DNA of 41,975 bases, taken from IMG/VR virus record IMGVR_UViG_3300042566_000909, positions 1 through 41,975 of that record. One strand, written 5' to 3'. The notes beneath the pieces are model-generated. The model worked only from the letters and a program-made list of their open reading frames with translations, was not told the origin of the DNA and did not search any database. Source of the stretch: a virus. Positions 1-41,975 of this stretch are shown piece after piece; position 1 is the stretch's first letter, and each line of letters begins with the position of its first letter. The position numbers and the translations under genes are program-made.

Positions 1-1
1 C

Positions 2-1123
2 AAAACTGGCACTATCACTACTGACACTATTTACGAAACCCCCGAAGATTGGTCAGACCTTCTGCGGGCGCGAGGGCTGGACCCCGAAAAGTACGAAGTT
101 GTAGGCGACACAATCAAATGGTGCTCCTATGACGGCTGGAAAAGAGAGAATCCAGAAGATACTGCAACCAGTGCTATCTGTTACTCCTTTAAAGCAGAGA
201 TTCGCCTCAAGTCAAAGAACCGTTATAGCGGTGATTTAGAGGCGTTATATCACGATGTTCGGAAGAAGAAAAAGGGCACTAAAGTCACCCCAACTGGTGA
301 CAGCACTTTTGTAGTTGCTCTAAGCGATTGGCAAGTCGGAAACAGAGACGGTGGCGGAGTAGAACGCCAAGCCGAAAAAATCGCCACACTCGTAGACGCA
401 ATACCCCAGCGCATAGCCGATTTACGCCGTGCAGGAAACAAAATCGGGCATATTGTCATTGCAGGATTAGGCGACCTAGCCGAAGGAACCTGCGGACACT
501 ACCCAGCACAGCAGTTCAGAATTGAACTAGACCGCCGTGAACAACACAAACTTGTTCGTCGCGGAATCCGAGACATCATCATGGCATGTGCGCCATTGGC
601 AGAGAAGGTAACAGTTACTGCAGTAGGCGGAAACCACGGTGAAAACCGAGGGCTCAACGGCAAAGCGTTTACCACCACTGGTGATAACGACGATGTCGCT
701 ATCTTTGAGCAGATTGCCGAAATACTGTCAGTCAACCCTGAAGTTTACGGGCATGTCGGATTCAGACTCCCGCTAGAACGGCTCAGCGTTTCGTTAAATC
801 TTTCTGGACATAATGTTGCGTTCACACACGGACACTTATCAAAAGCGAGCGGCAATGCTGCGCAGTCAGTGTGGAACTGGTGGAAAGACCAAACTTTAGG
901 TCGTGCCCACTCTGGCGTCGCCGATGCTGACATCCTCATTACAGGGCATTATCACCACTTGAACGTCAAGGAGCAAGAAGGACGCGCAGTATTCGTTTGT
1001 CCAAGTCTCACTTCCGTTGGTGAATACTTCCAAGATGCCTATGGGGTAAGAACCCGTGAAGGAACTTTGTCAATCCTTATTTCTGAAGACAACGGGTGGG
1101 GCGACCTCCACCTCATCAACTGA
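2..1123 (+). CDS. Calcineurin-like metallophosphoesterase, 5'-truncated
   Basis: The frame is open from the left edge, so the true start lies outside the window; 373 residues are visible. After roughly 105 charged residues come the metal-binding blocks of the calcineurin-like phosphoesterase fold in order: SDWQVG, GLGDLAEG, GGNHGE, FTHGH and GHYHH. The family hydrolyses phosphomonoesters or diesters with two metal ions; the substrate here cannot be read. The N-terminal part has a Lys-rich stretch (RKKKKG) just before the catalytic domain and may be a separate domain. The next gene on the same strand starts 8 bases downstream. The fold is secure, the role is not. Confidence 0.85.
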   Translation, partial: KTGTITTDTIYETPEDWSDLLRARGLDPEKYEVVGDTIKWCSYDGWKRENPEDTATSAICYSFKAEIRLKSKNRYSGDLEALYHDVRKKKKGTKVTPTGDSTFVVALSDWQVGNRDGGGVERQAEKIATLVDAIPQRIADLRRAGNKIGHIVIAGLGDLAEGTCGHYPAQQFRIELDRREQHKLVRRGIRDIIMACAPLAEKVTVTAVGGNHGENRGLNGKAFTTTGDNDDVAIFEQIAEILSVNPEVYGHVGFRLPLERLSVSLNLSGHNVAFTHGHLSKASGNAAQSVWNWWKDQTLGRAHSGVADADILITGHYHHLNVKEQEGRAVFVCPSLTSVGEYFQDAYGVRTREGTLSILISEDNGWGDLHLIN

Positions 1124-1131
1124 GGTGACTC

Positions 1132-1665
1132 ATGTGGAATAAACACAATCCAGGCAGTAAGGGAGCACAAGAACTCGGTTGTGTCTGCCCTGTTGAAGAT
1201 AACAACAGTGGACTTTGGTCTCCTTTTGGTAAGCGCGACACATGGATACTTAGCGCACTGTGTGAATACCATCAAAGAGGCAACGAGACCGAAATTGAGC
1301 GCAAGATTGCCCACATTGAATCCCTGATGGACAAAGAGATGAGAGGCTACATTGAGTGCGACCATGGCTGGGATGAACTCATTATTAGATGCCATGAGGA
1401 ACTGATAGCACTAGACCCCAACTATGTTCCTGTACAAATTAAACAGAAGTTTGGTGGTCTTCGCTACTACTTTGACACACAAACAGACGAACGGACACGC
1501 CTCAAAATGTACGAAACCACAGGAAGATACGAAGCGCTATCACTCAAAACCTGCGAAGTCACAGGAGAAGCAGGTGTCCTCATGAAACAAGGCGGAACCT
1601 ACTTCACCGTCAACCCTGCATACGCCCCCGAAGGCTCAGTGGAAGTAGATAGCAATGGACTCTGA
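1132..1665 (+). CDS. Hypothetical phage protein (177 aa)
   Basis: A GAGGTG Shine-Dalgarno lies six bases before the ATG. The N terminus (NPGSKGAQELGCVCP) resembles a short motif often seen in phage proteins of unknown function. The middle (HGWDELIIRCHEEL, then KFGGLRYYF) resembles a second recurrent phage module, so this is probably a two-part protein. Several cysteines (CVC, CEY, TCEVTG) could bind metal. It sits between the phosphoesterase gene and a 54-residue gene that starts inside its last codons, so the three are probably co-transcribed. No function is assigned. Confidence 0.7.
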   Translation: MWNKHNPGSKGAQELGCVCPVEDNNSGLWSPFGKRDTWILSALCEYHQRGNETEIERKIAHIESLMDKEMRGYIECDHGWDELIIRCHEELIALDPNYVPVQIKQKFGGLRYYFDTQTDERTRLKMYETTGRYEALSLKTCEVTGEAGVLMKQGGTYFTVNPAYAPEGSVEVDSNGL

Positions 1666-1819
1666 ACGCGAAGAAAGCGTAGAAAACACGCTCCGAATCA
1701 TGGCAGTCATCCTACGACAAGAAGAAAAAACCATACAGGTTGACTTCACCCCAGAGTTCCTAGAAGAAGTAGCCGACGAAATCTCCGCCCTCAAACAACG
1801 ATTAGCGGAACAATCATGA
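1655..1819 (+). CDS. Small acidic hypothetical protein (54 aa)
   Basis: Starts inside the end of the preceding gene (ATG at 1655) and ends with TGA overlapping the next ATG (ATGA at 1816), which is the usual signature of translational coupling. The product is acidic and predicted helical, ending in an E/A/L-rich stretch (EVADEISALKQRL) that could form a short coiled coil. No family is recognised. Confidence 0.6.
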   Translation: MDSEREESVENTLRIMAVILRQEEKTIQVDFTPEFLEEVADEISALKQRLAEQS

Positions 1820-2025
1820 ATGACTTGACGGAAATCCTCCATCGCGACCCCAGCCACAGATGGGCAGTCGTCATACAAGAAGCAACTGAAGACTGGGGCG
1901 CCCCCGAATACTTCCTAGTCAAAGGCGACGGATTTAAATACACGATAGTAGCCAGAACCGACTTCCTAGAAGAAGCCGAAGAAATGGCAACCGCCCTCAA
2001 CTACTGGGAAACACGCCCACTCTGA
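1816..2025 (+). CDS. Hypothetical protein (69 aa)
   Basis: The start codon overlaps the preceding stop as ATGA. The product alternates hydrophobic and charged residues (WAVVIQ, YFLVKGDGFKYTIVA) in a beta-rich pattern, followed by a helix (EEAEEMATAL). It is the last gene of the group coupled to the phosphoesterase; a 70-base gap follows. No family recognised. Confidence 0.6.
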   Translation: MNDLTEILHRDPSHRWAVVIQEATEDWGAPEYFLVKGDGFKYTIVARTDFLEEAEEMATALNYWETRPL

Positions 2026-2097
2026 GACCATGAACAAAGCGCCGCATTCTCCCTCCACGTACCCAAATATGGGAATGTCCTATATATGGAGAGACCT

Positions 2098-2715
2098 GTG
2101 ACAACGATAGTGGGGATACAAGGAGACGGTTTCGCTTTACTGGCTACAGACAGCCGAATTTCCAGTTTTGATGAGAAAGGTAACGCCTACCAGTACACAA
2201 CCCTAGGTGCTGGCTCCAGCAAACTTGCCACCAACGGCAAATACCTTGTAGGCGCAGCAGGAGACGTCCGAGCCATCAACCTCCTCCATCACGCCTTCCA
2301 CCCACCAGTATGCGCACCATCCCTCAGAGGGAAACGGTTAGACACCTTCATCACCACCAAATTCATCCCCGCATTAAACAAACTGTTTGACGAACACGGC
2401 TACACAACCTCAGAAGACAAACGCACCCACAAATCAGAACACGACTCCACAATCGTCGTCGCCATAAACGCCACCATCTACATCATAGAAGGCGACTACT
2501 CATGGACATCCGACACCACAGGACTCTACTCCGCAGGCACAGGGTCAAGTTACGCCCTAGGAGCACTACAAGCCCTCACCCACAAAAACACCACCCCACA
2601 ACAAGCCAAAACCATCGCCCTCAAAGCCCTCAACATCGCAGCCAAATACGACCCCTACACAGGGACACCATTCCACACATACCTACAAGAACACCAAAAA
2701 CCCACCAGAAAATAA
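2098..2715 (+). CDS. Proteasome-like Ntn-hydrolase
   Basis: I chose the GTG at 2098, with GGAGAG just upstream, over an in-frame ATG at 2086. This start gives M-TTIVGIQGDG, leaving a threonine exposed after Met removal, as in proteasome beta subunits and HslV where Thr1 is the nucleophile. Supporting blocks are ATDSR (residues 17-21, the conserved Asp/Ser region) and GAGDVR. A later glycine-rich GTGSSYALGAL is typical of the C-terminal half of the fold. Length (205 aa) fits a beta subunit. Such genes occur in actinophages; whether it degrades host proteins, processes virion proteins or is inactive is not visible. Coding-strand composition becomes strongly A/C-rich after about 2300. Confidence 0.75.
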   Translation: MTTIVGIQGDGFALLATDSRISSFDEKGNAYQYTTLGAGSSKLATNGKYLVGAAGDVRAINLLHHAFHPPVCAPSLRGKRLDTFITTKFIPALNKLFDEHGYTTSEDKRTHKSEHDSTIVVAINATIYIIEGDYSWTSDTTGLYSAGTGSSYALGALQALTHKNTTPQQAKTIALKALNIAAKYDPYTGTPFHTYLQEHQKPTRK

Positions 2716-2724
2716 CACCCCTGT

Positions 2725-3048
2725 ATGACAAACCAAAACCAAACAAACTTAACCGATATACAGGGAATAGACATATCAGAAAACTGGATGGACAACGCCA
2801 ACTGCAAAGGCAAAACCCACCTCATGTTCCCCAAAGAACACAAAGACATCACATACATCACACAAGCCCGCAACATCTGCAAAGCCTGCACCGTCCGAGA
2901 ACAATGCCTCAACTACGCCCTAGAATACCCACCCATAGACATGCACGGAGTCTGGGCAGGCATGACCAGCAGACAACTAGCCGCAGAACAAAAAAACAGA
3001 GGCATCAAAGCAACCCGCCCCTCACTAGCCCAAATGTTCCCCCGCTAA
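2725..3048 (+). CDS. whiB: WhiB-family Fe-S transcription factor
   Basis: The four conserved cysteines of the family are present: one in ANCKGK, then C-x2-C-x5-C in ICKACTVREQC, which ligate a [4Fe-4S] cluster. The G(V/I)W(A/G)G turn follows (GVWAGMTSRQL), then a basic C-terminal tail for DNA contact. WhiB proteins act with the principal sigma factor in Actinomycetota, and phage versions can repress host whiB genes. The word ATAACACCCC lies just upstream and overlaps the preceding stop, so the gene may carry the same operator as the window's promoters. Length (107 aa) is normal. This gene is the best single indicator of the host phylum. Confidence 0.9.
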   Translation: MTNQNQTNLTDIQGIDISENWMDNANCKGKTHLMFPKEHKDITYITQARNICKACTVREQCLNYALEYPPIDMHGVWAGMTSRQLAAEQKNRGIKATRPSLAQMFPR

Positions 3049-3386
3049 CCGCAACGCACCCCACACTCATCACAAAACATCAAACCCCCCACATCCACAA
3101 GAGACGGCGAACAATCAGTCCGACCACACGGCTGCAACACCCTCTCGCCCGCAAGATACGCCCGCAACACAGAACCAGCATCAGGCAACGGCTGACCATC
3201 CGCAAGACGAGGCACACCCTGAGCCTCCCGCAAAGCCGACATCACACACACAGCCATCCATTGCTGTAAAGAAACCCCCTGTGTGTCGCAGAAGTCTATG
3301 ACTGCGTTTTTGTCTTTGCCTGATAGTAGGAATTCCATTCTGTAGAGGGTTGTGGGGTTTTTGGCGCGTTCAGGTTTTCTCGGCAT
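3045..3386 (-). CDS. Hypothetical protein with C-terminal zinc-ribbon-like cysteines
   Basis: 113 residues. The N terminus is basic (MPRKPERAKNP), followed by a helical segment (KDKNAVIDFCDTQGVSLQQW). The last 30 residues hold cysteines at CGRTDC and CDECGVRC, a plausible zinc ribbon. The start overlaps the end of the ribbon-helix-helix gene by 17 bases, and the stop overlaps the convergent whiB stop by 4 bases. It is the last gene of the replication operon read from 4356. No family assigned. Confidence 0.6.
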   Translation of the reverse strand: MPRKPERAKNPTTLYRMEFLLSGKDKNAVIDFCDTQGVSLQQWMAVCVMSALREAQGVPRLADGQPLPDAGSVLRAYLAGERVLQPCGRTDCSPSLVDVGGLMFCDECGVRCG

Positions 3387-3537
3387 CGCGTTGTATGAGT
3401 GTGGTGATGTATTCGGTGATTGTCATGTCGTATCCGTCGGCGAGTTGGATGATGAGGTTTTTGAGGTCGGGTTCTAGTTTGATTGTGAGGGTGGTTGGTT
3501 TGTCGGCGGGTTTGGGTGGGCGTCCGTTGCGTTTCAT
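3370..3537 (-). CDS. Ribbon-helix-helix DNA-binding protein (55 aa)
   Basis: Start ATG overlaps the upstream stop (ATGA). The pattern fits the CopG/MetJ-Arc fold: a basic arm (MKRNGRPPKP), a short beta strand (TTLTIKLEP), then two helices separated by a turn (DLKNLIIQLADGYDMTITEYITTLIQ, read as two segments). Such proteins bind DNA as dimers through the strand and often repress their own operon. It sits between the helicase-loader-like gene and a zinc-ribbon gene. It is one candidate for the factor binding the repeated operators in this window. Confidence 0.65.
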   Translation of the reverse strand: MKRNGRPPKPADKPTTLTIKLEPDLKNLIIQLADGYDMTITEYITTLIQRDAEKT

Positions 3538-3965
3538 TGGTATGTCTCATTCCATTGTTTCGTATAGATTTGTATGAAGTGTTCTCGGTCGGAGTTTGTG
3601 TGTAGTTGGTAGCCGCCTACTATTTTGATGGTGTTGGCGAGTACGGGGTGTAGGTCTTTGGGGGTGTAGTTGCCTGAGTCTAGTTGGGAGGCTAGGTCTC
3701 GGTATTGTGCCCATGCTTCGTGTGGTCCGGGGGCGAGGTCGGTGGTGTGCATGTCTTTGACGCGCCTGTAGACGGTTCCTGCTCTGGGCATGTAGGTGTC
3801 TTCTTTGGCGATGGCGTCTATGGCGGTGTGGCAATCTTCGGCGTCTAGGTCTGCGATGATTCTCCACCATGCGTTGTACGTCGCTTTAGGGGCGCCAGTG
3901 TTCGCTAACTGGTTCCAGTGTGCGAGGACACGGTCAACGATTTCTACACATTCTTCCTTAGTCAT
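3534..3965 (-). CDS. Putative replicative-helicase loader/inhibitor-like protein
   Basis: 143 residues. The N-terminal part (helix, then YNAWWRIIADLDAEDCHTAI, then MPRAGTVYRRVKD) resembles the small helical loaders/inhibitors of phage replicative helicases (G39P type), where Leu/Trp-rich helices precede a P.(P/A)G.(L/V)RR motif. In that family the protein recruits the helicase to the origin. Context agrees: the gene overlaps a replication-initiation-like protein upstream by 8 bases and a DNA-binding gene downstream by 4. The similarity is recalled from pattern, not from an alignment. Confidence 0.5.
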   Translation of the reverse strand: MTKEECVEIVDRVLAHWNQLANTGAPKATYNAWWRIIADLDAEDCHTAIDAIAKEDTYMPRAGTVYRRVKDMHTTDLAPGPHEAWAQYRDLASQLDSGNYTPKDLHPVLANTIKIVGGYQLHTNSDREHFIQIYTKQWNETYQ

Positions 3966-4356
3966 CTAAGAACCCTTTCGCTCCGAGATTGCCGTCCGCT
4001 TCGGCGATGTCACAAAACTTCTCTATATGGTCTGCGTCTCTGAAGATGAGTTCCAGACTGTCATACCGTTTCTTGTTACGGTTCGCCCCCATATGGAACG
4101 GTGACATTGAGCAGCCTGTGATTGCTTTCAAGCAGTCATCTACACCGTAGTCGTGTATGGCGGCACCGATAAACAGTTTGCGTTTCTCATCCAACTTTGT
4201 TCGGCTGGATTTATTAGAACGCATTGTGGTGACCCAATGGTCAAACACCCCCTGAATGTCGGCATCATCAACAGACCGACACTTAGCGGCTTGACCGACA
4301 GCACGCGGAGTACGCCCACGTTTCTTAACAGGTTCAGTAGAAGAAAGAGAGTCCAT
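3958..4356 (-). CDS. Phage replication protein, C-terminal replisome-organizer domain
   Basis: The block from HWVTTMRSN through KRKLFIGAAIHDYG, LKAITGC, SPFHMGANRN, KRYDSLELIFRDA and IEKFCD matches the C-terminal domain shared by many phage replication proteins. There it contacts DNA or the helicase loader. I chose ATG 4356 because a -10 TATACT ends seven bases before it, with TTGCTT 17 bases further up, giving a leaderless mRNA. A 15-codon extension to 4401 is possible but has no Shine-Dalgarno. N terminus is basic (VKKRGRTPRA). It heads an operon with the loader-like and RHH genes. Confidence 0.7.
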   Translation of the reverse strand: MDSLSSTEPVKKRGRTPRAVGQAAKCRSVDDADIQGVFDHWVTTMRSNKSSRTKLDEKRKLFIGAAIHDYGVDDCLKAITGCSMSPFHMGANRNKKRYDSLELIFRDADHIEKFCDIAEADGNLGAKGFLDD

Positions 4357-4363
4357 AAGTTTC

Positions 4364-4392
4364 AGTATACCCAGTTGGTCCACATCAAGCAA
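4364..4392 (-). promoter_or_regulatory. Leaderless promoter of the replication operon
   Basis: TTGCTT-N17-TATACT on the minus strand, then seven bases to ATG 4356. The promoter lies inside the alternative longer reading frame, which argues for the shorter protein. Confidence 0.5.
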
Positions 4393-4591
4393 TAGGAACA
4401 TGAGACCTAATACGAGTAGTTCAATCCACGTCTTAAAGAACTTGGAAAGATGTTCTGCATCACTAACCCATTTGAAGGGGGTTCGGGGGAAACTTTACGA
4501 ATTCCCAAACCGCAACAGGTCCATGCAGTGGCTGACCCTCGCAAAACCATATGGCTGAGAGTTCAGTCGGATTTCGGCGCCGAATGAATTT

Positions 4592-4618
4592 GTTTCCGCC
4601 ACCGTCGCTCTTTGTGGA
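4592..4618 (-). repeat. GACGGTGGC dispersed repeat, copy 1
   Basis: Intergenic copy; the core reads GCGACGGTGGCGGAAAC on the minus strand. Confidence 0.7.
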
Positions 4619-4786
4619 ACGACAGCAACGTATGCGATAGAGACGATAGCAGCGTGAGCCCCGCCTTGCAAGCACCTTTGTGAGTCCCGCACAACAAAAA
4701 TAGACAGGTTTGTAATATAGCCGCCGACTACTCGTGGTACTCTTGACAACAGGTCGCATGCCCCCCGTGCGGCTCAAGGCGTTGCA

Positions 4787-4840
4787 GGCGGGACGGGTAT
4801 GTGAGAGTTCCCCGTCCCGTCTCCGCTTTTAGCGGGGCTG
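4787..4840 (-). repeat. AGYCCCG-type stem-loops after a gene end
   Basis: Two hairpins directly after the stop at 4841: CCGCT/AGCGG beside AGCCCCGC, and a perfect 8-base stem GGGACGGG/CCCGTCCC. No U-run follows, so they are not classical intrinsic terminators. Confidence 0.5.
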
Positions 4841-5320
4841 TTACCCTGCAAGTGGTAGAAGGAACAAGCGGGACTCCCACATCATTCCGATGGCTGCGTA
4901 TCCAACAACATCCATAAGATTGTCTTCAATGGATTCGTTGTGCGGCTTTCCGCCACCGTCATCACTTGAGAGAAGGTTTTCAAGGCGCGCCACCTTGTCA
5001 TGCATGCGAACCATCAAGCCTTGCCGCCCGAAGCGACGGATGTTCTCATGCCCGTAGTCGCGCTGCTTCCTAACGAGGGTTGCGTGCACCTGCTCAATCG
5101 TCATTGGGGTGCCGCGCTTTGCCGCCAGTTCAATAGCATCGCCGCCAATGACTGCCCACATTGCTGCCGCTTTATGGAATCCTGCTGCCGCGTGGAACAA
5201 GTCATCAATAAACCCGTCTAAATCGCTGCGTATCTGAGTGAGGTCTGCTCTTGGCTGCCTACGGACTTGAACCCAAATCCCGTCTAGTGCCCAACGCGCT
5301 GCTTCATCCCATGTGTCCAT
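4841..5320 (-). CDS. DUF1599/Nmad1-like nucleotide-modification-associated protein
   Basis: 159 residues. The C-terminal half has KQRDYGHENIRRFG, GLMVRMHDKVARLENLL and ESIEDNLMDVVGYAAIGM, the pattern of the nucleotide modification associated domain 1 (DUF1599), related to all-helical dNTP pyrophosphohydrolases. Such proteins are linked to base modification or nucleotide pool control in phages. The linker SSDDGGGKP between the two blocks is encoded by a copy of the dispersed GACGGTGGC repeat (4944-4968), so the repeat sits in frame inside the domain at a permissive loop. The first 80 residues are helical and unassigned. Confidence 0.7.
   Translation of the reverse strand: MDTWDEAARWALDGIWVQVRRQPRADLTQIRSDLDGFIDDLFHAAAGFHKAAAMWAVIGGDAIELAAKRGTPMTIEQVHATLVRKQRDYGHENIRRFGRQGLMVRMHDKVARLENLLSSDDGGGKPHNESIEDNLMDVVGYAAIGMMWESRLFLLPLAG
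4944..4968 (-). repeat. GACGGTGGC repeat, copy 2, inside a gene
   Basis: Lies in frame within the DUF1599-like gene, encoding SSDDGGGKP. It matches copy 8 (11011-11035) almost base for base. Confidence 0.8.
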
Positions 5321-5339
5321 AGCGCATTTTTAGCACACC

Positions 5340-5364
5340 GCTATACGCCACCGTCAGTACTTGA
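5340..5364 (-). repeat. GACGGTGGC repeat, copy 3
   Basis: In the 46-base gap just after the TAG of the upstream minus-strand gene and before the DUF1599-like gene. Confidence 0.75.
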
Positions 5365-5366
5365 GA

Positions 5367-5675
5367 CTACTCTTCCTCAAACTTTTTTGATGCTGCGAGC
5401 AGTGCCATCTGCATAAGGTTTGACATCGCCATCGCTGCCGCTGTCGCTTCGCCGAACTCTTCCGCGTTGACTTCAATAGCCCGCGAAAACTTTTCTTCCA
5501 CAAACCGTTCGTTGTATAACACAACAATATTATCTTCGGTTAACTGGATGACGACTGGTCCGTCTTCATCCATGGTTTCGGGTGGTGCCGCGATGACTGC
5601 AACCTGCTGTCCAGTTTCGGGGTTTTCAAACCGAAACATTACCTCAGGGTCGTCGCTTCCAAAATTAATGTCCAT
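5367..5675 (-). CDS. Acidic hypothetical protein (102 aa)
   Basis: Starts after TAGGAGATATGTA, with AGGAG as Shine-Dalgarno. The first half is beta-rich (QVAVIAAPPE, PVVIQLTEDNIVVLY). The second half is an Ala/Met-rich helix (ATAAAMAMSNLMQMALLAA), then an acidic tail. No family is recognised. A GACGGTGGC repeat sits on each side of the gene. Confidence 0.6.
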   Translation of the reverse strand: MDINFGSDDPEVMFRFENPETGQQVAVIAAPPETMDEDGPVVIQLTEDNIVVLYNERFVEEKFSRAIEVNAEEFGEATAAAMAMSNLMQMALLAASKKFEEE

Positions 5676-5708
5676 TACATATCTCCTAATAGTTAGTTTA
5701 CAGCAGTG

Positions 5709-5733
5709 GCTTTACGCCACCGTCAATCATTGC
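5709..5733 (-). repeat. GACGGTGGC repeat, copy 4
   Basis: Contains the TGA stop of the zinc-ribbon gene 5723-5956 in the word ATTGACGGTGGCG. Confidence 0.75.
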
Positions 5734-5956
5734 GAGCGACATTATGGGTGATGTTGTATGCGCGTGCCACTGGCCACGCATCAGTCTTCTCGCAACCTCC
5801 GTCAAAGAAATCCTTCAATGCTTCGTCTTCTCCGCACGCGGAGCAGATTTCTGTTTTGTTGTCCGCCCGCGAGAGCGCGCCGGGATATTCGCCGGGTCGT
5901 TCATTACAGGGAATCCAGTTGTCTTTACAACGTGGACAGATGTTGGGGATGTTCAT
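5723..5956 (-). CDS. Small zinc-ribbon protein (77 aa)
   Basis: ATG 5956 is chosen because GGAAGG lies seven bases upstream; a start five codons earlier lacks this. Two cysteine pairs, CPRC near the N terminus and CSAC about 30 residues later, with GALSRADNKTEICSACGEDEAL between and after, match a small zinc-ribbon family common in actinophages. The usual role is unknown, possibly nucleic-acid binding. Its start overlaps the stop of a 37-residue gene (ATGA). Confidence 0.7.
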   Translation of the reverse strand: MNIPNICPRCKDNWIPCNERPGEYPGALSRADNKTEICSACGEDEALKDFFDGGCEKTDAWPVARAYNITHNVARND

Positions 5957-6066
5957 GAGTTTGCCTTCCATTCGCAGTAGGAGTTGTAGTTTTCGTCGTT
6001 CTCTGGGTCAAGACCGTTCGCCTCGCACCAGTCTTCGTAGGTTGGTGTTGATTTAAAGATGTTCAT
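5953..6066 (-). CDS. Very small acidic protein (37 aa)
   Basis: ATG at 6066, stop TGA overlapping the next ATG. The product is acidic and rich in Tyr, Trp and Asn (TYEDWCEANGL, NYNSYCEWK). The preceding repeat copy supplies both the upstream gene's stop (TGACGG) and a GGCGGAAAG Shine-Dalgarno eight bases before this start, so the repeat serves as the intercistronic junction. Too short to classify. Confidence 0.5.
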   Translation of the reverse strand: MNIFKSTPTYEDWCEANGLDPENDENYNSYCEWKANS

Positions 6067-6070
6067 TGTC

Positions 6071-6095
6071 GCTTTCCGCCACCGTCACTTCTTGC
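6071..6095 (-). repeat. GACGGTGGC repeat, copy 5
   Basis: Contains the TGA stop of the gene at 6085-6375 and a purine-rich GGCGGAAAG that can act as Shine-Dalgarno for the 37-residue gene. Confidence 0.75.
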
Positions 6096-6375
6096 GAGTG
6101 TTTGTTTGGAACGCTTTCCAAACATCTACATCACTGTTTGCTGGATGATTCGCGCGCGATGCGATGATGGCTTGTGCTTCTTCGTGCCATTCTTCGTATG
6201 TCCGCGCCATGGTTGATGTCAGTTCGCCATCAGTGTAGAAGTCAAATACAACACCCTCATTAGTTACAACAAGAATCAGGATGTCCTGACCCATGTCGTC
6301 TACGCCGTGGGGTAGTTGGATGACGATTTCTTTGCGTGCATCAAACTGACAGTTGAAATCCATACTGTCTGTCAT
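6085..6375 (-). CDS. Hypothetical protein (96 aa)
   Basis: Start overlaps the preceding stop (ATGA). The product has a beta-rich middle (IVIQLPHG, ILILVVTNEGVVFDFYTDG) and a helical end (YEEWHEEAQAIIASR). It is the third gene of a tight three-gene run from 6868. No family recognised. Confidence 0.6.
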   Translation of the reverse strand: MTDSMDFNCQFDARKEIVIQLPHGVDDMGQDILILVVTNEGVVFDFYTDGELTSTMARTYEEWHEEAQAIIASRANHPANSDVDVWKAFQTNTRKK

Positions 6376-6605
6376 GAGCGTTCCTCCGACTTTTCAATGA
6401 CCGCATCCGCAATCCATTCACTGAGTTCGGTGCCTGCGTCTTCCCAGTCATCAAACTCTGCACAGATTTCTGCCCATGCTTCCGCTGTGAGAACATTCTC
6501 GTCGTCATCGTCGTAGTCGTACGACGGTTTCTCCCAGTACAACACACAGATGTCGTCGTTTGGATTTAGTTCGCCGAGTTGCTTGAGTAGTTCTGAAACT
6601 TTCAC
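6372..6605 (-). CDS. Acidic hypothetical protein (77 aa), GTG start
   Basis: Start GTG overlaps the upstream stop as GTGA (6602-6605). An upstream extension would run antiparallel in frame through the previous gene and gives an Arg-rich nonsense sequence. The N terminus VKVSELLKQLGELNPNDD.I resembles the start of many small phage proteins (KVSEL...L..l.pd..V). Very acidic (YDYDDDDE). Confidence 0.6.
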   Translation of the reverse strand: MKVSELLKQLGELNPNDDICVLYWEKPSYDYDDDDENVLTAEAWAEICAEFDDWEDAGTELSEWIADAVIEKSEERS

Positions 6606-6868
6606 TTGTCTTCTGCTCCAATCAGGAAAAGGAATCCTGCTCCATTTCCTTCGGGGTCTTGTGAGGGGATAACGACGGTGCCGTCGGTAAAGAAAATCGC
6701 CATGGCGTCTGCGTCGTAGTTGTAGTCCCATGCGAACTGTTCGCATTCCGCCTTGGTGAGCGGTCGCACGAGTGCGATGGTTTTTCCTTTGAGGGAACCA
6801 AACTCACGCTCAATGTATTTGATGCGCTCGCCGTAGATTTCCTGCTCTGTCTTTAGTGCAGTGGGCAT
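6602..6868 (-). CDS. Hypothetical protein (88 aa)
   Basis: AAGGAG lies five bases before the ATG. The N terminus is a charged helix (EQEIYGERIKYIEREFGSL); the rest alternates strands with FFTDGTVVIP and ends in GFLFLIGAEDK. The gene heads a coupled run down to 6085. A promoter at 6992-7020 with a 120-base leader containing a GGTTCC/GGAACC hairpin drives it. Confidence 0.6.
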   Translation of the reverse strand: MPTALKTEQEIYGERIKYIEREFGSLKGKTIALVRPLTKAECEQFAWDYNYDADAMAIFFTDGTVVIPSQDPEGNGAGFLFLIGAEDK

Positions 6869-6991
6869 TACTCCTTCTTTCGTTTAGTAGATTTACAGCA
6901 AGGATGGAACGGTTCCCCGACGGAACCTTTTCAGACTCTCGTATACCCACTTAGTAGCGAGCGTGTAAGTGTCTGCCATCCAGCAACAGAG

Positions 6992-7020
6992 AGTATAACA
7001 ACCCTCTGTGTATTTATCAA
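6992..7020 (-). promoter_or_regulatory. Promoter for the 6868-6085 gene run
   Basis: TTGATA-N17-TATACT on the minus strand. The spacer has ACAGAGGGTTGT rather than the usual ACACCCC word, so it may lack that operator. Confidence 0.6.
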
Positions 7021-7217
7021 CTCATCTCAAAACAAAGATGTTCGTTGTTTACATCACGAGCGATGCCAGTGACCCACGCAGGATTTTCTGTTGGGTTTAC
7101 GCCACCGTCACCTCTTGCAATGAGTTCAACAACTTTGTCAACTGCTTCGCCGAGCGCGCCGTTGAAATCGGTTGCATCAACATCGGTCGTGACCATCACT
7201 GTTACGCGATACTTCAT
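7017..7217 (-). CDS. Hypothetical protein (66 aa) containing a repeat copy
   Basis: ATG 7217 overlaps the upstream stop (ATGA); the longer upstream frame overlaps a real gene. MKYRVTVMVTTDVDA begins a beta strand pattern typical of small phage proteins. The segment ARGDGGVNPTENP is encoded by a copy of the GACGGTGGC repeat (7094-7118), here in frame in the middle of the gene. Confidence 0.55.
   Translation of the reverse strand: MKYRVTVMVTTDVDATDFNGALGEAVDKVVELIARGDGGVNPTENPAWVTGIARDVNNEHLCFEMS
7094..7118 (-). repeat. GACGGTGGC repeat, copy 6, inside a gene
   Basis: In frame inside the 66-residue gene, encoding RGDGGVNP. Confidence 0.7.
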
Positions 7218-7537
7218 ACCGCCACCTCCGCAAACTTGCTGTACTCGTTTACGAACTCTTGTGGAGTGTGAGCGAACCCTTTCTCCCATGCGGATTCGTA
7301 GCACGCTTGAAGGAGTGCGAGTCTTGCGATTGCGAGAGAAACTGTCGGATAGTGCTCCAACCACTCGTTGGCAACGAAGTCTGTCCACCACAGGTAACCG
7401 CTGTCATCTGCGCCTTGAGAGACAACTGCTTTCATATCGTCGTTGATGATGACGCATACTTCCTTTGATATTTCAAAGTCTGTCATGTTTGGTTGATAAT
7501 CGGTGTGTGCTGAGTCAATGATGTTTGTCATGTTCAT
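7214..7537 (-). CDS. Hypothetical protein (107 aa)
   Basis: Start overlaps the stop of the preceding gene (ATGA). Predicted mixed fold with a tryptophan-rich middle (SGYLWWTDFVANEWLEHY) and a long helix (AIARLALLQACYESAWEKG). It is the middle gene of a three-gene coupled run from 7770. No family recognised. Confidence 0.6.
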   Translation of the reverse strand: MNMTNIIDSAHTDYQPNMTDFEISKEVCVIINDDMKAVVSQGADDSGYLWWTDFVANEWLEHYPTVSLAIARLALLQACYESAWEKGFAHTPQEFVNEYSKFAEVAV

Positions 7538-7770
7538 CCCATTTCTTCTAGTAGTTCGTCTAATGCTTCGTAGTCAAGTGAGTCATCCAACCATGCAACG
7601 CCGTCAGGAGTTCCTGCCGATGTGTAGACAAGATAGTTGGTTGCGAAATCTCGGTAGTTCATTTCTTTGCCGTACGCCATAACCATTTGGTAGAGCCGTT
7701 CGTCATTGGCGAGCCACAGGTTTACATTCCATGTCTCTCGGTTTTTCCAACCGTTGTAAGTCGTTTCCAT
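7534..7770 (-). CDS. DUF7249-like protein (78 aa)
   Basis: ATG 7770 is chosen because CTACTAGAAAGG lies just upstream; the 11-codon upstream extension crosses that leader. The opening METTYNGWKNRETWNVNLWLANDE is split here as NGWKNRETWNV and NLWLANDE, the hallmark of a small phage/plasmid family (DUF7249). Function is unknown. Driven by the promoter at 7806-7834. Confidence 0.75.
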   Translation of the reverse strand: METTYNGWKNRETWNVNLWLANDERLYQMVMAYGKEMNYRDFATNYLVYTSAGTPDGVAWLDDSLDYEALDELLEEMG

Positions 7771-7805
7771 TTTTACCTTTCTAGTAGATTTATCTATCAG
7801 CACCC

Positions 7806-7834
7806 ACTTTACAGTGGGGGTGTAACACGGTTTA
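7806..7834 (-). promoter_or_regulatory. Operator-in-spacer promoter
   Basis: TAAACC-N17-TAAAGT on the minus strand with GTGTTACACCCCC in the spacer. The -35 is the end of repeat copy 7. Confidence 0.6.
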
Positions 7835-7853
7835 TGCCACCGTCAGATGTTGC
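7829..7853 (-). repeat. GACGGTGGC repeat, copy 7
   Basis: Contains the TGA stop of the gene at 7843-8286 and runs into the next promoter's -35. Confidence 0.7.
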
Positions 7854-8286
7854 GATTGTTGTAGAGGTGGAGGAGCCACTCCATCATGTTGGACTTGTAT
7901 CCCTCCCACACGCTGTCGCCACTCATAATCCAGTCCGACAAGTCTTCCAAGTCTTGCTGAGTTGCGTCGTTCTGAATCCATTGGAGTGCTTTCCACTCTC
8001 GGTCTTCTTCTGTGTAGATTCCGCCGTCAATGAGTGAGCCGACTTCATCTTTGATGGAGAGGGGGGAGTACGAGACTGCGTAGCGATACTTGTTGTCGCC
8101 CCACCCCGTGTCTTTGCCCATCTGCTCAATGGAGATTCCGTAACGCTTGCCGATGTCAGAGATTTCGCTGTCGCTGGCTTCGTCAAGGAGATGATTGTCG
8201 TGGTCATCTAGGTTGTCGGTTTCTACGATGACGCATCCCTCAAGGTTGAGTACTGTGCCAGTAGTTGTGTCAATGATGAGTTTCAT
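7843..8286 (-). CDS. Hypothetical acidic protein (147 aa)
   Basis: Preceded by TTACTAGAAAGG, the standard leader. N-terminal strands (LIIDTTTGTVLNLEG, VIVETDNLDD) resemble the start of several phage proteins of unknown function. The middle has DIGKRYGISIEQM, the end is helical and Trp-rich. Its stop codon lies within a GACGGTGGC repeat. Single-gene transcription unit from 8321-8349. Confidence 0.65.
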   Translation of the reverse strand: MKLIIDTTTGTVLNLEGCVIVETDNLDDHDNHLLDEASDSEISDIGKRYGISIEQMGKDTGWGDNKYRYAVSYSPLSIKDEVGSLIDGGIYTEEDREWKALQWIQNDATQQDLEDLSDWIMSGDSVWEGYKSNMMEWLLHLYNNRNI

Positions 8287-8320
8287 CTGTTTACCTTTCT
8301 AGTAAGTAGGTGTTATGTAG

Positions 8321-8349
8321 AGTGTAATACACTCACAGCGTCCTGTCAA
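8321..8349 (-). promoter_or_regulatory. Promoter for gene 8286-7843
   Basis: TTGACA-N17-TACACT on the minus strand; the TTGACA overlaps the TGA stop of the upstream gene. The spacer lacks the ACACCCC word. Confidence 0.75.
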
Positions 8350-8648
8350 CTCGCAACAGGATTTTTCGTATAAATAAACTCATACGGTTCGCAGAGGTCA
8401 ATCGCCCACTCCTCGTGAGCAATGCCCCACACATCTCGGGATTCACTGATTGCCTTCATGAGACTCTCAAGTTCCTCACGGTTCATGTGGTAGTAGTACT
8501 CCTCAAAGAACTCGTTCTGGTCATCGGGGTTCCAAGTGTCGCCGTCAAACACGAGGGTGACTTCCTGAAGGGAGTCGCGCCCATCGTCGTGGTAGTAGAT
8601 GGCGCACTCAAGTGTGAGTCCGTTTACTTCGGGGATTGTGATGGTCAT
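8346..8648 (-). CDS. Hypothetical protein (100 aa)
   Basis: ATG 8648 follows ACTACTAGAAAGGTAACCGAC; the 19-codon extension crosses the promoter and leader. Beta-rich first half (MTITIPEVNGLTLECAI, LQEVTLVFDGDTW), then an acidic helical end. No family recognised. Confidence 0.65.
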   Translation of the reverse strand: MTITIPEVNGLTLECAIYYHDDGRDSLQEVTLVFDGDTWNPDDQNEFFEEYYYHMNREELESLMKAISESRDVWGIAHEEWAIDLCEPYEFIYTKNPVAS

Positions 8649-8676
8649 GTCGGTTACCTTTCTAGTAGTTGATGGA

Positions 8677-8705
8677 AGTATAACAGGTGGGTGTAACACA
8701 CACAA
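8677..8705 (-). promoter_or_regulatory. Operator-in-spacer promoter
   Basis: TTGTGT-N17-TATACT on the minus strand with GTGTTACACCCAC in the spacer. Confidence 0.7.
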
Positions 8706-8709
8706 CTAT

Positions 8710-8865
8710 TTACTTCTCATTCTCTATAACGACGGGAGTCTCCTGAAGTGTGCGCATTTCTGCGAGCATTTCTAAAATCTCTGCGCTCTGTCGTTGTATG
8801 TCTGCGATGAGGGCGAGAGCCTTTGCTCTCTCCTCGGATGTCATGAGGTCGGGGTTGAAGGTCAT
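8710..8865 (-). CDS. Small coiled-coil protein (51 aa)
   Basis: ATG 8865 overlaps the preceding stop (ATGA). After MTFNPDLMTSEERAKA, heptad-like hydrophobics (LALIADIQRQSAEILEMLAE) predict a single amphipathic helix. Function unknown; co-transcribed with the gene upstream. Confidence 0.6.
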   Translation of the reverse strand: MTFNPDLMTSEERAKALALIADIQRQSAEILEMLAEMRTLQETPVVIENEK

Positions 8866-9134
8866 ACAGACTCCTTCTGTTCCACGACTGACCAACCGAT
8901 GGGTTCGCACCGCCATGTCACTCCATCTACTTCTACTTCGTCACGCACGGACAGTGCGGTATGTGTGCGGTTCTCGGGGAGGTGCGGTTCTAGCGCATCC
9001 CACAGTGACCCGTTATATAGGTTGGTGTCACGGAACGCACGCTCAACGATGTCGTGACCTTCAGTGTTCTCCCACTCAAAAGTGGCTGAAGTCGGGTCGC
9101 CGAACGCTTTCCATGTGATGGTGATTGTTGCCAT
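8862..9134 (-). CDS. Hypothetical protein (90 aa)
   Basis: Starts after AAACGAAAGGAAAAAAC. A strand-rich protein (ATITITWKAFGDPTSATFEWE, read as two strands) with EVEVDGVTWRCEPIGW near the end. Coupled to the downstream coiled-coil gene. No family recognised. Confidence 0.6.
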   Translation of the reverse strand: MATITITWKAFGDPTSATFEWENTEGHDIVERAFRDTNLYNGSLWDALEPHLPENRTHTALSVRDEVEVDGVTWRCEPIGWSVVEQKESV

Positions 9135-9167
9135 GTTTTTTCCTTTCGTTTAGTACTTACGAATACA

Positions 9168-9196
9168 ACTATACACGAGGGGTGTAACATTGTCAA
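9168..9196 (-). promoter_or_regulatory. Operator-in-spacer promoter
   Basis: TTGACA-N17-TATAGT on the minus strand, ATGTTACACCCCT in the spacer: one of the best matches to the window consensus. Confidence 0.85.
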
Positions 9197-9305
9197 CCTT
9201 TATTCAGAAAAGTTTAAAAGAATCTTTGGCGGAGAAAACTCATACAGATTTATGTAAAGAGTTCTTCCCAGTTACGCAAAACCCCCAAACCATTTACGCC
9301 CCCGC

Positions 9306-9410
9306 AAGCCCCGCAGCAAAAGCGTGCGCATCAGCCCCGCAGCGCACATTCATGTGCGGGACTCCCAGAAAAAGTCAAGAAATGTTCCCAGAGTTACGAC
9401 ATGGCGGGGC
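9306..9410. repeat. AGYCCCG hairpin cluster
   Basis: Two AGCCCCGCAGC words, an inner CGCACAT/ATGTGCG stem closed by AGCCCCGC/GCGGGACT, then CGGGGCT. It fills the gap between divergent genes with no coding potential seen. Confidence 0.5.
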
Positions 9411-9422
9411 TGTGGCGAACTA

Positions 9423-9830
9423 ATGTTCGGTTTCATGAAACCCAATCGCATTGACAATGCCACTCGCTGGCAACTCCACCTAACAGCACTACAACAGTTC
9501 GTTACCCGAACTGGCTCTGCCCGTGTTCCGTCCACACACACTGAGGTCGTGGAAGGTCGCAATGTTGCCCTTGGCGCATGGGTCGGGTACATGAGACAGC
9601 GCAATCGTGCTGGGTTGTTGTCCTCGGAGCGTAAGCAAACCCTTGAGGCAATCTCGGGCTGGGCTTGGGGACCGCTTCGCCCTGGCCCTGCGACCAATAC
9701 GGAACGAGATGAAAACATTGTCGTCCTTCGCTCACAAGGTCTGAGCCTTGAGACAATCGCAAGCAAGTTCGGTATCTCTCGTCAGCGAGTTCATCAAATC
9801 GCTCGTTCACACACCAACGCCAATGCCTGA
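9423..9830 (+). CDS. Helicase-associated-domain and HTH protein
   Basis: About 135 residues. Residues ~15-80 match a single helicase-associated (HA) domain: RWQLHLTALQQFV, R(V)P, LGAWVGYMRQRNRAG, L..ER...LE.I.GWAW. The C terminus is a helix-turn-helix of sigma region 4/transposase type: IVVLRSQGLSLETIASKFG followed by SRQRVHQIARS. Together they suggest a sequence-specific DNA-binding regulator; it could be the factor acting on the repeated operators. ATG 9435 is a possible alternative start; no good Shine-Dalgarno is visible for either. Confidence 0.7.
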   Translation: MFGFMKPNRIDNATRWQLHLTALQQFVTRTGSARVPSTHTEVVEGRNVALGAWVGYMRQRNRAGLLSSERKQTLEAISGWAWGPLRPGPATNTERDENIVVLRSQGLSLETIASKFGISRQRVHQIARSHTNANA

Positions 9831-10116
9831 ACACGACCCAAGTAAGTGGAGAATGGTTGACCCCAACTGGCGTATCCCAGTTGATGAGTCTGAAGTCTTT
9901 ACTCCCTTGGAGCAGAACCGAGTTCCGATTAGCGGTCTTGTGCTCAAGATGTTGTGGGGGTTTATCACATTCGTTGGTCTTGTTGGTGCTGGGGTGTTTG
10001 GTATCGCTAATCTTGCTGGCGCAGAACAAATCGGTCTACTGGATTCTTATGGAATCTCACTGATTCTGATTCTGCTCCGCGCTTTGGATAAAACGACATT
10101 CGGGAAACAATCCTAA
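9823..10116 (+). CDS. Small membrane protein, two TM segments (97 aa)
   Basis: ATG 9823 overlaps the end of the HTH gene by eight bases. After a soluble 40-residue N terminus come two hydrophobic stretches, LKMLWGFITFVGLVGAGVFG and the shorter ISLILILLRAL. Size and topology would fit a holin-like or inner-membrane protein, but it is far from the lytic genes, so no role is assigned. Confidence 0.65.
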   Translation: MPEHDPSKWRMVDPNWRIPVDESEVFTPLEQNRVPISGLVLKMLWGFITFVGLVGAGVFGIANLAGAEQIGLLDSYGISLILILLRALDKTTFGKQS

Positions 10117-10124
10117 AAACAAAA

Positions 10125-10156
10125 CAACCCCTCAGGCTTTCGCCATTGGGGTTGCT
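10125..10156 (+). terminator. Intrinsic terminator, weak U-run
   Basis: CAACCCC/GGGGTTG stem nine bases after the membrane-protein stop, followed by CTT. An imperfect palindrome at 10210-10230 follows and faces the minus-strand VWA gene end. Confidence 0.5.
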
Positions 10157-10238
10157 TCGGAGCAGTTGAGGGTGAAAGGAGTAAAGTTCCTCACTTCTCT
10201 ATTTGGTCGTACGCCGACTATTCGTCGTACCAGCAGGG

Positions 10239-11726
10239 TCAGAGGTTGCCCCCCTGAACCCGTCGCCATGTTTGCTTCCAACAGTTTGGATACCACATGG
10301 CTGGTTTGATTCCTGACTTCAGTTGCTCAAGAGCCTTGATTCCTTCTTGTACATTCACACGAACGATTACCTTTTCTTTGCGAACCTGCTTGATACAGTC
10401 CATTGCGAGAAAGTCCTCGTAACCGTGGTTGATTCCATGAACAAGTCCGTCCGTGATGAACACGACTGGTGCGTTCTTGTGTTGCTTCTGCTTGATTGCC
10501 CAACGCAGAGCCTCACCGTCAACACCGTTGCCACCGCTACGCTCGGGAACTGCGTCAACCATACGACCCTTTTCCGCAAGAATGAACAAGTTGTCCTTCT
10601 TGTTTTGTGAGTCTGTGGAATAAACCGCAACCGTTGCGCCGGGAGCCTGCTCCATGATTTTCACAAGGTCTGCCGTGGAGAGTCGCATAGAGCCTGAACC
10701 GTCAATGATGACGACTCCACCGTTGCCCTTCTTGCTTGCGTCAAAGATACGACGCTCAGGGTCAATCAACATTCGCCCGATACGACGAGGGTTGCGTCCC
10801 ATGTCGGTTGCCCGACGCTTGCGACCCAATCCACCTTGTGCGTGACGAGTGAGTGGGAGTTTGCGAACCTTGAGTTCTGCCCAAGAGACCGCACGACCAC
10901 CTTCGCTCGCAGGATTGATTTCCTTGAGTTTGGTTTTGTCAACCTTTGGCTTCGCAGGTTGCTTGTCTGCTTTGCCAATCTTGTTTGGTTGAGTTTCGCC
11001 GTTTGCTTCTGGCTTTCCGCCACCGTCATCACTTGACTGACCTTCTTGACCTTCCTCACCTTCGTCGTTCTCGTCCTCGGGTGGGTTGGCGATTCGGTCA
11101 ATCATCTCTGCGATTACTTCGGTGTGGGTGAATCCCAACGGTGCGAGACCGCTTTTTGCGTCAACCGCCGTGCTTGCGAGAGTCCGACGCTTGTCTGCCT
11201 TCGCAATCAGTTTCTCAACCTTCTTGGCAATGTCTCGGAGTGCGTTCGCCCATTCGGGATTTTCCCTGCGGATTCCCGTGATGAATGGCTTGAGTCCTGC
11301 GGAGTTGGAGAATCCAACGACCGTGTAGACCGCACTTGTCCAATCGCCTTGCTTGGCGATTCGTACGCCTGCCTCAAGTTCAGACCCGTCGCTGAGGTGA
11401 GTGAGAACATCAAACCCTGCCTTCTGAGCAAGGAAGTTCACTCGGGATTCCTCAACTGCTCGCAGAGCGATTTCACTCGCAATGTTTCGCTGAATCCATG
11501 CTGAGAAGTCGTGCGCTGGTGAGACCTTTGCGTGAACCATCTCGTGAGCCCGAATACAACGCTCAGTCTCTCCGTCATTTACGGGGACGACCATCACCTT
11601 GTCAACAATGTTGGTGTGAGGGAGTCCTCGGACTGGAGCACATGGGTCAACGACCCACGCCCCAATCTCTGTGTCCCTGCGCCCCAACATCTCGGGCATG
11701 GGTTGGTTGTTCATTGTCGCAGTCAT
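10239..11726 (-). CDS. VWA-domain protein with HExxH metallopeptidase motif
   Basis: About 495 residues; ATG 11726 forms a TGATG junction with the ATPase gene (GTG 11729 is an alternative). Near residue 62 is AHEMVHAKVSP, an HExxH zinc-peptidase motif, followed about 25 residues later by VEESRVN, a plausible third ligand region. A low-complexity acidic linker (EDENDEGEEGQEG) contains the dispersed repeat as SSDDGGGKP. A Lys-rich segment follows, then a C-terminal VWA domain with the MIDAS motif DGSGSM and a later FITDG. This N-peptidase/C-VWA architecture resembles DUF2201/CobT-type partners of MoxR ATPases, which remodel or activate other complexes. Function in the phage is inferred only. 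Confidence 0.8.
   Translation of the reverse strand: MTATMNNQPMPEMLGRRDTEIGAWVVDPCAPVRGLPHTNIVDKVMVVPVNDGETERCIRAHEMVHAKVSPAHDFSAWIQRNIASEIALRAVEESRVNFLAQKAGFDVLTHLSDGSELEAGVRIAKQGDWTSAVYTVVGFSNSAGLKPFITGIRRENPEWANALRDIAKKVEKLIAKADKRRTLASTAVDAKSGLAPLGFTHTEVIAEMIDRIANPPEDENDEGEEGQEGQSSDDGGGKPEANGETQPNKIGKADKQPAKPKVDKTKLKEINPASEGGRAVSWAELKVRKLPLTRHAQGGLGRKRRATDMGRNPRRIGRMLIDPERRIFDASKKGNGGVVIIDGSGSMRLSTADLVKIMEQAPGATVAVYSTDSQNKKDNLFILAEKGRMVDAVPERSGGNGVDGEALRWAIKQKQHKNAPVVFITDGLVHGINHGYEDFLAMDCIKQVRKEKVIVRVNVQEGIKALEQLKSGIKPAMWYPNCWKQTWRRVQGGNL
11011..11035 (-). repeat. GACGGTGGC repeat, copy 8, inside a gene
   Basis: In frame in the acidic linker of the VWA protein, encoding SSDDGGGKP as in copy 2. 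Confidence 0.8.
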
Positions 11727-12445
11727 CACGCACCAACCTTGTCAAGTGCGATTGCGTCCATGAACGATTGTGCTCGGTCTCGGAACACCATCTTGCTTGC
11801 CTTCTCGTCGCCCAACTGCTTGCGGAGCGAGTCAAATGCGTAGAAGGTGCGGAGACTGATACGACGCTCGCCTGCGTCTGCCATACGGACTGCGTATCCA
11901 CGCAAATCCTCTGACAGTTTGAGTAGAGCGTTCGGGTGAGGTTGGTTGATTCGGATTGCCACGGGGAATCTGTCTTTCAGAGCCTCGGGGAGTTCCCTCA
12001 TGTCCTCAATGTTGGTGGTCATGACGACGCTGAATCCGTCAAGGGGACGAACCTTGCGACCGTTGTCGGGGTTTTCCCATGACGCTGATTCGGGAGAGTC
12101 GGTCATTGCGAGGAGAGTTGCGAACACATCTCCCCCTGCCTTGTCAATCTCGTCAATCACGAGACGACCGCCACGGAGACCGTCGCCCTGCCATGCCTTG
12201 ATTGCCTGACCGTCATTCCAACGCCACTCGCCATTGGCAGAGGGCTTGTAGTGACCCTCAACTTGAGCGTTAGTCATGTCGTCGGTACAGATGAGTCGCC
12301 ACGCACCGCCTGCCACATCACCCATGTTCATGCCTGCGTAGGTCTTGCCAGTTCCTGGGGGACCGAACAGAATCACACGGTCAATGCCTGCGATAAGTGC
12401 GTCGTTGACTTCCTGCCAACAACTCGGGAGTTCTACTTGATTCAT
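11726..12445 (-). CDS. MoxR-like AAA+ ATPase
   Basis: 239 residues. Walker A GPPGTGKT at 28-35, Walker B LVIDEID at 95-101, sensor TTN at 143-145 and an arginine finger in LKDRF (159). The MoxR-type insert NAQVEGHYKPSANGEWRW and the helical lid at the C terminus are present. MoxR ATPases work with VWA-domain partners as chaperone-like machines, and the partner is the next gene, overlapping by one to four bases. Start ATG follows AGAAAGAAGGAAC. Transcribed from 12489-12517. Confidence 0.9.
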   Translation of the reverse strand: MNQVELPSCWQEVNDALIAGIDRVILFGPPGTGKTYAGMNMGDVAGGAWRLICTDDMTNAQVEGHYKPSANGEWRWNDGQAIKAWQGDGLRGGRLVIDEIDKAGGDVFATLLAMTDSPESASWENPDNGRKVRPLDGFSVVMTTNIEDMRELPEALKDRFPVAIRINQPHPNALLKLSEDLRGYAVRMADAGERRISLRTFYAFDSLRKQLGDEKASKMVFRDRAQSFMDAIALDKVGA

Positions 12446-12488
12446 TGTTCCTTCTTTCTAGGTTTAGTCGGTTTATCTAACAAGGAGA

Positions 12489-12517
12489 AGTGTATCTACT
12501 TATTAGTGATTTGTCAA
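12489..12517 (-). promoter_or_regulatory. Promoter of the MoxR-VWA operon
   Basis: TTGACA-N17-TACACT on the minus strand; the spacer lacks the ACACCCC operator. Same -10 and missing operator as the promoters at 8321 and 13444. Confidence 0.8.
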
Positions 12518-12569
12518 CTCTTTTCTGAGGTTTTTTTTCGGGAGTTTTCTCTCTCCCTCAGCAACCCCC

Positions 12570-12597
12570 ATCTTACAGAGGGGGTGTAACACAGTAA
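12570..12597 (-). promoter_or_regulatory. Second, operator-containing promoter
   Basis: TTACTG-N16-TAAGAT with TGTTACACCCCC in the spacer. Bipartite motif a lies directly upstream, sharing the TTCGTTA/-35 bases. Confidence 0.55.
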
Positions 12598-12623
12598 CGA
12601 ACAGAGTGACCGAAAGTGTGCGC
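12596..12623 (-). promoter_or_regulatory. Bipartite motif a (GCGCACACTTT-N11-TTCGTT)
   Basis: Perfect copy on the minus strand upstream of the 12570 promoter. Confidence 0.7.
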
Positions 12624-12639
12624 TCTGTCCGAAACTTTG

Positions 12640-13410
12640 TTAGTTGCTCACGGTTGTTCGCACTCCCTGACGGATTGCCTCAAACATGGCAAGAATGTTC
12701 TTGTCGGGGTGAGCCAACGGTTCACCAACCTCACCCATGACTTCGGATTCACACTTGGACTTCAGGTCGTCAATCTTGTCTTGGTATGCCTGCCAGTCAA
12801 AGTCCTCGTCGTTCCAATCCAAGTCTGCGTATCCCTCAATGTCCTCAACATTCCCATCACAGGTTGCGACGAGACCGTTCTGAATACGCCCTGCCCCAAC
12901 GAGACCGTTTCCAAGTTCCTCGTACTGAATGTGGAACTCCAATGTTGGGAACATTGTGGAAATGTGGTTGAGTGCGTCAATCGGGGGTGACCACGCCGTA
13001 TCAAAGGAGAAGTCAAGGTGAGTGTCTGAGTGACCGTTGAGACGAGTCTCGCAGTCGCCCCACTTTGTTCCCCAATGCGAGCAACACCAGTCGTACCAGT
13101 CTTTCGCACCATACTTGGCGAGATTTGCCTGATTTCGTGCGTAGCCTTCCGCATTGCGAGTGACCAGTTCGTTGTACCATTCCTCGGTGATTTCGCCCTT
13201 CTCCATTGACACCTTCCAGTTGGGGTGTTCCTCGGGAGTGAAGAATCCTGCGGTGGATTCCTTGAGTTCGGTCGGAATCGGATAGAGACGACTAATAATG
13301 TCGTATGTGTCGTGTCCTTCGTCGTTCACGGTGTGGACTCGCTGAAGGAAGTCCGTGATGGACTCAGGGTCTCCCTGAATCGTCATAGTGTTGTTACACC
13401 AGTTGGGCAT
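12640..13410 (-). CDS. DUF1281/YubB ferredoxin-like-domain protein
   Basis: 256 residues. ATG 13410 follows CTAGAAATAAGGAGTAAGCAA; the longer frame crosses the promoter. MPNWCNNTMTIQG and the later HWGTKWGDCETR are hallmarks of the plasmid/phage DUF1281 (YubB) family, which has a ferredoxin-like fold and no established function. The middle has LYPIPTELKES and the acidic end DWNDEDFDWQAYQDK. Single-gene unit. Confidence 0.75.
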   Translation of the reverse strand: MPNWCNNTMTIQGDPESITDFLQRVHTVNDEGHDTYDIISRLYPIPTELKESTAGFFTPEEHPNWKVSMEKGEITEEWYNELVTRNAEGYARNQANLAKYGAKDWYDWCCSHWGTKWGDCETRLNGHSDTHLDFSFDTAWSPPIDALNHISTMFPTLEFHIQYEELGNGLVGAGRIQNGLVATCDGNVEDIEGYADLDWNDEDFDWQAYQDKIDDLKSKCESEVMGEVGEPLAHPDKNILAMFEAIRQGVRTTVSN

Positions 13411-13443
13411 TTGCTTACTCCTTATTTCTAGTAGGTATCGGAG

Positions 13444-13472
13444 AGTGTATCTCCTTTTTATTTCGCTGTCAA
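13444..13472 (-). promoter_or_regulatory. Promoter for the DUF1281-like gene
   Basis: TTGACA-N17-TACACT on the minus strand, without operator word, nearest to the gene start. Confidence 0.75.
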
Positions 13473-13507
13473 CTTTATCCGAAGATTTTTTTGACTGCTT
13501 GCCCCAC

Positions 13508-13535
13508 ACCTTACAGAAGGGGTGTGACACAGATA
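13508..13535 (-). promoter_or_regulatory. Operator-containing promoter
   Basis: TATCTG-N16-TAAGGT with TGTCACACCCC in the spacer; bipartite motif b abuts it. Confidence 0.5.
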
Positions 13536-13536
13536 G

Positions 13537-13564
13537 AACGAACACAACCATCAGAAGTGTGCGC
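13537..13564 (-). promoter_or_regulatory. Bipartite motif b
   Basis: GCGCACACTTC-N11-TTCGTT on the minus strand. Confidence 0.7.
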
Positions 13565-13577
13565 TCTTTCTAAACAA

Positions 13578-13605
13578 ACTTTACCAAAGGGGTGTAACAC
13601 AGTTC
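13578..13605 (-). promoter_or_regulatory. Operator-containing promoter-like site
   Basis: GAACTG-N16-TAAAGT with TGTTACACCCC in the spacer; weak -35. Confidence 0.4.
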
Positions 13606-13608
13606 CCC

Positions 13609-13629
13609 TGTGGATAAGCCTGTGGATAA
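13609..13629. promoter_or_regulatory. Pair of DnaA boxes
   Basis: Two TGTGGATAA words (TTATCCACA on the other strand), 12 bases apart. Confidence 0.5.
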
Positions 13630-13670
13630 CTTGGACACCATAAATACATACGCATACACATGAACGCACG

Positions 13671-13697
13671 GCTATACGCCACCGTCGCTACTTGTAA
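13671..13697 (-). repeat. GACGGTGGC repeat, copy 9
   Basis: Intergenic, ACAAGTAGCGACGGTGGCG on the minus strand. Confidence 0.8.
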
Positions 13698-13729
13698 GCA
13701 CACACACAAGCACACGCTCGCGCGCGCGT

Positions 13730-13792
13730 AAGCCCCGTGGGCGCATCACCAGATGCGGGACTCCCCATGCCCGCTTCCGCAGCGGGGCTCGT
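13730..13792. repeat. AGYCCCG hairpin cluster
   Basis: AGCCCCGTGGG, GCATC/GATGC stem with CGGGACT, and GCAGCGGGGCT just after the gene stop at 13804. Confidence 0.5.
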
Positions 13793-13803
13793 GGGGAAGA
13801 TGG

Positions 13804-14001
13804 TTAGTCAATGACCACCCATCTGTCGCCCGCTTCTGCGATAAGTCCGAGTTGTGAGCCATTGTCCCACTTCACGAAAACAGTTCCGAAGTCGTCAATG
13901 AAATCAACATTCCCTTCGTCGCCTTGTCGTAGAAGTGTGTATGCGTCATTCGTGTACTGGAGTCGCACACGCTTTCCGAGAAGATACGAAAGATGTTTCA
14001 T
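13804..14001 (-). CDS. DUF4314 family protein (65 aa)
   Basis: ATG 14001 overlaps the preceding stop (ATGA). The sequence GKRVRLQYTNDAYT, then GDEGNVDFIDDFGTVFVKWD, GSQLGLI and DRWVVID matches the DUF4314 family, short beta-barrel-like proteins frequent in Gram-positive phages and mobile elements. Length is as expected for the family. Last of a four-gene coupled run from 14606. Confidence 0.85.
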   Translation of the reverse strand: MKHLSYLLGKRVRLQYTNDAYTLLRQGDEGNVDFIDDFGTVFVKWDNGSQLGLIAEAGDRWVVID

Positions 14002-14252
14002 TTGTTTGCCCAATACTCCTCGTGAGATAACCACAGTTTGCCGTTGTCTTGCCAACGCTTCGTGAGCATGAAAACAATCTCACGGAACTCTGAACGGGTA
14101 ACTTCCCAATCCAATAGGTTCTCATCAAACTGATTGTTCTCAAACTCAAGAATGATTGTGGCAATCGCTTCATGCCCACTCAATGTTCCGAGTGAGTAGT
14201 AATGCTCGTCAATCACATTCATTATTTCTTCGTATTTGTTTGTTAGTGTCAT
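13998..14252 (-). CDS. Hypothetical protein (84 aa)
   Basis: ATG 14252 overlaps the stop of the zinc-ribbon gene (ATGA). Acidic and helical (NKYEEIMNVIDEHYYSL, TRSEFREIVFMLTKRW). No family recognised; translationally coupled on both sides. Confidence 0.6.
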   Translation of the reverse strand: MTLTNKYEEIMNVIDEHYYSLGTLSGHEAIATIILEFENNQFDENLLDWEVTRSEFREIVFMLTKRWQDNGKLWLSHEEYWANK

Positions 14253-14377
14253 GCCACTTCCTCGTCGTCGGGGGGCGCACAGTCGTAACAGACTCGCCCG
14301 AATGATGACCACACTTCTGAAGTGTCGTCGTGTGTGTTTTGACCGCATTGGTTACAGGTGAGAGTCTCAGTAGTCAT
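14249..14377 (-). CDS. Zinc-ribbon microprotein (42 aa)
   Basis: ATG 14377 lies inside the end of the upstream gene and the stop overlaps the next ATG. Two CxxC pairs (CNQC near the start, CYDC 18 residues later) form a minimal zinc ribbon; the tail is acidic (PPDDEEVA). Short but well framed by overlapping neighbours. Confidence 0.6.
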   Translation of the reverse strand: MTTETLTCNQCGQNTHDDTSEVWSSFGRVCYDCAPPDDEEVA

Positions 14378-14606
14378 CTAGGGTGTCTCCGTTTTGGTCT
14401 TGGAAGATGAGGTCTCTTGCTCGTGCGTTACGCATCATGTCAAGTGTTTCGTTCTCTATGTAGAGAATGACATCATCAAGTGTGAAGTTCATTTCTTCGC
14501 CGTTGAGAATACGGTTATCTTCTTTGAGTGTTTGGATAACTTCATCAACGCCGTATGTGGAAACCCACATCACATTTATGCGTTCGGGCATTACTTCTAG
14601 TTCCAT
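14367..14606 (-). CDS. Hypothetical protein (79 aa)
   Basis: Starts after CTACTAGAAAGGAACACATAG. Contains PERINVMWVSTYGVDEVIQTL, read in two parts, and a helical acidic end. It is the first gene of the run ending with the DUF4314 gene. No family recognised. Confidence 0.6.
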   Translation of the reverse strand: MELEVMPERINVMWVSTYGVDEVIQTLKEDNRILNGEEMNFTLDDVILYIENETLDMMRNARARDLIFQDQNGDTLDDY

Positions 14607-14644
14607 CTATGTGTTCCTTTCTAGTAGTTACAGCAACACCCCTC

Positions 14645-14673
14645 AGTATAAGTGAGGGGTGTTATAGGGATTA
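14645..14673 (-). promoter_or_regulatory. Promoter with flanking inverted repeat
   Basis: TATACT -10 with TAATCC 17 bases up (poor -35). CACCCCTCA and TGAGGGGTG flank the -10 as a perfect inverted repeat, so the operator may be doubled here. Confidence 0.5.
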
Positions 14674-14913
14674 GCCCTCGTCTGCGTAGAGAGTTGCTTC
14701 GTCGTAATACGAGTAGTCGTAGTCCTGAAGATGACCAATCGCTTCCTCAAGAGAGTTTGCCTCAATGAGGTTTGAGTAATCCAAGTGTGGAGATGCTGGA
14801 GTTCTTGTGGCAGAGACACGGAATAGAGTTCCGCCTAACTCTCGCACCTCTAGGTTGGGGAAGAAACTTCCCGTTCCTGTCCAGATTGCGTATTCTTGTA
14901 GTTCGTTTGTCAT
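14671..14913 (-). CDS. Hypothetical acidic protein (80 aa)
   Basis: GGAAAAAG lies upstream of the ATG. The product has strands (YAIWTGTGSFFPNLEV, LFRVSATRTPAS) and an acidic Tyr-rich end (LQDYDYSYYDE). Single-gene unit from 14966-14994. No family recognised. Confidence 0.6.
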   Translation of the reverse strand: MTNELQEYAIWTGTGSFFPNLEVRELGGTLFRVSATRTPASPHLDYSNLIEANSLEEAIGHLQDYDYSYYDEATLYADEG

Positions 14914-14965
14914 TAGTTTCTTTTTCCTTGCCCCTTTCCAGAGCGTAGTAGTTGTTCTTATCTTC

Positions 14966-14994
14966 AGTATAACAGGTTATGTTAGATAAAACAA
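14966..14994 (-). promoter_or_regulatory. Promoter with TAACA/TGTTA operator
   Basis: TTGTTT-N17-TATACT on the minus strand; the spacer holds TAACATAACCTGTTA, related to the TAACACATCTGTTATG sites at 35473 and 37896. Confidence 0.6.
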
Positions 14995-15002
14995 CCTGTC
15001 AG

Positions 15003-15031
15003 CGGAGAAACCACTCCCCGTGAGGAGTGGT
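15003..15031 (-). terminator. Intrinsic terminator
   Basis: ACCACTCC/GGAGTGGT stem followed by TTTCT on the minus strand, just after the stop of the gene ending at 15044. Confidence 0.7.
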
Positions 15032-15043
15032 CACCCTGAGTGG

Positions 15044-15559
15044 TCAGTACCAACAAATGAGCCCGTCTGCGTGTTCCGCCGCCCACTTGAGATACCACGA
15101 CGCATACTTGAGGTCTGCCGTGATGTCCTCTCCGCCCATGCGGTAAACACCATCTTCCTCGTCGCACTCGTCAAACGCCTCGTCAATGACTTGGGCAAGA
15201 GTGAGACAAGAGCCCTTTGACTTCTCTGTCCCATCTTCGCTATCGCCATAGAACGAGAAGTCATCACTATCGCCGTATCCGATTGCTTCCAAGAGGTAGT
15301 TGCCGTACTTGCCTCTGTACCAACAGTCAGTACCGAACATTCCATAGACAGGACTGCCGAGTGCTTCCTTGTCTTGCTTATTCAGTTCATTGACATACGG
15401 GCAACCGCCACACGCTTGCGTAGCCTGACAGTCAATGACCATCATGGTTGAGCCGTCATCTTCCGTGAGTGCCACGCCGTCTTTGTTGAGTCGTGGAGTC
15501 ATCACTACAGTTCCCTGAGCCTTACAGGGGTACTGCTTCGGAATGTTGTCTAGTCCCAT
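15044..15559 (-). CDS. Conserved phage protein, Cys-rich (171 aa)
   Basis: AAAGGAAAGTG precedes ATG 15559; GTG 15562 is also possible. The opening MGLDNIPKQYPCKAQGT recurs in actinophage proteins. Cysteines cluster at DCQATQACGGCP and later in CWYRG, SCLT, ECDEE and LICWY, suggesting a metal site or disulfides. Function is unknown. Confidence 0.7.
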   Translation of the reverse strand: MGLDNIPKQYPCKAQGTVVMTPRLNKDGVALTEDDGSTMMVIDCQATQACGGCPYVNELNKQDKEALGSPVYGMFGTDCWYRGKYGNYLLEAIGYGDSDDFSFYGDSEDGTEKSKGSCLTLAQVIDEAFDECDEEDGVYRMGGEDITADLKYASWYLKWAAEHADGLICWY

Positions 15560-15590
15560 CACTTTCCTTTCGTTTAGGTTTATACAGCAC

Positions 15591-15619
15591 AGTATAACAA
15601 GGGGGTGTCATACTGTCAA
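15591..15619 (-). promoter_or_regulatory. Operator-in-spacer promoter
   Basis: TTGACA-N17-TATACT with GTATGACACCCCC in the spacer: a near-consensus promoter. Confidence 0.85.
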
Positions 15620-15626
15620 ACTCTGC

Positions 15627-15938
15627 TCAGATTGCGAACAGAGCCCTCAGGTAGTCAGGTGCGTCGTGGTTCTCGCCGTCATACACGCCCTCAGGGGAGA
15701 ACGCACCAACGACGACGACATTCCCGACAAGGTGACGCTGAAACAAGATGCTCGCCGTGAGGTTCGCCTCAAGTCCCCAAATCAAACCCTCGTCATTGAC
15801 ATAGCCAACGAAGTCGTCTGCCCGAACGCAGTCAATGTAGCCACCGACTGACTCTTGGAGAAACCTGAGCGAGTCTTGCTCAGGAATGTCCACAACCTTC
15901 GGGCGGTCATCTGTCGGGATAAGGATTGCCTTTGTCAT
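15627..15938 (-). CDS. DUF3846 family protein (103 aa)
   Basis: Leader CTACTAGAAAGG precedes the start. KAILIPTDDRPKVVDIPEQD, then LRFLQESVGGYIDCVR, DFVGYVNDEGLIWGLEAN and LVGNVVVVGAFSPEG fit DUF3846, a family found in actinobacterial plasmids and phages and often annotated near replication or conjugation genes. No biochemical role is established. No obvious promoter lies in the short gap upstream, so it may be read through from gene 15974-16372. Confidence 0.85.
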   Translation of the reverse strand: MTKAILIPTDDRPKVVDIPEQDSLRFLQESVGGYIDCVRADDFVGYVNDEGLIWGLEANLTASILFQRHLVGNVVVVGAFSPEGVYDGENHDAPDYLRALFAI

Positions 15939-15973
15939 GTTTGTACCTTTCTAGTAGTTACAGCGTGAGTAGG

Positions 15974-16372
15974 TCACGCCACCTTTGCGGTAGCGTCACC
16001 TTCCTCAACATTGTCATTCAGGTCATACACACGGAACTGCGTGTATGGGGTGGACTTGGTGACCGCTTCTGCGACATCTGCCTTGATGAGTCCAAGTTCT
16101 ACTGCCGACTGAAACTTCTTACCGTCAATCTCGGTCTTAGTGACCTTCTTGAGCGTCGCACCGTTCACCAACTCGGTGAGGGTCTTGAGGTTGTATGAGC
16201 GACGGTTAGCCGTGATGAGCATGACCTTTTCGTTGCCCACAATGACGGACTCCGTGCCGTTCTTGGCAAGGGCTTCCTTCAGGATTTCCTCTGCCTGCGC
16301 CTTTGCCTGCTTTGCGACTTCCAATGCTCGCTCTGCCTCAAGGAACATCTGACCTGCTTGTAATGTATTCAT
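15974..16372 (-). CDS. Coiled-coil protein of unknown function (132 aa)
   Basis: Starts after TACTAAAAGGAGTAGCGAA with AAGGAG. The N-terminal ~40 residues are an uninterrupted Ala/Lys/Glu helix (EAERALEVAKQAKAQAEEIL). A strand (ESVIVGNEKVMLI), then NRRSYNLKTL and a C-terminal domain follow. The layout resembles small phage recombination or ssDNA accessory proteins, but nothing specific identifies one. Confidence 0.6.
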   Translation of the reverse strand: MNTLQAGQMFLEAERALEVAKQAKAQAEEILKEALAKNGTESVIVGNEKVMLITANRRSYNLKTLTELVNGATLKKVTKTEIDGKKFQSAVELGLIKADVAEAVTKSTPYTQFRVYDLNDNVEEGDATAKVA

Positions 16373-16409
16373 TTCGCTACTCCTTTTAGTAGTTAGGTTT
16401 ATGTGATTG

Positions 16410-16438
16410 AGTTTATCAGAGGGGTGTTACTTTCGCAA
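16410..16438 (-). promoter_or_regulatory. Operator-in-spacer promoter
   Basis: TTGCGA-N17-TAAACT with AAGTAACACCCCT in the spacer; nearest to gene 16372. Confidence 0.7.
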
Positions 16439-16475
16439 CCTTTATTTCTGACTCACTCGGTATTTCTTATTTCCC

Positions 16476-16503
16476 ACTTTATCAGAGGGGTGTAACACAG
16501 TTC
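16476..16503 (-). promoter_or_regulatory. Operator-containing promoter-like site
   Basis: GAACTG-N16-TAAAGT with TGTTACACCCCT in the spacer. Confidence 0.45.
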
Positions 16504-16524
16504 CCTGTAGCCCTCACCATCTAT

Positions 16525-16552
16525 AACGAATGGCGAACCTCAAAGTGTGCGC
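16525..16552 (-). promoter_or_regulatory. Bipartite motif c
   Basis: Perfect GCGCACACTTT-N11-TTCGTT, continuing as TATAG. Confidence 0.7.
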
Positions 16553-16554
16553 TC

Positions 16555-16582
16555 ATCTTATCTAGGGGGTGTGACACGGTTA
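16555..16582 (-). promoter_or_regulatory. Operator-containing promoter-like site
   Basis: TAACCG-N16-TAAGAT with TGTCACACCCCC; its -10 abuts motif c. Confidence 0.4.
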
Positions 16583-16597
16583 TCCGTACACACATAG

Positions 16598-16625
16598 AAC
16601 GAACAGAGCCAGCCAAAGTGTGCGC
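16598..16625 (-). promoter_or_regulatory. Bipartite motif d
   Basis: Perfect GCGCACACTTT-N11-TTCGTT. Confidence 0.7.
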
Positions 16626-16661
16626 TCAATCCTAAATAAATCTTTCCAGCATCTCAACCCC

Positions 16662-16690
16662 CGCTTTCGGCTACCGTCGCTACTTGTAGC
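16662..16690 (-). repeat. GACGGTGGC repeat, copy 10 (GACGGTAGC variant)
   Basis: GCTACAAGTAGCGACGGTAGC; the left part is a perfect GCTACAAGTAGC palindrome. Confidence 0.75.
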
Positions 16691-16724
16691 GCATCTGGCA
16701 TAACGCTGTGCGTTATACACGCAC

Positions 16725-16790
16725 CAGCCCCGCATAACGCGTCGCGTTATACGCACGAGCCCCGCATCAGAAGATGCGCAGCGGGGCTTC
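16725..16790. repeat. AGYCCCG hairpin cluster
   Basis: AGCCCCGC (ATC/GAT inner stem) GCGGGGCT, preceded by AGCCCCGCATAACGCG with its own ATAACGC/GCGTTAT stem. Confidence 0.55.
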
Positions 16791-16826
16791 TGGCAACTTT
16801 GTGGGAAAGTGGGAAAGTGGGCAAAA

Positions 16827-16860
16827 GAAAAACCCCCGCCCGTTTCTGAGCGAGGGTTCT
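16827..16860 (-). terminator. Intrinsic terminator
   Basis: AACCCTCGCTC paired with GGGCGGGGGTT and followed by TTTCTTTT on the minus strand, after gene 16883-17251. Confidence 0.75.
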
Positions 16861-16882
16861 TCGGTTGGATTTGTCGGGAATG

Positions 16883-17251
16883 TCACGACGGGGTGACGGT
16901 CATGCTTCCGCCAGTTGGTGCGTCGTGGTGATAAAGAACGCACTTGAGTGAGTCGCCCTCAACTGTGTATCGGAGTCGCCACTCGGTTCTGTCGGGAGTG
17001 ATTGCCCGCAAAAGTTCTTCGGGAGTCCGTGCGGAGAATGTTCCGTCAATCGTTCCGTACCACACGGGGAAACCCGTAATGCGGAAACCCTGATTGTGTT
17101 CCACGAACAATGCTTCGGTATCAAAACCGAACTGCTCTACTTGGTCACTCCAACAATCTCCCCAACATTCGGGGGCTTCATTCCACTCGCCCGCATCTTC
17201 GTCAAAAGTTACACACGCACAAGTGTTTTGTATCTCGGTCATTGTTTCCAT
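16883..17251 (-). CDS. Hypothetical protein (122 aa)
   Basis: ATG 17251 follows TTACTAGAAAGGACAATC; the upstream extension is not coding-like. Cysteines at CACV and CWGDC near the N terminus; the rest is beta-rich with FRITGFPVWYGTIDGTF and LRYTVEGDSLKCVLYHH. Its repeated pattern of short strands hints at a small beta domain. No family recognised. Possibly co-transcribed with the next gene upstream. Confidence 0.65.
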   Translation of the reverse strand: METMTEIQNTCACVTFDEDAGEWNEAPECWGDCWSDQVEQFGFDTEALFVEHNQGFRITGFPVWYGTIDGTFSARTPEELLRAITPDRTEWRLRYTVEGDSLKCVLYHHDAPTGGSMTVTPS

Positions 17252-17286
17252 GATTGTCCTTTCTAGTAATGACAGCGGGGGAGTCG

Positions 17287-17739
17287 TCAGACTCCGATAC
17301 CCGCATGACGCTTCGCTTCTTCCCATGTGTGACACGCAAGGTGCTTCAGGGTCTCTGTGTTGTTCTCGCCACTCTCAACCGTGTACACGCTCACGCCGTT
17401 CCTGCGCATGACATAGACGAACTGCGCCCATGAGTATGCGCCAGTTTCTTCCGTGTACCACGCTTCGTCGGAGTCCTTGTCAATGTCGTCGTGAACAATG
17501 CCGTAGCCGACACGAATGTTCTTCTCATCTCTGAACTCGTCGGTGTCGCCTTGCTCGTGGTCAATAACTGACCATGACGCATTGTCGTTGATGAGTGTCG
17601 TGACTACTTGTGTAATCCCGTCACGCTCTACAAGTGCGCCGAGTACGCCAACCATTCGTTCAGGGTAGTTATCCCAATGAGCGTAACGCCCACGCCAACC
17701 CTGCGCCCGTTCTACTGCGATGATTGCTCTAGTTGCCAT
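17287..17739 (-). CDS. Conserved phage protein (150 aa)
   Basis: MATRAIIAVERAQGWRGRYAHWD, read as MATRAIIAVE and GWRGRYAHWDNYPE, matches a recurrent actinophage family in which a GxRGRYxHWDGYP motif follows a short strand. Middle: SVIDHEQGD, GYGIVHDD; end: helical HLACHTWEEAKRHAG. The function of the family is unknown. Start follows AGAGAAAAGGAATAAACAC. Confidence 0.7.
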   Translation of the reverse strand: MATRAIIAVERAQGWRGRYAHWDNYPERMVGVLGALVERDGITQVVTTLINDNASWSVIDHEQGDTDEFRDEKNIRVGYGIVHDDIDKDSDEAWYTEETGAYSWAQFVYVMRRNGVSVYTVESGENNTETLKHLACHTWEEAKRHAGIGV

Positions 17740-17773
17740 TGTGTTTATTCCTTTTCTCTAGTAGGTATTGCCC

Positions 17774-17802
17774 ATGATACACACGGGGTGTGACACGGTA
17801 CA
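17774..17802 (-). promoter_or_regulatory. Operator-in-spacer promoter
   Basis: TGTACC-N17-TATCAT with GTGTCACACCCCG in the spacer. Confidence 0.6.
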
Positions 17803-17813
17803 GCGACGCAAGG

Positions 17814-17966
17814 TCATGGGTTCCAACGAAACCCACGACACTCACGCTTGTTGCTGACACGCTTCTTGTTCGGTATGCGTTGCGCTTTCAGAATGTTCCT
17901 GTCTGCGAACGCCTGTCGGTCTTGGTCACTCCAACCACGACTAGGGCTAGGTCTATTAGTTGCCAT
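17814..17966 (-). CDS. Small basic protein (50 aa)
   Basis: ATG 17966 lies two bases after the stop of the zinc protein gene, with GGAAAC upstream. Strongly basic (KAQRIPNKKRVSNKRE) and Trp-containing, so probably nucleic-acid binding. A similarly placed small basic gene (20233-20373) follows the paralogue of its neighbour. Confidence 0.55.
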   Translation of the reverse strand: MATNRPSPSRGWSDQDRQAFADRNILKAQRIPNKKRVSNKRECRGFRWNP

Positions 17967-17968
17967 GT

Positions 17969-18415
17969 TCAGTTTCCTTCCGTATCCATGATGTGGCGAG
18001 TCTCGCCGTGACATTTGTGGGTTGTCTTGCGAACACACTCCGCCATGCTCTGCGAGTCAATGACGAACTTCTTGTTACACTCGTGGCACTTCGCCGTGTA
18101 TGAACGCTGACCCTTTGCCCATTGGTATGGGTGGATTGGCGTGTAGCCCTTGAGTCGCTCGTCAGGGAAACAAGTGATTGCTTCGTCACACTTCACACAC
18201 ACGACAACCTTGACCATGTAGGTGACTCCGCCGAACACGATGGGCTCAATGTTGGAGTAACCCTTTTTGTTGTATCCGCACTTGGTACAGATACGGTCAT
18301 GGTTGGTCATGTCTGCCGAAAGTGTGGACACTTCCTTGTTGGCGATTTTCTGAACTACAGCAACTGGAATGTTTTTGTTGTTCGCTTGCTTTACGATGTG
18401 GGCGGTGAGTTTCAT
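17969..18415 (-). CDS. Zinc-cluster protein, paralogue A (148 aa)
   Basis: Same length as and clearly homologous to 20377-20823: both share VKVVVCVKCDEAIT, the following PI...QW.KG.RSY(T/S)AKCH.C, and a terminal (G/K)(E/K)TRHIM. Four cysteine groups (CTKC, CVKC, CHEC and a late C...C) suggest two zinc sites. Role unknown. Upstream are two LexA-like boxes (18581-18606), bipartite motif e and an operator promoter, the same order as at the paralogue. Confidence 0.75.
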   Translation of the reverse strand: MKLTAHIVKQANNKNIPVAVVQKIANKEVSTLSADMTNHDRICTKCGYNKKGYSNIEPIVFGGVTYMVKVVVCVKCDEAITCFPDERLKGYTPIHPYQWAKGQRSYTAKCHECNKKFVIDSQSMAECVRKTTHKCHGETRHIMDTEGN

Positions 18416-18445
18416 TTCTTTTTACCTTTCTAGTAAGTTGTAATC

Positions 18446-18474
18446 ACTCTATCACTACGGTGTAACACTAGCAA
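18446..18474 (-). promoter_or_regulatory. Operator-in-spacer promoter
   Basis: TTGCTA-N17-TAGAGT with GTGTTACACCGT in the spacer; drives paralogue A. Confidence 0.7.
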
Positions 18475-18520
18475 CCTTATCGGATAGATTTATTTATTTA
18501 TTTTGTCTTGTACTTTCTAT

Positions 18521-18548
18521 AACGAACGGTGACATGAAAAGTGTGCGC
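18521..18548 (-). promoter_or_regulatory. Bipartite motif e
   Basis: Perfect GCGCACACTTT-N11-TTCGTT on the minus strand. Confidence 0.7.
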
Positions 18549-18580
18549 CACTACTGAAAGTTTTTCAGAAAGATTTTTCC

Positions 18581-18606
18581 GAACAAATGTTCCCGAACAA
18601 GTGTTC
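18581..18606. promoter_or_regulatory. Two LexA-like (GAAC-N4-GTTC) boxes
   Basis: CGAACAAATGTTCC and CGAACAAGTGTTCG match the Gram-positive/actinobacterial SOS box CGAAC-N4-GTTCG; 14 bases start to start. Confidence 0.6.
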
Positions 18607-18611
18607 GCACG

Positions 18612-18640
18612 GGCTTTCGGCTACCGTCGCTACTTGTAGA
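18612..18640 (-). repeat. GACGGTGGC repeat, copy 11 (GACGGTAGC variant)
   Basis: CTACAAGTAGCGACGGTAGC on the minus strand. Confidence 0.75.
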
Positions 18641-18661
18641 GACTTCCGATAAACTCGTCGC

Positions 18662-18868
18662 ATGATTGTTACTTGTGAGTTCTGCGGATTTCAGATTGAC
18701 ACGGGCAGACACGCCCACTCGGTGAAAGTAACGGGCTGGGTAAAGACGAAACAAGGCAAACCTGGCACCACCATTACACGGGCATCAGCCCCGATGGGTT
18801 ATGCGTGCCAGACCTGTCTGGAGTCCCGCGACGGGCGCGGCGATGCGGGGCTCGCGACGCTCTTCTGA
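18662..18868 (+). CDS. Small zinc-ribbon protein (68 aa)
   Basis: A -10 TAAACT ends six bases before the ATG, so the mRNA may be leaderless. CEFCG and ACQTC are 43 residues apart with GWVKTKQGKPGTT between, a pattern seen in small actinophage Cys proteins. The last 20 codons run through an AGYCCCG hairpin cluster, so the repeat is part of the coding end. It points opposite to its neighbours; moderately supported. Confidence 0.5.
   Translation: MIVTCEFCGFQIDTGRHAHSVKVTGWVKTKQGKPGTTITRASAPMGYACQTCLESRDGRGDAGLATLF
18787..18856. repeat. AGYCCCG hairpin cluster
   Basis: AGCCCCGATGGG, then AGTCCCGCGAC and GCGGGGCTCGCGAC, overlapping the 3' end of the zinc-ribbon gene. Confidence 0.5.
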
Positions 18869-18889
18869 TGCGGGCATAAACGCGGGCAT

Positions 18890-18922
18890 CAAAAAACCCG
18901 CCCCCAACGCGGAGGGCGGGCT
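18890..18922 (-). terminator. Intrinsic terminator
   Basis: CCCGCCC/GGGCGGG stem followed by TTTTTT on the minus strand, after gene 18942-19142. Confidence 0.85.
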
Positions 18923-18941
18923 GATTGAGTTCTTCGCGGAA

Positions 18942-19142
18942 TCAGAGTTGTTCGGAAACTGTACGAATCTGAATGAATCTGAAGTGCTTACGGAACTTAT
19001 TGGCTTTGGCTTCTGCTTGAGCCTTGCCGTGAACTCCGTCAAAGATGACCCACTCGCATGGGAGGAGTCCGAACTCTCCCGAGAACTCGGGGTCATCTCT
19101 CGTGATGGCTGTATGAGCCAAGACTATGTATGTCGGGTACAT
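18942..19142 (-). CDS. Hypothetical protein (66 aa)
   Basis: CTACTAGAAAGGATAGAT precedes the ATG. N-terminal strand (MYPTYIVLAHTAI), middle LPCEWVIFDGVHGKAQ and a basic helix (AEAKANKFRKHFRF). A single-gene unit with its own promoter and terminator. No family recognised. Confidence 0.65.
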   Translation of the reverse strand: MYPTYIVLAHTAITRDDPEFSGEFGLLPCEWVIFDGVHGKAQAEAKANKFRKHFRFIQIRTVSEQL

Positions 19143-19169
19143 ATCTATCCTTTCTAGTAGTTGCTTATC

Positions 19170-19198
19170 ACTATAACGAAAGGGTGTTACATAGTTGT
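19170..19198 (-). promoter_or_regulatory. Operator-in-spacer promoter
   Basis: ACAACT-N17-TATAGT with ATGTAACACCCT in the spacer. The same bases also read GCGCACAACTA-N11-TTCGTT (19175-19202), linking this family to the bipartite motif. Confidence 0.6.
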
Positions 19199-19202
19199 GC
19201 GC
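19175..19202 (-). promoter_or_regulatory. Bipartite motif i (divergent)
   Basis: GCGCACAACTA-N11-TTCGTT on the minus strand; here the N11 contains TGTAACACCC and the right half is the -10 region. Confidence 0.5.
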
Positions 19203-19231
19203 TAACCGCCAAACTTTTTCTTTTCTTTTGA

Positions 19232-19259
19232 GCGCACACTTTTGACCACTCTTATCGTT
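19232..19259 (+). promoter_or_regulatory. Bipartite motif h
   Basis: GCGCACACTTT-N11-ATCGTT, the only plus-strand copy, upstream of the only plus-strand operator promoter in this region. Confidence 0.65.
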
Positions 19260-19285
19260 ACTGTATTACACCCCTTAGTTATAGT
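19257..19285 (+). promoter_or_regulatory. Operator-in-spacer promoter
   Basis: GTTACT-N17-TATAGT with GTATTACACCCCT in the spacer, for gene 19328-19498. Confidence 0.7.
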
Positions 19286-19327
19286 GGTGAGTATTCCAGT
19301 AACTACTAGAAAGAAAGGAAAAACCAA

Positions 19328-19498
19328 ATGAGTCAGAAAGTCACCTCAATCCGAGTCTCGGAACAAAAGAGTGAAACCAACGGCGGAGTTGTTTACTTCG
19401 TCACTTGGAACAACGGAACGACAATCCGTATGGAACTCGCACCTGACATGGCAGAACATCTGTCATGGCACTACGGCGTAGCAATCACCGCCCGCTAA
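19328..19498 (+). CDS. Small hypothetical protein (56 aa)
   Basis: Complete unit: promoter at 19257, leader AACTACTAGAAAGAAAGG, ATG, and a terminator after the stop. Sequence is strand-rich (KVTSIRVSEQ, GGVVYFVTWNNGTTIRMELA, read in parts), ending EHLSWHYGVAITAR. No family recognised. Confidence 0.65.
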   Translation: MSQKVTSIRVSEQKSETNGGVVYFVTWNNGTTIRMELAPDMAEHLSWHYGVAITAR

Positions 19499-19525
19499 TC
19501 CAGCCAAATCTCAACCGACTAGCAG

Positions 19526-19565
19526 AGAGCCCTCTCCCCAGAAATGGGGCGGGGGCTTTTTGTTT
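19526..19565 (+). terminator. Intrinsic terminator
   Basis: AGCCC-TCT-CCCC paired with GGGG-C-GGGGGCT, followed by TTTTGTTTT. Confidence 0.85.
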
Positions 19566-19569
19566 TCCC

Positions 19570-19595
19570 CGCTATACGCCACCGTCGCTACTTGC
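19570..19595 (-). repeat. GACGGTGGC repeat, copy 12
   Basis: AGCAAGTAGCGACGGTGGCG on the minus strand, immediately past the plus-strand terminator. Confidence 0.8.
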
Positions 19596-19643
19596 TGTTA
19601 GCGAAAACGCTAACACTTTCCCAGAAGATGAGCGCACGAGTCC

Positions 19644-19677
19644 CGTGGGTCGGCGGCGCGGCGGGGCTACTGGGTTG
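19644..19677. repeat. AGYCCCG hairpin
   Basis: AGTCCCGTGGG to GCGGCGGGGCTACTGG. Confidence 0.5.
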
Positions 19678-19717
19678 ATGTCGCTGGTTCTGGGCGGATT
19701 CATTTCTGGTTTCGGGC

Positions 19718-19754
19718 AAAAAAAAATCCACAACCCGCATCTTGGGCTGTGGAT
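19718..19754 (-). terminator. Terminator built from a DnaA-box-like stem
   Basis: ATCCACAACCC/GGGCTGTGGAT followed by nine T on the minus strand; the stem shares bases with the first DnaA box. Confidence 0.65.
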
Positions 19755-19869
19755 AATGTTGTGGATAAAGTTATTCACAGGCTGTGGATTTCGTTGTGGA
19801 AATCGCTTGCTTGCCTGTGGATACCCGTACAGCACTTATCCACAGGAGACACCTGCCCCCTGTGGATAA
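19748..19869. promoter_or_regulatory. DnaA-box cluster 1
   Basis: Five exact TTATNCACA sites (19748, 19760, 19771, 19836, 19861; both orientations) plus several one-mismatch sites in 122 bases. Confidence 0.6.
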
Positions 19870-19887
19870 AACCAAACTCCCGAGAGT

Positions 19888-20166
19888 TCAGTCCTCGCAC
19901 TCGCAATCTTCGTGAGCCTCGTAGCACCAACCGCACTCGTCGCTGTAGTCGCTGTCCTCGTCGCTTCCGAAGTCAATCCTGACCCACTTGGCGATGGTGG
20001 CGAGAACATTGTCGTAGTCGCCTGAGGTGGCTTCCTGACGGAACTCGCTGATGATGTCACGGGCAACGCCCGACCGCCTGAGAGCGTCGCTCACAGAGCC
20101 GATGAGAGAAAACGCATTCCCATCTACCCCAATGAGGTTCACTCCGATGTTCGGATACTTGACCAT
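19888..20166 (-). CDS. Conserved small phage protein with Cys-rich tail (92 aa)
   Basis: Start follows AGAAAAGGAGATAGGTA. The opening KYPNIGVNLIGVDGNAFSLI, with SVSDALRRSGV and EFRQEATSGDYDN(V)L, is a pattern I recognise from many phage small proteins. The last 20 residues (ECGWCYEAHEDCEC, acidic) could bind metal. Function unknown. Confidence 0.7.
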   Translation of the reverse strand: MVKYPNIGVNLIGVDGNAFSLIGSVSDALRRSGVARDIISEFRQEATSGDYDNVLATIAKWVRIDFGSDEDSDYSDECGWCYEAHEDCECED

Positions 20167-20202
20167 TACCTATCTCCTTTTCTATTTCTAGTAGTTGCCT
20201 TC

Positions 20203-20231
20203 ATTGTACTGAAGGGGTGTGGCAGAGTTAT
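20203..20231 (-). promoter_or_regulatory. Promoter with weak -35
   Basis: ATAACT-N17-TACAAT with CCACACCCCTT in the spacer; drives gene 20166-19888. Confidence 0.45.
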
Positions 20232-20232
20232 T

Positions 20233-20373
20233 TCACCCTCCCGAGAGTTCGCTTCTCCATTGCCGATTCTCACGCCGACGCAAGAGACCGTTGTGGGTCT
20301 TTCGCCCGTGACGCTTCAGGGTGCGACAACACCCGTACGGGCATTGCCTCTCTGCTCGCTTGTTGTGGAGCAT
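20233..20373 (-). CDS. Small basic protein (46 aa)
   Basis: AAGGAG lies ten bases before ATG 20373, inside the end of the upstream zinc-protein gene. Strongly basic (TLKRHGRKTHNGLLRRREN) with CPYGCC near the start; probably nucleic-acid binding. Its place just downstream of paralogue B mirrors that of 17814-17966 downstream of paralogue A, although the two small proteins are not obviously similar. Confidence 0.55.
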   Translation of the reverse strand: MLHNKRAERQCPYGCCRTLKRHGRKTHNGLLRRRENRQWRSELSGG

Positions 20374-20376
20374 TGC

Positions 20377-20823
20377 TCACTTCTCCTTCATGATGTGTCG
20401 GGTCTTGCCCTTACAGGTGTGCGTAGTGTCTCGCTTACATTGTGCCAAGTCCATTGACTGAATCATGAACCTACGACCGCAATCGTGACACTTAGCCGAG
20501 TACGACCGCATGCCCTTATCCCATTGGTCTCTACGAATGGGTGTATTGCCCTCTAGGGCTTCGTCTGCGTAGACCGTGATGGCTTCGTCGCACTTGACGC
20601 ATACAACGACCTTCACGCCGTATTCCTTGCCCTGAAACACAATGGGCGAGTAGGTGCGCCACTCTTGCTTGATAGCACCGCACCAACGGCAACGGCAGTC
20701 TCGCTTCGTGATGTCCTGCTGTGCCTTGTGAATGCCGACCTGCTGGAGAACGACCTTCTCCACTACGGGAATCGGGATTCGCTTCTGTTCGGCTTGGTTC
20801 TTGATGTGCTGTGTCATTCGCAT
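20377..20823 (-). CDS. Zinc-cluster protein, paralogue B (148 aa)
   Basis: ATG 20823 follows CTACTAGAAGGAGTAAGCAA; the longer upstream frame runs through the LexA-like array and is not protein-like. Same length as 17969-18415 and shares VKVVVCVKCDEAIT, the QW.KGMRSY.AKCH.C block and the KTRHIM end. Cysteine groups: CRWC, CVKC, CHDC, and a late C...C. Upstream: five LexA-like boxes, bipartite motif f and an operator promoter. Function unknown; SOS-linked expression is inferred. Confidence 0.75.
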   Translation of the reverse strand: MRMTQHIKNQAEQKRIPIPVVEKVVLQQVGIHKAQQDITKRDCRCRWCGAIKQEWRTYSPIVFQGKEYGVKVVVCVKCDEAITVYADEALEGNTPIRRDQWDKGMRSYSAKCHDCGRRFMIQSMDLAQCKRDTTHTCKGKTRHIMKEK

Positions 20824-20853
20824 TTGCTTACTCCTTCTAGTAGGTATGCCCTC

Positions 20854-20882
20854 ACTATAACGGAGGGGTGTAATACATAAAC
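20854..20882 (-). promoter_or_regulatory. Operator-in-spacer promoter
   Basis: GTTTAT-N17-TATAGT with GTATTACACCCCT in the spacer; motif f overlaps the -35. Confidence 0.65.
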
Positions 20883-20907
20883 GTATCGGAGGCACAAAAG
20901 TGTGCGT
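20880..20907 (-). promoter_or_regulatory. Bipartite motif f
   Basis: ACGCACACTTT-N11-TACGTT, slightly degenerate but with the same spacing. Confidence 0.55.
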
Positions 20908-20930
20908 GTCATTCGTCACATCTCTTGACA

Positions 20931-21013
20931 GAACAAGTGTTCGCCTCCCCGACCGAACGAGTGTTCGCCGAACGAGTGTTCCCCGAACAGGTGTTCGTAC
21001 CGAACAAGTGTTC
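20931..21013. promoter_or_regulatory. Array of five LexA-like boxes
   Basis: GAAC-N4-GTTC at 20931, 20955, 20970, 20985 and 21002; inner bases AAGT, GAGT, GAGT, AGGT, AAGT. Four have flanking C...G on both or one side, as in the CGAAC-N4-GTTCG SOS box. Confidence 0.7.
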
Positions 21014-21055
21014 GCCCGTGAGACAAAGAGACCCAAAGTGTCTCACCGTCTCGCC

Positions 21056-21181
21056 TGTGGATAAACCTGTGGAAAACTATGTTGCTGACTACAAGTAAGT
21101 TATCCACACCCTGTGGAAAACCTTATCCCCACCCTGTGGACAAACTTATCCACACGCTGTGAATAAACCTGTGGAAAACTT
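21056..21181. promoter_or_regulatory. DnaA-box cluster 2, candidate origin
   Basis: Exact TTATNCACA sites at 21056, 21100, 21146 and 21158, a TTGTCCACA (actinobacterial consensus) at 21135, and several TGTGGAAAA near-matches. An AT-rich stretch follows at 21180-21240. Confidence 0.65.
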
Positions 21182-21239
21182 TTCCGCCAAAAAACTTGAC
21201 AAACCAAAAACTTTATGCGAATCCGAAACTAGAAACCAG

Positions 21240-21315
21240 ATGCCCGCCCCGTAGCCCCGTGTGCTACGCGCTGGCATAGCAGTCCCGTGGGTGTAAACCC
21301 CGTGCGGGGCTCGTG
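21240..21315. repeat. AGYCCCG hairpin cluster
   Basis: AGCCCCGTGTGCTACGCG, AGTCCCGTGGG and CCCCGTGCGGGGCT in 70 bases. Confidence 0.5.
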
Positions 21316-21349
21316 AGGTGAGTGGTCGCCCAACTCGTGGATTCGGGGA

Positions 21350-21392
21350 ATAAAAAATGGGTCGCCACCCCGTATGTAGGGAAACGACCCAT
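21350..21392 (-). terminator. Intrinsic terminator
   Basis: Perfect ATGGGTCG/CGACCCAT stem followed by TTTTTTA on the minus strand, after gene 21412-21633. Confidence 0.85.
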
Positions 21393-21411
21393 GAAGGTAA
21401 CCCGAAGAATC

Positions 21412-21633
21412 TCAGTCAATCAGGAACTCAGGGCGAGCGAGGGCAAGGGCTTCGCCAATCTCAATCGCCGTAAATGCCTGAGGGTTATCCAAGTCTCTGA
21501 CCGTCACGAAGTTAGCCCCAACTGTCGGGTCATTGGCTATCTCCGCAAGGTTGCCGTACGCCTGACAGACCGCATCTAAGTGGGATTCGCAATCCTCGTA
21601 GACCATCTCCCAAGTCACTATGTACCTAGCCAT
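21412..21633 (-). CDS. Hypothetical protein (73 aa)
   Basis: AGGAG lies ten bases before the ATG. MARYIVTWEMVYEDCESHLDA (strand then helix) resembles small phage ferredoxin-like proteins; a second part, FVTVRDLDNPQAFTAIEIGEAL, is also strand-helix. No promoter of its own is seen, so it is probably read through from the DUF6011 gene upstream. Confidence 0.6.
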   Translation of the reverse strand: MARYIVTWEMVYEDCESHLDAVCQAYGNLAEIANDPTVGANFVTVRDLDNPQAFTAIEIGEALALARPEFLID

Positions 21634-21744
21634 TTGTGTTGTCTCCTATCTGCCCCTGAGGGCGGTTGTAAGGGGCTGGAAAGCCCAAAGCCCCCGTGTC
21701 ACCCAATGAGGCAACACGGAGGCGTATGTGAGGCGTGGAAGGGC

Positions 21745-22260
21745 TTACGCCAACTTCCTCGCACACACTGGTCCGATACCCCGTGCGACTGATTCGGGGT
21801 CGTTCAGGAATCGCCCGCAGATGACGCAGTGACCGCACTCGTGTCCGAGCGCACCTGCCTGCTCAACGGTGAGCGCAACAATCGCACCCGTGCTGATTCG
21901 GTTGGCGAGGGTGACCATACCGCCACGCTCAAATGTCCACGAAGTGGCGAGAGCCTGCTTGGTCATTGCGTAGGTGTGTCCACCGCCGTTACGGGCAGGG
22001 CGCACGAACCATACGGTTGAGTGAGCCGATTCCCAGTAGAACCCAACGGGGGGAACTGGCAACGCCTGAGCACCATTGCGTTGGACTTGGCGAGCCTGAG
22101 CCTTGTTGCGCATGGAAACCGCAGAGCGAATCTGAGCCTCCGTGAGCGTACGGTGACGACGGTAATACTTGGCGAGATTCTGAGCGAAGTCAGACCAAGT
22201 CTGATTGCCGAGCCAAACTGCGAGGTCTGCTACCTCGGAAGCGTCTAGTTGAGTGGACAT
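21745..22260 (-). CDS. DUF6011-type zinc protein (171 aa)
   Basis: ATG 22260 follows AAAGGGGTTGCA. The C terminus CGHCVICGRFLNDPES plus VARGIGPVCARKL is the DUF6011 metal-binding motif, frequent in actinophage and plasmid proteins. The N-terminal part has VADLAVWLGNQTWSDFAQNL and a basic helix with SAVSMRNKAQARQ. The middle, WFVRPARNGGGHTYAMT, fits a small beta domain. Likely nucleic-acid associated; not established. Confidence 0.8.
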   Translation of the reverse strand: MSTQLDASEVADLAVWLGNQTWSDFAQNLAKYYRRHRTLTEAQIRSAVSMRNKAQARQVQRNGAQALPVPPVGFYWESAHSTVWFVRPARNGGGHTYAMTKQALATSWTFERGGMVTLANRISTGAIVALTVEQAGALGHECGHCVICGRFLNDPESVARGIGPVCARKLA

Positions 22261-22299
22261 TGCAACCCCTTTCATGGGTCTAGTAGGTTTACGAAATCA

Positions 22300-22328
22300 A
22301 CTATACAACGGGGGTGTTACATAGTCAA
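22300..22328 (-). promoter_or_regulatory. Operator-in-spacer promoter
   Basis: TTGACT-N17-TATAGT with ATGTAACACCCCC in the spacer; drives the DUF6011 gene. Confidence 0.85.
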
Positions 22329-22425
22329 GGATTATCTGAAAAAAGTGTAAATAAACTTCGCCAGACATTTGCCAGCCCAACCCAACCGCTGTCCCAAACC
22401 GAACTCACCAAACCCCCACAGCCCC

Positions 22426-22454
22426 CGCTTTCCGCCACCGTCGCCCTTGTAGCG
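22426..22454 (-). repeat. GACGGTGGC repeat, copy 13
   Basis: GCTACAAGGGCGACGGTGGC on the minus strand. Confidence 0.8.
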
Positions 22455-22494
22455 CAATCCCACACGCACCACCCGCAGGGGCGCACGCACCCCC

Positions 22495-22567
22495 ATAGCC
22501 CCGCAGCGGCGCATAACGCGACACGTTACGTCACAGCCCCGCTTGACAGAGTCGGCGGCGGGACTCG
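22495..22567. repeat. AGYCCCG hairpin cluster
   Basis: AGCCCCGCAGCGGCGC, AACGCGACACGTT, AGCCCCGCTTG and GGCGGGACT. Confidence 0.5.
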
Positions 22568-22607
22568 CGGGGTCGGGCGAGCAGAATCTTGGTCAAAATC
22601 TTGGGTA

Positions 22608-22636
22608 AAGAAAAACCCCGCCATTTCTGACGGGGT
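22608..22636 (-). terminator. Intrinsic terminator
   Basis: ACCCCG/CGGGGT stem followed by TTTTCTTT on the minus strand, after gene 22656-22823. Confidence 0.8.
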
Positions 22637-22655
22637 GATTCTGTGGTTGTGAGGT

Positions 22656-22823
22656 TCAGGAGTTGGCGTTTGTTTTTTCGTTGCTGTGTGATTGCTCAAC
22701 GATTCTGTTTAGCCAGAACCGACTAGCACCGAATGCGTACGGGTAACCGTGCTGTTCCACCATCTCGGGGAGTTGGTCTAGTAAATCCTTGATTGCCTTT
22801 ATGTCTGCCTTGGTGAGTTCCAT
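22656..22823 (-). CDS. Small hypothetical protein (55 aa)
   Basis: CTACTAGAAAGGTAAAC precedes the ATG; promoter at 22849 and terminator after the stop make a complete single-gene unit. Sequence is helical (MELTKADIKAIKDLLDQL, EQHGYPYAFGASRFWLNRI) and hydrophilic at the end. No family recognised. Confidence 0.65.
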   Translation of the reverse strand: MELTKADIKAIKDLLDQLPEMVEQHGYPYAFGASRFWLNRIVEQSHSNEKTNANS

Positions 22824-22848
22824 GTTTACCTTTCTAGTAGTTGCCCCT

Positions 22849-22877
22849 ACCTTAGCGGAGGGGTGTTGTATAGATAA
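22849..22877 (-). promoter_or_regulatory. Operator-in-spacer promoter
   Basis: TTATCT-N17-TAAGGT with ATACAACACCCCT in the spacer. Confidence 0.6.
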
Positions 22878-22938
22878 CGGATAGACCGAGGGGATTAGTG
22901 CGCTATCTCAATGTGACGCACGCCACACCCAACAATGC

Positions 22939-22967
22939 GAGACTATGTTACACCCATCTGTTAGATT
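22939..22967 (+). promoter_or_regulatory. Operator-in-spacer promoter
   Basis: GAGACT-N17-TAGATT with ATGTTACACCCAT in the spacer, divergent from the promoter at 22849. Confidence 0.55.
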
Positions 22968-23007
22968 TATCTCATAGAAGTACTAGACCCATGAAAGGGG
23001 GGAAATA

Positions 23008-23334
23008 ATGAATACACGAATCCGTGAAGGTCGCCAATGTGACCCGAAGGTACTCCGTGACCAAATCGGAATGATGACGGTCTTGGCAGTATCGGGTGGG
23101 CGATGGGGTGCTATCCGTGACAACGAAGGCGAACCCATCGGTGTCATCTTTCCGTGCGGAACAAATCGCACGGTAGAGGTCACCCTGTCCTTTTGGGACA
23201 CCTACACCGTACGGCGCTACCGCCAAGTGGTGAGAGGCGAGCGCAGAGGCGAGGACATTCTTGAGCACGAAGCAACGAATGTCTACTGCGACGAAATCAG
23301 CGAAGCGGTCTACACCGCTAGTTGTTGGAAATAA
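23008..23334 (+). CDS. Hypothetical protein (108 aa)
   Basis: AAAGGGGGGAAATA precedes the ATG. The part LRDQIGMMTVLAVSGGRWGAI followed by VEVTLSFWDTYTVRRYR resembles a widespread phage/plasmid family whose members read ILxQLGGxRFxxMTGA then LxxxDTYxVxF. Function unknown. Followed by a strong terminator at 23360. Confidence 0.6.
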   Translation: MNTRIREGRQCDPKVLRDQIGMMTVLAVSGGRWGAIRDNEGEPIGVIFPCGTNRTVEVTLSFWDTYTVRRYRQVVRGERRGEDILEHEATNVYCDEISEAVYTASCWK

Positions 23335-23359
23335 TCCCACCAGCGCACAGAACCAAGAG

Positions 23360-23389
23360 ACCCGCCCCCACAAAGGGCGGGTTTTTTGA
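23360..23389 (+). terminator. Intrinsic terminator
   Basis: ACCCGCCC/GGGCGGGT stem, then TTTTT. Confidence 0.9.
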
Positions 23390-23433
23390 TGCCCCAACAC
23401 AAACGAACCCGAACAACCCCCAGAAGAACACCC

Positions 23434-23472
23434 CCGCAGCCCCGCCGCACCTTGCTGGCAACGGGACTTCTG
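23434..23472. repeat. AGYCCCG hairpin
   Basis: AGCCCCGCCGCACC to AACGGGACTTCTGG; lies in a 285-base gene-free gap before the helicase gene. Confidence 0.45.
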
Positions 23473-23619
23473 GACGAATAAATCAACCCCAGAACCAGGT
23501 CATCCGCCAGGTCAACCAGAACAATCAAAAAAAGTCAAGTTTTTTCTGACAAAAAGACACCCAAGGGTACTTGCCCCCAAAATCAACAAAAAAAACAAGA
23601 AATCTAGTAACATTTGCCT

Positions 23620-25542
23620 GTGCCTGAGACGCAACTATTACTTGCCGACGACCATCTTGTCCTCATCTTCCCGTACGACAAAGACCAGGTTGATGAAATC
23701 AAACGCATCAAGAACTCCAAATGGGACAAGATAGCGAAAGTCTGGAGAGTCCCGATGACAAGTCTTAATGAGGCGCGGGACTTCGCAGCCAAGCACGGCT
23801 TCTGGGTGGAACCAGATGTACTTCGCTTTGACCTCCCAGAACCAGACAACCAGGTGTTCGGGGTCCTCCTAGAAAAAGATTGGATTTACCTCTCTTTTGC
23901 CTTTGACCCAGTAAAAGTCAAGGCGGTCAAACAAATACCGAGCATAACTTGGCACGCAAAGACCAAATCATGGCGTGCGCCCCTCGCTTCCATCCACGAA
24001 TGTATTGATTGGGCGAAGAAGTTTCGTGAAGTTTTACCGCAGGACCTAGAAGACCTGGCTGCGGGAATCCTCCAGAAGCATCAAGAATCCGTGAAAGAGT
24101 CCCGTGCTACCGATGCAGACATCTCTGTTGCGGGGCTGCCGCTGCTCCCGTACCAGAGAGCGGGCGTAAAGTACGCCGCAGCCGCACGCAGGACCTTTAT
24201 CGCCGACGATATGGGGTTAGGGAAAACCATTCAGGCGATTGCGACCGTGGAATATGTGTACGACTCGTACCCAGCGGTTGTGGTCTGCCCACCGAACTTG
24301 GTGCTGAACTGGGTAAATGAGTACCAAAAGTGGTTACCTAGCAGGAAAGTTGTTGCCGTAACCGACCGAAAGTCCTTCCCCGAGGAAGAGTTTGATGTTC
24401 TTGTTGTCGGATACTCCAACATCACCCATTGGGAAAAGCGTCTGACGGGGATGCGTTCGTACGTGTTTGACGAATCCCATTACATCAAGACCCCAACCTC
24501 CCAAAGAACTAAATCTGCCATCAAGATGTCCAAATCAGCCCCGCCAGAAGGAATCGTTCTGGCTTTGACGGGAACCCCAGTCACGAATCGTCCAGCCGAG
24601 TACGCATCCCAACTGGACGCAATCGGTCGTTTGGATAAGTTTGGAGGACTTTGGGGGTTTTACCGACGGTATTGCGGTGCTTTCCGAGACAGATTTGGTC
24701 AATGGAACATCTCTGGACACAGCAACCTGGACGAACTCAACGAAAAACTCCGAGGAAACTGCTACATACGCAGAACCAAAGACCAGGTTCTGGAGGACCT
24801 GCCGCCAGTCCGCCATGCTCCGCTCGTGGTCAGCGGGACTTCAGCGGCGATGAAGGAATACCGAAAGGCGGAGGAGGACATCGTTGAGTACCTGGTTGCC
24901 CGAGCGAAGGAACTCGCCGAGGAACTGGGTGTTTCACCAAAGTCAGCCGCTGTTCTCGCAAAAATCAAAGCCGAATCCAACGAACACATGGTGAAGTTGA
25001 GTGTTTTGCGCCGTCTAGCCGCCAAAGCCAAGATGGAAGCAGCGAAAGAAATCATAGAAGCACACATTGAGGCTGGTCAGAAAGTTGTTGTTGCTGCCCA
25101 CCACAGGGACATCGTTGATGAACTCGCAGCCAGGTTCGGGGACATGAAAATCCAGGGCGGGATGAAGGTGGAAGATGTTGAGGCTGGGAAGTCCCGTTTT
25201 CAGAATGAACCCGTCGGGACTGCTCCCGTGATGGTGCTCAGTATCCAAGCCGCGAAGACTGGGCATACTTTGACCGCAGCGCAAGATGTTTTGTTTATGG
25301 AGTTGCCATGGACGCCAGCCGACGTTGACCAAACTTATTCAAGATGCCACCGACTTGGGCAGAAAGGTTCAGTCACGGCGACTTATCTTTTGTGTGAGGG
25401 AACGGTGGACCAGCAAATCTATGACCTCATTGAGGCGAAGCGAAGCATTGTGAATGTCGCTACCGATGGGGGCGAAGTTGATAAAGCGGAGTCCGTTGGC
25501 TCTGCGCTCGTCGGGTTGTTCACCGAACGAGGCTTGACTTGA
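23620..25542 (+). CDS. SNF2-family helicase with two HARP-like repeats (SMARCAL1-like)
   Basis: About 640 residues. I chose GTG 23620 because -10 TAACAT ends six bases before it; TTG 23614 is in frame too. Two N-terminal repeats (about 16-66 and 91-137) share the strand-DxxxVxxIKxI-xxxxWxxxxKxWRxP-helix pattern of HARP domains of SMARCAL1. Then an SNF2 core: motif I DDMGLGKT, motif II DESH, motif III LTGTP, a helicase C-terminal half with a QAAKTGH block and motif VI SRCHRLGQKG. SMARCAL1 enzymes anneal RPA-coated ssDNA and remodel forks; here a role in phage replication or recombination is inferred. Nearby ssb fits. Confidence 0.9.
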   Translation: MPETQLLLADDHLVLIFPYDKDQVDEIKRIKNSKWDKIAKVWRVPMTSLNEARDFAAKHGFWVEPDVLRFDLPEPDNQVFGVLLEKDWIYLSFAFDPVKVKAVKQIPSITWHAKTKSWRAPLASIHECIDWAKKFREVLPQDLEDLAAGILQKHQESVKESRATDADISVAGLPLLPYQRAGVKYAAAARRTFIADDMGLGKTIQAIATVEYVYDSYPAVVVCPPNLVLNWVNEYQKWLPSRKVVAVTDRKSFPEEEFDVLVVGYSNITHWEKRLTGMRSYVFDESHYIKTPTSQRTKSAIKMSKSAPPEGIVLALTGTPVTNRPAEYASQLDAIGRLDKFGGLWGFYRRYCGAFRDRFGQWNISGHSNLDELNEKLRGNCYIRRTKDQVLEDLPPVRHAPLVVSGTSAAMKEYRKAEEDIVEYLVARAKELAEELGVSPKSAAVLAKIKAESNEHMVKLSVLRRLAAKAKMEAAKEIIEAHIEAGQKVVVAAHHRDIVDELAARFGDMKIQGGMKVEDVEAGKSRFQNEPVGTAPVMVLSIQAAKTGHTLTAAQDVLFMELPWTPADVDQTYSRCHRLGQKGSVTATYLLCEGTVDQQIYDLIEAKRSIVNVATDGGEVDKAESVGSALVGLFTERGLT

Positions 25543-25567
25543 CAATATAACACCCCCATGATATACT
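25539..25567 (+). promoter_or_regulatory. Operator-in-spacer promoter
   Basis: TTGACA-N17-TATACT with ATATAACACCCCC in the spacer; the -35 overlaps the helicase stop codon. Confidence 0.85.
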
Positions 25568-25598
25568 TACTTTATACCTACTAGAAAGGACTAGAAGT

Positions 25599-25826
25599 AT
25601 GGAATCAGGATATCTAAACGGGAGTCGTTGGTGGGTCACCCTCAACTACAACTCCACACGCAAGTTCAGTATCAGTTACTTGGCTAAAGGGGCAAGCAGA
25701 ATGTCTAAACACGACATTGTGACTTACCGTGAAGGTGCGCCACACTACGAGGCGTATACGACAGAAACGGGCAAAACCATACCGCAGTTTGTGGCGAAAG
25801 CACTTTGGGAGTTCATAAACCAATAA
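25599..25826 (+). CDS. Hypothetical protein (75 aa)
   Basis: Leader CTACTAGAAAGGACTAGAAGT precedes the ATG. Strand-rich (RWWVTLNYNSTRKFSISYLA) followed by HDIVTYREGAPHYEAYTTE and a terminal helix (PQFVAKALWEFINQ). A complete single-gene unit with its own promoter and terminator. No family recognised. Confidence 0.65.
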   Translation: MESGYLNGSRWWVTLNYNSTRKFSISYLAKGASRMSKHDIVTYREGAPHYEAYTTETGKTIPQFVAKALWEFINQ

Positions 25827-25844
25827 CTAAAAACCAAACCAAGG

Positions 25845-25874
25845 AGCCCACCCGTCAAAAGGTGGGCTTTTTCT
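25845..25874 (+). terminator. Intrinsic terminator
   Basis: AGCCCACC/GGTGGGCT stem, then TTTTCTTT. Confidence 0.9.
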
Positions 25875-25891
25875 TTGCCCCTTCCCGTTAG

Positions 25892-25920
25892 CCCCGCACG
25901 ACCAGTTGCGCGGCGGGGCT
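25892..25920. repeat. AGYCCCG hairpin
   Basis: Perfect AGCCCCGC/GCGGGGCT stem with a 13-base loop, between the terminator and the tRNA. Confidence 0.6.
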
Positions 25921-25946
25921 GCGGGGTCTATTCTGCCGACGGTTAG

Positions 25947-26020
25947 CCTCCGTGATGCGTCTGGTTGACGCAGGGTGTCTTATACACACCTGTAGCAGGG
26001 TTCAATCCCCTGACGGAGGA
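25947..26020 (+). tRNA. tRNA-Ile (anticodon UAU)
   Basis: A full cloverleaf folds: acceptor CCTCCGT/ACGGAGG (7 pairs), D stem TGCG/CGCA with GG in the loop, anticodon stem GGTGT/ACACC with loop CTTATAC (anticodon TAT), T stem CAGGG/CCCTG with loop TTCAATC, discriminator A. CCA is not encoded. Position 8 is G rather than the usual U. It would read AUA, a codon rare in most Actinomycetota but frequent in the A/C-rich genes at 2-4 kb. Confidence 0.85.
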
Positions 26021-26046
26021 CTCCTGAATAAATCTCAACAAAAGCC

Positions 26047-26075
26047 TTGACATTCATACACCCACTGAGTAACAT
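26047..26075 (+). promoter_or_regulatory. Leaderless operator-type promoter
   Basis: TTGACA-N17-TAACAT, spacer with CATACACCCACT; the -10 ends six bases before ATG 26082. Confidence 0.7.
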
Positions 26076-26081
26076 GAAGGC

Positions 26082-26246
26082 ATGAACTTTGATGAACTAC
26101 TAGACGAGTTGTTCCGACCCCTCACTGAGTGTTGCGGAAAGATACCAAGCGACCGAGGTGATGTCGGCTACTGCCACTACTGCGAGATGAGCATGGAGTG
26201 GTGTCAATGCGACGCAGATGATTTCTGTAAGTGTGTACCCAAGTAA
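26082..26246 (+). CDS. Cysteine-rich small protein (54 aa)
   Basis: Start ATG lies six bases past the -10. Eight cysteines in 54 residues: ECCGK, GYCHYCEMS, WCQCDADDFCKCV. The arrangement suggests two zinc sites. No family recognised; likely leaderless translation. Confidence 0.65.
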   Translation: MNFDELLDELFRPLTECCGKIPSDRGDVGYCHYCEMSMEWCQCDADDFCKCVPK

Positions 26247-26271
26247 CTCTGTCACACCCCCGCTGTATAGT
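26243..26271 (+). promoter_or_regulatory. Operator-in-spacer promoter
   Basis: GTAACT-N17-TATAGT with CTGTCACACCCCC in the spacer; overlaps the upstream stop. Confidence 0.65.
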
Positions 26272-26300
26272 GATGTTGTAACTACTAGAAAGGTAAAGCA

Positions 26301-26558
26301 ATGGGCATTGATTACGACGCATGGCTAGAACAGCCATACCAAGATGCTTGCGATGCGCAAGACGCATACGACGAAGCAGAAGAGTCCTACCGAGAGTCTG
26401 ACTATTACTGGGAAGACTACGAAGAGTGGCTAAAGACCAACGAAGGTAAGTCTGAAGCAGATTGGGGAGAGACCAGCGACTACGTAAAGTCCGTTGAGTC
26501 CTACCAAGCAATGAAGAACGAACCACCAACCGAGGAGGATTACTATGGTCGGTACTGA
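26301..26558 (+). CDS. Acidic Tyr-rich protein (85 aa)
   Basis: Leader AACTACTAGAAAGGTAAAGCA precedes the ATG. Very acidic and aromatic (DAQDAYDEAEESYRESDYYW), a composition seen in DNA-mimic proteins, but no family is recognised. Its 3' end overlaps the next gene by 14 bases. Confidence 0.6.
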   Translation: MGIDYDAWLEQPYQDACDAQDAYDEAEESYRESDYYWEDYEEWLKTNEGKSEADWGETSDYVKSVESYQAMKNEPPTEEDYYGRY

Positions 26559-26835
26559 AACTAAATACGACGGCGCAATCAACGAGCCCGTACCATTCGT
26601 AGGCACACCCGAAGAAGCGGAAGCCAACTTCGCCACACACCACTTCGGTTACGACGGCGAAGATTATGACGCTCGTTGTATCTCATGTGACTCAAAAGTG
26701 TGGCACAAATCAGCCAACTACCCATGCGGAACAGAAGTACCGAGGCAAGTTCGTGTGTTCTTTACCGACGGCACGGAAGTCGTCATGACCGAGCAAGAAC
26801 ACGACATTTTGCTCAAATCAGCAGAAAAAATCTAA
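26545..26835 (+). CDS. Hypothetical zinc-binding protein (96 aa)
   Basis: GAGGAGG lies upstream of ATG 26545 inside the previous gene. CISCDSKVWHKSANYPC forms a likely zinc finger; the end VRVFFTDGTEVVMTEQEHDILL is a strand-turn-strand-helix. No named family. Confidence 0.6.
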   Translation: MVGTETKYDGAINEPVPFVGTPEEAEANFATHHFGYDGEDYDARCISCDSKVWHKSANYPCGTEVPRQVRVFFTDGTEVVMTEQEHDILLKSAEKI

Positions 26836-26897
26836 CAAATAACACAACTCGCAAATCTGTGTATTTACTGGGGAAACTTGGTTTATACACGGATTTA

Positions 26898-26937
26898 TTG
26901 CGGGGCTGATGCGTCTTCGGGGCGAACTTCTGGAGGC
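26898..26937. repeat. AGYCCCG-type element
   Basis: GCGGGGCTGATGCG then CGGGGCGAACTTCTGG, upstream of the lytic operon. Confidence 0.4.
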
Positions 26938-26977
26938 ATCAAGGTAAACTATAAGTCGTGACATATTGACATAGAAA

Positions 26978-27009
26978 CATCGGCGAACCTTCCTCGTTCC
27001 ACGCCGATG
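26978..27009. other. Stem-loop before the lytic genes
   Basis: Perfect CATCGGCG/CGCCGATG stem with a 16-base loop and no U-run, 30 bases upstream of the start; possibly a 5' UTR structure. Confidence 0.5.
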
Positions 27010-27038
27010 CCTTATCCACCTAGTGAAAGAGAAAACCA

Positions 27039-27605
27039 TTGCGACAACACATCTTCGCACCTCTTATTGTCCTATTCATCGGATTGTTCGGAATAGAAGT
27101 TCTCGCTTCCGACTCCACGAGCATTACTACTAGCACTAGTCCCGCGACCATCGCACCTATCCCGACCAACCCGCCTCCGCCGAGAACCGTGGTCATCACT
27201 CCGCCCCCGACTACAACAACTGTGGTTCTGACTGAAGAGCAAATCGCTGGTCTTCGTCAACTCCAAGTAGAAAAAGACAGAGAAACTTGGGGTAAATGTG
27301 GGGAATGGCACGACCTTGCTATTCAGGTTGGCTGGCCCGAAGCGCAGTGGAAGTACCTCCAACAAGTCATTTACCGTGAAAGCCGCTGCCAAGTAGATGC
27401 TTGGAACGGTGCCGATGCGGGGCTCCTACAAATCAACCAAATCCATCGGTCGTACATCGGTGAACTTGGCATGGGCGAGCATCCTGACGCAATGTTTGAT
27501 GCAGAAAACAATCTGTGGTTCGGATTGTTGTTGTGGGAAGGAAGCGGAAAGAACTGTTGGAAGCATTGGCGTTTCAGCGGACAAACATTCGGGTGTGAGA
27601 AATGA
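27039..27605 (+). CDS. Secreted/anchored lytic transglycosylase (SLT type)
   Basis: TTG start with GAAAGAG upstream. Residues 1-24 form a signal peptide or anchor (FAPLIVLFIGLFGIEVLA), followed by a Thr/Pro-rich linker (~25-65). Residues ~105-135 carry YRESRCQVDAWNGADAGLLQ and INQIH, the SLT catalytic pattern with Glu114 as the acid. Such domains cleave the MurNAc-GlcNAc bond. The gene overlaps the next lytic gene by four bases (ATGA). Either a virion-associated or a lysis enzyme. Confidence 0.8.
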   Translation: MRQHIFAPLIVLFIGLFGIEVLASDSTSITTSTSPATIAPIPTNPPPPRTVVITPPPTTTTVVLTEEQIAGLRQLQVEKDRETWGKCGEWHDLAIQVGWPEAQWKYLQQVIYRESRCQVDAWNGADAGLLQINQIHRSYIGELGMGEHPDAMFDAENNLWFGLLLWEGSGKNCWKHWRFSGQTFGCEK

Positions 27606-28738
27606 ACCCAATGTTTCTGTTCCGAGGAGTTATTGCAGTTTGGTTTACCACTTGGGGGCTCTTTGCGTTTGCGCCAAGCAAGAAAGAACCCGAAGCCGTC
27701 GTACGTGATTCTGTACGTGCGCCGATAACTGCGCCCGCACCAACAGTCCCGCCGACTACTCAGCCCGCTCCTGTGCAGCCAGATGCGCCATCAACGCCAT
27801 CTGCAACACCAATCCCTCTCGTTTCGTACTGGGAAAAGATTGCCAAATGTGAAACCAACAGCAACTGGCAACACAAAGGTGGTAACGGCGCAGGTCATTA
27901 CTATGAGGGCGGTCTTGGTATTTATGATGGGACTTGGCTCGCATGGGGTGGCGATGAGTTTGCTCAACACGCATATGAAGCAACTAAGGAAGAGCAAATC
28001 ATTGTTGCTAACCGAATCGCTTTGTTTGGTTACGAACAAGTTCGGACACGAGATGCCGAGTGGGCAAAAGTCAAGGGCGTACCAGCCACTTATCTGTACA
28101 AGAAGAGCCCCGTGGGTTTTAATGGGTGGGGATGCAACCGTCGCAACGGGGCTCCCGCGTTGTTTTACTATCCAGACCCAGAACGGTTCTTGACGACGGC
28201 GTTCGCGTTCAGCCAACGCGGAGTTGAGGTTCATGATTTACAGCAACTTCTTGGTGTGAAAGCCGACGGCTGGTACGGAAAAGCAACCCGAAACGCTCAC
28301 TACAAGTATTTGGTTGAGGAAAATCTTCCAACTGATGTTGTCCCATCTATTCCAGCAAGCAGTCGTGCACCGAGAAGCGGTTACAAGTTTGTTGAGTGGA
28401 ACGGAGATGTCGCAGAGATTCCTGTTGATGCGACTAAGCGATGCCCGCAGTACGAAGCAAAGTTTGCTCAGCACGGTCTTCCTGTGGAGATTTTCTCGTT
28501 CATTGCTTGGCGGGAGTCCCGTTGTAATCCGAAGTCGGAGAACTGGACTCTGAATGCGAATGGAACGAGCGACCACGGATTGGTGCAAATAAACTCGTCG
28601 TGGAAAACGGTGACATCGCAAACTTGCGGTAGCAAGATGGGTGACCTAAGTGTGTTGCTTGATGTGAACTGCAACCTCAAGGTAGCCAAGAGGTTGTTAG
28701 AGATTTCTAGTAATCCGTTAGGTAACTGGAACCTTTAG
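27602..28738 (+). CDS. Three-domain peptidoglycan lytic enzyme (Rpf, PG-binding, SLT)
   Basis: 378 residues. Signal/anchor at 1-25, Pro/Thr/Ala linker to ~73. An Rpf-type transglycosylase domain (WEKIAKCETNSNW with Glu84, then GGLGIYDGTWLAWGG) occupies ~75-140. A peptidoglycan-binding-1 motif (VEVHDLQQLLGVKADGWYG) lies at ~208-236. A C-terminal SLT-like domain (FIAWRESRCNPKSENW with Glu305, later DHGLVQINSSW) ends the protein. Rpf domains are specific to Actinomycetota cell walls. Two catalytic domains in one chain, coupled to another transglycosylase, give three predicted active sites in one operon. Confidence 0.85.
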   Translation: MNPMFLFRGVIAVWFTTWGLFAFAPSKKEPEAVVRDSVRAPITAPAPTVPPTTQPAPVQPDAPSTPSATPIPLVSYWEKIAKCETNSNWQHKGGNGAGHYYEGGLGIYDGTWLAWGGDEFAQHAYEATKEEQIIVANRIALFGYEQVRTRDAEWAKVKGVPATYLYKKSPVGFNGWGCNRRNGAPALFYYPDPERFLTTAFAFSQRGVEVHDLQQLLGVKADGWYGKATRNAHYKYLVEENLPTDVVPSIPASSRAPRSGYKFVEWNGDVAEIPVDATKRCPQYEAKFAQHGLPVEIFSFIAWRESRCNPKSENWTLNANGTSDHGLVQINSSWKTVTSQTCGSKMGDLSVLLDVNCNLKVAKRLLEISSNPLGNWNL

Positions 28739-28740
28739 GT

Positions 28741-28947
28741 TTACCAATGTCGCCAAGTGCGACCCCATCTCGGGGAAGTTGTTCTGAGGTATGTTGCCAA
28801 GATTGGCATACGGTTCTCAATAAGTTTCGGGAACAGAACATGGACTGCGAGGTCTATGGTGCGAACATACTTACAGGGGCTTCCAAAGAAGTATCTGCTT
28901 CGTGGTTCTGACTCATGGAGTCTTGCTAGTTCTAGTACTTGATTCAT
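28741..28947 (-). CDS. Hypothetical protein (68 aa), leaderless
   Basis: Supported mainly by a near-perfect promoter ending six bases before ATG 28947. The product is basic (PKLIENRMPILATYLRTTSPRW read in part) with no recognised domain. It converges on the lytic gene, ending three bases from its stop. Confidence 0.5.
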   Translation of the reverse strand: MNQVLELARLHESEPRSRYFFGSPCKYVRTIDLAVHVLFPKLIENRMPILATYLRTTSPRWGRTWRHW

Positions 28948-28953
28948 AATGTG

Positions 28954-28982
28954 AGTATAACAGCGGGGTGTCGTATTGTCAA
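28954..28982 (-). promoter_or_regulatory. Leaderless operator-in-spacer promoter
   Basis: TTGACA-N17-TATACT with ATACGACACCCCG in the spacer; ATG 28947 follows after six bases. Confidence 0.85.
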
Positions 28983-28986
28983 GTAT

Positions 28987-29391
28987 TTAGATTTTACTGG
29001 CTACCCACTTCACGCCATTCCACCACACAACCCGACGAACGCCTGCGTACTCTAACTCGGGTACACACCTGCGACACGGGTGCGAAGGCAATAGCCGACC
29101 CGATGCCCCAAGCCGAGCCACATAGATGGTTCCGCCACGAGCCTTTCTCCCCATCAGCCGAAGGGCATTCATTTCTGCGTGCGTGCTCTGGTGAAGGAAG
29201 GACACAGACTTCTGGTTCCTGAGTCGGTTCAGTCCAGATGCCACACGTCCCGCTTTGACGATGACGGCACCAACGCGAGTGCGGTGACGGGACTTCTCTG
29301 CGGCTTTGATGGCTTTGGCGACATGGCGAAAGTCGGCTCCAGACAGGTCGGATGTGAACTTTTCTGGTTGATTTACATTTCGGGTTGTCAT
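28987..29391 (-). CDS. dCMP/cytidine deaminase-like zinc enzyme
   Basis: 134 residues. THAEMNAL provides the zinc His and catalytic Glu, and HPCRRC the two zinc cysteines, the signature of the CDA/dCMP deaminase superfamily. GAVIVKAGRVASGLN before HAE is the usual strand. Such phage enzymes adjust pyrimidine pools or make dUMP for dTTP. The HxE/PCxxC spacing fits. The true substrate (dCMP, cytidine, base) is not determinable. Confidence 0.85.
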   Translation of the reverse strand: MTTRNVNQPEKFTSDLSGADFRHVAKAIKAAEKSRHRTRVGAVIVKAGRVASGLNRLRNQKSVSFLHQSTHAEMNALRLMGRKARGGTIYVARLGASGRLLPSHPCRRCVPELEYAGVRRVVWWNGVKWVASKI

Positions 29392-29440
29392 CCCCGTATC
29401 TTTCTGCTAAAGTTATCTAAACAGGTTCTCATCAGAGCAC

Positions 29441-29469
29441 TTGACAAACCAATACGGTTCCACTAAACT
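29441..29469 (+). promoter_or_regulatory. Promoter of the DUF932 gene
   Basis: TTGACA-N17-TAAACT without the ACACCCC operator, then CTACTAGAAGAAAGAAAGG. Confidence 0.75.
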
Positions 29470-29503
29470 TCAGGGAATCTACTAGAAGAAAGAAAGGACA
29501 GCA

Positions 29504-30529
29504 ATGTCTCACGACTTAGAAATCAAAGCAAATGGGGAGGCGAAGTTTGCGTACGCAGACCGAGAAGCCCCTTGGCACAGACTCGGCAAGCCCATGAAGG
29601 GTCTCCAAACAATGGATGCCATGTTGGAGGCAGCGGAAGCGGACTACCAAGTGATTCTCACAAAGGTCGCAGCGGTAAACGAAGATGGCGAGTTCATCTT
29701 GGATGTGAACGGTAAGCCCGTCATCATTGACGACAGTCGGGCAACAGTCCGTGCGAATACCGATGGCACCTACGATTCGTTGGCAACCGTAGGCAACCGT
29801 TACGAAGTGCGTCAGAACCGTGAGGTTCTAGAGCGTGCGTTGGCAGTTGTCGGAGCGAGCAAGGGCGACGCAGTGATTGACACTTGCGGAGTTCTCCGTG
29901 GCGGTGCGAGATTCTTCTCCACTATTGACCTCGGCTCTCTCGTCATTGACCCAATGGGCGTGAATGACCGTATCGCACGGTTCCTTGTCGTATCCACGGG
30001 TCACGACGGCGTGTGGCCAATCCGTTATGCGAATACCGACATTCGTGCGGTGTGTCAGAACACTGTGATTATGGGTCTCCGTTCAGCGGAGCGCACATTC
30101 ACGGCACGACACACTCGTAATGTGGATACCGCACTTGACGACGCTCAGACCGTTCTCCGAATGAACACCGAATGGGCGAGAGAGTTCAAGGCAACCGCAG
30201 AGCGAATGCTCACAATCCCAGTCCCCCAAGCATCATTTGCGATTGACAAGGTTCTCAATACCGTATTCCCTAAGAAGTCGGATGAGACAGACCGTCAGCG
30301 CAAGAACCGTGACGAGAATCTTTCACTCGTGCGTTCGCTCTATGCGAATGAGCGCAATGCGGGAGGATTCGGTTACAACGGTTGGTCTATCTACAACACT
30401 GTTGTGGAATACCTTGACCACTGGCGTGACGACGACAAGATTGCGATGGCAACAGCATCCATGGATGACAACTCGTGGGTCACACGCAAGAAGTTGGAAA
30501 CACAGAACGCAGTGCTCGCACTCGTCTAA
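29504..30529 (+). CDS. DUF932 phage/plasmid-like protein
   Basis: 341 residues. PWHRLGKPM near the N terminus, later RYEVRQNREVLE, GGARFFSTIDLG and DTALDDAQTVLR, then YNGWSIYNTVVEYLDH at the end. These are the landmarks of DUF932 (TIGR03299 type). The family is widespread in phages and plasmids and its function is unknown; proximity to recombination or replication genes is common. Strong leader and terminator suggest high expression. Confidence 0.9.
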   Translation: MSHDLEIKANGEAKFAYADREAPWHRLGKPMKGLQTMDAMLEAAEADYQVILTKVAAVNEDGEFILDVNGKPVIIDDSRATVRANTDGTYDSLATVGNRYEVRQNREVLERALAVVGASKGDAVIDTCGVLRGGARFFSTIDLGSLVIDPMGVNDRIARFLVVSTGHDGVWPIRYANTDIRAVCQNTVIMGLRSAERTFTARHTRNVDTALDDAQTVLRMNTEWAREFKATAERMLTIPVPQASFAIDKVLNTVFPKKSDETDRQRKNRDENLSLVRSLYANERNAGGFGYNGWSIYNTVVEYLDHWRDDDKIAMATASMDDNSWVTRKKLETQNAVLALV

Positions 30530-30565
30530 CCAGCACCAATCGCCCAGCCCCCCAAAAGGCGAAGC

Positions 30566-30600
30566 AAGAGCGTCATTCCCTAGCGGAGTGGCGCTCTTTG
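30566..30600 (+). terminator. Intrinsic terminator
   Basis: AAGAGCG/CGCTCTT with an inner CATTCC/GGAGTG stem, then TTTGCT. Confidence 0.75.
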
Positions 30601-30630
30601 CTATGTCGGCGACTGTAACATTACTCAATC

Positions 30631-31095
30631 ATGTCGGATGAAAAACCTTACGACCAAGACGACGAACACAAAGAACTCATACCAATCGTCTTGCCATACC
30701 CGCCGACCGAAAACAACATTTATGAACTAGTGCGTTACATGACCGATGCCGACAGGAGAGACGAAGTGATAAACCAGACGGTGCGGGACTACCTTGATGA
30801 ACTGTTTGATGAGTTCGGGGAAGACTGCGTCGTGCCAATCTTGTCGTACGTTCAGTTGGAAATGGGGTGGGACTTGGAAATCCTGATGGACAAACGGGAT
30901 ACCGAGGATGCGCTGATGAAAAACCACAGCATCTTTGATGATGAAATCTGGCGAAAAGTTCTAAATACCCGTGCGGTGAACGAGTTTCATCACGCCGTCT
31001 ATCGGCTTAGTCAAACCTATCTGAATGATGCGATTGCGGAGGTGTTGATGAAGGAAGAACTTCGCACCCCTCCAGAGGGTGACCTTCCAAACTGA
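30631..31095 (+). CDS. Hypothetical protein (154 aa)
   Basis: No Shine-Dalgarno; TAACAT lies nine bases upstream as a possible -10 of a leaderless mRNA. Acidic N terminus, then VLPYPPTENNIYELVRYM and a helical body (VRDYLDELFDEFGEDCVV, YRLSQTYLNDAIAEVLM). No family recognised. Confidence 0.6.
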   Translation: MSDEKPYDQDDEHKELIPIVLPYPPTENNIYELVRYMTDADRRDEVINQTVRDYLDELFDEFGEDCVVPILSYVQLEMGWDLEILMDKRDTEDALMKNHSIFDDEIWRKVLNTRAVNEFHHAVYRLSQTYLNDAIAEVLMKEELRTPPEGDLPN

Positions 31096-31174
31096 TGTGC
31101 TCAACGACATCTGGGTCGTAGAGAGTCCCGCACGCATCACACTTTACGAGATGCTCACGACGCCGATTCGCCAT
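31007..31174 (-). CDS. Possible zinc-ribbon protein antisense to its neighbour (55 aa)
   Basis: ATG 31174 lies inside the end of gene 31155-31397, and the frame runs antisense through the last 29 codons of gene 30631-31095. CDACGTLYDPDVVEHISLEG looks like a genuine zinc-knuckle followed by a helix. No separate promoter or Shine-Dalgarno is visible, so this is tentative. Confidence 0.3.
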   Translation of the reverse strand: MANRRREHLVKCDACGTLYDPDVVEHISLEGHPLEGCEVLPSSTPPQSHHSDRFD

Positions 31175-31397
31175 CTTCACCCTCGTACAGACGCAGCGTC
31201 ACTTTGATTGAGCCGTCGGCTTCTACGGAGTTGACCTCCAAGCCGAGGGTTTCCAACAGAATGTCGGTTAGTTCTGACATTTCTTCTGCTAGTTCCTCAA
31301 CATCATCATCGCTCATCTCGTCATCTGCTCCGATGCTGACAAGCACATCAACGATTGTCTCGTAAATCTTTATTTTGGCTTCAGGTCCTGTAGTCAC
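31155..31397 (-). CDS. Acidic helical protein (80 aa), GTG start
   Basis: Starts GTG 31397, divergent from ssb. Very acidic (DDEMSDDDVEELAEEMSEL), then a strand pair (VEADGSIKVTLRLYEG). The start region lacks a Shine-Dalgarno; GATAGA ten bases upstream could be a -10. No family recognised. Confidence 0.55.
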   Translation of the reverse strand: MTTGPEAKIKIYETIVDVLVSIGADDEMSDDDVEELAEEMSELTDILLETLGLEVNSVEADGSIKVTLRLYEGEDGESAS

Positions 31398-31481
31398 TTG
31401 TTTTTTCTATCACACAATGCTAGGCTGGCGTCGCACCTTCGGGACTTCCGAGGGTCAACTCACACAAGGAGAATCCGTACT

Positions 31482-31946
31482 ATGGCGACAGCCCCAGTAA
31501 CATTGGTCGGGCGTTTGACCCAAGACCCCGAACTCAAGTTCCTCGGTAATGGAACACCCAAACTGAGTTTTTCACTCGCAGTCAACCATTTTTGGAAAGA
31601 CGCAAGTGGCGAAACACAGGAAAAGACCCACTTCTTCAATGTCATCGCATGGCGAAACATGGCGGAAGACGCAGCGGCAATCTTGGAAAAAGGACTTCAG
31701 GTCATTGTCCAAGGTCGTCTTGAGCAGGAATCATGGGATGACAAGGACACAGGCAAGAAGCAGTCCCGTGTCGTGATTCTCGCAGACGAGATTGGCGCAA
31801 CTGTGCGTGGCATCTCGGCGGTTTCCCGCAAGGCGAGCGGCGAAGGCGGCGCATCTTCAGGCGGGGCTCGTGCGGGCTCAGCAGTTGCGAAGGCGCAAGC
31901 AAAGGTCGCACCAAAGGTCGTTGAGGAAGAAGACGAACCATTCTGA
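31482..31946 (+). CDS. ssb: Single-stranded DNA-binding protein
   Basis: 154 residues; AAGGAG precedes ATG 31482. OB fold landmarks: TLVGRLTQDPELKF, LSFSLAVN, HFFNVIAWRNMAE and VQGRLEQESWDDKDTGKK. A Gly/Ala-rich linker leads to the acidic tip EEEDEPF, the bacterial SSB tail that recruits partners. Functions in phage replication or recombination, probably with the HARP/SNF2 helicase and the replication operon. Tip ends PF as usual. Confidence 0.95.
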   Translation: MATAPVTLVGRLTQDPELKFLGNGTPKLSFSLAVNHFWKDASGETQEKTHFFNVIAWRNMAEDAAAILEKGLQVIVQGRLEQESWDDKDTGKKQSRVVILADEIGATVRGISAVSRKASGEGGASSGGARAGSAVAKAQAKVAPKVVEEEDEPF

Positions 31947-31993
31947 TAACCGTCAAACCGCATCTGTGAGTGCGGTACGGTAACAATAAGAAA

Positions 31994-32026
31994 ACCCCAC
32001 CCGTCTGATGGCGAGTGGGGTTTCTT
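31994..32026. terminator. Bidirectional terminator
   Basis: ACCCCAC/GTGGGGT stem with T-rich flanks on both strands, between convergent ssb and phosphoesterase genes. Confidence 0.8.
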
Positions 32027-32047
32027 GCTGTTTAGGGTTGGCGTTGA

Positions 32048-32749
32048 TTAGCGTGCTGGGAAGTCTCGGATTAGTACCGACTCCTTGTCCATCGTGTCCC
32101 TGCCAAGAACATGGATTTCTGTGTTGTTGTAGTTCCAAGTCTCACGAACATGATGGTGACCGCAGACATGAAGGTCAGGGTTGACCTTTTGCTGTAGTTC
32201 CAACACGAGTTCACGCTGAGCAACCGATACGGGAATGTCATCTTTGTATGTGAGTTGCTTTCCGTATGGTGCTTCGTGGGTGATGAGGACATCTACTTTG
32301 TCGTTGCTCACTTCGTCTAAGTGATACGGGTTGATGAGTTCTTGCTTCCAGAATGAATGACCCAACTCTCGCTGTTTCCAGTCCACGCTGTACGCACCGC
32401 CGTAGCCCATGAATGTGTACCCGTTGATGTCAAAACGACACCCTCGTGGTATCCACTTGACCCACTTGTCAGGGGTAGGGATAGGGGTATGGTCGCCGTG
32501 TTCCTCTCGGAGTTTGTCCAAAAGGTCGTGGTTCTCATGGTTGCCGTCTATCCACAAGATAGGAATGTTGTTGTGTTCTGCGAGCAGACTCGCCCGTGCG
32601 ATGAACTTACGCCCAAACGCTAGGTGAACCCAGTAGCCGAAGTCGCCACACGCAATGATGGTGTCAACATCGTTCTTCTTTGCATGGCGGAATAGCCAGT
32701 TCAGATGGCTCATGTTTCCATGAATGTCACCTGCGAACATGATTCTCAT
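32048..32749 (-). CDS. Calcineurin-like metallophosphoesterase
   Basis: 233 residues with all canonical blocks: MFAGDIHGN, ACGDFGYW, WIDGNHEN, GYGGAYSVDW, VLITHEAPYG and HVCGHHHVR. A dimetal site is therefore intact. Length and motif spacing are those of stand-alone phosphodiesterase/phosphatase members; the substrate is unknown. AGGAGGTGACAATAA precedes the start, an unusually strong Shine-Dalgarno. Driven by the promoter at 32792. It is distinct from the one at the left edge. Confidence 0.9.
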   Translation of the reverse strand: MRIMFAGDIHGNMSHLNWLFRHAKKNDVDTIIACGDFGYWVHLAFGRKFIARASLLAEHNNIPILWIDGNHENHDLLDKLREEHGDHTPIPTPDKWVKWIPRGCRFDINGYTFMGYGGAYSVDWKQRELGHSFWKQELINPYHLDEVSNDKVDVLITHEAPYGKQLTYKDDIPVSVAQRELVLELQQKVNPDLHVCGHHHVRETWNYNNTEIHVLGRDTMDKESVLIRDFPAR

Positions 32750-32791
32750 TTATTGTCACCTCCTCGGTGCTCTAGTAGTTCTATAACCATA

Positions 32792-32820
32792 AGTATAGCA
32801 AGGGGGTGTAACATTTGCAA
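32792..32820 (-). promoter_or_regulatory. Operator-in-spacer promoter
   Basis: TTGCAA-N17-TATACT with ATGTTACACCCCC in the spacer. Confidence 0.8.
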
Positions 32821-32833
32821 CTCCTAGATTTCA

Positions 32834-32845
32834 GAACATTTGTTC
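32834..32845. promoter_or_regulatory. LexA-like box at the promoter of 32861
   Basis: GAAC-ATTT-GTTC, flanked A...G. The -10 TATAAC starts at 32847, so a bound repressor would occlude RNA polymerase. Confidence 0.6.
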
Positions 32846-32860
32846 GTATAACATCATCAT

Positions 32861-33265
32861 GTGACACGGATTTCAGACCAACTACCTGACGACATTATTT
32901 ACCTGATTCGGAACATCAGTGAGGGAAACATCACAGATGCCGAAATGGAAGGTATTCTCCCAGATTTCTATGTGCGGGTAGCCGTCGTAGATGAGGGCAA
33001 AAACCTCCCCGTAAGCCCAGAAACGCACGACAAGGCTGCGGCTTGGATTGAGAAGCAGCGGGGCTTCCAGAAGCGTGCATCGGAGGCTTGGGCTGTCCTG
33101 CAGCGGGCGGAACCCATAGATGCGGTCGCCGTCGGCAAGGGAGGGAATCTTCCCGAATGGTTTGGCTACACATGGACATCAAACTTGATGTTTGATTGGG
33201 CAACAAACCTGCATCTTGCTGTTTTTGATGCGGAAAAATACATTTCCGAACGAGGATTGCGTTAA
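32861..33265 (+). CDS. Hypothetical protein (134 aa), possibly SOS-controlled
   Basis: GTG start eight bases after TATAAC, with a LexA-like box immediately upstream and no Shine-Dalgarno: leaderless translation is likely. The protein has an acidic helical N terminus (DDIIYLIRNISEGNITDAE), a middle helix with HDKAAAWIEKQRGFQKR, and a Trp-rich end (WFGYTWTSNLMFDWATN). No family recognised. It converges on the methyltransferase gene, one base apart. Confidence 0.6.
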   Translation: MTRISDQLPDDIIYLIRNISEGNITDAEMEGILPDFYVRVAVVDEGKNLPVSPETHDKAAAWIEKQRGFQKRASEAWAVLQRAEPIDAVAVGKGGNLPEWFGYTWTSNLMFDWATNLHLAVFDAEKYISERGLR

Positions 33266-33266
33266 G

Positions 33267-34424
33267 TCAGAACAGTTGAGGCTGATGGTCGGGTATTTCT
33301 GCGATTCGCTTCTCCGCCAACTTCGCATACTCGGGATTTAACTCAAACCCGATGCCATCCCTGCCCAACCGCTTTGCGACCGCCAGCGTTGTCCCAGAGC
33401 CCGCAAACGGGTCAAGTACGACACACGGGGCTACTGGGGCATCGCATGAGCACGTTGCCTCCCAGCCGACGGTGAACGTTGGGACTGTGTGTTTGAGGGT
33501 TGAGCCATCTTCCAGACCAGTTCGTCGCATCCCTTGTTCGTTGATGTCGTACTGCCCAGCCCCCTGTGCTGACCATGCCTGAAGGATTGGTTCGCCCTTC
33601 TCTGTCAGTCGGACATACGGATTCCCGCACTTGGAACAGCAACCTTTCTCAGATGTGCCTGCAAGAATGCACGGCTCAACGAGGTCGTGAGGGAAAGTTG
33701 CGAAATGCGCCCCTTTGTACGGCTTCGTGTTGATTGTCCAGACGGACCTGCGGTTCTTCATCGCTCCAACGGTGTAGTTCGCTGAAGACGAGTTCGCCTC
33801 TGTCCCTCGCCGCGAGTCCCGTCGTGCGCCACGGTTGTCGCCCGCCCAGATGGCTGGCTCCTTGATGGCTTCCGCATCGTAGAAGTACCTGGGTTTCTTT
33901 GCGAGGAGGAAGATGTATTCGTGTGATGTGGTGCAACGGTCAGTCACGCTTGACGGCATCGCATTCGGTTTGTTCCAAATGATGTCTTGTCGCAAATACC
34001 AGCCAGCATCTTGGAGCGCAAATGCTACTCGCCATGGGATGCCCATGAGGTCTTTTGGTTTTAAACCGTCGGGTGTGGACTTATGGAGTGTCCCAATGAT
34101 TGTTCCAAGTGAAGTTGCCTGTTTGGAGTTCGGGTCAACGTTCGCTGAGCCGTCTGCGTTCCGCCCTTTGCCTGAGCCCGCATAACTGTCTCCGAGATTC
34201 AGCCAGAGAGTCCCGTCGTCACGAAGTACACGATGTATCTCTTTGAATACCTCAAGCATCGCAGCGACGAACTCTTGAGGTGATGGCTCCTGTCCGATTT
34301 GTCCTTCGTGTCCGTAATCACGCAACCCGAAGTACGGGGGTGATGTGACGACGCAGTGTACGGATTTGTCAGGTAGATGCGAAAGTCCTGTTCGGCAATC
34401 GCTAACAATCAGTTGTGTGGTCAA
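33267..34424 (-). CDS. DNA methyltransferase (N4-C or N6-A, beta class)
   Basis: 385 residues. Motif [14 protein letters not shown] lies near residue 28 and motif I (DPFAGSGTT) near the C terminus, the order of beta-class amino-methyltransferases. A zinc-finger-like insertion (CCSKCGNPY and later CSCD) sits between. DIIWNKPN and YIFLLAKK are typical of the N4-C/N6-A family (D12/N6_N4_Mtase). No cognate nuclease is adjacent, so it is an orphan methylase that may mark phage DNA against host restriction. Confidence 0.9.
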
Positions 34425-34430
34425 GTTTCT

Positions 34431-34769
34431 CTATTTTCTAGTGAACCACTTCAGTACTCGTGCCCGAAGCGAAGGATTAACAATGTCGTTTGCCTTCACC
34501 ACATTAGCGGTTTTTTCAATGATTTCCTTGATTCCTTCAGGCACGCTTGCGGTGACTTCAACTTTGATGTCGGCTTTCGCAGTGGATGTCTTCGGCGACT
34601 GTGTTTTCACGACTGTCTTCGCTGCGGGACGCTTACGCGGCTCAGCACTCTTCTGCGGCACAACTTTCTTCGCGGATGCCTTCTTCGCACCCGCTTTCTT
34701 CGCAGCGGTTTTCTTCGCAACTGCTTTCTTCGCGGCTGGTTTCTTTTTGGGTTGCTTGCTTTCGTTCAT
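34431..34769 (-). CDS. Histone H1-like basic DNA-binding protein
   Basis: Contains repeated AAKK/AKK(A/T) motifs (KKPAAKKAVAKKTAAKKAG, KKASAKKV), as in H1 tails of bacterial histone-like proteins. Residues 75-112 are a separate segment (VPEGIKEIIEKTANVV). ATG 34769 is favoured; GTG 34820 would add a hydrophobic N terminus unlike the rest. Likely a nucleoid or genome-compaction protein. It lies just upstream of the methylase gene on the same strand. Confidence 0.75.
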   Translation of the reverse strand: MNESKQPKKKPAAKKAVAKKTAAKKAGAKKASAKKVVPQKSAEPRKRPAAKTVVKTQSPKTSTAKADIKVEVTASVPEGIKEIIEKTANVVKANDIVNPSLRARVLKWFTRK

Positions 34770-34844
34770 AACACGCAACAGTAGTACGAACTTCGTTTTC
34801 GTAAGAGCACTTTCGGTCACATTTTATGAGATAGGGTTACATTC

Positions 34845-35462
34845 ATGGATGCGTATCCAACAACTCTTGACAAAGTCGCCCTGGTAGTAGAAGCAGCGAA
34901 AGTCGCAAAATCAGATGCGGTAAAACTGAACGGAATCGGGGAGGACATCAACCTTAACTTGTTCGGGTGGCGGGACTCCTCGCTGGTCGTCATCGCTCAG
35001 ATGCTTGACAGCAGTCAGATTCCAAAAGACGAACGGTTCGCCAAAGTCGTGAATGCGCTTTGTATTATCAGACAAGGTTGGCAAGTTGATGGATTTACGA
35101 TGGTTGCGGAAGCGTTTTGCTCACTTTTGCCGTCGGACACGAGGGGCAAAGACCTTGCGGCGCAGTTCGCCGAGAAGGATTCGCCTGTGATGGAGTGCCT
35201 CTCGTTCACGCACGTATCGCACAAAGATGCGCTCTTCGTAACAGTCCCGTACACGTGCGTTCCGCCTCGCACGGTCATATACAAGACCCCGCTGAAGTAC
35301 TCTGGTTACGAGGGTGTGCTCCGTGATAGAAAGTATCCCGCTGCGATGGGGAAGGCTCTTGACCTCCCGATTAGCGAGTCGGTGGTTGAGGATGGCGATG
35401 TGTTTCATGCCGTTCTCGCTGAGGGGTTGGCTGACGAAGGGTTTGATGTTCATTATCTTTAG
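34845..35462 (+). CDS. Hypothetical protein (205 aa)
   Basis: ATG lies seven bases after TAGGGT, with no Shine-Dalgarno. Structure prediction by eye: helices (KVALVVEAAKVAKSDAV) and a strand-rich middle (KDALFVTVPYTCVPP, VIYKT). The C terminus has EGVLRDRKYPAAMG. No family recognised. Divergent from the H1-like gene. Confidence 0.6.
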   Translation: MDAYPTTLDKVALVVEAAKVAKSDAVKLNGIGEDINLNLFGWRDSSLVVIAQMLDSSQIPKDERFAKVVNALCIIRQGWQVDGFTMVAEAFCSLLPSDTRGKDLAAQFAEKDSPVMECLSFTHVSHKDALFVTVPYTCVPPRTVIYKTPLKYSGYEGVLRDRKYPAAMGKALDLPISESVVEDGDVFHAVLAEGLADEGFDVHYL

Positions 35463-35466
35463 TTTC

Positions 35467-35496
35467 TTGACATAACACATCTGTTATGTGTATAAT
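35467..35496 (+). promoter_or_regulatory. Strong promoter with palindromic operator
   Basis: TTGACA-N18-TATAAT; the spacer is TAACACATCTGTTATGTG, containing CATAACA/TGTTATG arms. The 16-mer TAACACATCTGTTATG recurs on the minus strand at 37896-37911. Confidence 0.85.
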
Positions 35497-35502
35497 GTAA
35501 AA

Positions 35503-35572
35503 AGCAGGCGTCTCCTTTCCGCCTGTGCCAAGACCCCCTCCGACTTCATGTGGTGGGGGTTTTTGGTTTTTT
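35503..35572 (+). ncRNA. Candidate small non-coding RNA (~70 nt)
   Basis: The strongest promoter in the window is followed within about 80 bases by an AGGCG/CGCCT hairpin and then by a terminator. No start codon with Shine-Dalgarno lies between. The transcript would be about 70 nt, two stem-loops and a U-tail. Size and layout fit a regulatory RNA. No target is evident. Confidence 0.6.
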
Positions 35573-35575
35573 GAC
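35533..35575 (+). terminator. Intrinsic terminator of the small RNA
   Basis: ACCCCC/GGGGGT stem followed by TTTTGGTTTTTT. Confidence 0.85.
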
Positions 35576-35580
35576 AATGC

Positions 35581-35609
35581 TTGACTTCATGAACTAGATT
35601 GGGTAAGTT
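35581..35609 (+). promoter_or_regulatory. Leaderless promoter
   Basis: TTGACT-N17-TAAGTT, seven bases before ATG 35617. Confidence 0.65.
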
Positions 35610-35616
35610 TAGATAC

Positions 35617-35913
35617 ATGAACTACTACACCAATAAACAGCACCCAAACTACTACTACAGCATTCGCACTTTCGTAAGGGTCACCTTTTGGGGAGGTGTG
35701 GCAGTCGGTCTCTTCGTGGGGGCAGGCGTACTCGGAGAAAAACTGGCAGACGACCCACGACCCAAATGTGATGTGACAGTCAATGTGGATTTCACATGGG
35801 TCAATAACGGCACAACATGGGTTGACCTCACAATGTGCCAAAACCCGAACAACGGGATTTTCCTTGAGCCCGACGGAACATGGCGTTGGTACGACCCAGA
35901 GTTGGATAACTGA
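35617..35913 (+). CDS. Single-pass membrane protein (98 aa)
   Basis: ATG 35617 is placed seven bases after the -10, so translation is leaderless. After a Tyr-rich N terminus (MNYYTNKQHPNYYYS) comes one TM helix (VTFWGGVAVGLFVGAGVLG), then an extracytoplasmic domain with two cysteines (KCDVTVNVDFTW, LTMCQN) that could form a disulfide. Function unknown. Confidence 0.65.
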   Translation: MNYYTNKQHPNYYYSIRTFVRVTFWGGVAVGLFVGAGVLGEKLADDPRPKCDVTVNVDFTWVNNGTTWVDLTMCQNPNNGIFLEPDGTWRWYDPELDN

Positions 35914-35927
35914 GTAGACTGCGAGAC

Positions 35928-36260
35928 ATGACAATGGACATGGACACATACCAGCAACAAGCATCCACCACAGCGAAGTACCCCGAAAGCACAGGCTTGA
36001 TTTACTGCGTGCTCGGGCTCGCATCCGAAGCAGGTGAAGTCGCTGGCAAACTGAAGAAAGCCATCCGTGACGAGAACGGCGTCCTGTCGGAGTCCCGCAA
36101 GGAAGACTTGCTCGCGGAACTCGGCGATGTGCTCTGGTACTGCGCGATGACCGCGATGGAACTTGATGCGACGCTCTCCTCGGTCGCTGAGGCAAATCTC
36201 AACAAACTGTTTGACCGCAAAGACCGTGGTGTCATCGGGGGCGATGGGGACAAGCGGTGA
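35928..36260 (+). CDS. MazG-like nucleotide pyrophosphohydrolase
   Basis: 110 residues with LASEAGEVAGKLKKAIRDE and a later EDLLAELGDVLWYCAMTA, the EExxE..(12-28)..ExxD-type helices that bind Mg2+ in the MazG superfamily. Members hydrolyse (d)NTPs or ppGpp-like nucleotides; phage MazG may lower host (p)ppGpp. The end is basic and Gly-rich. Start ATG 35928, with several in-frame ATGs close by. Confidence 0.9.
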   Translation: MTMDMDTYQQQASTTAKYPESTGLIYCVLGLASEAGEVAGKLKKAIRDENGVLSESRKEDLLAELGDVLWYCAMTAMELDATLSSVAEANLNKLFDRKDRGVIGGDGDKR

Positions 36261-36325
36261 AAGCCTTCATTTCCGTCATTGCCGTGCTTGGCATGGTTTT
36301 GCTGATTGGAATGCGAAATGACTGA
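36257..36325 (+). CDS. Hydrophobic microprotein (22 aa)
   Basis: GTG start overlaps the MazG stop (GTGA) and its TGA overlaps the next ATG by eight bases. Sequence is one TM helix (AFISVIAVLGMVLLIGM). Too short for homology; support is the overlap on both sides. Confidence 0.4.
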   Translation: MKAFISVIAVLGMVLLIGMRND

Positions 36326-36578
36326 CACAACTTGGACTTGGTTGCTGTTCGGAATGGAAATCATTGGTGTCACAGGAATGTGGTACGCAGGGAAAAAGAT
36401 GTGGTGGGGCTGGCTCATCGTCATCCTCCACACCATCCCGTGGTTCATTTACGCCGTCACCCACAACAAGCCCGGATTCGTCGCAATGTCATTGATGTGG
36501 TGGGCTGTTCACTGGCGGAACATGATTCGCTGGCGCAGGGAAGAGCGTTGGAGCAAGGCGGGGCTTGTGAGGGGATGA
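36318..36578 (+). CDS. Membrane protein, three TM helices (86 aa)
   Basis: ATG 36318, overlapping the microprotein end. Hydrophobic segments at TWTWLLFGMEIIGVTGMWY, WWGWLIVILHTIPWFIYAV and FVAMSLMWWAVHW, followed by a basic tail (RNMIRWRREERW). This matches a common actinophage membrane protein family with a similar W/R-rich end; function unknown. Confidence 0.7.
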   Translation: MTDTTWTWLLFGMEIIGVTGMWYAGKKMWWGWLIVILHTIPWFIYAVTHNKPGFVAMSLMWWAVHWRNMIRWRREERWSKAGLVRG

Positions 36579-36582
36579 ACCC

Positions 36583-37092
36583 TCAGTCGCCCTCCTTCCA
36601 CAACTTCTCCAACTCGTCGCGCTCCTCCGACTCCCGCTGGACGCGCTCCATGATTGCGTCAAACACACCACCCAACCCGTCGGGGTTATCCAACTCCTCG
36701 CCCATGAGCCGCTGGATTTCCATGTGTGCGTCAAGTTCCTCGTCGGTCATAGCGTTCAGTTCACGCTCGTATGCGACTTGCTGACCTGCGAACAGGAACA
36801 TCTCCAACTGTAGGTCGTCAATCAACTTGAACTCCGAAATCATGTTGTTCAGATAAACCGCTGACGGAATGCGTTCTCCCGTACGAATGCTCTGTGCGAT
36901 GTTGTGCCAAAACAGTTCCGTCTTGTACTCGTACAGTCTCACTAGGTCATCGGGGATGAAGTCATCCTGCCAATCCCATCCGTCAAGGTCAAAGTCCTTA
37001 GCCGATGGCACTCGGTCAGGGAAACGCTTCATGGATTCTGCCCGTAGAGCCCCATGACCGTCGTCGCCTTCATTACTATCTATGTCAAACAT
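36583..37092 (-). CDS. Acidic helical protein (169 aa)
   Basis: Upstream are bipartite motif g and a CCCCC/GGGGG hairpin in the leader; AAGGAAGG precedes the ATG by nine bases. The protein is helical and acidic (DGWDWQDDFIPDDLVRLYEY, MTDEELDAHMEIQRLMGEEL). Converges on the membrane-protein gene with a four-base gap. No family recognised. Confidence 0.65.
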   Translation of the reverse strand: MFDIDSNEGDDGHGALRAESMKRFPDRVPSAKDFDLDGWDWQDDFIPDDLVRLYEYKTELFWHNIAQSIRTGERIPSAVYLNNMISEFKLIDDLQLEMFLFAGQQVAYERELNAMTDEELDAHMEIQRLMGEELDNPDGLGGVFDAIMERVQRESEERDELEKLWKEGD

Positions 37093-37141
37093 TGTCTATA
37101 CCTTCCTTGTTTATGCCCCCTCCGTGGGGGTCTATGTCTAT

Positions 37142-37169
37142 AACGAACAAAGGTGGGGAAAGTGTGCGC
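37142..37169 (-). promoter_or_regulatory. Bipartite motif g
   Basis: Perfect GCGCACACTTT-N11-TTCGTT continuing as TATAGAC. No operator promoter lies between it and gene 37092, so here the motif itself may be the promoter. Confidence 0.65.
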
Positions 37170-37200
37170 TCCCCATCGGCTTGTAATACTAAAATGTTGT

Positions 37201-37383
37201 ATGGGAAAGAAAAAGAAATCATCAGGTTCGCAATCCACAGGTCGCACCCGTGTGAACCCCTTGACTGGTCAAGTGGAAACTGTGAGTGGGACAAAGGCTG
37301 GCAAACGACGGTCGTACCTCCCTGCTGGACACCCCCTCAGGACACACGACATTCAGGGCGCATCAAAGAAGAAAGACAAGTAG
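37201..37383 (+). CDS. Small basic protein (60 aa)
   Basis: TAAAAT ends six bases before ATG 37201: probably leaderless. Very basic ends (MGKKKKSSGS, GASKKKDK) flank RVNPLTGQVETVSGTKAGKR. Possibly nucleic-acid binding. No family recognised. Confidence 0.55.
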   Translation: MGKKKKSSGSQSTGRTRVNPLTGQVETVSGTKAGKRRSYLPAGHPLRTHDIQGASKKKDK

Positions 37384-37393
37384 TCCCGCTCTC

Positions 37394-37555
37394 ATGATGC
37401 CCTCCTCATGGCGACCATCACCAGATAGCCGTATCGCTGTGCGCTTCGCACTCACGGGGCTTCTGGCGTTCTTCTCGTGGTTGTGCGGGGTTGTCTCGTT
37501 CGCACTTCTCTGTTGGGGTTCGTGGGTGTATTCACGCCGTCGGTCAGGTACATAG
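37394..37555 (+). CDS. Small membrane protein (53 aa)
   Basis: ATG ATG start 10 bases after the upstream stop. One long hydrophobic stretch (FALTGLLAFFSWLCGVVSFA) and continuing LLCWGSWVY, then RRRSGT. Orientation by the positive-inside rule would place the C terminus in the cytoplasm. An AGTCCCG and a CGGGGCTTCTGG word occur in it. Confidence 0.5.
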   Translation: MMPSSWRPSPDSRIAVRFALTGLLAFFSWLCGVVSFALLCWGSWVYSRRRSGT

Positions 37556-37708
37556 TTCACAGTATTCATGGGGGTCGTGGTCGCATACTTCGTACCACAC
37601 TTCCCATTCGTAATAGTCGTGGCTGTCAAGGTACTCTCGTACTTCCCTCTTAGCCTGTCGCCTGTGTTGCTTGACCTTGTGACGGTAATACAACAGTCCT
37701 AGTATCAC
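37544..37708 (-). CDS. Small Tyr/Trp/Cys-rich protein (54 aa), GTG start
   Basis: GTG start lies within a GTATCA/TGATAC palindrome (37703-37717). Short hydrophobic N terminus (VILGLLYY), basic helix (KVKQHRRQAKREVREYL), acidic-aromatic end with CDHDPHEYCELC. Tail-to-tail overlap of 12 bases with the membrane-protein gene. Protein-like composition and the upstream iterons support it. Confidence 0.5.
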   Translation of the reverse strand: MILGLLYYRHKVKQHRRQAKREVREYLDSHDYYEWEVWYEVCDHDPHEYCELCT

Positions 37709-37717
37709 TTTGATACC
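37703..37717. promoter_or_regulatory. Operator-like palindrome at gene start
   Basis: GTATCA-CTT-TGATAC, perfect six-base arms, over the GTG start of gene 37708-37544; the half-site recurs in the tandem array at 37788. Confidence 0.55.
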
Positions 37718-37787
37718 CGTGAACTACCCGTGAGCATCTTGACGATGCGCCTGAGCGTCACTCTCCTTATCCAAGTCAAGTAGAGAT

Positions 37788-37837
37788 GTATCACTTCGTA
37801 TCTCTTTGTATCACTTTGTATCCCTTTGTATTGCTGA
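37788..37837 (-). repeat. 10-bp tandem repeats (iteron-like)
   Basis: Four full units and one partial of AAAGNGATAC (minus strand), in exact 10-base phase. With the palindrome at 37703 they could be a repressor-binding array or origin iterons. Confidence 0.65.
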
Positions 37838-37893
37838 TTCCATTTATACAAACTCTTTCCTGTATTAGCAGAGGGGTCTCCTCCACTATAGAC

Positions 37894-37922
37894 AACATAA
37901 CAGATGTGTTAGATGTTGTCAA
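37894..37922 (-). promoter_or_regulatory. Promoter sharing the small-RNA operator
   Basis: TTGACA-N17-TATGTT on the minus strand, spacer with TAACACATCTGT; the 16-mer is identical to that at 35473-35488. Upstream of the iterons and gene 37708. Confidence 0.7.
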
Positions 37923-37970
37923 GTGTTACGAATAAATATTTACCCGTGAGCACCCGTAAGCACTAAAGCA

Positions 37971-38002
37971 AAAAGAGGGGAGAGGTGTTACCTCCTCCCC
38001 TT
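37971..38002 (-). terminator. Intrinsic terminator
   Basis: GGGGAGGAGGT/ACCTCTCCCC stem followed by CTTTTTGC on the minus strand, after gene 38007-38285. Confidence 0.8.
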
Positions 38003-38006
38003 GCTT

Positions 38007-38285
38007 TCAGAACTTGTAGTCGGTGTAGAAGATTGGGGTCTCTGTCTCCCTCAAGGGGCGCATACCTTGACCTGTGCGGTATGTGCCGTCTTTGCGGAGT
38101 CGCACTGTCATTGTGTATCCCTCAGGGCAAGTGATTGCGATGTGTCCAACTACTGGCAACTCTGCGCCATCGTTGTAAACCTGCTCGCCTTGACTCATCT
38201 GACGAATCGTAATCGTCTTAGCCGTCTGACGAATCACTTCCCAACATCTTGTGTCTGTCACAAGCGTTTCTGTCATGAACTTCAT
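38007..38285 (-). CDS. Hypothetical protein (92 aa)
   Basis: Leader CTACTAGAAAGGTAGAGCA precedes the ATG. DTRCWEVIRQTAKTITIRQM resembles the YEVV.RTAKTVT(L/V)R motif of a common small actinobacterial mobile-element family. C terminus TVRLRKDGTYRTGQGMRPLR. Function unknown. Promoter at 38329 and terminator at the end make a single-gene unit. Confidence 0.7.
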   Translation of the reverse strand: MKFMTETLVTDTRCWEVIRQTAKTITIRQMSQGEQVYNDGAELPVVGHIAITCPEGYTMTVRLRKDGTYRTGQGMRPLRETETPIFYTDYKF

Positions 38286-38328
38286 TGCTCTACCTTTCTA
38301 GTAGTTCAGGTACTTCCTGATAAATCTA

Positions 38329-38357
38329 ACTATAACAGGGGGGTGTAACATTGTCAA
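38329..38357 (-). promoter_or_regulatory. Operator-in-spacer promoter
   Basis: TTGACA-N17-TATAGT with ATGTTACACCCCC in the spacer: consensus match. Confidence 0.9.
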
Positions 38358-38555
38358 CCCCAAAACAAAAGAAATCCAAAAAACTTCCGAAACCCTCAAG
38401 CCCCTCCAACAATCCACAACCTGTGGAAAAACCTGTGGACAACACACAACAACAACAAACAGCAATACACACGGGACTACTGACCTTTTAGACGCGAGCA
38501 AAAGGCGCGGGCGTACCTACACCAAATTTTTAGAGTCCCACAACTTGATTTAGAT

Positions 38556-38735
38556 TTATCTGACTAGCGACTGTTGTGGTGGTTTGCCGTTGCGTGACGT
38601 TTTGAGTCCGTTGACGCATTTGTGGTTGTTGTACCACTGTTGTACGTGTTTCCATTCTTGCCATCGGAATGATTTGCGGTTGCAGAGGGTGCATTGTCCT
38701 CTGTGGTTTTTTCCGATTGTGATGTTTTCTAGCAT
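38556..38735 (-). CDS. Zinc-finger-like small protein (59 aa)
   Basis: ATG 38735; no Shine-Dalgarno and no own promoter. CTLCNRKSFRWQEW with a later C in HKCVNG suggests a zinc site, and the end is basic. Coding strand is A/C-rich as in the genes at 2-4 kb. The upstream lipoprotein gene ends seven bases before. Confidence 0.6.
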   Translation of the reverse strand: MLENITIGKNHRGQCTLCNRKSFRWQEWKHVQQWYNNHKCVNGLKTSRNGKPPQQSLVR

Positions 38736-38742
38736 GTTGTTT

Positions 38743-39096
38743 TTACTTGGTTGTGTAGGGGCAGAGGTTGGTTGTTGCTGCTTTGACGACTGCTTCGTTG
38801 AGTTCTGCGTCTTGTTGGTCTTCTGCGCCTTCGTTGATGCGTTCTTGTACGTCGTTTGGTTGCATTCCCATTTGGATTGCTTGACACCAGAGTCCTGCGA
38901 TTTCTAGGAGTGTGTCGGGGTCTTGTGGGGTGTTGTCACCGTAGTGGTAGTAGAAGTCGTCTAGGTATGCCATTTGTGCAGGGTCGTATTCTGCTTGTTG
39001 TGTGGGGGGCGTGTCTAGGGGTTGGAGTGTGGTGGGGTCGCTTGTTGCGACTGTGCATCCTGTGAGGAGTGCTGCGAGTGTCAGGGTACGTAGCAT
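38743..39096 (-). CDS. Lipoprotein, DUF732-like
   Basis: ATG 39096 gives a typical lipoprotein signal: MLRTLTLAALLTGC, with Cys14 as the lipidation site. The mature part is Thr/Pro-rich and acidic, then a helical end (LLEIAGLWCQAIQMG, AVVKAATTNLCP) whose two cysteines and helix pattern resemble the actinobacterial DUF732 family. Surface location suggests superinfection exclusion or an adhesion role, which is speculative. Overlaps the upstream gene by 16 bases. Confidence 0.65.
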   Translation of the reverse strand: MLRTLTLAALLTGCTVATSDPTTLQPLDTPPTQQAEYDPAQMAYLDDFYYHYGDNTPQDPDTLLEIAGLWCQAIQMGMQPNDVQERINEGAEDQQDAELNEAVVKAATTNLCPYTTK

Positions 39097-39269
39097 TCTT
39101 CTACCATATCTGTCCACTGGGTGGGGTCTGCGTCGTAGTAGGTGCAGATTTCGTTGGGGTTGTAGGGGCGCGGTTCGGGCGGGTTGGTGACGCTGTCGTA
39201 GATTGACCATGCGATGAGTGCGATGAATCCCCAGAAGAAGATTCGTCCCCAGTTGATGTCTGTGTCCAT
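39081..39269 (-). CDS. Small membrane protein (62 aa)
   Basis: One TM helix near the N terminus (IFFWGFIALIAWSIYDSV), then a hydrophilic domain with two cysteines (NEICTYYDADPTQW, EECYVP). Its C terminus overlaps the lipoprotein start. Probably expressed with the lipoprotein; both are A/C-rich in the coding strand. Confidence 0.65.
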   Translation of the reverse strand: MDTDINWGRIFFWGFIALIAWSIYDSVTNPPEPRPYNPNEICTYYDADPTQWTDMVEECYVP

Positions 39270-39278
39270 TGGGTGTCC

Positions 39279-40418
39279 TTAGTTTGTGATGTTGATGACG
39301 CGGGTTGATTCGCGAAATTCTTTGTTTGCTGTTTTGCCTTTTATGTAGTCGCTGACATACACATATCTGTATGCGTTGGGGTCTCCGACTGGGAGTCCTG
39401 TTGAACGCAAATATGCACGTTTCCAGTGACCTCTTACCCTGAATGCATACTTGGGTGAGGAGTGTGTGCCGCCGCCGTTTTCGTATTCTGCTCGTCGGAG
39501 TCTGAGTACGGTGAGGTAGCCGTTTTCTAAAATTTTTCTGTTGGCTCGCTTCGCTCGCTTGATGACGTGGCGGGGTGCTTCTTCGTGTGTTTGTGCTAGG
39601 TAGGAGTATGTGAGTCGGAAGAGTGCGATGAGGAACTTTTTCATTCCTCCGATTGTTTTGTCGTATTCTTCTGTTGAGTGGTTGAATCTGAAGAATGTGG
39701 CGTCAAACATTGATGTTGGTGCGCCTTTTGCTTTTTTTAGTAGCATTTCCAGTGTTGCAATACTTGTGTTTGCGTTGAGGGTTTGGAGCAGTTCTTTTGT
39801 TGCGTTTTTGTATGTGATGCCTAGTTGAGTGATTTCTGCACAATCCGTTTCTGGGTTGTATTCCATCATCTCGTTGGTTTCAAGATTGCTCACGGATTTC
39901 CAATGTCCGAAGAATCTTACTTCTATGCCGTCGTAGTGGTTGAGGTCATCAGTTGTGTAGTCAACGCTGTTGATAACGTTGAACTGCACTGCTTTGAGGT
40001 TCCATTCCTCTCGTGCGTTGAATGTTTTCATATCGCCTGCGCCAGTGTCGTCTTTGTAGCCGTCGGTCACCGTAAGAAAATAGGAAAATGGTTTTTCAAA
40101 GACGAGCATGCCGTTTGGGACGAACACGTCTTGTGGGAGTAGCACGTTGTCTGGCATAGTGTCTCGCGCTTCGCACACTTCTTTCATTATTTCTTCGGAC
40201 ACGTAGATTGTTTGAGCGGTGCTGTGTCGTAGGTGTTCGTTTTTGAGTGTTTCTTCTGCGATGAGTTTTTTTACTGACGGGGTGGCTTTCATGAACAAAT
40301 CCATTGTTCCCGCCAACCATGTCATACGGTCTAGCAATACATCATTGGAACACGGGTATTGCGTAGACGCACATATTTGACTATGTATGTCCATTGCAAG
40401 GTGCGCTTCGCTGTTCAC
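39279..40418 (-). CDS. Large hypothetical protein (379 aa)
   Basis: Start ATG 40418 overlaps the stop of the upstream gene (ATGA). The C terminus, FRVRGHWKRAYLRSTG with YRYVYVSDYIKG, matches a motif seen in many actinobacterial phage and plasmid proteins of unknown function. The N-terminal 270 residues have no recognised domain and contain helical and strand-rich parts (KPFSYFLTVTDG, IEVRFFGHW). Function unknown. Confidence 0.7.
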   Translation of the reverse strand: MNSEAHLAMDIHSQICASTQYPCSNDVLLDRMTWLAGTMDLFMKATPSVKKLIAEETLKNEHLRHSTAQTIYVSEEIMKEVCEARDTMPDNVLLPQDVFVPNGMLVFEKPFSYFLTVTDGYKDDTGAGDMKTFNAREEWNLKAVQFNVINSVDYTTDDLNHYDGIEVRFFGHWKSVSNLETNEMMEYNPETDCAEITQLGITYKNATKELLQTLNANTSIATLEMLLKKAKGAPTSMFDATFFRFNHSTEEYDKTIGGMKKFLIALFRLTYSYLAQTHEEAPRHVIKRAKRANRKILENGYLTVLRLRRAEYENGGGTHSSPKYAFRVRGHWKRAYLRSTGLPVGDPNAYRYVYVSDYIKGKTANKEFRESTRVINITN

Positions 40419-40597
40419 GTGTTTTCTAGCCCTTTGACGATGATTTGCATGAGTTCTTCTTCGCTGAGTTTTGTGCTGGCTTCGGTCGCCTTGTAGCGAG
40501 TTTCTCCGTCTTTTCCGATGCTTACTTCCACGAGTCCGTTGACGATGAGGAAGTTGAGGTCGTCTTCTAGGTTTTCTTTGTTGTACTGGTTTGACAT
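40415..40597 (-). CDS. Small wHTH-like protein (60 aa), leaderless
   Basis: ATG 40597 is seven bases after TAATCT with TTGACA 17 bases further up; no Shine-Dalgarno. The sequence EDDLNFLIVNGLVEVSIG and GETRYKATEA resembles a winged-helix recognition helix and wing. Probably a DNA-binding regulator; it starts the operon down to 38556. Confidence 0.65.
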   Translation of the reverse strand: MSNQYNKENLEDDLNFLIVNGLVEVSIGKDGETRYKATEASTKLSEEELMQIIVKGLENT

Positions 40598-40604
40598 GGC
40601 ACTG

Positions 40605-40633
40605 AGATTACAGAGCCCCAATGGCTTTGTCAA
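40605..40633 (-). promoter_or_regulatory. Leaderless promoter of the 40597-38556 operon
   Basis: TTGACA-N17-TAATCT, seven bases to ATG 40597. Confidence 0.8.
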
Positions 40634-40730
40634 GGGTTTTCATGAGGCTACCTAAAAATAATATACAGGACACTATTCCCAGTTAAATTTATTGGAATAG
40701 GGACTTCTATAGGCTATACTGGGGCAAAAT

Positions 40731-40804
40731 CCGAGTGTGGCGCAGTTTGGTAGCGCAGGGCGTTTGGGACGCCAAGGTCGGGAGTTCAAATCTCTCCACT
40801 CGGA
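40731..40804 (+). tRNA. tRNA-Pro (anticodon UGG)
   Basis: Acceptor CCGAGTG/CACTCGG, D stem GCGC/GCGC with TTTGGTA, anticodon loop TTTGGGA giving TGG, T stem GGGAG/CTCTC (one G-U) with loop TTCAAAT, discriminator A. CCA is not encoded. It reads CCA/CCG, frequent in the A/C-rich genes. tRNA genes are also common phage integration sites, but no attachment repeat is seen here. Confidence 0.9.
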
Positions 40805-40812
40805 CGGGATTC

Positions 40813-41310
40813 TTAGAGAATCCGAGACTGCCGCTGGAGAAGGTATTCCACAAGGTCGTCCATATGGCGTAGGTCGGCTTTATTGACGAGATAGAAGTCG
40901 TCGGTCAACTGTTGTTGCCTATCAAAGAATGTGCGTTTTGACCAGCGTTCGTACGACGAGACGCCGATAGCGAGCATCGCGCCAGTTACTTTGCTGACAA
41001 GGATGTAGGCGCAGGGTTTAAGAATCTTGTCTTCATAACTGCTTACTGTGTCAACAATCGTGTCTGCGAATGGGAAATCGGCTGGGTTGTCGGTGAATTC
41101 ACGACTGCTGGACTTGACTTCCAGAATGTGGGGCAACCCTTCAAGAACAATGTCTTTTTCTGTCAGCGTTAAATGGCGACGCTCAGCGGAGTTTTGTGCA
41201 ATCTGTAATTCTGGTGCGTGACATTTGATTTCACGGCTTTGCAAATATTCTGCTACTCGTTTGTTGTACGAATGTCCGTCTGTGAATGCTTTTATGTAGT
41301 CGTACGGCAT
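40813..41310 (-). CDS. PD-(D/E)XK nuclease-like protein (165 aa)
   Basis: The motif DIVLEGLPHILEVKSSSREF has the D...E-x-K of the PD-(D/E)XK fold. The remainder has MLAIGVSSYERWSK and helices. Could be a phage recombination or restriction-type nuclease. Start ATG 41310 overlaps nothing; the next gene ends one base upstream. Confidence 0.7.
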   Translation of the reverse strand: MPYDYIKAFTDGHSYNKRVAEYLQSREIKCHAPELQIAQNSAERRHLTLTEKDIVLEGLPHILEVKSSSREFTDNPADFPFADTIVDTVSSYEDKILKPCAYILVSKVTGAMLAIGVSSYERWSKRTFFDRQQQLTDDFYLVNKADLRHMDDLVEYLLQRQSRIL

Positions 41311-41311
41311 T

Positions 41312-41680
41312 TCACCAACCAGCGAAGTGTTTAATTATTGCTGTTGTAGCGAGCAAGACCCATACAACGTTGAAGATGATGATGGTTGGCAATGTTTTGC
41401 GTGTTGATGTCCATATGAGGGCGATGCTTGAAGCAATCGCAAAAATGTACAGCCACCACCACTGCTTTTCAAAAATAAGACCAGGGATAATGATTGCTAG
41501 TTTTGTTCCGAAGCCCCATGCTTCTACTGCGTTTACGCGAGTCCAGTATTCTTTCGTGGAGAGTTTTTGTACGGCATCAACAATTTTCCCGAAGAAGATT
41601 ACGAATTTATTTCGGTTGTCGTGCGTTTCTGGCGCAACTGTTGCTGATGTCGTTCCGTAACGTTTGATTGATTGGCTCAT
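41312..41680 (-). CDS. Membrane protein (122 aa)
   Basis: ATG 41680 overlaps the upstream stop (ATGA). Hydrophobic segments at GFGTKLAIIIPGLIF, WWWLYIFAIASSIALIW and IIIFNVVWVLLATTAI; the first 45 residues are soluble. Translationally coupled to the CoA-transferase-like gene, so the two are in one operon. No family recognised. Confidence 0.65.
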   Translation of the reverse strand: MSQSIKRYGTTSATVAPETHDNRNKFVIFFGKIVDAVQKLSTKEYWTRVNAVEAWGFGTKLAIIIPGLIFEKQWWWLYIFAIASSIALIWTSTRKTLPTIIIFNVVWVLLATTAIIKHFAGW

Positions 41681-41975
41681 GATACAACCTTGGGGAATAG
41701 GGATTTCAGGTAGCCGATTTCTTTGAGGATTTCGTCGCTGTGTTGTCCGTGTGTTGGTGCTTCTCGCGAGATTATCAGAGGGGTGTGCGATAGTCGTGGA
41801 GCCTGTCGTGCCTCTTTGATTGTCAGTCCATTGGTGTATGTGCGTGTGGAGAAAACACCGCATGCTTCTACTTGCATGTTTTGTGGAAGTTCTTCTACTG
41901 ATTCAAAAATTGCGGCGGGTAAGCCACGGTTATTAATTGCATCCGTGATTTCCGCAACTGTCACATTTTCTGCCG
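41677..41975 (-). CDS. CaiB/BaiF CoA-transferase C-terminal part, truncated at window edge
   Basis: The frame is open to the right edge, so the N terminus is outside. Visible: TVAEITDAINNRGLPAAIF, SVEELPQNMQVEACGVF, QAPRLSHTPLIISREAPTHG and QHSDEILKEIGY. These match the C-terminal region of class III CoA-transferases (RLSxTP...AP.xG.HxxE.L.ELG). The family moves CoA between carboxylic acids. Active-site Asp lies upstream, outside the window. An unusual gene for a phage: auxiliary metabolic gene or host DNA beyond a junction. Confidence 0.7.
   Translation of the reverse strand, partial: AENVTVAEITDAINNRGLPAAIFESVEELPQNMQVEACGVFSTRTYTNGLTIKEARQAPRLSHTPLIISREAPTHGQHSDEILKEIGYLKSLFPKVVS

Follow-up and report, generated by a model that had tools for sequence, protein, structure and literature searches.

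A recurrent promoter element in a virus genome, probably of the PafBC/recA-P1 DNA-damage type

What reads a short word that recurs, always at the same position, in about 25 promoters of a single virus genome? The question is raised by IMG/VR record IMGVR_UViG_3300042566_000909, which was analyzed over its full 41,975 nt (hereafter, the window). A first-pass annotation took the word for an operator within ordinary promoters. Overall, what that annotation observed is partly confirmed and its interpretation is partly supported.

Promoters with a common element

We accepted 25 sites in the window, each consisting of TGTNACACCCC and then a TANNNT −10 box exactly 5 bp downstream. They are listed here with the match to a TTGACA −35 box (best of three registers) and the downstream gene.

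7806..7834, minus strand: element promoter, site 7825; −35 at most 3/6, TAAAGT; gene 7534-7770
8677..8705, minus strand: element promoter, site 8696; −35 at most 3/6, TATACT; gene 8346-8648
9168..9196, minus strand: element promoter, site 9187; TTGACA; gene 8862-9134
12570..12598, minus strand: element promoter, site 12589; −35 at most 3/6; upstream, in tandem with word-less 12489-12517; AAA ATPase gene 11726-12445
13508..13536, minus strand: element promoter, site 13527; −35 at most 3/6; tandem; gene 12640-13410
13578..13606, minus strand: element promoter, site 13597; −35 at most 3/6; tandem; gene 12640-13410
14645..14673, minus strand: element promoter, site 14664; −35 at most 3/6; gene 14367-14606
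15591..15619, minus strand: element promoter, site 15610; TTGACA; gene 15044-15559
16410..16438, minus strand: element promoter, site 16429; −35 4/6; tandem; gene 15974-16372
16476..16504, minus strand: element promoter, site 16495; −35 at most 3/6; tandem; gene 15974-16372
16555..16583, minus strand: element promoter, site 16574; −35 at most 3/6; top of triple stack; gene 15974-16372
17774..17802, minus strand: element promoter, site 17793; −35 at most 3/6; gene 17287-17739
18446..18474, minus strand: element promoter, site 18465; −35 4/6; zinc-ribbon-like paralog 17969-18415
19170..19198, minus strand: element promoter, site 19189; −35 at most 3/6; gene 18942-19142
19257..19285, plus strand: element promoter, site 19266; −35 at most 3/6; gene 19328-19498
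20203..20231, minus strand: element promoter, site 20222; −35 at most 3/6; gene 19888-20166
20854..20882, minus strand: element promoter, site 20873; −35 at most 3/6; zinc-ribbon-like gene 20377-20823
22300..22328, minus strand: element promoter, site 22319; TTGACT; gene 21745-22260
22849..22877, minus strand: element promoter, site 22868; −35 at most 3/6; gene 22656-22823
22939..22967, plus strand: element promoter, site 22948; −35 at most 3/6; gene 23008-23334
25539..25567, plus strand: element promoter, site 25548; TTGACA; gene 25599-25826
26243..26271, plus strand: element promoter, site 26252; −35 at most 3/6; gene 26301-26558
28954..28982, minus strand: element promoter, site 28973; TTGACA; gene 28741-28947
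32792..32820, minus strand: element promoter, site 32811; TTGCAA; gene 32048-32749, metallophosphoesterase-like by reading
38329..38357, minus strand: element promoter, site 38348; TTGACA; gene 38007-38285

All 25 are intergenic by our own gene calls, and 24 have a same-strand start within 200 nt downstream (the exception, site 16574, is at the top of its tandem stack, 202 nt from the start). With the −10 spacing fixed as well, the annotated set of about 25 promoters with a common spacer word stands, and the nine coordinates quoted for it all coincide with detected sites.

An 11-bp model of the word, which contained no −35 or −10 information, matches the window 32 times, with TANNNT at one exact distance in 25 of these; other offsets (−4 to +4) gave just one match. 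These same sites served to train the model, but it has no influence on the −10 spacing. The remaining seven matches (9.8 to 13.0 bits) are about as many as chance would provide (mean 6.4, maximum 17, in 100 dinucleotide shuffles). Sites 18465 (12.0 bits) and 28973 (12.9 bits) score no higher than these seven, and their acceptance rests on the −10 box and position. A 36-bp model gave 28 matches above 9 bits, whereas 50 shuffles averaged 0.48. The geometry of the 25 window sites is TGTNACAC-N8-TANNNT, and across 14 phage records 194 of 280 element matches have TANNNT at the same offset as in the window, with just 0 and 2 matches one base to either side. When the −10 hexamer is set as −12 to −7, the consensus of the element is AAC(C/T)NTG(T/A)NACACCC at about −33 to −19, where most window sites carry AAC(C/T)NTGTNACACCC.

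Four promoters had been described as lacking the word. All four were found, each with a perfect TTGACA, a 17-bp spacer, and TACACT or TAAACT:

8321..8349, minus strand: word-less promoter, TTGACA-17-TACACT; gene 7843-8286
12489..12517, minus strand: word-less promoter, TTGACA-17-TACACT; downstream of element promoter 12589; gene 11726-12445
13444..13472, minus strand: word-less promoter, TTGACA-17-TACACT; downstream of two element promoters; gene 12640-13410
29441..29469, plus strand: word-less promoter, TTGACA-17-TAAACT; DUF932 gene 29504-30529

The common leader that was said to follow the promoters is present, in that TACTA(G/A) can be read downstream of 19 of the 25 element sites (behind the start codon at site 28973), and there are 9 exact copies of CTACTAGAAAGG and 12 of TACTAGAAAGG. 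The sites lacking TACTA(G/A) are 15610 and five upstream members of tandem stacks. The AAGG of the leader terminates 4 to 13 nt ahead of an ATG, so the leader belongs to the start codon and not to the word. It is also this leader, with CTACTAGAAAGG a few nucleotides before start codons, that resembles the start-associated sequence (SAS) of cluster K, a 13-bp site whose usual distance from the start codon is 3-7 bp (PMC3203893). The analogy does not extend to the promoter word, which in the 25 window sites is found 26-202 nt before the start codon, mostly at 45-63 nt, and is not start-associated; the sequences are unrelated.

The −35 box is missing at most sites

A TTGACA-like −35 box had been attributed to most units. 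We find one (at least 4/6) at just 9 of the 25 window sites, with 6/6 at five (9187, 15610, 25548, 28973, and 38348), 5/6 at one (22319), and 4/6 at three (16429, 18465, and 32811); the other 16 score at most 3/6. Among 325 core-selected sites from 14 records, which are not independent (stretches are common to G002 and G003), 250 score below 4/6. The reversed-sequence control for this set gave 59 matches, and because 29 of these fall in G009 to G012, where the site sets total 71, the −35-less fractions in those records are diluted by chance matches. The loss of the −35 box at most sites suggests an activator in its place, in other words that the element replaces −35 rather than being an operator superimposed on standard promoters. 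Six window promoters retain TTGACA or TTGACT and might function unaided. The 17-bp spacing is equally compatible with ordinary sigma-A promoters.

The same element in bacterial chromosomes

Among 396 actinobacterial genomes, five contain the phage consensus, at 20 places in total, and the control gave 0 in every genome; only three of the 396 hold several copies (8, 6, and 4). The pattern leaves the base before AC free, yet 16 of the 20 places have A there, as in the phages. A −35 box of at least 4/6 occurs at just one of the 20, a near-absence that is partly built in because the pattern demands C/T where TTGACA has its last A.

ORFs were read behind all 20 places and Pfam was run for 10. In two different genomes the downstream gene is recA (Pfam E below 1e-140). 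Other copies precede a RadA-like protein (by reading), a protein resembling SSB (E 3e-4, short of the curated cut-off), and two PD-(D/E)XK nucleases. Eight further proteins are linked by similarity around HNH/DUF222 members, one more is cut by a contig end, and five of the 20 are unassigned. That this element also sits in front of recA and further repair genes suggests that a host factor reads it.

Likeness to PafBC promoters and a proposed mechanism

Actinobacterial PafBC/recA-P1 DNA-damage promoters have the consensus tTGTCRgtg-8 nt-TannnT (PMC5656591). According to a second study (PMC11804915), sigma adaptation lets sigma-A polymerase use such promoters: PafB binds the −26 motif while PafC contacts sigma-A domain 4. 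The same study has PafBC activated by single-stranded DNA. The phage promoters share the TGT core, the 8 nt and the TANNNT, an oriented element near −26 in the spacer, a −35 box that is missing or poor at most sites, and, in chromosomes, recA and repair genes downstream. They differ in the second half of the word (ACAC(CC) versus RGTG), in the upstream AAC(C/T), and in being present in 25 copies in one phage region. The mycobacterial letters are thus not matched beyond TGT (TGTNACAC versus TGTCRGTG), and our claim is that the phage promoters work like the PafBC type, not that they are members of the mycobacterial motif.

On this basis, the 25 window promoters are probably of the LexA-independent DNA-damage type, with the element replacing −35. 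We infer that the reader is PafBC or a close WYL relative, and that this version of the element also occurs in the phage's host, presumably an uncultured actinobacterium. In this way the virus is probably exploiting the host's damage-responsive switch to activate dozens of viral genes. The earlier proposal of one spacer-bound protein controlling dozens of genes is well supported, with the binder a putative one.

Phage genome entry or replication would be the source of single-stranded DNA, which would switch on a host PafBC-like WYL activator, as it does mycobacterial PafBC. One HTH of the activator would sit on the −26 element (predicted site AACTGTGTTACACCCC) and the other on sigma-A domain 4, and the housekeeping RNA polymerase would then initiate at the sigma-A −10 TANNNT, 8 nt past TGTNACAC. 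Dozens of single-gene units would thereby come on together. The few word-less TTGACA promoters, which would not need the activator, may fire earlier than the element units.

Alternative explanations

In related phages, other, lineage-specific words precede the genes, perhaps matched to the respective hosts. Such variation is unexpected under a fixed sigma preference, and so we count it for an activator; Sigma70_r2 was not found in any of 10 phage records searched. The activator could instead be encoded by the phage. WhiB proteins have sigma-A region 4 as their partner, and at T4 middle promoters (MotA box, AsiA) the sigma −10 box is kept, a regulon element replaces −35, and dozens of genes are served; −10 is kept and −35 replaced at 16 of the 25 window sites. 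We think it unlikely, overall, that a phage DNA-binding protein reads the element and substitutes for −35 recognition (sigma appropriation), possibly aided by a phage WhiB engaged with sigma-A region 4, and that the chromosomal copies belong to an unrelated or ancestral host regulator. The missing −35, the fixed spacing, and the turnover of words between lineages would all fit, as would the occurrence of three protein families in 12 of 15 ACACCC-word records versus 0 of 9 others (E 0.001). These are a zinc-ribbon-like family (17969-18415, 20377-20823), a small zinc-finger-like one (18662-18868, by reading), and a neighbor of the HA-HTH protein in G009. However, no member of the zinc-ribbon family was found in G007, in the analyzed part of G008, or in G015, all with ACAC-type words. 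The model of the family's N-terminal region comes close to folds of the colicin E5/CdiA/MqsR type (best VIA Z 6.7, 2.6 A over 75 residues), a value that may reflect no more than a common arrangement. For the small zinc protein, three of nine other-word records give weak matches (E up to 0.01). The binders suggested in the first-pass annotation, RHH, WhiB, and HTH, occur in 13, 15, and 13 of the 15 ACACCC-word records and in all nine other-word records each. Because they are thus in every word group, and because the identity of the HA-HTH protein (345 IMG/VR places) to its window counterpart does not fully track the word, none is singled out; the WhiB counts do fit a phage activator, whereas the HA-HTH recognition helix and the RHH strand barely vary between word groups. 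The same element before recA in chromosomes also argues against a phage reader. Furthermore, the phage element ends 5-8 bp from −10, whereas the MotA box, read by a phage protein, is centered at −30 and 12 bp from −10 (12 ± 1 bp; PMC2988021). A host factor is the likelier reader.

It is quite improbable that the element is a phage repressor operator (immunity or early shut-off) of the cluster A kind, at which a bound protein would block polymerase at all promoters. The element does lie inside the promoter, five window sites have a perfect TTGACA, and the words, which vary by lineage, resemble the stoperators of cluster A phages, whose sequence is likewise lineage-specific (PMC6550527); both systems have 20-30 asymmetric sites per genome. 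In addition, an HTH_3 protein scored over the cut-off in five of 10 records searched, including the same-word G009, G010, and G011, but not in G001, where the best match (17.6 bits) is inside HA-HTH. Most sites, however, have no −35 to repress, and the distance to −10 is rigid. Cluster A stoperators, read by the repressor, are mostly outside promoters, whereas all 25 accepted sites here occupy one fixed promoter position. A search for integrases of the tyrosine type alone (PF00589) found none in 15 records. It is very unlikely that the promoters are driven, with no DNA-damage link, by some other host activator that shares this geometry, such as a further WYL protein or WhiA. The word of some lineages, TGACACACCC, contains GACAC, the WhiA motif (PMC3781837), and WhiA/WhiB co-controlled promoters likewise involve actinobacterial regulators, the phage encoding a WhiB. 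Yet the window word, TGTTACACC, is without GACAC, and WhiA motifs lack consistent orientation, whereas the phage element keeps a single orientation relative to the −10 box and is fixed in position. Chromosomal copies preceding recA and other repair genes also speak against a regulator unconnected to damage.

Implications

Returning to a host damage activator as the preferred reading, we tentatively extend it to a large, diverse group of uncultured actinophages, which may tie their early region to the host's LexA-independent damage activator with single-stranded DNA from their own replication as the switch. Each lineage's word could then be its host's version of the recA-promoter PafBC element, timing infection and able to name the host. 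Phages monitor LexA/RecA for prophage induction. Through a LexA-type box located at the HA-HTH gene, the same phages would be linked to the second, LexA arm of the damage response. We know of no phage with a lytic early regulon built on the PafBC pathway. A literature search on PafBC and phage turned up, among other topics, WYL regulators in phage defense, and none of the titles it listed concerned phage promoters. If true, a PafBC-based regulon would mean a new timing mechanism for actinophages, and infection would require a host activator whose gene can be knocked out in model actinobacteria. Uncultured phages could be matched to hosts by comparing the promoter word with the recA promoter, and the phages would provide a natural collection of diverged PafBC-type elements.

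Promoter sites in the window

A 36-bp model built from the promoters quoted in the first-pass annotation found 28 sites in the window, a virus record of 41,975 bp, vs. 0.48 per dinucleotide shuffle (50 shuffles). In a stricter test, the information in the -35 and -10 boxes was left out and only the 11-bp word TGTNACACCCC was used. This word has 32 matches in the window, 25 of them with TANNNT at one exact offset, whereas the remaining offsets between -4 and +4 together give a single match. By our own gene calls, all 25 are intergenic, and 24 lie no more than 200 nt from a start codon on the same strand; the other seven matches are weak and represent background (100 shuffles gave a mean of 6.4 and a maximum of 17). 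The estimate of about 25 promoters thus stands. The claim that most units carry a TTGACA-like -35 does not, as the box matches at 6/6 in five sites, 5/6 in one, 4/6 in three, and 3/6 or less in 16. The four promoters described as lacking the word (8321, 12489, 13444, and 29441) do exist, and all combine an exact TTGACA with TACACT or TAAACT across a 17-bp spacer. In two cases, the gene also has element promoters farther upstream (12589 above 12489; 13597 and 13527 above 13444).

The leader said to be common to these promoters, TACTA(G/A)...AAGG, is present, its AAGG ending 4 to 13 nt 5' of start codons in the window, but it is separate from the word, as it also follows the word-less promoters. 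TACTAGA is enriched in several relatives that use other words (e.g., 15 vs. 0 in reversed sequence for G024, and 11 vs. 0 for G048) and is not over-represented in the phage records G010, G012, and G042. The word GCGGGGCT is strongly over-represented in the window (24 copies) and common to many relatives; it frequently forms hairpins with AGTCCCG or AGCCCCG.

The element in related phages

A scan with the DUF932 protein returned 58 loci, and one with the family of HA-HTH, a proposed binder of the element, returned 345, of which 80 were fetched. The window sequence appears to be contained at offset 80,624 in a 128,618-bp IMG/VR contig (IMGVR_UViG_3300042389_001027, here G001), because the DUF932 and HA-HTH proteins are 100% identical and the promoter sites match. 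Among 50,697 records of named phages, there was no nucleotide match to the window and no HA-HTH match, and the helicase had only distant relatives (<60%).

The motif search in related phages proposed earlier, run de novo on the upstream regions of 27 records, recovered the ACACCC class in relatives of the window (e.g., G002, TaACccTGAtACACCC; G038, ttaACCtTGAcACACCC; G017, CTGTCACACCC). The genes of other lineages are preceded by different words. These are TTGTAAATCTGATATC (G024), TATCTGTCCTG (G028), TTGTCGGTTAGGGGTGGG (G026), TTGTAAGTCGTCCGTAGG (G048), TAAGTCTGAACC (G013), TTATAACC (G042), CTTACTACCC (G043), and ATTATTGCC (G044); the words of G026 and G024 are also given as TTAGGGGTGGG and TCTGATATC, respectively. 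In most lineages, the 30-bp motif includes a TA..-type -10; that of G026 extends into the leader, so its -10 is uncertain. G015 and G016 gave no ACACCC consensus de novo, yet sites were found by seeded scans, and the consensus of G018 is weak. In a tree of five proteins from 24 records (G003, G004, and G042 were dropped for missing genes), the ACACCC records form one clade with support of 1.000, except for G017, which groups with G007 and G008 (whose word also contains TACAC), G015 (which has a few TGTCACACC sites), and G046 (another word). In 13 of 20 phage records, the pattern ACYNTGWNACACCCNNNNNNTANNNT matches 4 to 14 times; it has no match in G017, G007, and five other-word records, and its control was 0.

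Sites from 14 records, chosen by the word core and -10 only, have TTGACA matches below 4/6 in 250 of 325 cases, and in G009, G011, and G012 a fraction of 0.93 to 1.00 has neither a -35 nor TGn. The lack of a -35 at most sites suggests that an activator acts in its place. Pooling the -35-less sites reveals A A C (C/T) at -33 to -30, TG at -28/-27, and ACACCC at -24 to -19. As a control, reversed sequences matched 59 times overall; G009 to G012 account for 29 of these matches against sets that add up to 71, which means that some of the sites counted there are noise. The 14 records are not independent, because G002 and G003 share stretches. In the cleanest records (controls 0), a -35 of 4/6 or more occurs at 27% of 41 sites in G002 and 6% of 16 sites in G017, vs. 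13% and 10%, respectively, at random positions. The distance from element to -10 is rigid, with 194 of 280 element matches at offset 0, none at -1, and two at +1; minor peaks at +2 (24) and -5 (18) can stem from overlapping TATA-like letters.

Other repeats were seen in these relatives. A single near-perfect AAAC(C/T)NTGTNACACCCC-type element occurs in 27 of 66 fetched loci of other-word lineages, several of them near-duplicates (reversed control, 2), including L171, L173, L182, L188, L190, L194, L199, L206, L231, and L240; by reading, most copies have no proper -10, and six whole records have two copies. A repeated ACGGTGGCGG(A) element is found in L171, L173, L179, L185, L197, L216, L219, and L226 (in the last as GGTGGTGG), and lies directly upstream of the single AACC..ACACCCC element in L171, L173, L216, L219, and L226. 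TTATCTAC occurs 42 times in 21 kb (L051, G013) and TTATCTAT 33 times in 15 kb (L050, G022). The multi-copy word of L051 stands directly 5' of a start codon at least once (GGTAGATAAGTC) and is part of the G013 promoter motif.

The element in bacterial chromosomes

We searched for one pattern, ACYNTGWNACACCCNNNNNNTANNNT, in 396 genomes from the phylum of G062, a genome that holds a contig (L246) titled Actinomycetota bacterium. It occurs at 20 places in five genomes (eight in G154, six in G176, four in G094, and one in each of two others), and the control was 0 everywhere.

Chromosomal sites carrying the element
L346-L365; genomes G154, G094, G176, G357, and G095; promoter-like sites AC(C/T)NTGTNACACCC-N6-TANNNT

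Behind two of the 20 places, in different genomes, stands recA (Pfam RecA, E 7e-142 and 4e-144). One place precedes a protein that is RadA-like by reading (Pfam: KaiC-type ATPase, rubredoxin-type zinc ribbon, and Lon_C), one an SSB-like protein (E 3e-4, which misses the cut-off), and two PD-(D/E)XK nucleases. Eight precede proteins that similarity connects to a group with HNH/DUF222 members (for one, at L356, the connection is weak), and at one further place the protein runs off the contig but starts like a member of that group. Pfam was run on the downstream proteins of 10 places, two of which have no family; five of the 20 are without assignment. At 16 of 20 places, A precedes AC, although the pattern leaves this base open. 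Only one of the 20 sites has a -35 matching at 4/6 or more, but the pattern does not allow the last A of TTGACA and so accounts for part of this scarcity. These sites probably represent a divergent form of the recA-P1 element of actinobacteria.

Candidate readers encoded by the phage

The three proteins put forward as binders, RHH, WhiB, and the HTH protein, can be set aside, as the phylogenetic profile places all of them in every word group and none is word-specific. HA-HTH (9438-9830) and RHH (3370-3537) each occur in 13 of the 15 records with the same word and in all nine with another word, and WhiB in all 15 and all nine. Leaving G001 aside, HA-HTH proteins from same-word records are 40 to 84% identical to the window protein (those of G017, G005, G009-G012, and G021 lie at 40-48%), and those from other-word loci such as L189 reach 58%; the recognition helix is nearly constant. 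Its single-sequence model (mean pLDDT 80.5) had no PDB match at E 0.001 or better; its confident short PDB matches are HTH proteins. The RHH strand residues T-T-K/R are likewise nearly constant (the G011 row in this comparison is a spurious fragment).

By the same profile, three families are each found in 12 of 15 ACACCC records but in none of the nine others. They are a zinc-ribbon-like family, a zinc-finger-like family (65-68 aa; weak matches, E up to 0.01, in three of nine other-word records), and a neighbor of HA-HTH in G009.

Zinc-ribbon-like paralogs in the window (undescribed family; among the compared records, only in the ACACCC clade)
17969-18415, minus strand
20377-20823, minus strand

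Of the three records without the zinc-ribbon-like family, one is a 20-kb fragment and the other two are contigs that apparently stop at about 17 kb in window coordinates; every fetched locus with the family carries the word. IMG/VR scans with the family gave 10, 1, and 3 loci, which added a few further contigs of the same group. The N-terminal model resembles a colicin E5/CdiA/MqsR-type fold, a modest match (Z 6.7, 2.6 A, 75 residues) that gives no hint of a transcription factor; a Foldseek search had no PDB match at E 0.001 or better and one match to a phage protein in BFVD at 1.5e-7. Given this match, and that G007, G008, and G015 use ACAC words without the family, we rejected it as a word-specific regulator. 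A phage sigma factor was also rejected (Sigma70_r2 absent in 10 of 10 records).

LexA-type boxes and neighboring repeats

A Streptomyces LexA-type consensus, tCGAAC-N4-GNNCGa, is given in PMC9380542. Five boxes of the form CGAACN4GTTCG (CGAACNNNNGTTCG palindromes) occur in G001, vs. none for the reversed pattern.

LexA-type palindromes in the window
9416-9429; start of the HA-HTH gene
18580-18607, including a box at 18594-18607; upstream of the small zinc-finger-like gene 18662-18868
20937-21014; cluster beside the zinc-ribbon-like gene 20377-20823

Such palindromes are present in 18 of 22 records, and the reversed control only in G008 and G013, at one place each. The box at HA-HTH is exact in 9 of 55 distinct upstream regions, vs. 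0.2% of random windows. These boxes would link the phages to LexA control as a further branch of the DNA-damage response. Repeats of the TTATCCACA type, which we take to be DnaA-box-like, are clustered at 19756-19869 and 21060-21180, the second adjoining the LexA-type cluster, and are a possible replication origin. In relatives, TTATCCAC occurs 19 times in L018 and 23 times in L021.

Probable PafBC-type promoters and a proposed mechanism

PafB and PafC form a pair of WYL-domain proteins, and their genes usually lie next to pafA. The consensus before RecA-independent damage genes in Mycobacterium tuberculosis, resembling recA P1, is tTGTCRgtg-8 nt-TannnT (PMC5656591); the motif is also given as TGTCGG-10N, with direction mattering (PMC8151990). 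According to PMC11804915, PafBC is a WYL heterodimer that enables sigma-A RNA polymerase to work at such promoters through sigma adaptation, with PafB on the -26 motif and PafC contacting sigma-A domain 4; the activating signal is ssDNA, which binds the WYL domains. In geometry, the phage element, TGTNACAC-8 nt-TANNNT, matches the mycobacterial motif; the letters of its second half differ. Because the geometry is shared and the element stands before recA in real genomes, we think it reasonably probable that the window promoters are PafBC-type promoters used by a phage.

No WYL family was among the 25 Pfam families listed, out of 33, for 74 window proteins, nor among the 25 listed, out of 43, for 53 other G001 proteins of at least 150 aa (a set that omits five proteins: one is 1157 aa long, and the other four span boundaries of the fetched segments). 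Therefore, on the PafBC reading, the host would supply the activator. WhiB is treated here as an actinophage marker, following PMC6802176.

In the mechanism we propose, the word-less TTGACA promoters could fire at once with host polymerase. The ssDNA exposed by infection or replication would then activate host PafBC, and polymerase with PafBC would fire the 25 element promoters, those with TTGACA perhaps also working unaided. As a prediction, the words in other lineages may correspond to PafBC elements that different hosts use.
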